Assembly: GCA_002189035.1 (NCBI GenBank)
Contig: CM007991.1
Span: forward strand, 248,001-312,000
Direction: 5' to 3'
DNA: 64,000 nt
Origin: Utricularia gibba
Lineage: Eukaryota; Streptophyta; Magnoliopsida; Lamiales; Lentibulariaceae
The notes below the pieces were generated by a model. It made no database searches and was not told the origin of the DNA. It saw nothing but the letters and a program-made list of their open reading frames with translations. Shown in pieces: positions 1 through 64,000 of this stretch (position 1 is its first letter; each line of letters begins with the position of its first letter). The position numbers and the translations under genes are program-made.

Positions 1-791
1 CCACGGACCGCCCTTCACGTTCACTCCTTACGCCTTGACTCATCAAGAGGTGAATTGCATGATAAAACTGGTGTGTGTGTGTGTGTTTCAAGAGATTGGG
101 CTATGGATGTGGAGTCGAATCCCCTTGTGCTCTATCACATGCTCTGTTCACTTAGAACTGGATAGTTTGGGGGATTTTACTATGATATTATTCAGAATGG
201 ATTTTCATCTCTTCCATTTTATCGGTCCGTTTCGAGGTATTTTCAGTAGGGACCATGTGATAGTCTCTGTTTTCGGGGGGTCTGCAGCAGTACCCTCAAG
301 AGTTTATGGTTCTGTTGTGCCTGAGCTCTCACAAAACATTTCTTATTCTTATATTGTTGATCATTGCTTACTGAAATCGAATATGTTGGCTGAGTAAGTC
401 GGTTTGACCTCCATTGTTGATCAATCATAGCACTACAGAGAGGTTTATGGGTTTATGTGTCCTTGCTGTGGTCATTTTTTCGCTCTTTCCTTTTAACTGC
501 GGACAAGCTTTTAAACATCTTGCCATGATTATTCAGGACATAAGAACAAAGGAGGTAGATGACCTGTTCCCTGTCATTGATCCCAAGTTACAGCAAACGA
601 CCAAGCCCAAGATCTTTTTGAGCCTCCTGTGGAAACAGCTCAATCATCTTGGGTAATAGCAATGGAGCTCAGTTTTAATTTTTCATCTCCAGAATGTATT
701 TTTAAGGCTTTTGGAGTCGAAACCGTCGTCTTTTACAATGTTTGTACACTGAAACACATCAGAAGAGCAACTAATGTGGTTTGGCATCCAG
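1..791. other. Upstream region of the HNH gene, no confident exon
   Basis: A (GT)8 microsatellite lies at 71-86. Bases 1-49 are open in one frame and end in a plausible donor (AG|GTGAATTG), so they could be an exon of a gene entering from the left, but the peptide is too short to assign. The next gene's first recognisable exon starts at 792 with a split codon, so at least one coding exon must lie in this stretch or left of the window. I could not locate it. Confidence 0.4.
71..86 (+). repeat. (GT)8 microsatellite
   Basis: Eight uninterrupted GT units. Confidence 0.9.
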
Positions 792-2921
792 GAACGCTGG
801 ATTCGACCCAGAAGTGATCCGGGTTGATCCTTATGGTAATGTGTTATACTATCATGCCGATGCAGCTTCACCTCTGGCGTGGGAGATTGATCACTGGTAT
901 CCTTGCTCCAGTAAGAACTGATATTCCTTGAGAAAAGAACAATGTAATAATCTATTGTGGTTGTGCATATAAAACTGTTTCGGACTTGCAGGGGGAGGAT
1001 TGACGATCCCGAGCAACCTCCGGATCTTACAATGGCAAGTATGCAAGAGGAAGCACAACAAGCTGGAGTTTCTTCTTCCGTGGTGGGATTTGCAGCTTGG
1101 CATTTCCATCAACCAGTTCTTGTCTATTTTTGCCTCTTCCAATTCAGATTTCAGGTCAGTTGCTGATAAGCAAATGAGGCATTGATTCAGATGCTCGTAT
1201 GCGTTGTTTTATAGACATAACGAATCCGAATTTCAGGCGAAGGGCATATTCATGGCTGTTCTCTGAAGGAGAAAGCCATGAGTTGCATGCTTCACAGACA
1301 GTTGATTGTCATGCATTTCCAAGGCATTTCTTGGAAGAAGAAAGGAAACTAGGACTTGCTCCTGCTGCATTGGTTCTCTGCAGGAAAGATCCTTCTGAAT
1401 CTCCATTAAGATCATTAGATTTTAACAGACGGCCAAGATCAAGCACCCCAATAGTTGGTTAGCCTCATTTTTTCTCAAACTGCTGTTGAAAATCGATCGA
1501 TTTCAGAATATGAACTGTTTCATTGTGGTTGTCCAGCGGTGAAGAAAACAAAGCAGCATGCTCTGAAAGAGAACCATGATCCGGTGATGGCCATGAACCC
1601 GCACCAAGCTATTGCCATGGCTAGAGACTCCTTGAAGCAGAGGGAAGCAGCAGCAAAGATGCAAGCAGAAATACAGAAACTAGATAGTGAGGCGAATGAA
1701 TTGCATCAAAGGAGTGAAGAGGAGAAGGTTTCCATTCAGGAGTTGGAAATCATTTTGATGAAGAAACAACGGCGAGCTGAGAAATGCCGCCGTCTTGCGG
1801 AATCACAGTCATCTTACAGGGTAATGCTGGAGAAGATGATCAGAGACGCCATGCACCAGTAAGCTAACCATTTAAATGCTCTGTTCATTTTCTCACTTTC
1901 CTAGTATGTAAACTCAAGACCTTGACACAAATCATGCACTGTTCAGGAATGTCATCTTTAAAGAGCAAATGAGGCTGAATCAAGCAGCAGCAAGTGCACT
2001 TTTAGCCAGACTTGAAGCACAGAAAGCCCTCTGTGACTCTGCTGAAAGGGATCTTCTTCAGAGAAGTAAATATCGTGAGGAACTGGAGAAACAGTTCGCT
2101 CCAGAAACTCCTGAGCACTGCAGGAAAAGATCAAGAACTAACGACACCGTGAACGAAGATCATGCTAGCTGTGTCCCAGAAAATCAGACTCTAGAGCACC
2201 TCTCACCGGAGATCAAATCTACTCCCCGGAAAGAGCTGAGGAAATTTCTGGAGGAAGAGAAGAGAGCTTCAGCAGGAAGTTTGCAGCAAAACGAAGAAGA
2301 GCTGAACTTATCAGAAGACAGAGGGGATGACAAGCTTGAGGTCGAAGATGGAGGCGAAGTATACAGCGTTCATCTCCCGATTGACCAAAAAACAGAACAG
2401 GAGGAAGATGAAAAGATTAGAAGGGAACGTGGGAAGGTGAACTTAGAGAAATGGCTCTTGTTTTTAATGGAGATGACACATGAAGAAAGACGACAAATGA
2501 TGAGAAGGAAACATCTAAAAGTGAGGATTTAATCAAGAAGCTGGCTCTCATATACCCGCATCGAGAAATCAAAGTTTCCAAAGCAGAGCAGCAGCCATGG
2601 ATGCAAGCAACAGAGACCATTAAAGAGCAGGGAGTAATTTCAATCGGCACAGGTGTGAGAAGAATGAGCAGTCCTGATGACAGATTGAGAAGGAAGAAGA
2701 ACAGTAAAGAAAGAGAGCTTCAAAGGTGTGAGAGTGCCAGAGGATTCCGGCGAATTCCATCTTCGCCGTCTCTGATCCTAGAAGGGGTGAAAAAGAGAGT
2801 GGAATGCTTAGGAAAGAAACCTCCTGTGCTTGATGATATTGATGGAGACCCCACGGAACTACCGAGAAACGGGTTCATCAGATCATCCTTCAAAGCAATG
2901 AAGAAGGTGATAATGCATTAG
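792..2921 (+). CDS. HNH-endonuclease-core plant protein with coiled coil (5' exon missing)
   Basis: Exons are 792-910, 992-1154, 1237-1457, 1507-1858 and 1947-2921, with GT-AG junctions in consistent phase. The first recognised exons read GFDPEVIRVDPYGNVLYYHA, then EIDHWYPCSRGGLT, a conserved N-L and a Cys followed by N-K, which is the layout of an HNH nuclease core. A long charged coiled coil follows (AMARDSLKQREAAAKM onward), and the Ser/Arg-rich tail RRIPSSPSLIL is conserved in plant homologues. I match it to the plant family usually labelled HNH endonuclease; no biochemical role is established to my knowledge. About 610 residues are encoded from 792 on. The frame breaks once near 2484-2488; one extra A in the AAA run of GAAGAAAGACG restores IIKKL-like homology. 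The first coding exon was not found. Confidence 0.8.
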
Positions 2922-3024
2922 AACCAGATGCAACAAAGTCAAAGGCACATATTTGAATGAATTTACCGTTGTCCTTTCGATTCAAATGCAAGCTACAATC
3001 ATACAAAAGACAAGAGTGGACGTG

Positions 3025-4413
3025 TCAGGGGATCTGAATCGGAGATGCAACTTGCAATGATTGAATGACGTCAAAATCCAGCAAGTCCAGCGGCGGCAGG
3101 GAGAAATTGCTGTAAGTAGAGCTCCCTCTTCTGATCTCCTGCATCGTCAGCAACGCCGCCACCGTGTTCCGGAAGACTCCGTCGCGTGGAACGTCCAACC
3201 CCATCGCCTTCCGGCGAAAATGCAGCGTTTCTTCCGCTGCACAGGGCGGAAACACCAACTTCATTGCCGTCTCACACTCCTTCACCAGCTTCGAAATTAT
3301 GTCTATCGTGAAGAAGGGCTGGCTCACCACTTTCTTTATAAACGGCCGCCGTAGAACTCCGCCTGTTCTCTTATCGTACTTCTTCAGTATCTTCGCTACC
3401 CCTGTAAAGTAAAACTCAAGATCACCATTTCAGATTTCGCAGTTTCCTCTGGAAATTTACTACCAGTGTAATTGATGATGCTGTAGTTGATCAAGAGAAC
3501 CATTTCTCCATGAAAATTGACAATTTCTTTTCTGACTTCCGCCATCTCTTCTCTAAATCCACATTCCTTCTGCCTCCATTTGTTCATCGCCACTTGTATC
3601 CTCTGCTGAAGCTCCTACAAAAGAAACCAACAATGTGCATTCCTTTACTTTCAGTAACTCTTCTTCAAGAACCCCACTTCTTTAATTCTCAAATCTACAC
3701 TCATCCCCCATCCACAAAGATCGAATCTTTGATCCATTTAGCTCACACCCACTCAACCTTTCCATCAAAAATCAGAATATTCAATGGAATTGTTAGTCAA
3801 CGTGACAGTCAGCAGAGAAACTACGTTCAGTTTCAGTTTGACTTGTGATCTTAAAAAAAAAAAAAGTTTGGTCTGTGGTGGGGAAAGAAGCTTGAAGAAA
3901 ATTGCACCGTGGGACCGAAAGGTTATTTTCGCCCCATCGGCAACAAGGACTTCTTCTACGCTTCTTTCTTTGAAAAGGATCTTCGATCTTGTGAATACAA
4001 ACTTGAAATTTGAATCTTTTTTTCAAGGTTCCCCTGTCAGATAAGAACATTTAAACCAAAATGGTGTTCTAACAAAAAGACGAACTGGAATGCGAATGAT
4101 TTCTTCTTGGAGCTTACGAAACGAGCCGGCAAAAAGAGGGAAGGATTTCATAGAAATAAAGGAAACAAACCCTATGTCTGATCACGAATTCCTCCTCTTG
4201 CTCCATGAAAAAAGCGTTGAATTTGTCGATCTCCCTGTTCAACAAATGCACAAACCTCTTCTCTGCTGCGGCGCCGTCCGCCGTCGCCGTAGAGGCGGCG
4301 GCAACAGAAATCACTTTCACTAGCCTTTTCAGATCTTTGTAAGATAAGAACTTGTCCCTCCACTCGGGAAGGCTTTGCTGGGCTTGGTGCTTCAATCTCT
4401 TGCCGAATTTCAT
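3025..4413 (-). CDS. SPX-domain protein, SPX3-like phosphate-status sensor
   Basis: Exons on the minus strand are 4171-4413, 3464-3614 and 3025-3401, giving 771 nt and 256 residues with no frame problem. I chose the start at [20 protein letters not shown], the canonical SPX N-terminus, over an in-frame ATG eight codons upstream. The protein is almost entirely SPX: helical N-terminus, [20 protein letters not shown], then [20 protein letters not shown] and [13 protein letters not shown], whose Lys-rich face binds inositol pyrophosphates in this family. The ending ([19 protein letters not shown]) matches the stand-alone plant SPX1-4 group, closest to SPX3 from memory. These proteins hold PHR transcription factors inactive when phosphate is plentiful. 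Two P1BS elements lie upstream, as expected for a PHR target in a feedback loop. Subtype is inferred; family is secure. Confidence 0.93.
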
Positions 4414-4518
4414 GGCCGGCGAGAGATCTTTAGACACAAGGAGTCCAGTCCGATCAAAGGCGTGAGTGAGGAAACTGAAGTTGCATTTGTGTTGGTAAGA
4501 AAAGGGAATATTTGGAAG

Positions 4519-4526
4519 GGATATGC
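4519..4526. promoter_or_regulatory. P1BS element (GNATATNC) upstream of the SPX gene
   Basis: The sequence is GGATATGC, matching the imperfect palindrome bound by PHR1-type MYB-CC factors. It lies 106 bp upstream of the SPX start codon, probably in the 5' UTR or core promoter. Confidence 0.6.
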
Positions 4527-4631
4527 TTCAGAGAAAGCTCTGGCGTGATGAAACCACGAAACGCCTGTGTCACAGACAAGCAAAAAAAGGCATATAATAT
4601 ATATACATGAAGACGGCATCGGAATCTAACA

Positions 4632-4639
4632 GCATATTC
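4632..4639. promoter_or_regulatory. Second P1BS element upstream of the SPX gene
   Basis: The sequence is GCATATTC, again matching GNATATNC, 219 bp upstream of the SPX start and just beyond the AT-rich TATA-like stretch at about 4593-4610. Two copies in 121 bp fit known phosphate-starvation-induced SPX promoters. It also lies about 230 bp upstream of the divergent F-box gene. Confidence 0.65.
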
Positions 4640-4807
4640 GTCTTCCTTGTTGTCAAGAATTCACACCACACCTCGTACGATGATCTTTATTTTTTTTAAT
4701 TTTGAAATAATTTTTACACCTAGTCCCGCCTTAAAGTTTTTGGAAACTATTCCATCCTACGATCAAATCTTTTCCGAATAATATCTAACTTATCTTCGCT
4801 TCTGCTC

Positions 4808-4814
4808 TATATAA
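4808..4814 (+). promoter_or_regulatory. TATA box of F-box gene 1
   Basis: TATATAA lies 55 bp before the F-box ATG and is conserved as TATATATAAGG at the same distance in the inverted paralogue. Confidence 0.55.
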
Positions 4815-4868
4815 GGCTCTGAGAGGAAAACAGAGAAGAGTCGTGCACCTGGGGCCGGAAGGGAAGCG

Positions 4869-5915
4869 ATGAACAGGCTGCCCTATTTGCCGGAAGAAGT
4901 CATCTACGACGATATCCTGACGAGGCTCCCCGCAAAATCCCTCATTCGATTCCGGTGCGTTTCCAAGGCATGGAGATCCTTCATCGACAGCGATTACTTC
5001 ATCCAGGCTCATCTTAAGGCTTCCAGAAGTAAGAGCCCTCCGAAGGTAGTGGCTGCAGAGTGCATAGGCCAACCAATTCAAATCCATGATGTGCGTTCCT
5101 TACTGTCACCATCATTTTGGCTCTTCTGGAATGATGTAAAAGACCTCGGAATCCTGCCTGTAGATCCGGCGAAATTTCTTCTCGTGGACTGTTGCAACGG
5201 CGTCCTTTGCCTGGTACATGAGTATCGTGAATTTTGCCTGTGGAACCCATCCAATCGACATTTCAAGAAACTGCCTAAAAGGTTACCCCGGAAACGGCGG
5301 ATGAAACCATGGCTTTGTGGGTTTGGGTTCGACGCGTCCAACGCGGACTACAAGGTCGTCCTCGTCTTCCGAAACCTGGAGGGTTGTATGAAAGCTCAAG
5401 TTTACAGCTTAGAGCGCGATTCTTGGAAGTATGTCGAGATCCCTGATTGGCTTTCGGAAGACGGGAGTGGAATCCCCTGCTCAGTCTTCTCCGGGGGGAA
5501 GTTTTACTGGTGTCAGAGATCATTAGTCGCCTCATTCGATATATCTGAAGAGACATTCCAGAGTATTCAGCTCCCATTAAATCTTCACGGCGCAGGATAC
5601 TGGTTGTCGAGCAGCCTTGGGGGTGACTGCGTTTATGCCCTATCTGGCGAGAAGCAGACGTTTCAGGTGTGGGTTTTGAAGGAGGATGGACGTTGGGAAG
5701 GATTGGCGACGGTTGAATTCTCAGAGGCGCCTGTATTCTGTGTCTGCGGCGGCGCCCATCCGTTGATCGGAGAAGACTATGAGAATGAATTGGTCTTCTT
5801 GGATTGGCGCATCGGCGAATGTGATTCAAAAGACAAGCCCACACTCAGCGTCAACTCGATCAACTGCTTATACAAGGCGGTCATCTTCCATGAATCCCTC
5901 GTCAGAATAGCCTGA
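4869..5915 (+). CDS. F-box protein with F-box-associated (FBA-type) domain, copy 1
   Basis: This is a single-exon gene of 348 residues. The N-terminal F-box is clear (LPEEVIYDDILTRLPAKSL, then FRCVSKAWRSFIDS), the segment that docks on the SKP1-like subunit of an SCF ubiquitin ligase. The rest has the FBA pattern of plant F-box proteins: LLVDCCNGVLCL, LWNPSNRHFKKLP, a GFGFDASNADYKVV strand, VYSLERDSWK, and a Cys/Trp-rich C-terminus. That region would hold the substrate site, but the substrate is unknown. A copy in opposite orientation lies at 8373-9417. This copy is intact; its promoter and TATA box are shared by descent with the other copy. Family assignment is secure, specific function is not. 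Confidence 0.92.
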   Translation: MNRLPYLPEEVIYDDILTRLPAKSLIRFRCVSKAWRSFIDSDYFIQAHLKASRSKSPPKVVAAECIGQPIQIHDVRSLLSPSFWLFWNDVKDLGILPVDPAKFLLVDCCNGVLCLVHEYREFCLWNPSNRHFKKLPKRLPRKRRMKPWLCGFGFDASNADYKVVLVFRNLEGCMKAQVYSLERDSWKYVEIPDWLSEDGSGIPCSVFSGGKFYWCQRSLVASFDISEETFQSIQLPLNLHGAGYWLSSSLGGDCVYALSGEKQTFQVWVLKEDGRWEGLATVEFSEAPVFCVCGGAHPLIGEDYENELVFLDWRIGECDSKDKPTLSVNSINCLYKAVIFHESLVRIA

Positions 5916-6236
5916 TCAGGCCCTCGACAGCTTTGCATTTTTAAATATTATTTTATTCAATATTATCTGCACCTCTATATAAAAGTGTTTTTTATTATTG
6001 ATATAAAATGCCGAGGTTTTTTCGTTTAAAAATAATAATAATAATAAAAGCATAAATCGAAACATTTAAAGCTGCGTGCTCTTTTCCAAAGCGGAGGCGA
6101 AAGGGGTGTTCCTCTGGAATTCGGATACTCGGACCCCTTTCGCACCGCTATTTTCTTGAATCGCCGCCGGACTTCCCGCATTCGGTTGTCTCTGCGGTCA
6201 CCGAGAAACTCGTTTATCGCCGATCGGGATTTGAAA
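5916..6236. other. Intergenic and 5' UTR of the VAP27 gene
   Basis: The first half is AT-rich and belongs to the F-box duplication arm. The second half (about 6070-6236) is GC-richer and probably holds the VAP27 promoter and 5' UTR. No open gene is seen. Confidence 0.5.
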
Positions 6237-8067
6237 ATGAGTACTGGAGAGCTCCTCCAAATCCAACCGCTTGAGCTTCAATTTCCTTGTATTTTCTTTT
6301 TCTTCCTGAGATTTACTGAATATTATTTTTCGTTTCTTTATTGCTTCGTAGTTGTTCGATATTTTGATTTAATTCGGTTTGTACACACCGATTATATGTA
6401 TTATATTCCGCGGTTTTATAATTCTTGGATTTGTTTTGTATCATAAAAGTTGAATTGAAGAAGCAGATCTCCTGTTCTTTGCAATTGAATAACAAATCCG
6501 ATGCTTATGTTGCGTTCAAGGTACGATTATGTAGAAGCTCCTAAATTGAATTTTTTTGTGCATCTCTTTGCCGATATACACATGCAATATTTTTGGTAAA
6601 AATTGTGTTTTCTAATGATTTAATGCGGCATTCCAGGTGAAAACTACCAACCCTAAGAAGTACTGTGTGAGACCAAATACTGGAGTTGTAATTCCTCACT
6701 CTACGTGTGAAGTCGTTGGTAATGGAATTTTGATTTTTACTCTCTGCTTTATCCCCCTCTTGTAAAGCAAGAGAATGATGATTGGGAAAAGAGAATCAAG
6801 TATTGAATTGTGTTTCAAGTGTCCCTTCTTGGAAAGTTACACTTTGCTAATCCGTTAGTTTACTCATTATTCAGTTACAATGCAAGCTCAGAAGGAGTCT
6901 CCTCCAGACATGCAATGCAAGGATAAGTTTCTCCTCCAGAGTGTAGTAGCGAGCCCTGGATTAACGGGAAAGGATGTTACTGCAGAAATGGTATGTGATT
7001 TCCTCCAGACTAGTTTATTCACGGTGTACGTGCTGACATCATGGGCAAGTCACTAATACTGCAGTTTATTGTATGCTAGTTCAACAAAGAGTCGGGAAAT
7101 CATGTTGATGAGTGCAAGCTGAGAGTTGTTTATGTTCCACCTGCAACCCTGCCTTCTCCAGTCCATGAGAGATTGGGGGAAGGTTACTCACCTCATGCAT
7201 CTGTATCGGACAACGGGACTGTCAATCAGGAATCTGATTCTAATGTGGTGAGCACAGGCAGTCAGCATTTGATTGCATAAATTCTGATCTCGTACAATTT
7301 GTTTTGCTCCCTTTACTGAACCTATTATGCCTTTACTAACTACAGCTGCCCAAAAGATTCGTTGAACGGAATGAAAGCACGCCTGAGGTCAACCCGCTTT
7401 TTCACCCTTGTGATAAATGTGGACTGAGTATTTTCGATGCTTATTTTTCCTATATAACCATTCCATCTATTGCAAGTGTTCCACTGTCAGATAATTCGCA
7501 CTCGAATATCAAGCAATAACCTGCAAAATTTGCTTCATATAAACAGCTATAGAATTCGACTTGCTTGTTGCACTGTATTGGGATGCTCTTCCTGTACTGG
7601 GCATACTTAATTCTCCTTTTACTGAATGCATGTGTGAGATAGTCTAATAAGCAATCCAACATTTTAGCTATACTCGTTTGATGAAACCTTAATGCATGAC
7701 GAGATACTCCAAATTTAGGTGTGATGAAAATTTGGATCCCCTCTCTACATTCTTTTGATGAACCAGGAAGGTGTTATTTTGGCACTAATTTGTCTTCAAA
7801 TTTACAGGTTCAAGCATTGGTAGCCAGGCTAACCGAGGAGAAACTGTCTGCTATTCGTCTCACCAACAAGCTTGAAAAGGAACTGGTCAGTGCTTCACAT
7901 CTCATCACCCAAATCCCCCTTCCCCCCATACTTAAATGTCATTCTTCTCCATTCAGGAGATTTTACGACGCCAACCCGGTCGAAGCACAGGTGCACCACC
8001 ATTGGTGCTTCTTATTGTTGCCGCGCTGATAGGTGTCCTCGTAGGCTACCTCCTAAAGAGAGGGTGA
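6237..8067 (+). CDS. VAP27: VAP27-type vesicle-associated membrane protein (ER-plasma membrane contact sites)
   Basis: Eight exons: 6237-6288, 6450-6520, 6637-6718, 6875-6990, 7080-7247, 7346-7387, 7808-7885 and 7957-8067, together 720 nt and 239 residues. The start MSTGELLQIQPLELQFP leads into a major sperm protein domain (about residues 6-126) with VAFKVKTTNPKKYCVRPNTG and VTMQAQKESPPDMQCKDKFL, the core that binds FFAT motifs. A linker, a short coiled coil (VQALVARLTEEKLSAIRLTN) and a C-terminal membrane anchor (VLLIVAALIGVLVGYLLKRG) follow, so it should be an ER tail-anchored protein. In plants these proteins tether ER to plasma membrane and join endocytosis and lipid-transfer complexes. 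It closely resembles Arabidopsis VAP27-1/PVA12. The gene sits between the arms of the F-box inverted duplication and reads without any frame break. Confidence 0.95.
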
Positions 8068-8204
8068 GTTGATACCTTTTGATTGAACTCTCAAGATGCT
8101 TATTTCCACTGTTAGTAAACACCTTGTTTCTTGCGCCATCACTGTCGTGATCGACCTCCTCGGTTTTCCTTGCTCTTTACAAACACTCTTCTGAATCTTT
8201 TCCC

Positions 8205-8237
8205 ATGTCGAGGTTTTTTGTAATAAAACCTCGACAT
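8205..8237. repeat. Perfect 13-bp hairpin with 7-nt loop
   Basis: Arms 8205-8217 (ATGTCGAGGTTTT) and 8225-8237 are exact reverse complements around a 7-nt loop. It lies 138 bp after the VAP27 stop codon, at the inner end of the F-box duplication arm. A single copy of a near-identical element (ATGCCGAGGTTTT) marks the inner end of the left arm near 6008. Confidence 0.7.
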
Positions 8238-8372
8238 TTTACGTCAATACTACATATTTATATAAGGGTACGAATAGTTGGATTGGCGCATTCATAAATA
8301 CTAAAAATATATCAATTCCAATAAATTTATTAAAAATAATATTAAAAAAATGCACAGCTGTCAAGGGCCTGA

Positions 8373-9417
8373 TCAGGCTATCCTGACGATGGATTCATCG
8401 AAGATGAACAGCTTGAGTAAGCAGTTGAACCTGTAGATCCTGACTATGGACTTGTCTTTGGGATCATATACGCCAATGCGAGAATCCAAGAAGAACAAAG
8501 CATTCTCATTGTCTTCTCCGATCAACGGGTGGACGCCGGCGAAGATACACGATATAGACGGCTCCGTGAATTCAACCGCCGCCAAACCTTCCCAACGTCC
8601 GTCCTCCTTCAAAACCCACACCTGAAACGACTGCTGCTCGCAAGATAGAACGTAAACGCGTTCACCCGTAAGGCTGGTCAACAACCAGTATGCCCCCCCG
8701 TCAGGAAGATTTCCTGGAAACTGAATACTCTGGAATGTCTCTTCAGATGTATCGAATGAGGCGATGAATGAACTCAGACGCCAGTAAAGCTTCCCTCTAG
8801 AGAAGACTGAGCGGGGGATTCCACACCCGTATTCCCAAAGCCGATCAGGGATCTTGATATACTTCCAAGAATCGCGCTTTAAGCTGTAAACTTGAGCTTT
8901 CAGACAACCCTCCAGGTCTCGGAGGACGAGGACGACCTTGTAGTCCGCGTTGGACGCATCGTACCCAAACCCGCAAAGCCATGGTTTCATCCACCGTTTC
9001 CTGGTTATCCTTTTAGGCAGTTTCTTGAAATGTCGAGTGGTTGGGTTCCACAGGCAAAATTCACGATACCCATATCCGAAGCAAAGGACGCCTTTGCAAC
9101 AGTCCACGAGAAGAAACTTCCCCGGATCCACCGGCGGGAACCCGAGGTCTTGTGTAAGCAAGGGAGAGCCGAAACGATGATAACAGTATGGAACCCAGAT
9201 ACCAGATTTTCATTGGAAAGCGTATCCACCCTGAAACCACTACCTTCTGAGGTCTCTTCCTTCTGGAAACCTTGAGATGAGACTGGGCGAAGTAATCGCT
9301 GTCGATGATGCATCTCCATGCCTTGGAAACGCACCTGAATCGAAGGAGGGATTTTGCGGGGAGCCTCGTCAGGATATCCTCGATGACATCTTCTGGCAAA
9401 GAGGGGATCATCTCCAT
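8373..9417 (-). pseudogene. F-box protein, copy 2, with a 2-base frame break
   Basis: The N-terminal part (from MEMIPSLPEDVIEDILTRLP at 9417) carries a full F-box. The C-terminal part (FLLVDCCKGVLCFGYGYREF to the stop at 8373) carries the FBA-type domain in another frame. Aligned to copy 1, two bases are missing between about 9150 and 9175, just before ACCTCGG. Putting back two bases gives 1047 nt, exactly the length of copy 1 (348 residues). Everything else looks functional, including the TATATATAAGG box at 9462-9472, so this may be either a recent pseudogene or a consensus error. Products from the two arms would be close paralogues that might share a substrate. Confidence 0.75.
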
Positions 9418-9461
9418 CGCTTCCCTTCCTGCCCCAGGCCCAGGCGCAAGATCTCTTCAGC

Positions 9462-9472
9462 CTTATATATAG
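9462..9472 (-). promoter_or_regulatory. TATA box of F-box gene 2
   Basis: TATATATAAGG on the minus strand, 45-55 bp upstream of the ATG at 9417, in the same position as in copy 1. Confidence 0.5.
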
Positions 9473-9757
9473 CTGAAGCCAAGATAAATTAGATACTATT
9501 CGGAAAAGATTTGTTCGTTGGATAGAATAGTTTCCAAAAGAACAAATAAAATATCTTCAAGGCAGGACTAGGTGTAGACATCATTTAAAAATAACTATAA
9601 AATAATTTTTTTAAAAAAAGTCAAAATATAGGAGAATTTCTTATAAAATTTTATGAAAGATACAATTTTTACCTGTGCATTTTCATTTATTTATATACCA
9701 TGTAAATAATAAAAATTATTATAAGATAATTACGAAAAACTCCTCTCTCCTACAGGA

Positions 9758-10165
9758 ATATGCTCTTGCGGCGCACTGGTGGAATCACACGACCGGTTCC
9801 TGGAGGGGACGCTGGCGGCGGAAACCGACACCAAGGTGTATGACTTCAAGCACACCGTCAGTGGCTTCGCCGTCCACTCCACCCCATCTTAGGTTCGACT
9901 TTTGCTCCGTTTTGCACGGACACGTTATAAGAAAATTTTACTCGGGCTTGCAAGATGAAGGCGCGGCTTGGAGTGAGGGTGGTGGAGAAGGATCGAGGAG
10001 TGAAGTTAATGACGAGTCACACACCGGAATTCCTGGGCCTGCCCGCCGGCCGTCTCGGCGGAGAAGGGACGCCGCGGAGGGGCTCGTGATCGGAGTGGTG
10101 GATTCCGGCATAAACCCTGCCAATCCTACCTTTGCTCATGATCCCCTTGATCTGTTTACTTCAGG
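9758..10165 (+). pseudogene. Fragment of a subtilisin-like protease (SBT2-type), degenerate
   Basis: Frame by frame one reads the end of the I9 propeptide (LVESHDRFLEGTLAAETDTK, then VYDFKHTVSGFAVHSTPS), an intron (9893-9953), KARLGVRVVEKDRG, LMTSHTPEFLGLPAG and the catalytic-Asp strand VIGVVDSGINPANPTFAHDP. This is the start of the S8 peptidase domain of plant subtilases. It is broken by a TAG (9890-9892) where a Gln codon sits before the donor in relatives, by a frame change near 10061-10075, and by loss of everything after the Asp region: no His or Ser catalytic segment and no PA domain follow. Upstream exons with a signal peptide are also absent. It is a dead gene fragment. Confidence 0.75.
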
Positions 10166-10205
10166 TGTTTGGAGCCTGCGAGGAGGGCCCACTGTCTTCT
10201 GTTGA

Positions 10206-13175
10206 ATTTTTTTTTAAAAATAATAAATTATTATTTAATTGTAATTCAATTACAATTAATCGCTTCGGTTTTTTTTAAAAAAAAACATCAAAAAATATTT
10301 TTTTCAAAAAAAAAATAATTGCATGACGATTTGAATTGTAACCATATTATTTATATTATAAACCGTTTGTATTAATAATTTTTTAGTTTTTATTTGATTC
10401 ATTCGTCCGTAAATGTTAGGCCCGGTTCTGGCCCCAATTATACGGGCCGTAGTTGTTTGGGCTGTGCTTGCGGGCTGAATAGCTCACGATCACCTCTGAG
10501 AAATTCTCAACCATAGCATTTTTCATTTGTGAAAAGCAATTTTTGTTTGGGAAGGCGAGGGAGGAGATGGATCATCTGGTACAAAACACGTTTGAGGTAT
10601 GTATGAATAGCCCAGCATAAAGCGATTCCAGATTCGCCCATCTTCTTCCTTCTTAATTTCTTTTAAATGCTAATCCATCTATCAGGACAGGGACATTCTT
10701 TGACGTCTTGCAGCAGGCAAGAGCACGATGCACAGACCTGTTGCACGCAAGAGAACCACAACTTGTGAAGGTTATATCAGACTCACGGGGAGAGACAGAG
10801 AGGGGAATGTGTGAACATCAGTGCTCTTGCAGGTGTGTCGCTTGGTCCACCTGTTTGCACTTTCCACAACACCACATAGTGCTGTGTTCCCATCCCTCTT
10901 CATCCTCACATGTTTCGCCTCTCCACCCAACTCAGATCCTCCTCCTTCCTAGAACCGGATCACCGCCATGTACTGATCGTGCATGCTTAGCAGTTAGCTC
11001 GATTTCAGTACATGGAACCTGATGTGCTCCTGGACAGGATCAAAGACCATGATGTCAAGTCCAAAAAGGCGCCATGCTCATTTACACACTCCCATGAATT
11101 TGTCCCCAGGAAAGACCTTTGTAAGAAAAAGGGGTGCCTTAGATTTGATATCTACGCTTGTAAATGCACAGGAAATTGATGGCCCCTGCTTTCGTGTTTC
11201 CCCCTCTTACGGACAACCGGCTTCTATCAAAGACAAAAACCAGCATGTTACTCCATCTGCGTTGCTATGTCTGTTTCTGTTACCTCAATTATGTAACATT
11301 CTCAACTTTTTCTTACACAAAACAGTGAAGAAAAGAGAGAAAAAGAAGCTTCAAATCTTCCTCAAGACCCTTGAATCAAACTTTGTATTAACATCAAGGA
11401 AAGAATCAAACTTTGTTAAGGATACCACATGTAAGAAAAATCCCATCTACTGTTTTCAGCTCTACTGAATAGTCCCATTATTTAAAATTTTATCCATATT
11501 TACCCCTTCCCCGCATTGTCAACCTGTACTTATTGCTTTTGTTGAAAGCCTCGCCCTGTAGGGGCGTTTATGTCAACTTGTATTTATTGCACGTACGTGA
11601 TTGTTGCCTACATGAGAATGAACGTAATCAAGGGCATTAATGGAACTTCCATATAATCCATCTCTTAATAACTCGCTAATGATAACTGTAGGGGAATTAA
11701 CTGTTTTGAGCAATATTCAAAATTTGGGAAATTTTTTATTTCGAATTTTATTTCAAATTTGAAGTTTTAGTAATATATTATTTCGGAAAATGTCAAATTT
11801 TACGTATAAAACATCCATCCATATAAGAGATGATGAATCCAATGACATATTCCATTTTAATTTATAGCAATAATAAATAAAAATTATTTTTATATCCATA
11901 TTCAAAATTGTTAATATATCCATAAATTAAGAATAATTAGTTTCGATCTCCGTATTCAAAATTATTTGATATTCGATACTTCAGATATAAATTATACAAA
12001 TATGAATTTTTTAGAATCATAAAAAAAAAATATGATTTAGAAATTTTAGGAGTTTAAAAGAGTTGAATACAACATTATATGTAATTATATTATTAATGAA
12101 TTTATATTGAATATTAATTACACATTAAAATTTAGACTATTTGGAATTTAGTAAATGGAAAACATTTAAACAAGTTGGATATTTGTCAATAGAATTCCTT
12201 AAAAAAATATAATTTATGGATTACCAATGGATACGACACAATATGATTATTAATTTCATTAGGAAGTAATCAAATTCCTCTTTTTCTTGAAAAAAAAAAT
12301 ATTAGGTGTTGTCTTCCATCTAATAATATTTAAAAAATACCAATAATAATAACTACCCCAAAGCAACTCTACATTAAAATTTTCAACACAACCCTAATTT
12401 TTAAAGTAATATGCCTAGTCACGGGGCTCAGATTTATTATTTAAATAATACTAATTGTGTACGATTAATTATTTACAAAAATAAAGTAATGAGGTGGGGG
12501 TCCTATCCCCTGTGGTGGGAGTAGTAGTCCCATCTCACGCGCCACCTATTCATTAGCGCAAACTAATTACCCACAACTTTAATTAACTACGTCATCATGT
12601 AACAAAATTACTCGTGATGTGACACATAAGTCGCATTAATAGATTCAGATTCACCTTATCCCCCTTGAATAATACCCCATAAATTCTAAAACAAAATTAA
12701 TCCATTAAATATGTTTATTTTGTAAGATAATTTAATTAATAATATATTTAAAATATGCTGTAAATATATTTTACTATTGTTTAAAAACATTGCCAAAGAA
12801 GAAATTAAAGAATGTAATCATAAGTATTTTGAACTGTTTTGAAACAGTAAAAAAAATTCTCTATCCTACATTATTACCAAACTTTTGTAATACATCTCGT
12901 ATATGAAAATTAACGATTCAATCATAATTTAATTACGATTTTACAGAATTTAACGTAATTTATGAGAAGAGAAGGCACAGCAATGACAGTGAAGTGCACT
13001 AGTTGTTTCACAGATCCTAAATCAATAGAAACAGTTACTGCGATGAAGGGGCTTCTTCTTTGAGCAGAAATCACACGAAGGCAGCAGCCCAAGTTCTATG
13101 TTACTGTCTTTTCCTCGACACAGATACAGAAAAAGGATACCTACATTAGCGGGGAGACTAAGCATGCCACCGGAA
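10206..13175. other. Mostly AT-rich intergenic DNA with one unassigned exon-like stretch
   Basis: From 10206 to 10420 and from about 11470 to 12960 the sequence is very AT-rich with short homopolymers and no coding sign. The middle part (10568-11470) is GC-richer and described separately. The last 200 bp are probably the 3' UTR of the GRAS gene. Confidence 0.5.
10568..11172 (+). other. Unrecognised exon-like stretch, possibly a small spliced gene
   Basis: MDHLVQNTFE (10568) ends at a GTATG donor. After an acceptor near 10713, an open segment reads QARARCTDLLHAREPQLVKV and ends at another donor. A third open segment around 11020-11172 reads VLLDRIKDHDVKSKKAPC, then FTHSHEFVPRKDLCKKKGC and ACKCTGN before a stop. 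The His/Cys spacing in the last piece looks zinc-binding, but I recognise no family. It could be a small gene, a decayed transposon piece or a non-coding transcript. Confidence 0.2.
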
Positions 13176-15361
13176 TCAGCACCTCCAGGCGGAAGACGCG
13201 ACGAGCTCCTTCCGTTTCCAGCAGAGGACGAGGGAGGCCTGCCGCTTTTCGATCAGAAATCCCCGGACCGGAGTCCTCTTGATCACACATTCTGCTTGGG
13301 ATTCCGCCAAGTTGCTGAACGGCACCGGGAGAAGCCGGCTGATAAGAAGATGGACCTCCAATGCTGAGTCGTCTTCGTTGGGGACCGAAACGGCTCATCA
13401 CGATTCGTTCGATGGCTGGTTGGATCAAGAAGCGTTCTATCTTCTGCAGGGCATCAGCTTGGGCATTAGCAGCATCGATGGACTCCAATAAATTGGTGTG
13501 TGAGTGAAGAGTGTGAATCACATGGTTGGCGAACGAAAGATCGGTCCGGTTGCAGCCTCTGTCCGTTGAGATGACGATCTTGGGAGATAGCTGCTTCACA
13601 AACCGGAGAATCAGTGGCATTGAGAACTGAGAATTGGCCACAGATGCAACTGGAAGATTCACAGCAACTGCATCACTCTCCGACCATGAACCGGAACTCA
13701 AAGAATCGATGCACATAACTTCGAACGTTAGCGAAATACTGACATCCTTTGCGAACTGAATCAAGTTTTCTCTGATCAAACCGAGTTCAAGCGGATCATG
13801 GGTTGATGGGGAGACAATTGCTGTGATCTTCATGGAAGTAGATCCGGGACTTCGCATTGCAACCTCCTGAATAAGAGAAGCCCACTGTCCACCATATGCA
13901 ATATCAAAATCCACAATATGAATCCGATCGAACCCTCTAAAGCCTCAAGAACAGCTTGATTGCAAGTGAAGTTTGAAAAGTGCACAAGGGGGGATATATC
14001 AGAGAACGATTTGTAGGCTCCAATCCGAAAAATGATGCTGAATGGCGACGAATTCGTCATCGTCGACAAGGGATTATCGACGTTGTTGCTGGAGCAATGC
14101 AGGAGCATCTGCAATGCCTCCTTGCAATAAAAAGCAGCTCTCTGAAATGGAATTCCAATAGGGGAGAGCTGGTGATTGAGCCGCGCCAATATCCCGTGCG
14201 CGAGTACTAAGTTCCCTGCTTCGACGAGTTCCGCCGCCTTGTAAAGCAGATCAATTGTCGCCTGCTGTCCGAAATCGTCACGGACAGTTAACTTTGGCTT
14301 CTCCTTATGCCTTTGGTGTATATAACTAGGAAGAAACTGAAGCTGAGGGGAAAATTGCTGCTGAAGAAACAATGGATGCCCTGAATCCATGAAAGACCCT
14401 TTTGAGATCTGGCCGGCGGAGTCAAGGCCGACGTCGGCGAAGCCGCCAAAGTTTTGTCTTTTCGCCGGAGGGGAAACAAAAATACTATGTTCTTGCTGCT
14501 GAGAGTATGAAAGAGGGAAAAAACAGGAAGGATTTTGGGACTGCTGGTTCACCAAAAGGCTAGAATTTGTAACGGGGGGCTTTGTGTCAGAGGAAGCATC
14601 AAGTGCAATTTGATGATGAAATGATAGGGATCCGGAGGGATGAAGGACCGCTTGGGAAATGGGTGAAAACTTGAAACTTGAAGATGGGTTCGAGGATACA
14701 GAATTGGGGGACAAAGAAGCGATCTTTTCAGAACTGGATCTGTTGTTGAGGAAAATTGGAAGGGTGGGCATCTGATCCACCGCCGTGTACCCACCGCTGA
14801 AGTCGAACTCTGCCGCCGGGAACACACCACCGGTGCTAATTTGAAGCGCCTTGTTCAGATTACCCATAGCTGGGTCTTCATTATCACCCATAATCCATCG
14901 AAGCATCGACTGTTCTTGGCTGGGAGGAACCGCCGCAGACTCCGACAACACGCTCTCCCAATCCTCCATCGCAAATTTCTCCATGTTTCCACCCCGGCAC
15001 CTTCAAATTCCATAACTGGGGAACTGTGAGAAGCCCCCCCGAATCAACTTTTCCAACGGCATTGGAGCTGGTGGCAGTAGAGTCCCGTTGCCATTTGGCC
15101 GCCGTGTCAGTAGAAGCCGCACCACCACCGGCACCGGTGCTTCCCCCTCCCCGCCGAGAGACGAAGACAGTGTTGTCGACGATGTGGGTCTGCTCGGAGT
15201 AGTAACAGAATCCAGTACAGACGTCGGCTCACCAAAACCAAAACCACTGCAATTACTCCGCTGCAACAAATCACCACCACTCTCCGAGAAAAAGGTTCGA
15301 TTTTTCACAATCAAATCCAAGTCCAACACCCCCTTCCCTCAAAATCAAAGGGTAAGGGCAT
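13176..15361 (-). CDS. GRAS transcription factor, HAIRY MERISTEM / SCL6-22-27 type, miR171 target
   Basis: Intronless. The start ATG at 15361 opens MPLPFDFEGRG, the hallmark HAM N-terminus; EPTSVLDSVTTPSRPTSSTT and MEDWESVLSESA follow, then the GRAS domain (TIDLLYKAAELVEAGN, the VHIID-like IVDFDIAYGGQWASLIQE, RFGPQRR, and the C-terminal SAW end LVLCWKRKELVASSAWRC). HAM proteins keep shoot stem cells undifferentiated, acting with WUSCHEL. A perfect miR171 site lies at 14173-14193. The frame changes seven times, near 15330, 15145, 15025, 14992, 13937, 13373 and 13335, nearly all next to G/C runs. Adding one base at each gives 2193 nt and about 730 residues, a normal length. I therefore read it as a functional gene with consensus errors, not a pseudogene. 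Confidence 0.88.
14173..14193 (-). promoter_or_regulatory. miR171 target site in the GRAS mRNA
   Basis: The plus strand here is identical to mature miR171 (starts TGATTGAGCCGCG, ends CAATATC), so the minus-strand mRNA is fully complementary over 21 nt. It encodes the ILARLNHQL segment conserved in all miR171-regulated HAM genes, where cleavage is well established. Confidence 0.95.
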
Positions 15362-18336
15362 TCCCTTCATCTAAAAAATCAAATCCTCCGCCAAAACAGC
15401 AGAGCCCACAACCCAAAAAACACCCTCAAAAAGCAGGAACCTCAAGGATACCACATAAACATGCATGTTCTCTTCAATGGCAGATTCAGAAGAAATGGGG
15501 TGGATGCGTGCAGCATAGAAAAAGTAAGAAACACAAAGCAAAGAAGCTTCCTTCTGTGAAATCCCAAGTTCCCGTTCTTCTCCTTGCCTTTCCTTTCCTT
15601 TTCTTCTTGGAGGTCTTTTCTTTCTTTCTTTCGCCGTTCTAAGTTTGTCTGGCTTGTCTACTTATCTTTCCTGCTAGACTTCCTCAGTATCCCCTCCGCA
15701 GGCCCACACGCATTGCTCCACCGTGCTCCCACGTAAACTTCTTCATTTTTCTAATGCTCACCCCCGGGCTCACTAGTCACTGCCCCGTACCCTACTAGAT
15801 TTTAAAAAAGCATTGAACTTTCAATTCCAGACGTTGGAGGCAACATAACCCATCAATTCTCTAGTTTTTTTATGTAGGCAAATTGTGGGGTTTGAAATCT
15901 ATTTTTTAAAAAAATCAATTCCACAAGCTTCTGCATTCCCGGATCTTTGATGTGTTGTTCATCTTCAAGTGGCTCATGTTTTAGCATGTTGACCCAGTTA
16001 CCTCAAAAACCCCAAACAGATCAGTTCCACCCATATCAGAAAAACGGTTGCTAAAAACCACTTAATAGAAAAAAAAATGTTGAATTCTAGATCCAATAGT
16101 GATTCTAAGCAAACAAGAGCAGAGTCTGGGCTTTCATGCTTCACACTCCCAACTAACTATCGTTCATCACCAAGGGATAGAGTAGTATTTTGTCCATGAA
16201 CCAGGGATCTCTTAACTCCCGGCATCTTGATCTTCAGACAAGTATTTTTCCGATGGGAGCTCAAAGCCAGCTAGTTAGCATGGGATTTGCAAATGGGTAG
16301 GCCTCATCGGAACTCTGAAGTTTGTCATTCTCCAGAGGTAAGTGGGCGACAGAGTCGTGGGGCACACGCGTGGGGAGGAGCGTGTGACGATCAAGTTTAG
16401 TTGCTTTTCGACTGTAGTTTTCTACAGGGACCAATGCTGCAGAGGAGCGATGAACTGGCAGGAAGAATCCGGCCCTTGATCCCGAAACTACCCCTCACCC
16501 CCACCTAACCCCCGTCCCTCCCTCCGCATCACCTCAGGGGCAGTTTAGTAGTTACACATGGGTCAGAGTCTGCTGCCCTGGTGGTTTTTCCGAAACCGAA
16601 TCTGACGGCACGGGAGGGGGGAAAAAGGCGTTGGTTTTTTATTTGATAATTATAGCACCAAAGATTCTAAAAATACTAATTTTAGTTCAAGTTTAATATC
16701 ATAAACCGGGGGAGTTGAGGCTTTTTCGGGAAACTAAATATCCACGTGCACGAGATTATTCCAGTAATGGGTATAAATATTAAAAAATAATAAGAAAATA
16801 GACAATGAAATAATATCACACAACAAACCGTATTATCTGTAATTAAAAATGAATTTGTTTTTGGGTAAAATTGGAAATAAGCCCAATTATTACAGTCTCT
16901 TTCGGTCGCTAGAGCAACAGAGTAAGACCTAGAAAAAGGCAATGAAAGTAGTATTGGGGCCGGGAGGGGGGACTCTTTGGTCAATTCGTGGGGGGGCATG
17001 CACGTCGCTTTACCCATTTTCAGGGGCATAAAGGTCTTTTAAACATCTAAGACAAATGGACACGTGTCATGTGGGTGATTTGTCATTCTGAAAATTCTAA
17101 ATTCCATTTTAAAAAATATTAAAATTATGGTTGGTTCACATTCATCAAATTTTCTTTAAAAAATTATTTTTTATGACAATTTTTTAAATTAAATTATATT
17201 CTAATTTTCTTGAATCATTATGATCGATTCTAAACTAATTTCGAAATGATATGTTAATGCAACAAGAATATTTACGGCTTGTAAGATATCATCATGAAAA
17301 TGTTATGATTCTTCTACTAACAACTAGAAGATGGTCATTTTATACCAAGCTCAATTATGTAATGGATTGCATTCGCATAATTTGAGTCATCACGAATGAT
17401 TCAATTCTATATGATAAGGGTGATGACTTCTTCATGCATTTGGCACGATTGGGGTCTTGATGAACGATTGCACTTATCATTAAACTCTATATGATAACAT
17501 GGATGAGAATCAAACTCAAAGCTTATGGACTTCATTAGGGACTTGAAGATAGGTTGCAATAAACTACTTTCAAGTTCATTGCATTTTTGTAGTTTACATA
17601 TCTAGTCTACACTAAAACCTAAAAGATACCCTAACTTCCATGCAATGCACATGATTCTCAAATGGGAGATTCTTCCATGAACTATTTAAATTATTGAATT
17701 ATTGCACCAAGGGTTTTTAATTTAAGATTCAATTGCCCAAACTTGAAGTCACATGCCCCTTTGTTTACTCAGTTTCATCTTAACATGTTATATATGTCAA
17801 CTATTGAAAAATATAAATTACTAGAAATAATGTATAATTTCTATTTTTCCTATAAATTTTCACAATGAATCAAGTGGAAATCATATATATACTTTTTTAT
17901 TAGCTTGAAAGGAGGGGTAAGTATGTTCTTTGCCTCCTCATCAAGTGATCCTTCCCAAAATTACCATTTTGTACTTTGACCAACCTAGTTCCAAAGCAAG
18001 AAAAATGTTACTAGAATTATAAAAAATGATTTAATTGATAAAATGCCATTGAAAATATTCAAATAACTATAGCAAAAAATCCATATTTAAATTCACATTA
18101 GTGAGCTAACCCAATAAGAAGCCCATATCCAAACTCGGATGTGGGCCGACTGCCACTGGACCAAGATATAAGCCCATAGGATCAAGATGCAATTTTCCAA
18201 GTTGAAAACAAAACGACACTTTAGTACAGAATATTAACTTCAAAGATAGATGACAACAACAACAACACTTGAAGAACGACCCTAACATAATTAGGAAAGA
18301 TACAAGTTGAAAAATTTCAGACTCCGTCGTGGTTTG
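15362..18336. other. HAM promoter/5' region and AT-rich intergenic DNA
   Basis: 15362-15660 is pyrimidine-rich on the plus strand and is probably the 5' leader of the GRAS gene. 15660-17050 has mixed composition with several G-rich patches near 16490-16620 and 16960-17000. From 17050 the sequence is AT-rich. Open frames here lack recognisable domains. Confidence 0.5.
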
Positions 18337-20072
18337 CTAGTATGGCGATACTCCGACGTTGTTCGCCGGTGGGAGGATCCCGTCTTTCATGATCGGAACA
18401 TCGCCTTCCTGCATAACATTCGTGCAACATCTTAGACATCTGATCTACCCTTTAGAAGTGCATTTGTGATGAGTCACCTGTTGATAGGCATTCGGCTTTT
18501 TCACTGCTGGATCGGGCATCATACCGAACTGAATGTGAGGAAAATGAGCCCACTGCGATAAGCCATGTTTCGAGAGAATAAACATGAGTTGTTGAAGTTT
18601 CAGAAATGATGGTTAAGACAACGTAACTACTAGGAAAAAAGCCAGTAATGAGGGTATGGGGGTATTGGGATAAGTAATAAAGAAACCCTAGTTTCAGTAG
18701 GGAGACTGTTGTTAAATTGATTGACGTACGTTTTTGGCAGCGGCGCTGAAAGCTTCTCTGTGACTGATATCTGGGTTCCCAGCTTTGATTCGTTGAATCT
18801 CATCTCTGCAAAAAAGTTAGCTTTTTTATGACAAAAATTTGGCTTCGGACATCTTTATGAATCAGCTGTCGAAAGTCTCTGGGGGTTTCTATTGAATTAA
18901 GGAGCCTAAAAAGATGGTCCTAAGGCTGCCACTTCCACAGCCCGCGAAGGACACTTGGTGGGGTTCCATGTCTGTCTATGCATTTTATTGCAATTGAAAG
19001 GGCGCTTACTTGATGAAACGATTGTAAGCAGAAGGCACTCTCTGTCGTTTCTCCGGAGCTGAAAAGGAAAATTTACAGACAAGTGAAAAACACACAGAGG
19101 CAATAAATTCACTGTCTTTTATGTATATATATTTTACTGTTTACTGTTACCGCCATCTTCCCATCATTTCTTCATCATCATGTAATCATTCCAGTTCATA
19201 ACAAACCCAAAACAGCCGATCCCAAAGGGATCTATCTATCTACCTGTCAGTGAACTTTTTTTTCCTCAAACAAAAATTAGGGTTTTTCATCACAAGCTAA
19301 ACTGTTGACGAACAATGTACCAATCTTGTTGGAGAATAAGATCAAAATCCAATGAAAAAGATGAGGGTAGTAACTGTTGAGGAGTAAAATGCAGCAGTTT
19401 TATCTTCTTATCTGGGAAAAATACTACTGTTTTGAATAAAGGTGAGCCTTGACTATGGAAATAACCATCGGACAACACATGGTAAAGACAAGACGCCAAG
19501 GGGTAATAACAACATTAGCGGAATTCGAGAAGAGATGGAGAATCTCACGTCGGTTAACAACCGGCGGCTTCGGAAGTTCCTCCATTCCCCGGAACGGTAT
19601 CGGAGTGTCGGTGGGAATCTGCTGATGCAAAGCAAGCTGCTGATTCACCGGCGAAGTGAGAAAATCCTCCTGCAGTGAAAAAAAAATTGAATCGACCGTC
19701 GTTACAATAAATAAAATCACCGGCGAAGTGAGGAAACCCTAATTTACCTGAATATTCTGAGGAGGGAAAAGAGAGTTTCCGAAATGGAGCTGGCTATTAG
19801 GAGCCGCAGGAAGAAGAACTCCACGCATATTCAAAGAGAAGAGATTGGAGCAATGGCCGCAGCGAACCGCAACCGTCTTGAACAGGCTTGCACAAGGAAC
19901 ACTCACCTGAACCAACAACATCAATGCACTCAAATTGCAGCAACTTCCCAAAAATCTCAGAAACAAAGAAACCCACCGCGAGAACGGTTTGGCAGAGAGT
20001 GCACTTGACGTAGCAGAGCTTCTCTGAGAGATGATTATGGAGTTGCTCGGGAGGAAAACAAGAAGTAGACAT
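18337..20072 (-). CDS. YABBY transcription factor, FIL/YAB1 clade (abaxial leaf and flower polarity)
   Basis: Seven exons on the minus strand: 19977-20072, 19748-19906, 19549-19669, 19010-19058, 18730-18805, 18478-18552 and 18337-18408, in total 648 nt and 215 residues with every junction in phase. The C2C2 zinc finger is [19 protein letters not shown] with RCGHCSNL. The YABBY HMG-like helix-loop-helix follows ([50 protein letters not shown]). The tail ending ANNVGVSPY marks the FIL/YAB1/YAB3 clade rather than YAB2, YAB5, CRC or INO. These nuclear factors specify abaxial identity and blade outgrowth. Seven exons is the usual YABBY structure, and no frame break is seen. Confidence 0.95.
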
Positions 20073-23000
20073 TTTGTTGGGTTTGGAAGGAAGTGCTTTG
20101 TTCGTGCGTTGTTTCGTGCCTGAGGATTTGACTGATTGATGGATAGAATGTAAGTGACGAAGTGAATATAAACAGAGAAACGTGAGATTAAAACAAAAGG
20201 TTTTTTTCCCCTAAAAAAATATATCAGCCATTGTTTTCTCTGTGTGTGTGTGTGAAGACTGAAGGGTTTTGACAGATCCACTAACTAAGGTCGAAGCCTG
20301 GAACCTGATCTCCCTTCGAATGTTTTTCTTCCCTCTGAGGCTGGGGCTGGGGCTCGTGCTTATCAAAGAAGACAGGCTGCAGAAACACAAGACAATCAAA
20401 GGGCACGAGAGCGGCGGTGCCCACCCCTGTACCAGATCGCGATACCCTTTTGTCTCCACAGCAAAACTCCCTCAAAACCCCAATTCATAATCCCAATTGC
20501 ACTCTTACTAGTTTTTTAATGAAACTTTTTCCCTTTTCGAACAGTTTTGTACTAAAACCCACATAATCATATAATCATCGGATTTTATCAGTAATCATTG
20601 CCTAACAACTACAACTACCCAGTGCCGACGTTTCCTTGAAAACGTAGGCTGGGAGATTGGAGCCCTAGCTGCAACTTGGACACTCACTTTCAATAATATT
20701 AATATATTTTTTTACGTCATTATCATGAAATAAATACATAAATAAACAAATAGAAGTGAATACTTCCAAAATAACCCATCCAAAGGTTCGTCTTCATATA
20801 TACTAGTCAAAATAATCAATCCCCAACTGGGCTGCTCCTGACCAATATTAATTATATTCAAAACACTTTTTTTTTATTTTTAACAATAAAATAGCTAGAG
20901 AATTCAATGAATAAACTATTTATTCATATTCATTTAAATTATAAAATACATCCATTCATCTTAAATTTACCTATTGATAAATCATAAATTATACGACCAT
21001 GAGAGTCGATTTTGTAAGAGATTGTTAGAGTTGTGAAATTAAGGGTCTTTTACAAAAATAATCATCTTTTATTTTCTCACATACTAAGAACAAATTCATC
21101 GTTCTTATTACACATTCAAAATACGGTGGCCATTTTTTGTAATACTCCCGTGAAATGAATGGGTTATTTTTGTAGAAATTTGTGACCACCCGATTTATGG
21201 GATGCGTAATTAGGGGTGATGGCCGGGACCAATTGCAAATTGAAAAGGGTTTTATTTTATTGTATTTTGGGATTGGTTGAGAGGAGCGGTGGGAGATGGG
21301 GACACGCGTAGGGAGAGGATTCGGAAACGGGTGGGGGGAGTCAGAGGAGTCATCGGGGCCGGAGCAGAGGCGGCAGAGGTGGGGGAGAACCGGAAAGCGA
21401 CGTTTGCATGAGCCTCTCATTATGTTTCACTCATTCACTCACCGCCTCCTCCTCCCTTATCTTCTTTTCACCTTATCCCTCCTCCTCGTGGCCTCACAAC
21501 GCAAGCGTTTCTGGTTTCTGTGATACGTGTTGGACGCCCATTGATCTGTTCGCAGGGCGACTTGGCTGCGGAGGATCCACGTCTCCGGCGAGCTCTCTGG
21601 TCTGATACCATGTCGGAATCTCGTACGTCGCTTGGTCTCTGGAATTCGAAACCCGCATCAGGCGGCAGGCCCTTCGGCGAAGCGCCATGTTGATTCCACA
21701 ACAATCTAGCGCCTGGATTCAGCACACAGAAAAGCCACGTTCACTGTTCTCTGCTCATCAAACTCAACCCTAATTCCATGAAAACATTTCTACGAAGATT
21801 CTTACAGGTTTCGTTGGAATTAATAAAAAAACCCAGAAAAACTGAGATATATTACAAATGTAGCCACAATGAAGTGTGTGAAAACTGTTAAAATTTTTGG
21901 TTAAATATCTGCTTGGTACAGTTTAAAAATACATTTCTAAAAAAGTGATTTTAGAAATATTTTAATTTTTGTTGAAGCAGGCGTATAAAAAATTCTAAAA
22001 AAAATTAATCACTTTATTATATTAGTTTCATTAAAGTAAAAATAATGCATTTTTTGTTCGATAATCACTTCTAAAATTACTTTTTTAAAATTAGAGTTGC
22101 ATCAAACATACACTTAGTGTGTGAGATAGTCGAAGTGGGCCCAATTTTGTAAATGATCTAGAGAAACTAGGAAATACGACTCTGCAAGGATTTTTTCCAT
22201 ATATATTTAATGGAAAATAATCGATAAAATGAAGAAAGATTATTTGCAATTCCGATGTGTTCAAATCTGCAATATTGAGAAAAATGGAGTAAATATTCAA
22301 TTTATGGCTGAGTATTATAATATTTTATTATAATATTGGTCATGTGCATTTATTTTTTAATTAAGATTCTCCATTATTGTGATAATGGATAGTGGGATGT
22401 GTGATAAGATGTACTTTTTCTATTAATAAAACATTCATTCAATTCAACTTAATTACTAATATTTCCAAAACATATCCAATCGAATTGTCAATTAATTAAA
22501 CTTTATACACATAGGATCCATTTGAAATAATTTTTTTCTTTTTAAAAGGTACCACATAATTAGTTTTATTGTTGGATACAAAAAATGCAGTTTTTTTTTT
22601 TGAAAAGCTACAGAACCTTAATTTTTATATTTAAAAAATGTTTTTTAATAATTTATATGAAAAAGGGGGTTGGGTTATACAGAGACAAAGATAAACCCAC
22701 GGATGTTTTCTGATGTATTATTTTATTTAGGGCATTTGATTGTACGTCACCCTTGCGGAGCCACACTTGGGAGCAGTTGTATTAAACCTAAAAAAATATG
22801 GACTATTATTATTAATTTGATGCGATTAAAAAATTAAAAAAAATCATGGAGTTCGTACATATGAAGCAAATACAGCGATGATCTAAGCTATGGTTCCTTC
22901 AGATCACCGGTTCGACCCATTAACCAGTGAATTTGGAGAACCGGGTTGGATGGAATTTGCAGGAGAGTTGGTGCAGGGTATTAAGAAGAGACAGTAGGGA

Positions 23001-26000
23001 ATGCGACTACATATGGCCGTGTCCGACACCTTTTACAGATTGTCCTTTTGGTTTTCCCGTGTCACCTCTTTCAAATTCAATCTCCCCCTGTGGTACCGAG
23101 CTGCCTTTTGGAGTGTTTTTTTAAAACTCGAAATGGTCACCCATCCTCATTCATGTCCTGAATCGTTAGCCCACATGGACATGACAAAAAAAGCAAGCAC
23201 CAAGTCTTTGTTTCTTTTCGCCCACCGTGGGAATTGGAAACTGCGTAATCCATCTAAAACCATCCACTGTTTGCTGCTGTTATTCAAACGCAAAACCCTA
23301 ATCGTGGTTAGGTTTGGAAGAAGATGGCGGTGACGGTGGTGGCTCATCGGAGCACAGGAAAGCGTGGCCCCGAGGAAGATCGGCAGTTAATGAAACAACG
23401 TTTTTGGAATCTCATCCCTTCAGCCCTACCCCCTGCATCTGCGTGCGTTTTGATATGATAACATGCAGAGAAACAGAGAGGGGAACCCAGTTGCCATTCA
23501 CATTTCGACAATGTGATCCCACATCGGACTCCGTGTCTTTATTTCTCAAACTACCTTATTATAAATTCAAATCAATTTGAATTTTAATTTTAAACATTCT
23601 TTAATTAAATAGGAAAATAAATTTAAATGATCTCAAATCAATTTCAAGTTTTTTTGATCGATAAATTATCTCATTTAAAATAAATTAGAAGGGATTACTC
23701 TTTGGTGGCAGTAAAATCGTCTCATAAATACCCTGTAAATGATATTAGACGATGAATAAATGAATAAAATAATAAAAATTTATCTGTAGATAGAGATCGA
23801 CCGTACAATCTGAACCCCATTCCTTCCATTAACCCTGCGTCTGCACCTGTGGTTTTTTTCCCCTTCTTTCCCGCAGTGCTTTGGAGTCTGGGGAAGAATG
23901 AGCGGAGGGGATTGAGCCATCGAGGTTCCTTTTTATTATTTTAATATAAAATGAAGTGGTAATTAATTTCGTTTTCTGAAAATTATAAATATATATATAG
24001 ATGGTGTTCGTATCTCACTACAAGGACCAGGACCACTCTTCACGAGCTGGTGGGCGCTTCGGTCTACCCAAGCGGTGGCCGGTGGAGGTCACAAATTGCC
24101 ATTTTTTTAATTGAAAACATAACGTGCGATGGGTTCACCAGGAAGTTGCAAATGCTGACCGGGTCGTGTCGGGTCGCCCAAGGAGTATCCGAGCGGTGTC
24201 GCTAGGCTGTTTGATAGCGTAGACCGCGTCAGAGTCGCGCAAAACCCTAGGGCTGGAGGCTAGAGCATTATCGTAACTGGGCCTTAGGCCCATAACGACG
24301 CCGTGGCAGAAAACAGAATATTGGGCTCGTGCATTCATTTTTCTCATCATTTACAGTTACCTGTTAATGCTTTTGTGTTCAGTGAAAAAGAAGGTAAATA
24401 TTTCTTTAAATGGTGTTTAAAATGATAAAAAAACGTAAATAACTTGTACAAATTGTTCATTCGAATTTAATTTAACCCTTATTATGAACAATTAATGATC
24501 TAAAACAATTCTTGTGATTTTTTAAACACAGATTTTCAGAACATTAACTTCATTTTCTTTTTTACCGAACTGTAACTGTTCATAATAGTAAGATTACTAT
24601 TAGTACTGCCAGTTTTTTTTTAACCCAATAATATCTTCTTCTTTTTTCTTAACGTTAAATTGAACTGAACTTTTTATGCACAGAAAACGTTTGGACAGGA
24701 GGCCGTGTGGCACGAAGGGGTCGTAAAATCATTTATTCTCCATGGTCATCACATCAATGTCGGCCACTATAACAGACCCACAGAAGAAAAGCTCGCTCAG
24801 CTTGAAAACTATGAACAGCCGCACGATTATCTGGCTTGTTCACATTCACAGGTCACTAAATCATTGATTTTTGTCGTGAACACGCAAACAAAATGCCAAG
24901 GCACGGACTGTCGAAGCGACAAAAATGGTGAGGACACACCAAAACGTATTGGACGGGTTTCCATAAAACCAGAATTCAGAAAAGCGATTCAATCAGAGAC
25001 AACCCTGCCACTTGTAGGACTGAAGATAAGTTTAATATCCCACATCGGTTATTTAAAACCCATATTAATCTTTATACCTGTTGGATATTTTAATGATGGT
25101 TGAAATAAAAATTTCAGTTAATAAAAATTGGATCTTTGGTAGGTGAGATTGAAACAAATTGGAGCTGAATCCCAAAAGGCCCATGCCGCATGGATGGACA
25201 TTTTTCTCTCGAACTAATTTTGGTGGTTGAAATATCGAGTTTTTTAGATTAGTGATTCGGTGAATCATAATAATACATGTGTGAAATTCAAATATATAAA
25301 AACGCTAATCACAAAAACCCAATTAATTAATTTTAGTCATAGAACATTACTTTTTTTTAAAGGGAATCATTATCTCTTTATTTTTTTTACATTGTTATTT
25401 AAAAAATATATATTAATGATTAAAAAAATCACAGGGGGGAGAGGGTAGGATTGAATTGTCTCAACTAATTTTCATATTTAATTAATATTAATTTACAATT
25501 TGTATATAATTGATCATTTTAATTGAATAGAATCAAACTTCTATGCCTTGTTTTTTCCTTTGTATATCAGTATGCCGTTCCATCCCCTTGTCCAAGTCCC
25601 CTCGTCGATCCGTGCGTTGTCCGTACGACCGCCGAGGGTGTTCCGCTTTGACTTCGCGTGGGGGTGGCGATTCTCTTGTAAGAAAAATCTAGTGCCTGAC
25701 GCGGCGACTGGTCGCCGACGTGTACTTCGGGGAATACATTTCGTACAATTGGTGGACCCCACAAAATCATGAAATAATAATATTGTTCATGATGAAAATG
25801 AATAGGATGGCACAAACGTCCAAAATGCTCGTGAACTTCAATTTTGGTGAAATTCGAAATGAAATATTTTGAAATTTCTTCAAAATTTGGCCATTTCTTT
25901 TTTTAATAAATATTTTTAGGTTTTATTTTAAAAATAGTTTTGTAGAACACCCATAATTTTATTTTTAAGAAAATGAAAATAATTTGCGAAAATTTTTATT

Positions 26001-26298
26001 CAATTGTTGCGCATCTGACGAATGGTGGGTACAGCCGTACAGGATCGAAGTAACCAATGGGAAGATCACACGTGGCGTAGAATAGTCCACACGAATTTAG
26101 GAGATTTCTACGTTATTTCTCATAACTGAATTTGTCAAATTCGAATTCCTCTGTATATTATTTATTATGCTGGTAGTTCCTCTGTTTCCTCCACTTCAGT
26201 CTCTGCTGCCCTCCCATATCTCATAACTCCCGGTGAACGAGAGTCAGGCGCAGGGATAACAGAAGCCGGGTCGATTGCACCGCCGCTGGGAACTCTCT
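20073..26298. other. About 6 kb without a recognisable gene
   Basis: 20073-20500 is the YABBY promoter/5' region with a short GT run near 20242-20252. 21260-21770 is GC-rich with several overlapping open frames, none resembling a known family. 21840-22900 and 23580-24000 are AT-rich. 22860-23580, 24000-24360, 24660-25080 and 25550-25780 have coding-like composition but no domain I recognise. 26150-26298 is probably the SAUR promoter. No tRNA, LTR pair or terminal inverted repeat was convincing. Confidence 0.45.
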
Positions 26299-26795
26299 AT
26301 GGGGAGGGCGCGGGTCTTTTTTATGAAACGCCGCATCTCAACTCTTTTCCGGCGAGTTTTCCGACGCCGAAGCCTCTCAAAAGCATATATCCGTCTAGAG
26401 CCGCCGCAAGAACCTGACGTCACCACCCTTTCGAACCTCATCAGTCGCCTGAGAACCACGGTGAAAGCTGTCCTGACCCGGAAATATCTTCTACCAGTCC
26501 CGAAACACACCCGGCCCCGGTTACCTGACCGGCTCCGAAAGGGCATGTACCCGTTCATGTGGGGCGGAAAAACGGCGACTTTGAGAAGGTTTTTGTGCCG
26601 GTCGTGTACTTGAATCACCCCTTGTTCGGGGATTTGCTCAAGGAATCCGAAAAGGAGTTCGGGTTTCATCATCCGGGTGGAATAACCATACCCTGCCGGA
26701 TCTCCGAGTTCGAGTCGGTTCGAACCCGGATCGAAGCTGTTCAGAGGTATGACAAGGTGTGGACATGGAAGAGGAGGATGTGTAAACAATATTGA
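26299..26795 (+). CDS. SAUR-family auxin-responsive protein (with one frame break)
   Basis: Intronless, as is usual for SAUR genes. The basic N-terminal part (MKRRISTLFRRVFRRR) is in one frame. The SAUR domain continues in another: PKGHVPVHVGRKNGDF, EKVFVPVVYLNHPLFGDLL, KESEKEFGFHHPGGITIPC, then RISEFESVRTRIEAVQ. One missing C or G near 26525-26535 (GACCGGCTCC) would give DPAPKGHVPVHVG and a 165-residue protein. SAURs inhibit PP2C.D phosphatases and thereby activate plasma-membrane H+-ATPases in cell expansion. The first ATG in frame is at 26299; a second at 26323 is also possible. The long basic N-terminus suggests the larger SAUR subgroup expressed outside elongating hypocotyls, which is an inference. 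Confidence 0.85.
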
Positions 26796-27160
26796 AAGCC
26801 CCAAGATTGTGATGACGACGAATATTTTTATCTTTTTTCCTTTTTTCAAAGTAGTAAGAATTTTACAATGCTTCTTTTCCTTTATTCATAAGTGTTTTAT
26901 TTTTTTTAAAGATAAAAAATTAGAAATATTTAGTTTTAAAGTATAAGATCAAAATGAAATCTAATCAATTGAATGAATAAATTATTTTTTATTTTAATTA
27001 TTAATATCTGATAAATTCATTATTTTATTCTTATTTTCAATGGAATGGAAAAGTATGTGTTGGATGGAAGGTCTAGACCGTGATCCTTTTATTTGGGAAG
27101 TTGATTCCAACATAGTGAAACCAACCCCGAATGGGAGCAAAAAATTGCAAAACAACACAC
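26796..27160. other. Convergent intergenic region (SAUR / pectinesterase)
   Basis: AT-rich with T runs at both ends, consistent with two converging 3' UTRs. Nothing else is seen. Confidence 0.5.
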
Positions 27161-29312
27161 TCACAGGCCGGCATTGTACGGCACACCCGTCCCCGGCAAC
27201 CACGAGTTCCGCCGATGAAGTTCGCCACCGTGAACTGACCCGCCTCCGACGAGCTTGTTATCACGTGATACCCCTTCCACTTAACCCGATTCGCGGTCGA
27301 CGAACCCGCCCCGTTGTTACTGTACTCCCCATAATATAAGGTATTCAAAGCAAAATTACCATCCCATGCCAGCCATCCCGCCGGATCAATCAAGCCACCC
27401 AAAGTCGATTCCAAGAAGACCGTACGAGAATATTGCTTCCACGGCCGTCCCAGATACGTACGGACACCGGAAAGATCGGTGGCTTGGCTGACGACGCAGT
27501 TTTGGATCGAAATTCCGGTGTTTTGGTTGGGGTCGGTGCGGCCTTGCGCCGTGATGGTATTAGTGTTGGAAAGTGGCCTTCTGGCGTAAATGTTGCAGTT
27601 TTGGAACACGGCGGCGCGTTGCCGAAGATGAAATCGACGGTGCCGTAGATGTTGCATTGCCGGTAGAACTGTCGGTTGGAGTAGACATAGATCGTGTCTT
27701 GGTTACCTTCGATGCTGCACAGGTAGAAAACCGATCTGTCCGAACCGGATCGAACCGCCACGGCTTGGTGGTTGCTCAGTGGGGCGGTGTTTCGAAAGCT
27801 GATGCCCTTGCCGATGAATCCCGCTCCCACGACCGCTGCAATTTAGGTATACCAATTTCCGTAAAGGATTTAAAAAATATCAAAAAATATTATTTAATTT
27901 ATAAATTTATTTATTCACATTTTTTTTTCAAATTTAAATCATTATTTGCAATGAAATTAAAATCTTAAGCAGACAGAGCGACCCTATGCGTATGAAATAA
28001 ATATTCTAGAAATAGCAATAAATTTGTCTTAAGAATCTATGCAGTAAAATGATGCCACTTGGACGCTGCCTACTTTTATTATATTTATTTTCTTAATTAA
28101 TTGAATTGACTTTTCACTACCGTATTTATAAAAAGTCAACCTGTAATCGGAGTTGATGGATTTTCCAAGGGAACTACGTTGACTTACCAAACGTGGCGGA
28201 ATTGAAGGTGGAGGAGCCGCCGCCGACGCTCCTGCTTCCGGTGATGATCGTTTTCCCGATCCCGTCGCCGACCATCATGATGTTCGTCAAACCGGAACCA
28301 ATATTTACATACTCGTTGTACGTACCTTGCTTCACATAAATCACCAATCTTTTGCTTCCCGCCCTTTTAGCGGCGGCGGCTACCCCTTCATTCACCGTCC
28401 TGTAGTTGCCGGATCCGTCTTGGGCCACAACGATGTCGGCGGCGGGATTTGGCGATTGCAGCAACTTCCGGTCCCCTTTCGAGACCCAGCTGGGGAACTC
28501 TTGGTCGTGGCTTGCGCTTGTTTCCTCGTAGTGGCTGCCCTCGTTCACGGCGAGTGCATTGCTGAGCAAATTCCGTCCATCCTCGAGGCTTATCGGAAAA
28601 CTGTTTCCATTGCTCTCGGCCTCGAGCAATCCGTCTTTGCATGTTTCGATGTTCGTGAGGGCCGTGCTCAACCACGTTTGAGCGTCCGTAGCCGTAGGGT
28701 TTAGCTATCCAGATAATATTTTTTATCAGATGATGTTTTCCACACGGGCTTTGAAGTTTGAATACATAAAAAAGCGGACACGGGGACACGACTTCAATGA
28801 AATATGAGCATGATGAATGACGTTAAGCACAGTATATGCAATATGTACAAGTGTGAAAAAAGCTGCACTAACGCCAAACCCAATTCTGCACAAAAAAAAG
28901 AACGAAACCCCAATACAGAAAAAAAAATGCTCTTCATTTGACCCATCTCGCAGAGATTCATGATTACCTTTTGATCAAGGCTCTTGCCGATATGCTCGAC
29001 AGTGCTCTCGTAGAGCTCGATGCAATCCTCCCAGGCGACCTGTTCCCTTTTGCTCAGGCGGGTACGGTCAGCACCATGCAAACCCCTTTGGGCCTGGATG
29101 TAGTGATCAAATGCTATGTTTGCGCAGAGCTTGAAGAATTCGGATTTTTCATTGATGGGGATATGGTACTTAGGGTTGCTTGAAACGAAGCGTTCGCAGG
29201 TTTCTTTCCACGGCGTGTGCCGGCACCATGCGGCGGATGACTCGCCGGAGAAGGCCGGGGAGACCCAGCAAGTAGAGATTAGTAGAAGAGTTAGTAGATT
29301 GATTCTTGCCAT
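27161..29312 (-). CDS. Pectinesterase / pectinesterase inhibitor (type I PME), copy 1
   Basis: Exons on the minus strand are 28968-29312, 28188-28704 and 27161-27835. A signal peptide ([20 protein letters not shown]) leads into a PMEI pro-domain of about 170 residues. GDRKLLQ is the dibasic site where Golgi subtilases cut the pro-region. The PME domain has all five signature segments: [37 protein letters not shown] (catalytic Asp) and [13 protein letters not shown]. It should de-esterify homogalacturonan in the wall. The frame breaks twice: after DFIFGN near 27628 and before the final [14 protein letters not shown] near 27208. One base at each gives 1539 nt and 512 residues, normal for the family. 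The stop is set at 27161 on that basis. Confidence 0.9.
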
Positions 29313-31386
29313 AGTCCGTTTTGTTGCAGGCTTTCTCGACTGAACTTTATATAGACTACAGAGAAACCAAAAAGATTAATATTTAACTCCTACTTCACAT
29401 CAGTGTTAGGTTTACTTTCCAAATAATTGTATTGAATAGTAATAATTATTTGTCCAAATATTATAACTGGTTTTTTAATATTAATATATATCTACACTAC
29501 TTAAAACGGGTAAAATTGATTCCCCATATTTTTATAAATAATTTAATAAAAATAATCTTTACTATTTCGAAAAAATAGTAAAATTGATTTTTATAATCAA
29601 ATTCTAATTTTTCTCCCAATGATAAAATTTGGAGTAAAAATTAGACTTTGATAAAGGAGAGTTATTTTGACATTTTTGCATAACAGTGAGAAATTCAATT
29701 TGAAAATTAATTTTATTATAAAATAAAACGTGAAGAATTAAATATGTCCGGTTTTCAAATAGTAAAATTAATTATACATAATATTCAAATAATATGGGTC
29801 AATTATGTTGGAATTAGAAAATAATGAAGATTAATTTTATTCGATACGTTAAACTTTGAATAGTAAAAAAATTCAATACGCCAAAGAGTGATTATCAATT
29901 ATGCGAATAAGGACTAAACAGATCATTTTGGTAAATGTCATGGACTTTTGACACCAAATCCCATTTATTTACTTATTTATTTAATATACTAATACCATTT
30001 AGGATTAGGACATAGGAACCCCATGCTGTGTGATCATGATTTTATACAAAGTTTATTTTACAAGGTTATTAACACAACAATCATACAAATAAACACCAAT
30101 TTACTTTAAACATGTTACTAACGACAAATATTTAATCTTTCGGACAATTATTTTCTTGTATAAAGTTGCGATATTCCTTGTATCATAAGCATGTAACCAA
30201 GATTTAGTTATGTCATGGGGTCAAGAGATTAAGATTTTCAAATGCGTAGGGCTTAATTGTCAATTAAGGGCGATGTTATTGCCTGCCGGAAAGGGCTTCA
30301 AGCATGGCAACTATCATTAAGGAAATCGATGACTCCATCTGCTCAATAATGGCATTCAAAAACCTAGGCCATGCTTGAGATGTTTCAAAGTACTGCAGCA
30401 GGAATTTTTTCATGTATCAGGGGGTGGTATTATTCGAAATTATAAGAACGCGTTTGGTTGGTGATACGGGTTTTGGTAATACGAGAGTATCGTACTTTGG
30501 TTTTTATGTTATTTGGTACAATATAATGAGATGAGTGTTTGTAAACACCACAGTGATAAAATTGTGCAAATTTGGAATACAACAAATAGAAAGAATATGT
30601 AAATTCGTATGAAAAGAAAAAATATAAAATCATGATAGATTAGATTAAATGGACAACAAACAATGTTTCTCTGTCATAGTCATATCATAATGAATAAACT
30701 TGCATTATAAATTTATTTATTCAAGATTTATTATTTTACTAATTAATTTGGGGTACTATGTAGCAATATAGAAAACTTAAAATATTTTAAAAATAAAAAT
30801 TATTATTTAAATAAATAAAACGGGCCTCTGACCTTCAATTGGTCCATCCATCCATCCTAGACATTCTAAGATTTGGGTGTTTAGATAAAAAATTACTATC
30901 CAACTTAGTCATGTACATGAGTTGTAGCGAATATAATTTAGAATTGAATCTATGATTTTGAAGACACTGAATTTTAAATTAAATTGGTATGATATAAATA
31001 TAATTATTTAAATTTCGATAATTTACTCATTTAACACATATTAATGATTTACTGATTTGGAAATATTAGAATATTTTATTTTACATTCAGCAATTAATGT
31101 TAATACGTTACGAAGTAGTTTTCGGAATAAAAGCATTTCTTTTTTAACTGATAATAATATTATATTTTTTACTTGGGTTTTTTTAACATTAATTTTTTTT
31201 CAATGGTATTTTTTAATATTAAAATAAAATGCAAAATAGAAGATTGACAAGTAGGAGTGGAAGTAGCAAATCCTCTTCCATAGTCCATACAGGTGCTTAC
31301 GTTCCTTCCTCGCGACAGGGGCAGGACTCTGGAGAGCCCTAAGCCTGAATTGTTCGGAGTCCAGGTACGGTGCAGTGGTTGAACAG
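29313..31386. other. AT-rich intergenic region
   Basis: Very AT-rich from 29400 to 31230 with no supported gene. The last 150 bp are GC-richer and probably hold the promoter and 5' UTR of the methionine aminopeptidase gene. Confidence 0.5.
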
Positions 31387-34300
31387 ATGGCAGGTGAATC
31401 AGGGTCGGCGCAAAGTGCGACTCTGGCGTGTGCAAAATGCGGAAAACCTGCTCATTTTCAGTATGCTTCTCAGGCATTCATTATGTTGGGTTCCCTCTTG
31501 GGGTCGTGTTGGGATGGGGTTATTTGATCGTGATTCATTACTCTGATCCGCTAGAAAGGGGCGCTTTTTTGAGTTTCTTTGTCGATTTTCACTAGCAGAT
31601 CAATGCAAGATCGAAATTTGCTTTGCCCTATTAAAGAAAATTAGAAACTTTGATTTGGGAGGAGCAAAGTCGTAATATTGGATGCTTCTTTTTATTCTTT
31701 TTATTTTTTTATAGATGCCCGAAGTGTGTTGAACAAAAAATTCCCCGTGAAGATGCTGCCTTCTGGTACGTTAATATGGGTTCGTTACATTTCACTGTTA
31801 TTACTGAGCCTCAAGTTTTCTCGGGTAAATTTGAAACTTAACGTGGGTGGGCGATTAATTTATCATTTCTAATGGATTTTATGTGCATTGAACGCCTCTT
31901 GATACCAGGTTTTTTATCTTGCAGTTCTCAAGATTGCTTCAAGGCATCTTGGAGTTCACACAAGTCTGTTCACCTGAAGGCAAAATCTTCTTCCCCTGTA
32001 GCTGAAAGGAAAGGAGATCAGAATCACAGCGATCCCAGTGATGGGTGGTTATATTGCTTAAGAAAAGGGCAGGGGCGGACACCTAAACTTCCACACTTCG
32101 ATTGGACAGGGTACTAGTCACTTCCATCTTCCCTTTGTGTGTTGCCTAATTTTTCTTCAGTAGTCTACATGAGTTGAAAGAGCCACATTTAGTGGCCAGT
32201 TGCTGAATTTATTCTGGAGTGCAAAATTGTTATGTTAAAATTTCTGTCTTCAGTTTACAGCATATCTGCCTTCATATGTTCGAAACGTGGCTGAGCAATA
32301 ATTTTCTTGAACTGTTGTTTTACTTCAGACCATTAAGACCATATCCAATATCAAAAAGGCGGCTGGTACCAGATTATATTGAGCAGCCTGACTGGGCCAT
32401 CGATGTGAGTATTCATCTTTTAAATATTTGAGGAATCCTTGAGAATATGGGGATCCAAGATTATTGAATTATTCTATCTGGTTGGATGTGACGTTTGTTT
32501 AATCAGGGAATACCAAAAATTGAACTCAACAGCCACTTGCAGCATATTGTTGAGGTTTTTTTTTTTTTTTGAACATGTTGCATTATTTTTGTCATTCTGA
32601 AAGACTGACACTTGAAACCTTGTTCCTCCTCCTCGAAGATTAAAACTCCTGATCAAATTCAGAGAATGCGTGAGACATGCAGAGTAAGTCACCTATTGCT
32701 CCGAACAGAAAGTTTTATAAACTTTTAGCAGATTTGCAACAGAAAACATATGAGATTGTGTTCCAGTCCCATTATTTAAATTTCAGTGTGCTATGATTTT
32801 TACTCTAGATATGGTTACGTTGTCTCTTACAGATTGCAAGGGAAGTTCTGGATGCTGCTGCTCGTATCATTCGTCCTGGAATTACTACAGATGAAATTGA
32901 TGCTGTAGTACATGATGCAACTATTGCTGCTGGTATCATTCATTCGCAGCCTTTCCAGCTACATTAAACTATCTAAATTACTCTCTATATCTGGTAGCAT
33001 GAAGTAGTTTTTGATAGTAGTTTGGGTGAATTTTGTCGATAATAATTTTTTTATGGAAGATTTCCTGCAAAACAGAAGCTGGTATGTGATGCACTGAATG
33101 GGCCATATAGAATTTATGATAGTGGAGTTGGAATGAACTGACAGTAAGAATATATTTACTATGACTATGATACATTGACTGATAGTCATGAAATAGATTT
33201 AGATAACCCTCTTCAGAATAGAATATATTTTGTCTATGGCTATTTGATTTTCTATAATCTGAAACCGTGCAGGAGGATATCCCTCTCCACTGAATTATCA
33301 CTTTTTCCCCAAATCTTGCTGCACGTAGGTACTTGTTAACTTTTTTCATCTCATTTTGTATTCTCTTATCTCCATGTAATTTGGAAAAATGTTATTTTGT
33401 TTTCGTCAGGTCTGTAAATGAAGTAATTTGTCATGGCATCCCAGATGCAAGGTACCTTATAAACTCAAGCTTGTGATTTGCAATGATGCTTGAAGGCATT
33501 AGTTTTTCAGGCTCTTGAATGAATATTTTATTGTCTTGCGAATTTGAATCATCAAACTCAGCTTTTTTCTTTCAGAATCCATTTCTCCGCTTTAAAACCC
33601 CTTGAAGTGATTCTTGCAACCTGTTATGGCTTACTTGTGAGCTTTTGACTACTCAGGAAATTGGAGGACGGTGACATTGTTAATGTTGACGTTACAGTGT
33701 GTTTCAAAGGGGTTCATGGTAAGCAAGATGTATAGTCCTTTGGAGTTGTTCGTGGCTTCAAGATTGACATTTAATTCTTTTTCCATGTCGATTTCCAGGT
33801 GACTTAAACGAGACTTTCTTCGTGGGTGATGTTGATGAAGCATCTCTACGATTGGTCCAATCCTCTTATGAATGCTTAGAGAAAGCAATAGCAATAGGTG
33901 AGGGTGCAAACACATTCCTTAAGTTCTACTCCTTCCACAACCCCCTCATTTTCAGTACTTGTCTCATGGGGCAACGTTTCTAATATCCTTGCCAGTTAAA
34001 CCTGGAGTCCGGTTTCGGGAAGTAGGGGAGGTTATCAATCGCCATGCTACTATGTCAGGATTCTCTGTGGTGAATATTTCATTGCTTCTTCACTTCCCAT
34101 TGATTGTTTAGTTAATGCTCGACATGGTATAAGCACATTCTTTGTTATGAACCTCAGGTGAAATCATACTGCGGCCATGGTATTGGGGAGCTTTTCCATT
34201 GCGCACCTAATATTCCGCATTATGCCCGTATCCTCACAGAAGTTCATGTCTACTATCTTTGCATAAATTTTTTATTATGAGAGCAGCTTTAAATGTTTCT

Positions 34301-34782
34301 CTGTATGATCATTCGTGTCATTGGATCTAAATGAACCTTAGCGCACATATAGGAAATAAAGCTGTCGGAGTGATGAAGGCTGGCCAGACGTTTACAATAG
34401 AACCAATGATTAATTCTGGTACTTGGTTACGGTTTCACTCGTTGTTCTCAGTGTCTATACCGGATTTGAAGTTAATTCATATTCAGACAGACTTCTTGAT
34501 GTCTACATTCATCTGTTGTATCACCTCTTGGTAGGAGTGTGGCGTGATCGAATGTGGCCAGATGGCTGGACTGCGGTAACTGCAGATGGGAAACGAAGCG
34601 CTCAATTTGAACACACCCTCCTGGTAATGGGTTGTATTCGACATCAAGATTCCATTTTTCGTATTCTGTATCTCGACCTGATGTTTGCGGGATACCGTAC
34701 TCAGGTGACGGATACTGGAGTCGAAGTTCTCACGGCACGCCTGCCATCTTCGCCGAAGGTCTTTCCATGGCTGAATTCATGA
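31387..34782 (+). CDS. MAP1A: Methionine aminopeptidase 1A, cytosolic
   Basis: Sixteen exons: 31387-31460, 31715-31765, 31925-32110, 32329-32404, 32507-32554, 32639-32683, 32833-32932, 33273-33324, 33410-33451, 33657-33718, 33799-33897, 33996-34069, 34158-34227, 34353-34418, 34535-34623 and 34705-34782. They total 1212 nt, 403 residues, without a frame error. The N-terminus is the Cys/His zinc-finger region that docks type 1 eukaryotic MetAPs on ribosomes ([15 protein letters not shown]). The catalytic domain has all five metal ligands: Asp in VNVDVTV, Asp in GDLNETFF, His in [12 protein letters not shown], Glu in FTIEPMI and Glu in FEHTLL. It removes initiator methionine from nascent proteins. 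Close identity to Arabidopsis MAP1A over the full length supports the name. EPSP synthase follows on the same strand after 393 bp. Confidence 0.97.
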
Positions 34783-35175
34783 TTTTGTGTCCGTTGAGGT
34801 TCATTTGAAGAGATCAGTCGGCTTCTGTTTCCCAGATAAAGGAGTGTTGTTGACCAACCACCGTTTGAGAACTTACTTCGGTACAAGACTCAGTTTATAA
34901 AATTATACACACAACATCTTCATTTATCATGTGAGGTGAAAGGTGATTAGAAAACAAGTTGCAGAGTACCGTTAGTTGAAGAGGGGTTGGTGGGGATCCT
35001 GAATAACAACACTTGATCCCATTCCCGCAAACTCCAAACGCCTACCTACCCATTCTCACCAACAATTTGGTTGGAATTTTCCGAACTCCCACGGCCTGAA
35101 AAAGGCCACTTTCCGAACCAAATCTACCGTTTCCTTTTCTGATTAGTCGCTGTGTCCCCTTGTCCTTGCAAAGAA
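34783..35175. other. Short region between MAP1A and EPSPS
   Basis: The 393 bp must contain the MAP1A 3' UTR as well as the EPSPS promoter and leader. The pyrimidine-rich part from 35000 fits a plant 5' leader. No TATA box is obvious. Confidence 0.5.
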
Positions 35176-37672
<2,497 letters not shown>

Positions 37673-38598
37673 ATGCGGTATCCTCCATTGCAAGCTTCAG
37701 TGTTTCTTGTCTTCCCTGTAATGATACAAAAAAGATGAAGTTTTTGGTCTGTGTTGGAGCATTGGCAGTTTCAGTTCGACATAACAAACATGCATCTTTA
37801 CAACCTTCCCTTGCGAGCAACAGAAATGTTGAGATCTCACATCTCTTCTTCCGCAAACACCCAGAGACCCGAATGTGTACTCCCTTGGTACGCATATAGT
37901 CCTCTTCTGCGGACTGCGGTAAAGGTACGGGATGCGATAGGCAACACGGCGATCCTGCGTCGAACTCCTCGATACGTCGGATCATCTGGATAAGTTTTCC
38001 ATTTACGGATATCACTGCTTCCAGAACAACAAGAACATTGTAGCATACACTGTTGAGGAGCAGTCCACATTTTCATGTATATTCAATATTATAAAAAAAT
38101 AATAAATATTTTAAATATTTTTTAAATATGTTTCAATTTTGGACAGTTGAACCAATAAGGAATCTTGCCAAATCTTAGGCCACAGTTGATTGGACAAAGG
38201 GGAATATGCCGGTTTAATTTTGTAAGAATTCAAAATTTTGTAAAATGTTTTTTTTAAAAAAATAAAATAATTAAAATTTTATAAATAATACATTCTAAAT
38301 ACTGAAAATATGGAAAGTCGGTGTTTTTTTTATTATTCTTGTACAGGTTTTTCAATATGAGGCGAGGCTCCACTGCAACGTGATGTCCAAATCCTTTTTT
38401 CCCCTTCACTCGCTTTCGGACAGACCTCTGCCTCCAACCCCCATCTCTGTCTTCCTTTTTGCTTCTCTTTCTATCTCAAGAGGCCAGGAGGGGAGGACGC
38501 ATTCATTCATTGCATCTCGTTTTTTCGGGTTGGTGTTGTGGGAACTGCGCCTGCGCCCAGTGAGTTCTGTTCTGTTCTGGGCACTGCGTTGTCGGCAC
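37673..38598. other. Intergenic region between EPSPS and TBL
   Basis: 37673-38060 is probably EPSPS 3' UTR. 38080-38340 is AT-rich. 38370-38598 has an open frame continuous with the TBL gene, but its amino acids are low-complexity and do not match the family, so I treat it as promoter/leader. Confidence 0.5.
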
Positions 38599-40573
38599 AT
38601 GGCAGATGTCGCCAAGTTTGCCGGCACTTTCATCTCGGACATCTTCGGTTCTCGTTTCAGAGCGACGTCGACGAGACTAACTTTTCTCTACGCGTTCCTC
38701 TTTGTGTTCGTCGTCTTCACCTTCTTTCTTGCGTTCTTCTCTTCTTCTTTGAATGACTCTTCTTCCTCTTCTTCTCCCTGGTACACCAATCTCTTCACCC
38801 TGAGTGCGCCAAACCATGCCTCCGACTCTGGAGACTCTTACAAATCTCACTTTTCCTCCATTTTCGCCTTTTTCTTCCCCACTTCCTCTGCCGAGGATTC
38901 CGCAAACTCCACTTATACTCCTACTACTCAAGTTTTAAACCCACAGAATGTCTTGATTTCCAACGCTACTACCGTGAATAATCAAACCCAGAGTCAAGAT
39001 TTACTCCGTGGGGGAAATGAGACCTTGAATTCCACATCCCCTGTCTCTCGATTGAAAAATGAGACGATTTCCAACGACCCCACCGGTGGAAAAGCAAATA
39101 AAATTGCTGACCAGAAGAATCTTGAAAACTCGAAACCCGGTAATAGCAGCAAAGTTAGAGGAGGAGGAGAGATTCATGGAGGATTGATAAGTAGTTTGAG
39201 AAACTGTGATATGTTTGATGGAAGTTGGGTGATAGACAAATCCTACCCTTTATACAAACCCGGATCCTGCAAACTCATAGATGAGCAATTCAATTGTTTC
39301 CTCAACGGCAGGCAAGATAATGGATACTATAAACTCAAATGGCAGCCCAAGGGCTGCACTCTTCCAAGGTCTTGCCTCGTTTTTATATGTCTTCTTCTTC
39401 TTATTATTATTATTCAGACACAACATATGAATGAACGGATGATTCTGTCACCCTTGTCTTAGATTGGATGCACGGAAAATGCTGGAGATGTTGAGGGGGA
39501 AAAGATTGGTCTTTGTGGGTGATTCGTTGAATAGGAACATGTGGGAATCTCTGATTTGCATCCTGAAGACCGCTGTGCAGGATGAAAAGAAAGTATATGA
39601 AGAATTTGGAAGGCACCATTTCAGAACAGAGGCTTGGTATTCTTTTGTGTTCGAAGTAAGTTGCTGATTTCATCATCTGGTTTGGTTTCCTTTGTTCATG
39701 ATCAACGCGTGGTTGATATCTTATCAGGACTACAAATCCACAGTGGAGTTCTTCGTATCTCCCTTCTTGGTCGAAGAACGGGTGGTGACTGAAAAGAATG
39801 GAACCAAGAAGGAAACACTGAGGCTGGATGTGGTGAGTGAGTCTGCTGAGAAGTATAAAACCGCAGATATCATTGTTTTCAACACTGGCCATTGGTGGAC
39901 CCACGAGAAAACTTCATTAGGGTGAGTGCTGCTGCTACCATTTCAATGCCTTCGCGAATGCTGCAAATTGCTTATATGAATGGAAATGTGGAATAGGAAG
40001 GACTACTATCAAGAGGGGAGCCATGTCTACAAAGAGTTGAATGTGTTGGAAGCATTCAGGAAAGCTTTAACACACTGGGGAAGATGGGTGGATGCCAATA
40101 TCAATCCTATGAAATCTCTAGTGTTCTTCAGAGGCTACTCAGCCTCTCACTTCAGGTAACCAAGCAGCACCACAACGCTTGGAATTGTAATCCGATCATA
40201 TTTATGTGTGAATGTGAGATCTTGGTATGGATGCAGTGGTGGGCAATGGAACTCCGGCGGGCAATGTGACCACGAGACGGAGGCGATAAAGAACACGACG
40301 TATCTTTCTCCATATCCATCCAAAATGGTTGTTCTGGAGAGGGTTTTGAGAGGAATGAAGACCCCTGTAACCTATCTGAACATTACAAGGATGTCGGATT
40401 TTCGAAAGGATGGGCATCCGTCTATATACCGGAAGCAAAACATGTCCGAACAGGAGAGGAAATCACCTCTTAGTTTCCAGGACTGCAGCCATTGGTGCCT
40501 ACCCGGAGTTCCTGATTCATGGAACGAGATCCTTTATTCACAGCTCCTGGTGAAGCTCAAACAAAACCTGTAG
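38599..40573 (+). CDS. TRICHOME BIREFRINGENCE-LIKE protein (wall polysaccharide O-acetyltransferase family)
   Basis: Five exons: 38599-39368, 39463-39655, 39728-39921, 39997-40155 and 40237-40573, giving 1653 nt and 550 residues. A type II membrane anchor lies at about residues 27-50 ([20 protein letters not shown]), followed by a Ser/Asn-rich stalk with many N-glycosylation sequons. The TBL domain begins CDMFDGSWV and holds the GDS esterase motif [31 protein letters not shown] supplies the DxxH motif. The family O-acetylates xylan, mannan, xyloglucan or pectin in the Golgi. The long N-terminal stalk resembles the TBR/TBL1/TBL2 group. I chose [11 protein letters not shown] as the start because residues before it do not resemble the family. 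The gene is intact. Confidence 0.93.
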
Positions 40574-41092
40574 AGAGACAGACACATGAACCAGAAGGAA
40601 GAATAACATGGCAACTGCATAGTACTACTTATTATATGTCCACATACTTCAAAACTACACCTTTGATCTGTCATTCCACAATACATATGTCTACACTGTG
40701 TGTGCCCGTTGAGAATACAGGGACCGCGGAGGATTTTGTAAGTTTTCGGCTGCTTTTGTTTGATAGTAAAGAATCCAATAAATGCTGTTCCATAGGTTTC
40801 TATCTCTGATGATGGACTTCAGTTGATCCCTCTAACTACAGGGGCTTTTGTATCTCCGGCCATTCCCCAGGTTCTGTCTGATGATTGACTTCAGTTGATC
40901 TCTCTGCTTTGCTCGGTGCCCGTATTTGAACAGATTTTCGAATCAAGGAGACAAAATACATTCTAATGCACGTTTTGGGGCAACAGGAAGAAAGCACATA
41001 GCGACACTACAGACACAATACATGGCGGGGTGACAGGAATGAATAGCAGACACCTGCAAGTCCTACAACGGTATAACATGCTAATGAACTAC
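40574..41092. other. Convergent 3' regions (TBL / CCCH-KH) with a short direct repeat
   Basis: Bases 40804-40832 and 40877-40905 are near-identical 29-mers (TCTGATGAT[G/T]GACTTCAGTT core), 73 bp apart. Otherwise this looks like ordinary 3' UTR sequence. Confidence 0.5.
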
Positions 41093-43100
41093 TCAAATCC
41101 CTGTCTTTCGCAGCTCCGCTGCTCCGTGCGCAAAGTGGCACCGATCACCAAAAGTACAGGAGCCTTTGGCGAAGTTCTCACAGAGCTTTGTCTTGAAATT
41201 GCTACCTGGCCCAGCAGGGCCTCCAAGTGATTTCCTTGGGCCAGCAGCTGCTGCAGCGGCGCCTAAACTAACAATTAGTTCTCTCACCATGGCACTTGCT
41301 TGTTGGATCTGCTCTAACGTGCCCTCAAGTTCGATGTTCTTTAGGCTAGGATCAACCTCATGGTCTCTAACGGAGAGCTTCACCCCGGTTAACCTGCAGA
41401 TGTTCTTCGAGTTGGCTCCCCCTCTCCCAATCACAGCTCCAGCAAGGGAAGCATCTACGCTGATCTTTGCAGTGGCTGATGCACCGAAACTAGATGCAGG
41501 ACTTGGGATAGATGGTTCTGGGCGAAGTCCGAAATGCCCAGGAATTGCAGTGGCAATTCTGAGATCATTCTGAGATGATGCAATCGGTTTGCCCAACTCC
41601 CACTCCCCATGTGCAAAATGACATTTATCACCATATTTGCATCCTTCGGCCGTTTTGTACTTGTTGCAAATTTTGGATTTGACCATCGGAGGGGAAGAAA
41701 TATTTTGGACAGGAACTGGTGTTGCTGCCGGTTTGGATGAAGGAATAGGCGGCAAGTTCATCATCTGAGCAACAGCATTGTAGCCACCAGGAACATAGTG
41801 AAGAAAGTGACAGCTCTCACCGAAAGGGCATCCAGTGATGCTGCATCAAGAGGAAAATGAGTTACACATGTGAATTATGTAAAGCTATCTCTACAGCGGT
41901 AAATGCTAGAAATTGACCGACTACAGGGTTATTACTGCCTAAAACATTTCCCAACAACCTAGAAGAGAACTTCCAGCTTCATGTATGACAGACCAGGATC
42001 AATGAGAGGGCATTGCTGATGAACAAACCGCCATCTTCATGCACCCCAGGAAAATAGAACTCCAAGAATACAAACGAAAACCCCAAAACGATCTACTAAA
42101 ATCACTGACCACAACTGAAGCATATCCCCTTGTGTGAAATCAAGGCTTAACCTTATGTAAGCCAAATACCTTGCACTCATCTTCCCAAGACATCTAAAAA
42201 TAAACAATTACATCCACGATCCCAAAGCACAGTAATTGAATTCACAGTACATGGCATGCATAAAGGAAGGAGCAAAAGGAAAACGCTGAGTTGCCTTCTT
42301 CCACATAAAAAAGAATCATATATTTTTTCCAAAATTTATCTTGAAATACAACAATTAGCAGAGCTGTGAGGAACGGAAACCATTCACAGAGGCTGAAACA
42401 GCTTGTTCACATACAATGAGAGTTTTATGAGACCCACCAACACCTCTACTTCAACATTCAATTTCAAATATTAGTTTAGGTGAGTTGAGATTAGAACCTG
42501 AAAAACTTCGTACATGGCTTCGATTTGCTCCCTATACCACTTTGTAAGGAGTCCAGTTCTGTTACAAAACATTAATTTCTTACTTGAGGTTAGAATTACC
42601 TTTTTCTTGACATTAAATTTCAGCAAATATTTGACAGAATAGGTGATAGATCATGCCCAAAATCACAAGTTTTTTCTTTTTACGTTCAAGAGTCCTGCTG
42701 AAGCCAGTTCTTGCAAAAGACTTTCACATGAAATGCAATATGCAACTTCGGGTAAACCCAGAAGAATTCTTGCCAGTGGCAAGTCCTTTTCTTGTTTATT
42801 CAATAAATCTTCTGTATTTGGATTTTTGAGTCCAACTTACGCCCCAGCGATCGGTAATTTCACTACAATGAACTTCACCAACTTGCCACATACGGTGGAA
42901 ATGACTCCCAAGGATCGTTCATGAAGAAAAAACTAAATGCCGACTCACGAGACATGCAGAGAAAGATTAAGAAAAAGTAACTCACATACTAAAAACAATG
43001 CTGTAAATCCGTACTTCAGTTAAAGCAAATTGTAACCTGTTTTTGATTTCTTTAATCCACCATTGGAGAATTCAGCCAAGCTTCTCTTTCGGCTTTCCAT
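41093..43100 (-). CDS. Zinc finger CCCH and KH domain RNA-binding protein
   Basis: Three exons on the minus strand: 43037-43100, 42498-42558 and 41093-41840, giving 873 nt and 290 residues. The first two small exons (MESRKRSLAEFSNGG, and LDSLQSGIGSKSKPCTKFF) were found by homology to the plant C3H14/C3H52-type proteins and splice in phase. There are three CCCH fingers: CTKFFSITGCPFGESCHFLH, CNKYKTAEGCKYGDKCHFAH (both C-x8-C-x5-C-x3-H) and CENFAKGSCTFGDRCHFAH (C-x7-C-x5-C-x3-H). A KH domain lies between the second and third (VDASLAGAVIGRGGANSKNI with the GxxG loop GRGG). Such proteins bind single-stranded RNA, probably AU-rich 3' UTRs. The two introns are about 480 and 660 bp. Confidence 0.93.
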
Positions 43101-44474
43101 AGACCACAGATCCAGGATATCTAGCCAATCCGAAATGGAGCCAGATCCTTCCCGCACAGAATTGCTTCCCAGCCGAGAGGAAACCACAATTCAAACGATG
43201 GCAAACCTCTGAAGAACCCCTGACTCCACAACGTCTTAAACTAACCAAGCTCCTCAGCTAGGGTTCTTTCCGACGCCGGAGAAAGCATTCGCACAACGAC
43301 GCCAAAATAATAAAATTCGAGAAGAAATGGGCCCCAAATACGTACCAAATAATTTGCTACCGTTGATGAATTGTTGCACATGTCCATCAATTATCTAATA
43401 ATTTTATTTTTTTAAAAAACATAAAATTAAATACGTTCCTTATTTTGAAAAATCACTAAATTAATTAGCTATCTGACTCCAAAATCGTAAATTTCCATTA
43501 AGTAAAAATATATATTACAAATCTTAAGTACAAACATATTACGAAGTCCGATGGTCGCCCAACCAACAATTTAACACAAACTAAAAATTGAAATTTCCAC
43601 ATCATCGCTCACCTTTTCTGCATAATGAAAAAGTACATTTTAACATAATGATGATTAAATTGAATTAGTGAGGTTCACCTTTTTTTTTTTTTTTTTACTC
43701 CATTTTAACACTATCATTCTCACTTAATACCTATTGTCGCATCATTAATATGTGCTCAGATTTAGCACTCATACCAAATATAATCATATATATTCTATTT
43801 GTATAATATTATTTGTTTTGAATATTAAATTCTTATAATTATATATATTTTTTCTTTTAAAAAAAATCTCTTATGAAATTAGTAACATTACACTCTATTT
43901 AAGCATGCATTTTACATCGTTCACAATCAATGTAAGATATCACTAAAGTTTTTGGTCTTGCATTCTCCTTCACTTAAATACTCAGCATTCTCACTTAATG
44001 TCCCTTGTCATATCATAGGTTTGGTATTGATATCAAATATCAAAATCTACATTCTCTTTATATCTATGTATCCGTTTTGAACACTCAACTTGAGGTTTCA
44101 TATTTTCTCGTTTTAAAAAAACTCATATAAGATTAGAAGAGTTTATCTATTTAAGCATATTATGTTATACATACATAGATATCCTCCAAAACATGTGACC
44201 TTACATTTTTGTTTTTTGGAAACTATGTATATATATAGGTAATGGGCCTAACCCGTTTAGGTTTTATTGGCAGGCCCATGTTTTTGAAATCGTACTCTCC
44301 GTGTGGCCTCTGCAGTGACCAATCCATTTGTTCCCGGCCCCAACTCCACTTTTACTCTGATCACTCACACATCGTCCCCAATCTCACTCCACCCTCGAAG
44401 TCTGCCGCTTTCTCTTCTCAAAGGTCGTCGCCGTTTCTGTTGTCTGCCGGTTCTCGGGGTGCAGGTAAAGTAGT
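43101..44474. other. CCCH/KH promoter and AT-rich DNA with a dispersed repeat
   Basis: 43101-43320 is the probable 5' UTR/promoter of the CCCH/KH gene. From 43360 to 44210 the sequence is AT-rich and holds two related copies (about 43795-43965 and 44055-44210) of a repeat also seen near 50225-50395. 44230-44474 is the promoter/leader of the next gene. Confidence 0.5.
43795..44210. repeat. Two adjacent copies of a dispersed AT-rich repeat
   Basis: Copies at about 43795-43965 and 44055-44210 share the order GTTTTGAA...TCAA, a T-rich run, TTTTAAAAAAA, a segment like ATATAAGATTAGAA, and TATCTATTTAAGCAT. A third copy lies at about 50225-50395 (AGATTTATCTATTTAAAC). Family unknown; no target-site duplications were identified. 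Confidence 0.6.
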
Positions 44475-45382
44475 ATGAAGGCTTCAATCAAATACAGGGA
44501 CGAGCAAAAGCCGCTGCTGAGAGCTAAAATCCCGCTGAAAATTCTGGGTCTACCTTTCCAATCCGCGGTTTGCGCCGGGGATTTCAAGGACTGGTCAGTA
44601 AGCCTCGGCACGTTTTTCGACTCCGGCCCTGCACTCAAATTCACCAACCGCCCGAATGACCCGAAGAGCCCTTTCAGCTTCGTCTTCAAGACGGGTATTG
44701 GGCATTTCGGGTCACCCATCGACAGCCCACTGACGATGAGTGCTGAATTCAACCTAATTGGCGATTGGAACCCCACTTTCTTCGTCCATTTCCGTCCGGA
44801 GGTCGGTAATTTCTCACTGAAGAAGTCTCTGTCTTCTTATTTCCCCCCTCGAATTCGAATGGGCGCGTGGAGGGCGGTGACCAGGCCCTGCCTAATGGGT
44901 ATTTCAACGGGAACGGCTTCGTTCCGCCTCCGGTGGACTACAAGGCAGCAGCGAGGCTGTTGTTTGACAGAATTGTCAGGGGGACGGAGTTATCCGCCAG
45001 GACGGCCGTGCCGCTCCTCGATTTGGCGGTGTTAAACTTCCGTTGGGGGCTCAGGGTTCCGCTGCAGAACGAATTGGACGCGGTGGTGGTGAGGAGCAAG
45101 AGAGATCTGAGGCTTCCACTGCTTGTAATGAACAAGATAGGAATTGAGCAAGCTAAGGTGAAGCCGGAGGTAGTACCTCCACCTGAAACGAAACATGACA
45201 AAGTAATGGAGGCGTATTTGGATCTCAGGAAACAACTTGAGACCGTTCAAGCGGAGCACGGGCTTCTGAACAAAGCCTTGAACGATTTGAAGTTGGATAT
45301 AGCTGCAGGGAAGCTGAATTTCATGGCTGATAAACACTCCCCTGACCGCCGTCCCGGGTATGAGAAAGAAACATCCACCTGA
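44475..45382 (+). CDS. Conserved plant protein of unknown function (beta-strand-rich N-terminus, coiled-coil tail)
   Basis: The N-terminal part (MKASIKYRDEQKPLLRAKIP, FGSPIDSPLTMSAEFNLIGD, FFVHFRPEVGNFSLKKS) has alternating strands and resembles a plant family I know only as uncharacterised. The second part continues in another frame: ARLLFDRIVRGTELSARTAV, VLNFRWGLRVP, LPLLVMNKIGIE, then a short coiled coil (YLDLRKQLETVQAEHGLLNK). A missing C in the CCCCCC run at 44843-44848 accounts for the frame change and gives 909 nt, 302 residues, intronless. No catalytic motif is visible. The strand-rich half could suggest an outer-membrane-like barrel, but that is speculation. Confidence 0.75.
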
Positions 45383-46065
45383 AACGTCTGCTAGTATTTC
45401 CGCCGGAGCCGATCATAGGATGAAGTCGTTGAGTTTAAGGTAAGCATGCTTCTTTTCTGCTGCTATAACTATACGAAGAATATCAAGAGTGAAGAAGACC
45501 TGCAATCTCCTATGCCTATACCTATGTGAGCATCCAGGTTCGAAACGAGTCGGGCCTTCTTCTCCTTTCGGGTACCCATCCAGTTCAATTCAAATGTCGT
45601 GAAACGGGTCGGAGAGAGTTGCATGACTCTAGGTTTAAAATTTATTGTCGATATTTATTATCTCTCAAATAAAGTATTTTTTCTCCTTTTTTTTTGTAAA
45701 ATAGTGATTTTAAATCCCAAAACAATTTTAACGAAAAATAAAATAAAGAATAAGGAAATTAGGTGTAGAACGATGACGGGTCGGGCCGACCCGGAGGGCT
45801 TTGAATCTTCTTCTCTTTTTGTTTGGAAGGGTAAGTTTGAATAGAAATCCGGAAGAGATCTGCAGGCTCCGATGGATCACGTTGATTGAGGGTGAAAACT
45901 GGGGATATAAAAGAGGGACCGGGCTTTTTAATTTTTGAGAAGATGCTTTGATGAGCATTTTCCGAACGTTTCCTGCCAAAGCAGCAGGCGAACCCTAGAC
46001 ACCCCTCCCGCATACACAGAATTCAAATCACACACTTCTGTGGGAATCCTTCGTTCCTCTTCCGC
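45383..46065. other. Intergenic region
   Basis: Contains the 3' UTR of the preceding gene, an AT-rich central part and a purine-rich probable leader of the bromodomain gene from 45780 on. No supported gene. Confidence 0.5.
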
Positions 46066-48537
46066 ATGACGAAGCCCGAACCGGAGGACCCCTCTCCCTC
46101 AGCCTCCTGGGGTACAGGGGACGAGCTTCTCCTCGCCTTCGCCGTCAACCGCCACGGCACTTCCGCTTGGGACTGCATCGCAGCCGAACTCCAGAAACGG
46201 ACATCGCACGCTGGACTTTGCCTCACCGCGCAAAACTGTAGGCTTAAGTATCTCGACCTTAGACGCCGTTACGTCTCTACGGATGAGCAACAGCGAGGTT
46301 TAGACGACGGCGGTAAATCCGATGCGTTGTTGGAGGAGCTGAGGAAATTGCGTGTGGCGGAACTGCGGCGGGAGGTGCAGCGTTACGATCTCAACATCGA
46401 GTACTCTTTTTTTGTCTTTTTTTTTTTGCGTTTTCAATATAATCCTGTTTTCCGAGATCTGTACTGAGGCCTGGAGTTTAGAATTGAAATTCGCCTTCCT
46501 CTGATCTGGTTGGAATCCTTCAGGTCCTTGGAATTGAAAATTAAAGGGATGGAAGAGGAGCGAGATAAAAGCTTGACAAAAGAAGACGCAAAACCTTCGG
46601 ATCTAGAAAAGGAAGCTGCCCAGGAAAGGGCACTGGAACCGCCGTCCGCCGAACCGGTCGCGGTCGCGGAATTGGAGGAGTTGTCGGTGAACGAATCGAA
46701 CTCCACAGATCCCTTGGCGGATAAATCGAGAATCGGTGAGAAAGAATCAGAGCCGGGCCGAGCCGGGGGCAACGACGTGAGCCACGATCGAACCGGAAGG
46801 CAAGGGACGAGCCGGTTCGGCCAGATTCCGCCGAAGCGGAACCACGGAAATCGGTTCGGGAGGACTCCTGCAACGGGAGTTCCAATAGTATAGGAAACAA
46901 CCAGACGAAAGACGGACCGGTGAGCGGTTCGGCCGCCGCCGTTGAGTCCCATGGTGAATCCGGAAACAGCGGCGGAGATGAGGCGGCGACGAAGGAAAAC
47001 TCCGACGTCCAGAGTTCGGCTAGTAAATCGAGAAAGGCCATGGGAAATGATAGGGTGATACGCGAGAGCACCAGTGGCGATGAACGTGAACACGAGGACC
47101 AATCTCGTGCCGGTAAAGATTTCTCCGCTCAATCGCAACCGTTGATGGACTTTCTCCTTGGTATCCGCTCGCGCAGGCTCGGCTCCTTTTTCGAGCGGCG
47201 GCTCATAAGCCAGGTATAGTATTCCGTTTCATTTTCCTTCGTTTCCTCCATCATCTTATTTTAATACAAATTGATAAATACTATATTCTAATTAAAATAT
47301 ATTCATTAAAAAATTCAAAAAACTATTTTTCTTAAAATGCTTTTTTTGGAATTGAATATGACGAATTAAGGTTCAACGGGTGACGTGGACATTGAAACAC
47401 TGGCAAAAGTGTGTGCGCCTTTGTGATAGTGATTTGTCAGTGGTGCAATTCCTTTGCATTGTAGTCGCTTTAACTTCTGGAATGGATGTGTGCAGGAGAG
47501 CAGCACCGTTTACAAGAAGATGATTCTGCAACACGTTGATTTGGAGACAATAGAAGCAAGGTTGAAGGAGGGGTGTTACTCCTCCTCCGTTGACAAGTTC
47601 TTCCGTGATCTCCTGTTGCTCGTCAACAACGCCCTGGTCTTCTATCCTGGCAGCTCGGTGGAGGCGAGTGCCGCCGAAGAGATTCGCGGCATGGTCTCGA
47701 AGGAGATATCGCAGAGGAATTCAAAGTCGGATTCATCAACCGGTAAACAGGTCTCTCTGCAGTCCTTATCGGCGCCCAAGAAAGAGGAGGAGGAGCCTTC
47801 CAATTCCGTCACTCTGAAACCAGAATCGCTGGTCCTTTGATTGTCTGCCGTAAGCGCAGCTCCATTATGGCCAAGGCTAGTGGTGCGGCTGCTGATAAGA
47901 AAAGAGATCAGAGGCTCTCCCTACTGGCTGAGGCGAAGGAAGAAGAGACGCCAAAGCCGGAGGAACCCAAGATCACCAAGAAAAGAAGGCGGGAGAGATT
48001 CTCCTCCGTGAATTCCAAAAAGAACGGCAAGAATCAGGCCGCCGCGAACAGCAAGAACTCATCTTTGGATTCAGGGAAGCAACACGATAAGGGAGGGTCA
48101 TCTTCCCTCCATGAAGAGGAGAACAAGTCGAGTCAACCCCAAGCTGTTGAATCCAAGAAGCGGGGTGCAGCCATGTTCTTGAACAGGATGAACCAGAGCT
48201 CGTCTCCAACGAACAACGGAGTGTTGCTAGATGCTCTCAAGAACACACCGTTGACAAGCGATAGCACCGGAAGTAAAGCAGGAGTATCAGAACCAAAGAA
48301 AAACAAGAATACCAAGCAGCGAGGTGCTGAAAAGAAAGAGGCAAGCACAAGGAGGAACTCAGAAGCGAGGCAAGTCAAAGAAAAAGCTACTAGCCCCGTG
48401 AAGAGGAGCGTGGGGAGGCCCCAAAGAGAGGAGTTGCTCCGCCGCCTCCATCGCTTGGGAAACGGGGCCGAGAGAGAGCCGAGACAGAGTCCGCATCATC
48501 TTCGAAACAACCCAAGAAGAGATCACGGAAGCTTTAG
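46066..48537 (+). CDS. SANT/Myb-like, bromodomain and AT-hook chromatin protein
   Basis: Exons are 46066-46400, 46524-47213 and 47496-48537. The N-terminus (GDELLLAFAVNRHGTSAWDC, TAQNCRLKYLDLRRRY) is a Myb/SANT-like helix bundle, followed by a charged linker. ESSTVYKKMILQHVDLETIE and FFRDLLLLVNNALVFYPGSS form a bromodomain of the divergent plant type; a Val-Asn-Asn-Ala keeps the acetyl-lysine-binding Asn region. A basic tail ends with an AT-hook (VGRPPKRG) and KKRSRKL. It resembles Arabidopsis At1g61215. Three frame breaks occur: in the GGGGG run near 46769, near 47828, and in the CCCC run near 48419. One base at each gives 2070 nt and 689 residues, ending at the TAG at 48535. Expected to act in the nucleus as an acetyl-histone reader. 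Confidence 0.85.
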
Positions 48538-50682
48538 GGTTAAAAAGCACAGACACAGCATTCCTATGTTGTTCTGCCTCGCAGGGGGTGATCTTTTGAT
48601 TAGTTGCGCGGAGTGTGTGTTTCGTTTCATCTGATGGAATAGAAGCTGGCCGTCGCAGGGCTGGGCTGGGCTGGGGCTGCACCAGGCAAGTTTGAGTCCC
48701 GGCACGAACCTCCACTGCATACTGCAATGGTTTCCAAACCGGCGATTCAAGGATCAATCCCCAGTTCACTCATCCATCCTTCACAAGCATTTTCACTTTA
48801 TTGAAATGTGGAATCCCACAACCATTTTTTTATTTAATGAGAATAGTGAGGCCTTCTGCACGAATAAAAAATCCAGATCCATCTGATCTCAAGGATGCCC
48901 CCGGGCGTGCAATTGGAAACGACTACGTCCACAAACTACTAAAATTCTGGAACTGTGTGTTTAGGTTTGTGTCCAAGCCATGTACATTAAATGTTAATTT
49001 CTAGGTAACTTTGTAGAGGTGTTAATTAAAAATTTAGAGGCACATATAGATAGTTTTTAGTAATAATATTCCATATTTATTACAGACGGAGATAAAACGT
49101 GTTTAAATAGATGGATACTGTTAATCTTGTTTAAGATTTTTTTCTCCGAAAGAGGAGAACGCAAAATCGTCGTAAGTATTAGATGATTGAATTATCTTAT
49201 GAGATCAGTGTGGGCTAACCAGAATCCCAGATCCAAAGGGCCTCGGGCTTAGTATATGGGTCGGATAGATCGACCGCTATTTATGGGCCATTGGCCCGGT
49301 CAGTGAGTTTTTCCGAGCGCGCCTGTCCACATGGAAAAATAAAATTGAAATCAACAAAATTAAAGTATATTTATCGGATTCTATTCTAATAAAATAGAGT
49401 GAATAGGTTTCTAAATTTTTTAAAATAAAAAATTATTTATATTTGACTAAAAAATTAATTTTAAAATATTTTTCTAAAAAAATTGATATTGCACATTTTA
49501 TCGCGCCGGGTTCCTTTTACGAAATAATCCACCCAATTGTGAATTTGGATTTCACACGGAATTCAAATTCTTGTCCATCCGGGACACCAAGAATTAATTA
49601 TGGGGACAAAGTGATTAATCGCATCAAATGATGATTAATTAGGGGAATTAGCCTTGGGATCATGCGGTACTTGGGAGATAAACCACACAATGAGTAGTAG
49701 GAAAGTATTAGCGTTGACTTTTGGTAAAGAGTTGACCTTCCGTGATGCCGTTCGTTAAGTTCAAAGCGAACTAATAATAATTTATTATGTGTGTTTCCCG
49801 ACAAACTATTAATACATAAATAATATCATTCACACACACGCGGTACGGCTGTATTTTATTACTTGACTGTGAAACCTTAGGTTCTAATGATAAAATTGAA
49901 GTTGCATCTCTGTAATTTTATAAATTATTTTAAATTTATATTCTTTCTGAAACATAATTTTAATTTTTTTTTAAAAAACTTCACTGATAAAAGAAATATA
50001 TGTATTTTGGGCAATTAATTAGAATTTGATCCAATTCAAGATCTAAATTGGTGATGCTCATGGGTGAGGATGAGTTTATGTAGTCGATTAGTTATAGTAA
50101 GTTTTGGATTGGATTTCTGTTGCTTATAAAAGTAATTGCGTTGATTTTTTTTTTTTTGATGAATTTTACTATAGAAAAAACCATCATGTTAAGCGTTAGA
50201 GTTCAAATATGATGACCTATAATTTACTTGTACAATATTGTTCATTTGGATATTCAATTTTACCATTTTATATTTTTTTATTATAAAAGAATATCTTATA
50301 TAAAATTAGAAAGATTTATCTATTTAAACAAGTCACCCTCTTTAGTTTATAATCAACGTGAGATTCATAAACTAAGGTTATGTAGTTTTTTTTAAAAAAA
50401 TAATAAACGTCTTTTTTAATTTTTTTATATTGAAAGTAATAATTTTAAACAAAATTTAAATATGATGTGGGGAACGGTGAATGGAGGTATTTTTTGTATT
50501 TAAAATTCTTAAAAGATAAATCCAGTGGGATATCGATAGCTAACTTGGAGTTGTGTTTGGGTGCAGGTGGTTCTGTTGAAGATGAAACAAGACAGCCTCC
50601 TTTTTTTCGTCTTTGTCTCTTCCTCCTTTTGCATTCATTTCTCCATAACCGCTTCTTCTTATTCTTTTCTTCTTGTTGTGTA
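48538..50682. other. AT-rich intergenic region with dispersed repeat copy
   Basis: A GGGCT/GGGCTG short tandem lies at about 48658-48678. From 49000 on the DNA is AT-rich. A copy of the dispersed repeat found at 43.8-44.2 kb lies at about 50225-50395, and a possible inverted copy near 49080-49180. The last 200 bp are the bZIP leader. No supported gene. Confidence 0.5.
50225..50395. repeat. Third copy of the dispersed AT-rich repeat
   Basis: Shares the ordered blocks of the copies at 43.8-44.2 kb, including TTATATAAAATTAGAAAGA and TTTATCTATTTAAAC, and continues into CAATCAACGTGAGATT-like sequence (AATCAACGTGAGATTC), paralleled by AATCAATGTAAGATATC in the first copy. Confidence 0.6.
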
Positions 50683-53065
50683 ATGGGTTCTCCGAGAACG
50701 ATCATCAGCGATGAAGAAGAAGAAGAGGAGGAGGAGGAGCATGAAGATGGGGATGCTGACGGTGTGGAGATTGCACCATCATCATTCGGGACGATGATGA
50801 TGATGATGCAATCTTCTTCTTCTTCCTTGACTTCGTCAGCCATCCTACCAGGGATGATGATGACGAGCAGCTGCTTCAATACTCCTCATCACTCTCTCTC
50901 TGGCTCCTCCCCCTCTTCTCGTTACAGGAGTAGGAAAGATGGTCATGGCGGCGGCGCCTGTGACTTGGGGGATCACCTCGATCAAGCCCTTTTCCTCTTC
51001 CTCGATGACAATCAAGAAGATCGAGCCCGTACGTGCAACCTGATAAAATTTCCCCGATCGGAGAGGAGTGCGATTTACATCTTGTTCGACTCTAATTAGC
51101 GCAGTAATGGTTGCAGAGAAGGAGAATCCGGAAACGGGGAGACCACCGACGCTCAATATCTTCCCTTCGCAGCCCATGCATCATCAGCACTCGACGGTTC
51201 CGTTTCGCTTGCTTTTCCATCTCGTCTCATCATTTACCCAGAACTCAGATTAAACTAGTGGATGGGTTCAGGTTGCTCCGACGGGGTTCATTGATTCTTC
51301 TCCTTATACCATCGAGCCATCTACAGCTGCTGTTGCTGCCTCATCTCCTCATGCCCTAAACAACAGATAGTGATAGTTGAGGTTGTTTACTTTCTTCCCT
51401 TGTTCTTTTTACCACTTTTTTCTTCTTTTCCTTAAGCTTTGCACTGTGGCGTGCCTGGCTTTTTGCAGAGTGGAGAGAGACGAAGAGGGAGTTCTCGGAA
51501 CCATGGACCAAAAGCTACCGACCCTAAGGTTTACCTAAACTATTTTAATACACAGAATATGATGGATTCGTTCGTTTCTCCCACACACAGTGTGTGTGTC
51601 TATGTGAAGCATGAACATGATAAGAATCCAGGCATTGAGGAGGCTTGCGCAGAATCGAGAGGCTGCCAGGAAAAGCCGCCTTAGAAGAAAGGCAAGACAA
51701 GAGCTTTTGCTGTCCATCTGTATATACTTTGTTTCTCTCTCTCTCTCTCTCTCTGTGTCTCGAACCCAGTAAATGAAATGAATGTGCAGACTTATATTCA
51801 GCAACTAGAAGCGAGCAGGATGAGGCTCACTCAGTTGGAGCAAGAGCTGCATAGAGCCAGATCCCAGGTGCCATTCACTAAGACATGCGAATTCAGTGCA
51901 GCATTTCACTGTTCTGAGTCTCTCGTTACCATCGTCAAAGGATTATACGTGGGCGGGGCTGCGCTTTCAGGTGGAGATCGCCTCCTTCCTCCTCCAATGC
52001 CCAGCATCAACTCATCATCAGGTCTATACCATTTTTTTTTTTTTTTGAAAAAAATGGATGTATTTGTTAGTATCTTTCGCAAAAAAAAAAAACTTACATG
52101 TCAGCTACGGTGGTGTAAGCAGCGGCATTCGACATGGAGTTTGGGAGATGGCAGGAAGAGCACCAGCGCATGGCGGCGGAGCTCCGGTCAGCAGTGGCAG
52201 ATGGGCGAGTGCCGGAAAACGAGCTACGGATATTAGTGGAAAGCTGCTTAAGGCACTACGATCAGGTGATGAATCTGAAGAGCATGATGGCCAAGTCAGA
52301 CGCCTTCCATCTCCTCTCCGGCGTTTGGAAAGCCCCGGCGGAGAGGTGCTTCATGTGGATCGGCGGCTTCCGCCCCTCGCACAGTATCAGTCACAGTCAC
52401 ACAGCTGCTGCTAAACAACCCATATGACGTCCTTTTTTATCCCGAGGATAATTGGGGAGGAGGCGTTGACGGAGGCGCAAGTGATGGGAATCTGCGAGCT
52501 TCAGGGGTCCACCCGGGAAGCAGAAGGAGCCCTCACGCAAGGCTTGGAGGCTCTGAAACTCTCCCTTTCCCAAGCCATTGTCGCAGACTCCCTCCTCCTC
52601 CCCCTTGACTCCGACTCCTACATGTCTCAAATGGCTGCAGCCATCCCTAAACTCTATGCTCTGCAAGACTTCCTTACACAGGTATCACTCCTACGCTGGT
52701 ACTATTACAACATCATGTGTAACTGTACTCGTGTGGGCCATATCATCTATGCATGGCATCATGTGGTATGGGCATGCCCATGCCCATGTCCACGACGTCA
52801 TTCCTCACAGCCGTATGATTCCCAAGCTTCTTGAATATGGGGAGGGGGTGGTGCCTGTACGGATCACTGCTATTTGTTTTAATGCGTTGCAGTGTTGCGT
52901 TCCCCGCAGGCTGATAATCTGAGACTCCAGACCCTGCACAGGATGCACCAAATGTTGACGACGCGGCAGGAGACACAGAGCCTCCTTGCCATGGCGGAGT
53001 ACTTCCATCGGCTTCGCGCCCTCAGCTCGCTGTGGCTCTCGCGCCCTCCTCGGCCCCCGCCATGA
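50683..53065 (+). CDS. TGA-class bZIP transcription factor (TGA9/TGA10-like) with DOG1 domain
   Basis: Exons seen: 50683-51028, 51117-51196, 51272-~51365, 51469-51528, 51632-51691, 51790-51867, 51941-52021, 52133-~52390, ~52440-52681 and 52910-53065. The bZIP basic region is ALRRLAQNREAARKSRLRRK, with leucine zipper YIQQLEASRMRLTQLEQELH. The DOG1 domain follows (FDMEFGRWQEEHQRMAAELR to YFHRLRALSSLWLSRP). The acidic start and TLNIFPSQPMH match TGA9/TGA10, which act redundantly in anther development and bind TGACG motifs; TGA factors partner with BOP/NPR1-type and ROXY proteins. The intron at 51692-51789 has a GC donor. Three junctions remain unresolved: the exon end near 51365 (TAG in frame), a missing base at 51941, and the 52385-52445 linker, probably from small consensus errors. 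Confidence 0.85.
51734..51754 (+). repeat. (CT)n microsatellite in the bZIP intron
   Basis: An uninterrupted TC dinucleotide run of about 21 bp, inside the GC-AG intron just upstream of its acceptor, where it may act as the polypyrimidine tract. Confidence 0.9.
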
Positions 53066-53682
53066 CCCACTCTTGGACTCCATCATCAAAGTCTGTCCCT
53101 CATGTAATGTACATGATCAGCACAAACAAAAATAGTGTGTGTGTGTGTGTGATTCGGAGATTACTATTAGGGGGGGCCTGGTTGCTATTGCTGGCTGGGA
53201 AGGAAACCTTTTGCAGAAAGGATCATGTGCCGGAGAGATGTCTTCCTCCATTCAACATCTGTCTATCTGTCAGATGGGCAATGACTTCTAAACCAATGAT
53301 TAGAGATCATTGTTATGACTACTTTTTGTCGGATGTATAACACCGATGGGACTCCTAAGTGCAGATGTTGCTCAGAGACAAATGTAAATCTAACATCTGA
53401 AGAAGCACTTCACCGATCGACAAAGATTGGAGTTCGCTGTGTCTGTTTTGCATGTATCACGAAATGCAGCAGAAATGTAAGAGATATTGAGGGCAGAGTT
53501 TGTCATCAAGAGATGACCAAGACAACTCAGGACTCAGAGATCATCAATAGATGATCGGCCTTGAAACCAACCCACAGGCGACAGCTTCACATCCTCCCTC
53601 AGGCATCCAACCGGCCGCTCTCTCCCTGTAACGTCTCAACCCTGATTGAGCAAAACAAGGTTCCACAAGATAAGCGGAGGAG
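53066..53682. other. 3' regions between the bZIP and POLYCHOME-like genes
   Basis: A (GT)n run lies at 53135-53151. Open frames at 53315-53560 do not resemble a protein family. Probably two converging 3' UTRs. Confidence 0.5.
53135..53151 (+). repeat. (GT)n microsatellite after the bZIP gene
   Basis: About eight uninterrupted GT units, 70 bp beyond the bZIP stop codon. Confidence 0.9.
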
Positions 53683-55157
53683 CTACCTCATGGACATCAG
53701 AGTCCTGACCCTTTTCTCCCTTTCCGCTTTCTTAGCAGAGGGCGTTCTCTTCAGTTTTCGAAGCTCCTCCATAACCACTTTTTCCACTGAGTCGATGTTG
53801 TTCAGGAGCTTCTTTGAGGGGTCAGGAATTGGGATTCTTCGCCTCTTCCATTTGTGATATTGAGCAATATCCTTGGGATTTTGCCTATGGTGGGCGGCAG
53901 CATTTGATTAGAAGGGCAGGGTGTGGGACATCATGGAAGGATCTTGCTCGGTTGAGCACTGAACATGGATGTAGAAGGATTAGAATGTGATTGTTCCTGG
54001 AGGATTGGACCCTCATTTAGTAGGCCTTCACCGCTCCTTTGACGCGCCTTCTTCTTCTCTCTCTATTGCCTGATCATTCAAGATTGCTCAAAAGTGAATG
54101 AATCAAAACCTGTTCGTGAACTGCATCTTTTTTTTCTATTTGAGACTCCTACCTTCGACGCATTACTAGACTTATCCTCCTAAATTGAAACTAACTTACT
54201 ACACAGTAGACCTAAAGCATTGAAATAACAACAGACGCGGAATCAAACGGCAAATCACAGTACAAATTGCAAGCAAAGAAGGCAAGTAGTTACTCCGTCA
54301 GATCACCTTCTCAAACAAAATCTACTTTTGAGATTCTCCAGTAATACCCCCCACTCCAATACTCTCACTTCAGTTCTAAAAATCACGAAACTCGACCTCA
54401 TAAAACTTAACAAGCATAATACTAGCAAACTTCAACTACAGAAATAACGAAACCAAGGATCCATAAAAAAGTACAGTAGCAGATAGCAAGGTAAGGAGGC
54501 AAGAATTACTGTTACAAGAGCATCTTCATAAAGCAAATTGAGTTCTCATATTTCTACACCAATATCCCAAATGGATTACTTTCTCTCTAGTTTGATAATG
54601 ACCCAAGAGTTGAGATCCAGTGGTATAAATCATAAATATCATTCTCTTAAATACATTACTTTCTCTCTAGTTTGAAAGTGAATCAAGTGTTGAGATTCAG
54701 CGGTATGAATCATAAATCTCATTCTCGTAAATGAAACAAATTTAACAAATCGTATGATCAAATTGCAATCTAAGAACGGAAGCATTACCGTGACAACGGA
54801 AGTGATGTCATTGAGAGGTCTTCTAGGATACCATGAAGGCAAAACGTTCCCGCGCCAACGGCCAAGACCACGGACTGACCCGACCAATGGAGACAAGTTT
54901 TCACGGCCAGTAATTGCAGCACCGCGCCCAACTCTCGTAGTTCTGAACGCCATTATTTCGGCTGGTCTAGGGGTACCCACCATTGCAGTTCCTCTCCATC
55001 GAAACGGAGTTCGACTAGATTGCTCTTCATCTTCTAGAACAAAGGGGATCAAACCTCCTCTACCGACACTTGTACCTCTATTTCTTGAAATGCGTCTCAG
55101 ACTATAAGTAGCTATGGAATCATCTGGCCTTGATAAACGATCTCGTGCCTCCGGCAT
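53683..55157 (-). CDS. POLYCHOME / UVI4-like plant APC/C inhibitor
   Basis: Two exons on the minus strand: 54789-55157 and 53683-54069, with a 719-bp intron. Exon 1 starts [21 protein letters not shown] is the destruction-box-like motif and GRENL the GxEN box of this family, and [14 protein letters not shown] is a conserved block. Exon 2 ends [20 protein letters not shown] and RVRTLMSMR, the conserved C-terminal MR tail. UVI4 and GIG1/OSD1 bind APC/C activators and restrain the complex, controlling endoreduplication and meiotic progression. Exon 2 has several frame breaks: near 54055, near 54017, about three bases near 53940, and one A in CAAAGAAG near 53827. About six bases restored gives 253 residues, close to known members. 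UVI4 and GIG1 cannot be separated by eye. Confidence 0.82.
54575..54735. repeat. Tandem duplication, 2 x 80 bp, in the POLYCHOME-like intron
   Basis: The unit begins ATTACTTTCTCTCTAGTTTG at 54575 and again at 54655. The two copies agree over the full 80 bp except for about ten substitutions. Confidence 0.85.
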
Positions 55158-56283
55158 CTTGTTGAAACTCAAAACTGAACAGAAATCGATTAAATTCATT
55201 AAAAAAAGAACTAAATTCACCAGAATGAACTTCGCATAAGTTTTCATCCCGAAAATCAACCGGAAACCAACAATTCGCTGACAATTAAACTCAAACGACA
55301 ACACATTCGCAACATATATAATCGATTTCCGACTAAATAACATGAATCCGAGCGGTGAAACAGATAAAAAAACAAAACGAACTAAAAAAAGATACCTAAA
55401 TTCTTGAAGATTAAGTTCACCTGAAAGCAAGACACAGATAAAGATTCAGATAAGCATAGCAACACAGGCCCGAGTGTGGGAAGAAGGAGCTCCTCAGAAA
55501 ACGGAGAATCGGCAAGATCTGCGAAGGAGAAACGGGCGCTGTTTATACGCATAACCTGAATCTCCATTTTTCAGCTGCTGAGCGGGCGAAATTTGGGATT
55601 CAAAAATTTTCTCCACGGCACCGCACTGCTCAAATGACGATTCTACCCATCCGTGAATTGGTGACTGATCAAAGCTGTATATACTCTTTTGTAGGGCTAG
55701 ACCTGACCAAGGCACATTAATTATTAATGTTTATTTTTTTAAAAAATAGATTATAATTGAATTTAAAAATAATTAAATATAAATACATTGTATATATACA
55801 ATCTAAGGACATAAAAAACTCAAAATTCTAAAATAATATATTTTTTAAAACAATGATTTTTGGGATATTAATAAAATGCATCTAATTTTAGAGTAGATTA
55901 TGGATTATTTTTTAAACAAAATTATTTAATAGCTTTTAATTTGATTGTGTGATCTAATTATTTGGTGCAAAGATTATAGAGTCATATTATATTCATTTTC
56001 AATTTATTATACTATTAAACGAATAAAAAAATTAATCACTTTATTTACCAATTCCGGCAATCTCAACTTCCGGTTCGGCCAGTACACCACCATTAGCCAC
56101 CGTGCCGGAAAACAGCACGCAGCTCAGTCAACTCTCCCCGTTTCAAAACCGCCACAAAGTGGAGTAAACGAGCGTCTTAATCTTACCGATTAGCTCGCCA
56201 GAGCAAATTGTAAGATAGCAAAGTATTCAAAGTAAAGCATGAACACACACAAGCTCGTGTGGAAGCTGCGCCTGAACTCTGAG
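55158..56283. other. 5' region of the POLYCHOME-like gene and intergenic DNA
   Basis: 55158-55600 probably holds a leader with an intron of the POLYCHOME-like gene and its promoter. 55720-56040 is AT-rich. 56040-56200 is GC-richer with an unassigned open frame. The stretch next to 56284 is the 3' UTR of the OTU gene. Confidence 0.45.
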
Positions 56284-57527
56284 TTAGAGGCTATGTATCG
56301 CGTCATCTTCTCCAATGCGCATGAATCCTAGGATTTCTACCTCCACACCGGAAGAAATTTGGATGGCATCATAGTGGCCGTAACCGTGAAACAGAACCCT
56401 GATGGGATTGTTTTTTCCCGTATTCTTGCCCGTATTCTGCGATCGGTATCAAGCCACCGGCATCTTCATCATGCATGTACACTGTGATCGGCATCCTGAG
56501 AAGATGATGCAGCAGATGTGCATATGAAATGAAGTATATACGCAGATGGAATCTTAACAGGAAAAAGCAAAAGAGGCACTTGGGCATGACAGCAGAAGTC
56601 CTCTGATGGCACAGTTGCATCAACAGAAACAAATGGCGTTGCCAAAGCAAATGCATCCATGAATTTGAAAGGACTTACTCGAGGACATGAGATGCCATCA
56701 ACAACTCAGGTTCACCTCCCCATACATGAGGCTTCCTTATTTGCGAAACATATGTGTCGAAATTGCCTTCTATGAACCTGAAAAATGATGCATTCAGAAA
56801 TTCATCAGACATGTTAACTAGAGGGAAAAAAACAGATTTTGGAGTAGGCTGAGGACAACTAGAATTTAGCAGTCTGGCTAACCACTCTGTTTCTTCTCGC
56901 CTCTTGATGAACTCATCTGCAACCTAAAAACAATGCGAATAGTTGAGTTTATGATACGAGGTGCACAAAAGATGCTGTTTCTACAACAAAAAACTAGATC
57001 TTGACAAAAGGAGTTATTTGATTGGAAATGGATAAGGAGTTAAGGCAGATACCTTGGATCTCAAATCATCTGCTAGGTCCATCTGATGTGCTTGGCCAGG
57101 TGCAGGTTTTCCGGACCGTAGGCAAGCACCATGAGCAACAGATCGAAACAAGCATCTCCCATCTCCGGGTATACCTGTGGACCATAAAGTAGTAACCTTC
57201 ATCAGATATAAATAAAAGAGAGAAAGCAGTGGATGAACACATACCAATTATGGAGTAGTTCGTCAATACTGGCTTTGTGTGTGTGTAATCCGATGAGGAA
57301 TTTTCACAGTAAGATTCTCCCGTTCCAAGTCCTCTTGGAGCTTTAGCATAAGCAATTTGGGAGATAGAGCAAAAGGTAAACAACACAATGAAGAAGGCAC
57401 TGACAAAATTGTGTTGTCTACAATAAAAGGGAACTAGATTACACTTATACTGTTTAGGACCCAATAGCCTCGAATTCATCTTCCCATATCTATTTATCCA
57501 GCTGGAACAGGTTAACCGGTAACACAT
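56284..57527 (-). CDS. OTU-domain cysteine protease (deubiquitinase), OTU4-like
   Basis: Exons on the minus strand: 57245-57527 (may extend upstream), 57053-57174, 56883-56923, 56679-56777 and 56284-56495. The catalytic core is IPGDGRCLFRSVAHG (Asp and nucleophilic Cys). Then come VADEFIKRREETEW, HVWGGEPELLMASHVLEMPI, AGGLIPIAEYGQEYGK and the catalytic His in VLFHGYGHYDAI. OTU enzymes cleave ubiquitin chains; Arabidopsis OTU4 is the nearest match from memory. The frame breaks in the AAAAAA run near 56395, where one A too many explains the change. With that removed the CDS from 57527 is 756 nt, 251 residues. The frame stays open upstream to about 57815 without another ATG, so an upstream coding exon is likely (OTU4 is longer). 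A possible membrane segment (FVSAFFIVLFTFCSISQ) precedes the OTU domain. Confidence 0.85.
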
Positions 57528-58980
57528 TGACCCAACAATGCGGCGGAGTTTCAGTGAACCAAAAACAGCTAAATTTTGGGCTGAATTTGGTGAAAGATGG
57601 CTATTTTGAACTCGGAAGCAATTTATATATAAAGAAGAATTCTGTTTCCATGTAAAAGTGGGCTTGAAGACAACCCCAGATTCTTGTGGTAACTCAAGAA
57701 GTAGCTGGGCATTTGAGAAATGGCCCCAGAAACATGAATAGCCATGGGTCCTCTGGTGTTTCCAAATGAATGTACTACGCTTTTTGGACACAAACCGTTG
57801 GGAAACAGAGGTCTCATCTTGGCATAACCTCAGATCAAGGGCAAGATAAATGAACCTTGGAGGAAGTAAAGATCATGTTAGACTTTCAAGTTTGATATTG
57901 CTGAATCGATGCTTAAGGAATATCACGAAAGAACAATGAGCTTACTGAAAGGCAAACTCAAAACACACAACGAGGAATTCCATCCAACATCAGAAAAGGT
58001 GAAAATCTTAAGATGAACGTCCACACCAGAGAATATGAAAACCAAATTAAAAGGATTACATTACTCTCATAAAAACACTCCTCAAAGACATAAGCAAACC
58101 AAATCAAATCGCTATTCTTATTCTTTCATAAATGTTCATGGAATACGTAAAGAAAACATTCCCTTAAGATACAATACAAATTTTCACAAAGACACAAAAG
58201 TGAATGTTTACAATGAAAATCGCTAAACCACATGAAGTTTGAATGAAAAAGACAGCAGCATAACTTACAACCAGCAGCGGCAGTGACAACAACCGGATAT
58301 TCAGAGAACAGAAACAATGACATAAAGTAATTCATCAAAAACACAGCGACAAGAACCCATCAGAAAAAAACCATTTAGTTCGCAGATTAGGAGGCTGGCT
58401 TTTGGGTGAATTTTCAACAGAAGGGGAATGAAATGAAACGGTCGATACAATCAACATTATCCCGACGACAAGCAATAAAGCGAATTACGAAACCCACGAT
58501 CCGAGCAGAAGCAAAGAATATAGCAATAAGAATTCCCTTTTCACCAGAAAAAAAAAAAAAAAACCAGAAAAGCAACCGTAAGTCCGATTCCTACTTCTTT
58601 CTGCAAATGTGGCAAAAAAAAAAAGATTGCTTACCTTGCTGTTAGCCCAGGTAAAAAATGGAGTAAAATAGTGCTAATTCTACTGTTTTCATGCCCGGGT
58701 TTTTTAGTGTTTTCATCACTACTAGAATAGTGTTATTTCTGAAAAGCGAAAACATACTGCTGTGCAGGCTGCAAGTTTGGAACTCATTTTGATCATTTCT
58801 TCCATTGGTTCGATCTCAAAGCTACAGAAAAGTCACGTTTTCAAAATCCATAAACTGTAACAAGCAAAAAAAAGACGAATCTGAATCCCCCAAGTGCCAG
58901 GCACACAGGAAATTTTGCCGGATATTGGAATGATTCACAAGATGTTTCAATCCAGGACCTAAATAACACGGCAAATTCAG
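57528..58980. other. Probable 5' exons/leader of the OTU gene and UBC 3' UTR
   Basis: 57528-57815 is open in the OTU frame and may be coding. 57830-58650 has no recognised exon but contains plausible acceptors. 58650-58980 is probably 3' UTR of the E2 gene. Confidence 0.4.
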
Positions 58981-60744
58981 TCAAAGCTGAAGCACAGGGA
59001 GGGACATCGCAGCAACAACGAAAACGAACAACAGCAATATCCAGGCACGAGAAGGCCATCTTCCCAGGGGTTCTTTCAATTCCTTCGCAGGTTGCACGTT
59101 TTCCATCTCTTTATCTCCACCCATCCTCCGGACTAGCCCAGGCTTTGCATCCTGGTGGGTACTTGAACTGCCTGGCCTCGGCCATCAGTTGCTCTTCGTG
59201 CTTCTCAACATACTCAGGGAAGAGTTTTCGAAAGGTTGGACTGTTTATGGAAACGAAAACCGATGACCAACGCAAATGGGAAGGAAAAGACAAGGAGGAA
59301 AGTAATATCTATATCTCCTGCTAAAGCGTGGTGTATTGTGAATCTTACATTTTACAGTTAGTATCCAGAGAAGACTTTGCGAGCATCTTCTTTTCTTCGT
59401 CCGTGGTCGAAATGCTTCCAGTTGTGGGGCTATTGTCCATCTGAAATGTATAAAATTCAGAAAAAGCAAGTATACTAATCACAAGAGAACATTTTGTGAA
59501 GATGAAACTCACCATGAATGAAAGAAGCCCGGTAAGAATGCTGCATGTAACCAAGAAAATCAGCAGGGCCTATCCGCAGATAAATAAACATCAGATTCCA
59601 CCAGAAAAACACTTACCTAGAGACTGACCACATGGGATTCCAACTCTCAGGATGAACTGCAACACAAATGACAGAAAGCATTTTTCAACATAAAGAAATC
59701 ACTAGAATGATACTAAACCAGATGGTGGATACTAAATGGAGTTCCCACTCACAGTCACTCATAGAAAGGCAAATTTTCTTTTGTGTCTTAAAGCGTCCAT
59801 TTGGAGTTGTCATGCTACAAAAAATGGAAACCGTATTTTTCCATAGTAAAAAGGTATGAGATTAAACATCCAGATCCAATGAACATCTAGATTACCTAAT
59901 CCCAGGAGGCTTGAAAGGGTAATCAGGTGGAAACCGTATTTTTCCATAGTAATAGCCACCTAGAGTGAAGAACACATTGTGAAGAAGTATATAAATCCAT
60001 CTAGATATTCAATATGTCATCAAATGCCAGAAATGTGCATAAAAGGAGCACTTGAACTAGCTTTTGCACACTAAATATGTTCAAGGTTAAGAATGGAGAA
60101 ACAATAAAACCTTCAAACGGTGTTCCTTTACTTCCCTCCAGCACATAATCTGGCAACAGGATAAGATATTGAAGTCAGCACATAATAAACAATATAAAAT
60201 TTTCAGATTAAAAAAAATATAGCTCCAATCATCATTTGAAGGGGAACGCCAACAAGTATGAATAGAAAATACAGGACCATGTGAGACTTAAAACAATGCC
60301 AATTGACTAGGTCTTTTTTGCTGAGATCAATAGGATGAGCTCCACAGTATGAGATGCAACTCGTAAACACGACACTCAAAAAACACAAATTGATAGAAGC
60401 AACATACGCCATTCGAGGATATCATTTGGAAGAGGGCGGGCCACCACATTGGAAACAGGTTCCTAGATATCAAGCCAACCAATTCATCAGAAACAAAAAT
60501 TTTACTCATAGTTCGAAAGGCACCAGAAACTGCAGTCTACCTCCACAAAAATGCGTGTGTGTAAATTTGGTGACAAAAATCTGAAGTATCAAAAAGCTGT
60601 AGGCATATCCCAATATGGCGCTATAGCGAATGAGCAAAATGATTGCATTGCACGATCGCAATAGCATAAAAATAAAAGGCATCTCACCTTACAGAGTGCC
60701 CTATACTCCTTCTGAAGGCGCTTTACACACGCTCTTTCCGCCAT
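58981..60744 (-). CDS. Ubiquitin-conjugating enzyme E2, membrane-anchored UBC32/33/34 type (ERAD)
   Basis: Nine exons on the minus strand: 60688-60744, 60408-60462, 60111-60149, 59896-59959, 59753-59814, 59617-59656, 59513-59540, 59349-59440 and 58981-59240. The protein starts MAERACVKRLQKEYRALC. The UBC fold shows YYYGKIRFPPDYPFKPPG, the active-site Cys in KKICLSMSDFHPESWNPMWS, and LTGLLSFMMD. The class-specific C-terminal extension ends in a membrane anchor (WILLLFVFVVAAMSLPVLQL). Plant UBC32-34 are ER-anchored E2s of ER-associated degradation with roles in stress and brassinosteroid responses. One extra C in TACCCACC near 59157 shifts the frame before the tail; without it the CDS is 696 nt, 231 residues. 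Confidence 0.92.
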
Positions 60745-62029
60745 ACTAAAATCACCGAATCCACAGAACTCGCAGATCGCCCAGAAAACAAGTAACTTAG
60801 ACGCTGAATTAAAAAAAAACTCAATTAAATACCTGATCGCCATGACATCTGCACGGAGAAACTTAAGACCCATAAACAACAAATCATCTTACAGACCTAA
60901 TCTACCTTAAGAAAAGAAAAATAACATCACATACAATATGTATAAACTGAAATCAATCAACAGTTCGCCGTGAAAACGTTGGAATCGGAGCGACAAAAGA
61001 GGAATCTTGGATGTGGGTCCCGACGATCAACAGTTGAATTGCGCCGGTCGATGACTGAGCAGCAAGAAAGGGGAGGTGGAATGCCACAAGGGAATTTGAG
61101 CGAGAAGCTGAAATTCTGTTCAATTGGTCACCGAAGAAAATATATTCAAATAATAAAGAAATATATCTCCCACAAATATCGTTAGCACATCGTTGACTGA
61201 TAATCCAAATCAAAATATTAACCAAATTTAGTAATTTAGAATAATATAATACGCTTTTGGTTCTCTGGGCCGGTCAGGGTTACTTGTTGGGCCGGGTTGC
61301 ACAACAAGAAGATATTACAAGCCCAACATGGAATGACCCAACCCAAATTCTAACAGAAGCGGGTACGGGTAATCGGGTCAATGTGGAGAACTTCATTCAG
61401 GCGAATGGAGAGTGTCGTATACCCGCATGCATTTTAATAAATCAAATTTTTTATTAAAAATATTCAGAACATATTCACAAAATATAATTTATAATTTTAA
61501 AATATTTATTAAAAAAAATTCGACGCGGAATCTTACCATGGGCCGTCCCATGTGTCGTTTGTGATCTAACGTGCCATGCCGAAGATGATACGAGTCACCC
61601 GTATCATTGACCTGCTCTCCCGTGGAAGTTGACTCCTGTAATGACAACATATCCAATACTTTATTATCAAGCTTTTGTCCTATTCGAAAATCAAATATAA
61701 TTACGTAGAGGTTGGTATCCCAACCTTTATCGTACGATCTGAATTTCATGAACCAAAAGGATCAACTCTGATGGAGATTCGAAATGATATTTTGTGTGTA
61801 ACGAGAAACATTATGTTCGTAAATATCGTAATATTTGTGTATAAGTAGGGTTTATTGAATGAGTAAATGAATTAATTCAATTAAAAATATATTCGAAAAA
61901 TACTGACTGTTGTTTATTTTATTGAAGAAATGGCAGCACATGCGCCCACAATGCATTCAAAGCCCAACTTCCGCGTCTGAGTAGGTTACAGCCATCTCCT
62001 GGAAACGAAAAGAAGAGCACCCGCCGGCG
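60745..62029. other. UBC 5' region, AT-rich DNA and pectinesterase promoter
   Basis: 60745-61200 holds the UBC leader and promoter. 61440-61530 and 61780-61910 are AT-rich. Nothing with recognisable coding content is seen in the rest. Confidence 0.5.
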
Positions 62030-63969
62030 ATGGATACCGTTAATTCCTTCAAAGGCTACGACCGAGTATCAGAAGAAGCAGCTTCCAAAAGAAAGGCTCG
62101 CAACCGCAAAATCATCATCTCCGTTTCCTTGCTCGTGCTCCTAGCGCTACTCATCGCTGTCGTCGCTGGGACATTGTCCAACAGAAGAACCAGTGGCGGT
62201 TCCGGTGGAGTCGCCTCCTCGGCCGTTAGATCTATTTGCGGCGTTACCCAGTATAGAGATCGTGTGTGGCGAGCTTGAGCCCTTCTAATTCCTCCGATCC
62301 TGAGAGAATTTTTCAGTATTCTCTGTCTGTGTTGATGGGTTCTCTGGAAAAGCTCTCCACTTTTCCACGGGAGTACAATAGCAGACACGGCGACGCGGTA
62401 ATGGTGAGAGACGCGTTGGGTGTCTGCGAAACCTGCTGCACCACTCAATCGACACGTTAAACGACACCGTGTCCACCATGGATGTCAGGGATGGAGAAAA
62501 TCTGCTTTCGTCTGAGAGAATTGAAGATATGAAAACATGGCTGAGCACGGTCATTACAGATCAGCAAACTTGCCTCGATGCGCTTGAGGAAGTCAACGTC
62601 ACTTTCGTAGATGAAATCAAGCAACTGACGAGGAACGCTACTGAATTTACTAGCAACAGCTTGGCCATTATTTCAAGAATTGTTGGAGTTCTCGCTGATT
62701 TCAAGATCCCGATTCATCGACGGCGGTTGTTGGATTCCACCGATGGGTATCCTTATTGGGTCTCCGCTGGGGATCGGCGTCTTCTCCAAGCTACAGGGCC
62801 GACGCCAAATATCACGGTGGCGCAGGACGGCACCGGGGATTTGGCCACCATTGGTGCCGCCGTGCAGATGATCCCCAAGAAGAGCGCCACCCGATTTGTA
62901 ATTTATGTGAAGGCCGGTAAGTATGTGGAAAATGTGCAATTGCCCAAGAATCTGTGGAACGTTATGATTTACGGTGACGGCAGCGACAGCACCATCATTT
63001 CCGGCAGCCTGAACTTCGTCGACGGCACCCCGACATTCCAAACGGCGACTGTAGGTAATGACATTTTTATCCCTTTTTTCTTTGGAGCGATAACATTTTC
63101 TTGTTTCACTATAAAAAAACAAATACCAAATTTGGAACATTTTTTTGCTATGGTTTCAATTTGCCATGTGACTCCGTTTATTGCGGAGGGCCCACAATGA
63201 CATTTCATCATTCCGAAGTGGAAAAGGTCATGTGGCTGGGGCCCACCTGAATGATCAATGGCGCTGATTAGGGTTCTTTTTTTCTTCAACAGCTGTTACC
63301 GGTCAATTATTCATAGCCCGGGACATCGGAATCAGGAACACCGCCGGAGCAGCAAAGCACCAAGCAGTGGCGTTCCGGTCAGGCTCCGATCGATCAGTTT
63401 ACTACCGGTGTTCCTTCGACGGCTTCCAAGACACGCTCTACGCCCACTCCAACCGTCAGTTCTATCGCGAATGCACCATCACGGGCACAATCGACTTCAT
63501 CTTCGGAAACTCCGCCGTCGTCTTTCAGAACTGCAACATCCTCCCCCGTCAGCCGCTGGCCAATCAATTCAACACGATCACGGCGCAGGGGAAGACGGAT
63601 CCCAATCAGAACACCGGCATCTCGATCCAACGGTGCGTGGTGAACGGGTTAGACAACGTGACCGCGCCCACTTATTTGGGTCGGCCTTGGAAGAACTACG
63701 CCGCCACGGTCGTCATGCAGTCGAATTTGGGCGGAGGGGTGAACCCGTTGGGCTGGACGCCTTGGGTCTCCGGCGTGGTTCCACCGAGTACCATCTTCTA
63801 TGGCGAGTATCAAAACACTGGGCCCGGATCCAATACGAATAATCGGGTACAGTGGGCCGGGGTCCACAGCAGCCTCACCCCAGCACAGGCCTCCCAGTTC
63901 ACCGTGGCGAACTTCATTCAGGGCTCCACCTGGCTGGGAGCCACCGGCGTGGCCTTCGACTCAACTTAA
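62030..63969 (+). CDS. Pectinesterase / pectinesterase inhibitor (type I PME), copy 2
   Basis: Two exons, 62030-63054 and 63293-63969. The protein begins MDTVNSFKGYDRVSEE, a basic cytosolic segment, then a signal anchor (IIISVSLLVLLALLIAVVAG). A PMEI pro-domain (ICGVTQYRD, SIDTLNDTVSTMDVR) ends with two dibasic processing sites, HRRRLL and GDRRLLQ. The PME domain is complete: [44 protein letters not shown] and YLGRPWKNYAATV, with the usual C-terminus VANFIQGSTWLGATGVAFDS. Two frame breaks in the pro-domain, near 62262 (GATCGTGTG) and near 62430 (ACC run), each need one base; the CDS is then 1704 nt and 567 residues. It has an N-terminal cytosolic extension that copy 1 lacks, so the two genes are not recent duplicates. 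Confidence 0.92.
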
Positions 63970-64000
63970 GGATGAATGATGATGCTTGTATACTATTATT
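63970..64000. other. Start of the pectinesterase 3' UTR at the window edge
   Basis: Only 31 bp remain after the stop; nothing can be said about them. Confidence 0.4.

What the first reader, a model, noticed from the sequence alone, without database searches (positions are those of the whole stretch)
792..63969. Window-wide pattern of one-base frame breaks in genes that otherwise look functional
Twelve genes (HNH, F-box 2, GRAS, SAUR, both PMEs, the unknown at 44.5 kb, bromodomain, TGA bZIP, POLYCHOME-like, OTU, UBC) need one or more small indels, mostly single bases beside mononucleotide runs. Correction restores conserved residues and a length divisible by three each time. Eight genes, including a 16-exon one, need none. 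Decay of twelve unrelated genes at once is implausible; consensus errors of the assembly fit better. Automatic annotation would call many of these pseudogenes or truncated proteins.
Basis: partly seen in the sequence, partly recalled or inferred. Interest (0 to 1): 0.7.

Follow-up and report, generated by a model that had tools for sequence, protein, structure and literature searches.

The report
Missing single bases break plant genes
Many genes in this stretch of a small plant genome look broken only because the published sequence has dropped single letters, mostly in G or C runs; it is an assembly artefact found across the genome, not gene decay, and it would make healthy genes look dead.

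Summary
The frame breaks are in the printed sequence. Alignment to homologues from the same genome confirms 19 breaks in nine of the twelve named genes; TGA, POLYCHOME-like and UBC could not be confirmed. Of 37 aligned breaks (17 in the window, 20 in GRAS genes on other contigs), 34 are net -1: a base is missing, not added. Fourteen lie beside a G/C run of 4 or more (background 8.7%, p = 1.3e-6); none has an A/T run of 4 or more as its longest neighbour. The broken genes, F-box 2 apart, have dN/dS of 0.17-0.39, and none has an in-frame stop in its aligned codons.

The direct proof: this assembly prints some loci twice on overlapping contigs, and the copies differ mainly by one-base gaps. One PME gene is broken at a different G/C run in each copy, and each copy is intact where the other is broken. 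Five GRAS paralogues are broken at the same GGPP codons; 33 genes with shorter runs there are not.

Verdict: residual consensus deletions of a long-read assembly, genome-wide. Exception: F-box 2 (dN/dS 1.24, not -1) may be a real lesion. Low biological interest.

The parts
2484..2500 (+). frame break in the HNH-like gene (0.8-2.9 kb), net -1 (or +2)
   Evidence: C321 homeologue ORF, flank scores 95/43; low-confidence placement
9150..9160 (-). frame break in F-box 2, net +1/-2, not at a long run; possible genuine lesion
   Evidence: F-box 1 of the same window as reference, flanks 287/957; dN/dS 1.24 against F-box 1
13130..15370 (-). GRAS gene (HAM/SCL6-like) with seven breaks: 15331, 15152, ~15015, ~14992, 13937, ~13390, 13330, all net -1
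   Evidence: intact paralogue L063 for the domain and homeologue C422 for the N-terminus; Pfam GRAS in two frames
26524..26532 (+). frame break in SAUR, net -1
   Evidence: C422 homeologue, flanks 206/341; Pfam Auxin_inducible
27203..27220 (-). second frame break in PME1, net -1
   Evidence: C1 paralogue, flanks 354/71 and 504/53
27610..27622 (-). first frame break in PME1, net -1
   Evidence: C1 paralogue, flanks 276/504; Pfam Pectinesterase continues 83-157 then 156-297 in another frame
44840..44895 (+). frame break in the unknown gene, net -1, at or near a printed C6 run (44843-44848)
   Evidence: ORFs; C409 paralogue alignment, (flanks 275/144)
46830..46842 (+). frame break 1 in the bromodomain gene, net -1
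   Evidence: C402 homeologue, flanks 148/287
47818..47828 (+). frame break 2 in the bromodomain gene, net -1
   Evidence: flanks 334/384
48415..48424 (+). frame break 3 in the bromodomain gene, net -1, in GGCCCC
   Evidence: flanks 384/93
56388..56398 (-). frame break in the OTU gene, net -1, at a run of six A (minus strand)
   Evidence: reading passes from frame 1 (AEYGQEYGK) to frame 2 (NNPIRVLFHGYGHYDA); OTU domain upstream
62256..62266 (+). frame break 1 in PME2, net -1
   Evidence: C414 homeologue, flanks 218/197
62430..62440 (+). frame break 2 in PME2, net -1
   Evidence: flanks 197/566
35143..37669 (+). EPSP synthase exons, no break (control)
   Evidence: dN/dS 0.11 to the C422 copy
38299..40573 (+). 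TBL/PMR5N-type gene, unbroken in the window while its homeologue on C414 is broken (window equivalent ~40415)

Best explanation
The breaks are residual consensus errors of a long-read assembly. During consensus calling, a base in a G or C run, and less often in another short context, was dropped from the printed sequence, which shifts the reading frame of genes that are intact in the plant. Shown here: loci printed twice differ by one-base gaps, the same gene is broken in one printing and intact in the other, there is a strong -1 bias, and a G/C-run bias. Inferred: that each individual window break is of this kind, and that the assembly is the Utricularia gibba PacBio/HGAP assembly. F-box 2 is left out of the claim.
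For: Same locus printed twice: C422 vs C414, 11,177 bp with 0 mismatches and 3 one-base gaps, all in G/C runs of 4-5; C251 vs C244, 2,941 bp with 0 mismatches and 2 one-base gaps in runs of 4-5; C343 vs C328, 2,292 bp with 2 mismatches and 15 gaps, all 15 missing in the small contig; C422 vs C416, 10 kb with 9 one-base gaps. In the C251/C244 PME gene each copy is frame-broken at the site where it has the shorter run, and the other copy is open there. A C416 GRAS gene lacks one C and is broken; the same gene on C422 is open there. 34 of 37 breaks are net -1; G/C run of 4 or more beside 14 of 37 against 8.7% background, p = 1.3e-6. Five GRAS paralogues are broken at the same GGPP codons with printed runs of 4-6; 33 others with runs of 4 or less are unbroken there. 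Broken window genes apart from F-box 2: dN/dS 0.17-0.39, no stops in aligned codons; unbroken EPSPS and TBL 0.11 and 0.29, unconfirmed TGA and POLYCHOME 0.27 and 0.39. Published parallel: a PacBio HGAP assembly polished with Quiver kept 205 indels, nearly all in G or C homopolymers, found with Illumina reads (PMC4832174).
Against: No reads were available, so no window break was tested directly, and no second contig covering the window was found (16-26 kb of the window was not searched). About 60% of breaks are not next to a run of 4 or more. The window's density (19 in roughly 16 kb of aligned coding sequence) is about twice that of the GRAS survey (20 in about 41 kb), so some real lesions or a poorly covered patch are possible. 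C422 and C414 also differ by a ~700 bp insertion, so some doubly printed loci may be two haplotypes.
Confidence: 0.95

Rival explanations
1. Real decay: the window is a degrading duplicate segment whose genes were lost after genome duplication.
For: The window has homeologous segments on C422/C414, C414 (2.39-2.405 Mb), C402 and C321, so redundancy exists. F-box 2 fits: dN/dS 1.24 and a break that is not -1.
Against: Broken genes other than F-box 2 have dN/dS 0.17-0.39 and no in-frame stops in aligned codons. Lesions are almost only -1. Homeologues are broken too, at other sites (TBL on C414, GRAS on C422, HNH-like on C321), which for GRAS and the HNH-like gene would leave neither of the two copies intact.
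Confidence: 0.04
2. Programmed ribosomal frameshifting or another recoding restores the frame at these sites.
For: Five GRAS paralogues are broken at the same GGPP codons.
Against: 33 GRAS genes with shorter runs at the same codons read straight through. Window break sites share no evident motif. Doubly printed loci show the base count itself differs between printings.
Confidence: 0.005
3. Heterozygosity: the assembly mixes haplotypes that differ by small indels.
For: C414 has a ~700 bp insertion and a 5-base inverted stretch relative to C422, so at least two haplotypes or variants may be present.
Against: Polymorphism would be expected to give more substitutions than one-base indels; 11.2 kb of C422/C414 has none, and C251/C244 has none in 2.9 kb. 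All 15 gaps in C343/C328 fall in one copy.
Confidence: 0.005

Closest known systems
Residual G/C-homopolymer indels in PacBio HGAP/Quiver assemblies (e.g. Streptomyces albus SM254, PMC4832174)
   Same: One-base indels that survive polishing, concentrated in G or C runs, able to create false frameshifts
   Different: Here a plant nuclear genome with far more breaks per kilobase, deletions almost only, and no short reads on hand to prove each one
Gene-fragmenting indel errors in long-read assemblies (Kastor, PMC12007338)
   Same: Small indels at homopolymers inflate the count of pseudogenes
   Different: That work is on bacteria and other small genomes and uses reads and reference genomes
Apparent frameshifts in PacBio assemblies of Plasmodium falciparum (PMC5964635)
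   Same: Apparent frameshifts judged to be consensus errors; many indels corrected with Illumina reads
   Different: There most indels lie in very long homopolymers; here many lie in short G/C runs

Membership tests
Residual long-read consensus indel errors | Two consensus versions of the same DNA differ by one-base gaps more than by substitutions | tested here: met
Residual long-read consensus indel errors | Bias to deletion | tested here: met
   34 of 37 net -1; 15 of 15 gaps in one contig
Residual long-read consensus indel errors | Enrichment at homopolymers, G/C for Quiver-polished PacBio | tested here: met
   14 of 37 against 8.7%, p = 1.3e-6; GGPP site
Residual long-read consensus indel errors | Genome-wide, not locus-specific | tested here: met
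   GRAS survey over many contigs
Residual long-read consensus indel errors | Accurate reads contradict the printed base | not testable with these tools
   no reads available
Residual long-read consensus indel errors | Assembly made from PacBio reads with HGAP | tested here: inconclusive
Pseudogenes from gene decay | Relaxed selection (dN/dS near 1) | tested here: not met
   0.17-0.39 in six broken genes; exception F-box 2 at 1.24
Pseudogenes from gene decay | In-frame stops from substitutions and indels of varied size | tested here: not met
   0 stops in aligned codons of broken window genes; indels nearly all -1
Programmed frameshifting | Conserved shift site used by all homologues | tested here: not met
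   intact paralogues read through the same codons

The most novel reading that the evidence does not exclude
A minority of the breaks are real: the plant carries genuine one-base losses in some of these genes, beginning with F-box 2, hidden among the consensus errors.
Probability: 0.15. Interest if true: 0.2.

Novelty: not a real feature. Interest (0 to 1): 0.15.

Why it matters
Any survey of gene loss, gene families or protein length on this assembly would risk counting healthy genes as pseudogenes or truncated. Three of the five DELLA-type GRAS genes seen here look broken at the same codons, in the way expected of consensus error. Contigs that overlap give a read-free way to measure the error.

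Tried and rejected
Looked for a second contig covering the window itself: DNA searches of four pieces (16-26 kb not searched) found only diverged relatives, the homeologues at about 67-88% identity. C16 vs C451 looked like a doubly printed locus but is 97.8% identical with 25 substitutions, so it was set aside as a paralogue or allele. Part of C177 vs C451 has a cluster of substitutions and indels, perhaps allelic. The GRAS splits in L013 and L015 look like real introns, not breaks. Frame changes at 1469 (HNH-like) and 28970 (PME1) look like intron borders and were not counted. The plastid contig C516 was tried as a high-coverage control: two identical 2,471 bp copies with no break, but the flanks read N, so it is a weak control. 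Plus-strand GRAS loci were not aligned properly and were redone on both strands. The PNAS paper on the U. gibba PacBio genome is not held. Most further doubly printed loci could not be fetched.

Full report
The window is C3:248001-312000 of a 100.09 Mb genome in 516 contigs; C3 is 5.35 Mb, so the window is inside a large contig. Size, contig count and a contig of 3,424,836 bp fit the PacBio/HGAP assembly of Utricularia gibba, for which a review gives 88x coverage and contig N50 of 3.4 Mb (PMC5793159). The name is an inference, partly from my own knowledge; the genome bears none here.

Observation. I wrote an aligner that matches a protein to DNA and allows frame shifts and used proteins from homeologous or paralogous loci of the same genome as references. 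It finds the breaks listed under 'parts' in HNH-like, F-box 2, GRAS, SAUR, PME1, PME2 and bromodomain genes. The unknown gene at 44.5 kb is broken between 44840 and 44895. The OTU gene passes from one frame to the next at a run of six A. TGA, POLYCHOME-like and UBC were not confirmed. F-box 1, EPSPS and TBL show no break; the CCCH-KH piece is one open frame.

Nature of the lesions. Over 37 breaks with good matches on both sides, 17 in the window and 20 in GRAS genes elsewhere, 31 are -1, three are '+2 or -1', two are '-2 or +1' and one is +1. A G/C run of 4 or more is the longest nearby run for 14 of 37, against 8.7% of background positions (p = 1.3e-6). No break has an A/T run of 4 or more as its longest neighbour, against about 11.5% of background positions.

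Selection. Between window genes and their relatives, dN/dS is 0.26 for GRAS, 0.39 SAUR, 0.22 PME2, 0.23 bromodomain, 0.17 PME1 and 0.17 HNH-like, with no in-frame stops in aligned codons; EPSPS, TBL and TGA give 0.11, 0.29 and 0.27 (the single stops seen for EPSPS and TBL were not placed and may lie outside exons). F-box 2 against F-box 1 gives 1.24, and its break is not -1, so it may be a true lesion or a fast-evolving gene.

Not confined to the window. GRAS genes on contigs C244, C375, C142, C2, C1, C480, C255, C328, C213 and C412 are broken, nearly all by -1. Five paralogues (L009, L010, L011, L012, L014) are broken at the same codons of the conserved GGPP motif; their printed runs there are 4, 5, 6, 4 and 6, while 33 other genes, unbroken there, have runs of 4 or less. 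L010 and L011 carry a DELLA-like N-terminus and L012 resembles the DELLA-type L004 in the domain. The window's homeologues are themselves broken at other places: TBL on C414, GRAS on C422, HNH-like on C321.

Direct evidence. Some loci are printed on two contigs. C422 and C414 agree over 11,177 bp without a mismatch but with three one-base gaps in G/C runs; near the end of C414 gaps are many. C422 and C416 differ over 10 kb by nine one-base gaps and six substituted bases, five of them one inverted 5-base stretch. C251 and C244 differ over 2,941 bp by two one-base gaps only, and both fall in a PME gene: where one printing has the shorter run its frame is broken, and the other is open. Two further frame changes in that gene are shared by both printings; one may be an artefact of a distant reference or a further error. 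C343 and C328 differ over 2,292 bp by two substitutions and 15 gaps, all missing in the small contig C343. Substitutions would be expected to dominate if these were natural variants.

Comparison with what is known. A PacBio assembly made with HGAP and polished with Quiver needed Illumina reads to correct 205 indels, nearly all in G or C homopolymers (PMC4832174). Apparent frameshifts from long-read errors are described in Plasmodium (PMC5964635) and as inflated pseudogene counts in bacteria (PMC12007338). The present case is of that kind.

Limits. No reads were at hand, so each window break is assigned by likeness. The density in the window, 19 in roughly 16 kb of aligned coding sequence, is about twice that of the GRAS survey; both lengths are estimates. 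A poorly covered patch, GC-rich coding sequence or the way the window was chosen could explain it.

Noticed in passing
C414:3441183-3446356 (L030) against C422 (L029): A ~700 bp insertion flanked by a repeated CTTATCCTCC, with inverted-looking ends, is present in C414 and absent from C422: a polymorphic transposon-like insertion.
   Followed up: partly
C422 (59.5 kb), C414 end, C416 start: C422 overlaps the end of C414 and the start of C416 and would join them; a 5-base stretch AACAC/GTGTT is inverted between C422 and both others.
   Followed up: partly
C244:2105250-2106350 (L024): A GRAS gene with in-frame stops and two frame breaks, more like a genuine pseudogene than the others.
   Followed up: no
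window 4815-5912 and 8376-9438: Two inverted neighbouring F-box genes, dS 0.14 and dN 0.175: a recent duplicate pair evolving without visible constraint.
   Followed up: partly
window 6-38 kb and 38-64 kb: The window's homeologous segments lie in two places (C422/C414 end, and C414 2.39-2.405 Mb), with further copies on C402 and C321: traces of genome duplication and rearrangement.
   Followed up: partly
C516:10002-12503 and 159998-162502: Plastid-like contig with part of ycf2 printed twice in the same orientation, identical over 2,471 bp: probably the ends of a circle printed twice.
   Followed up: no
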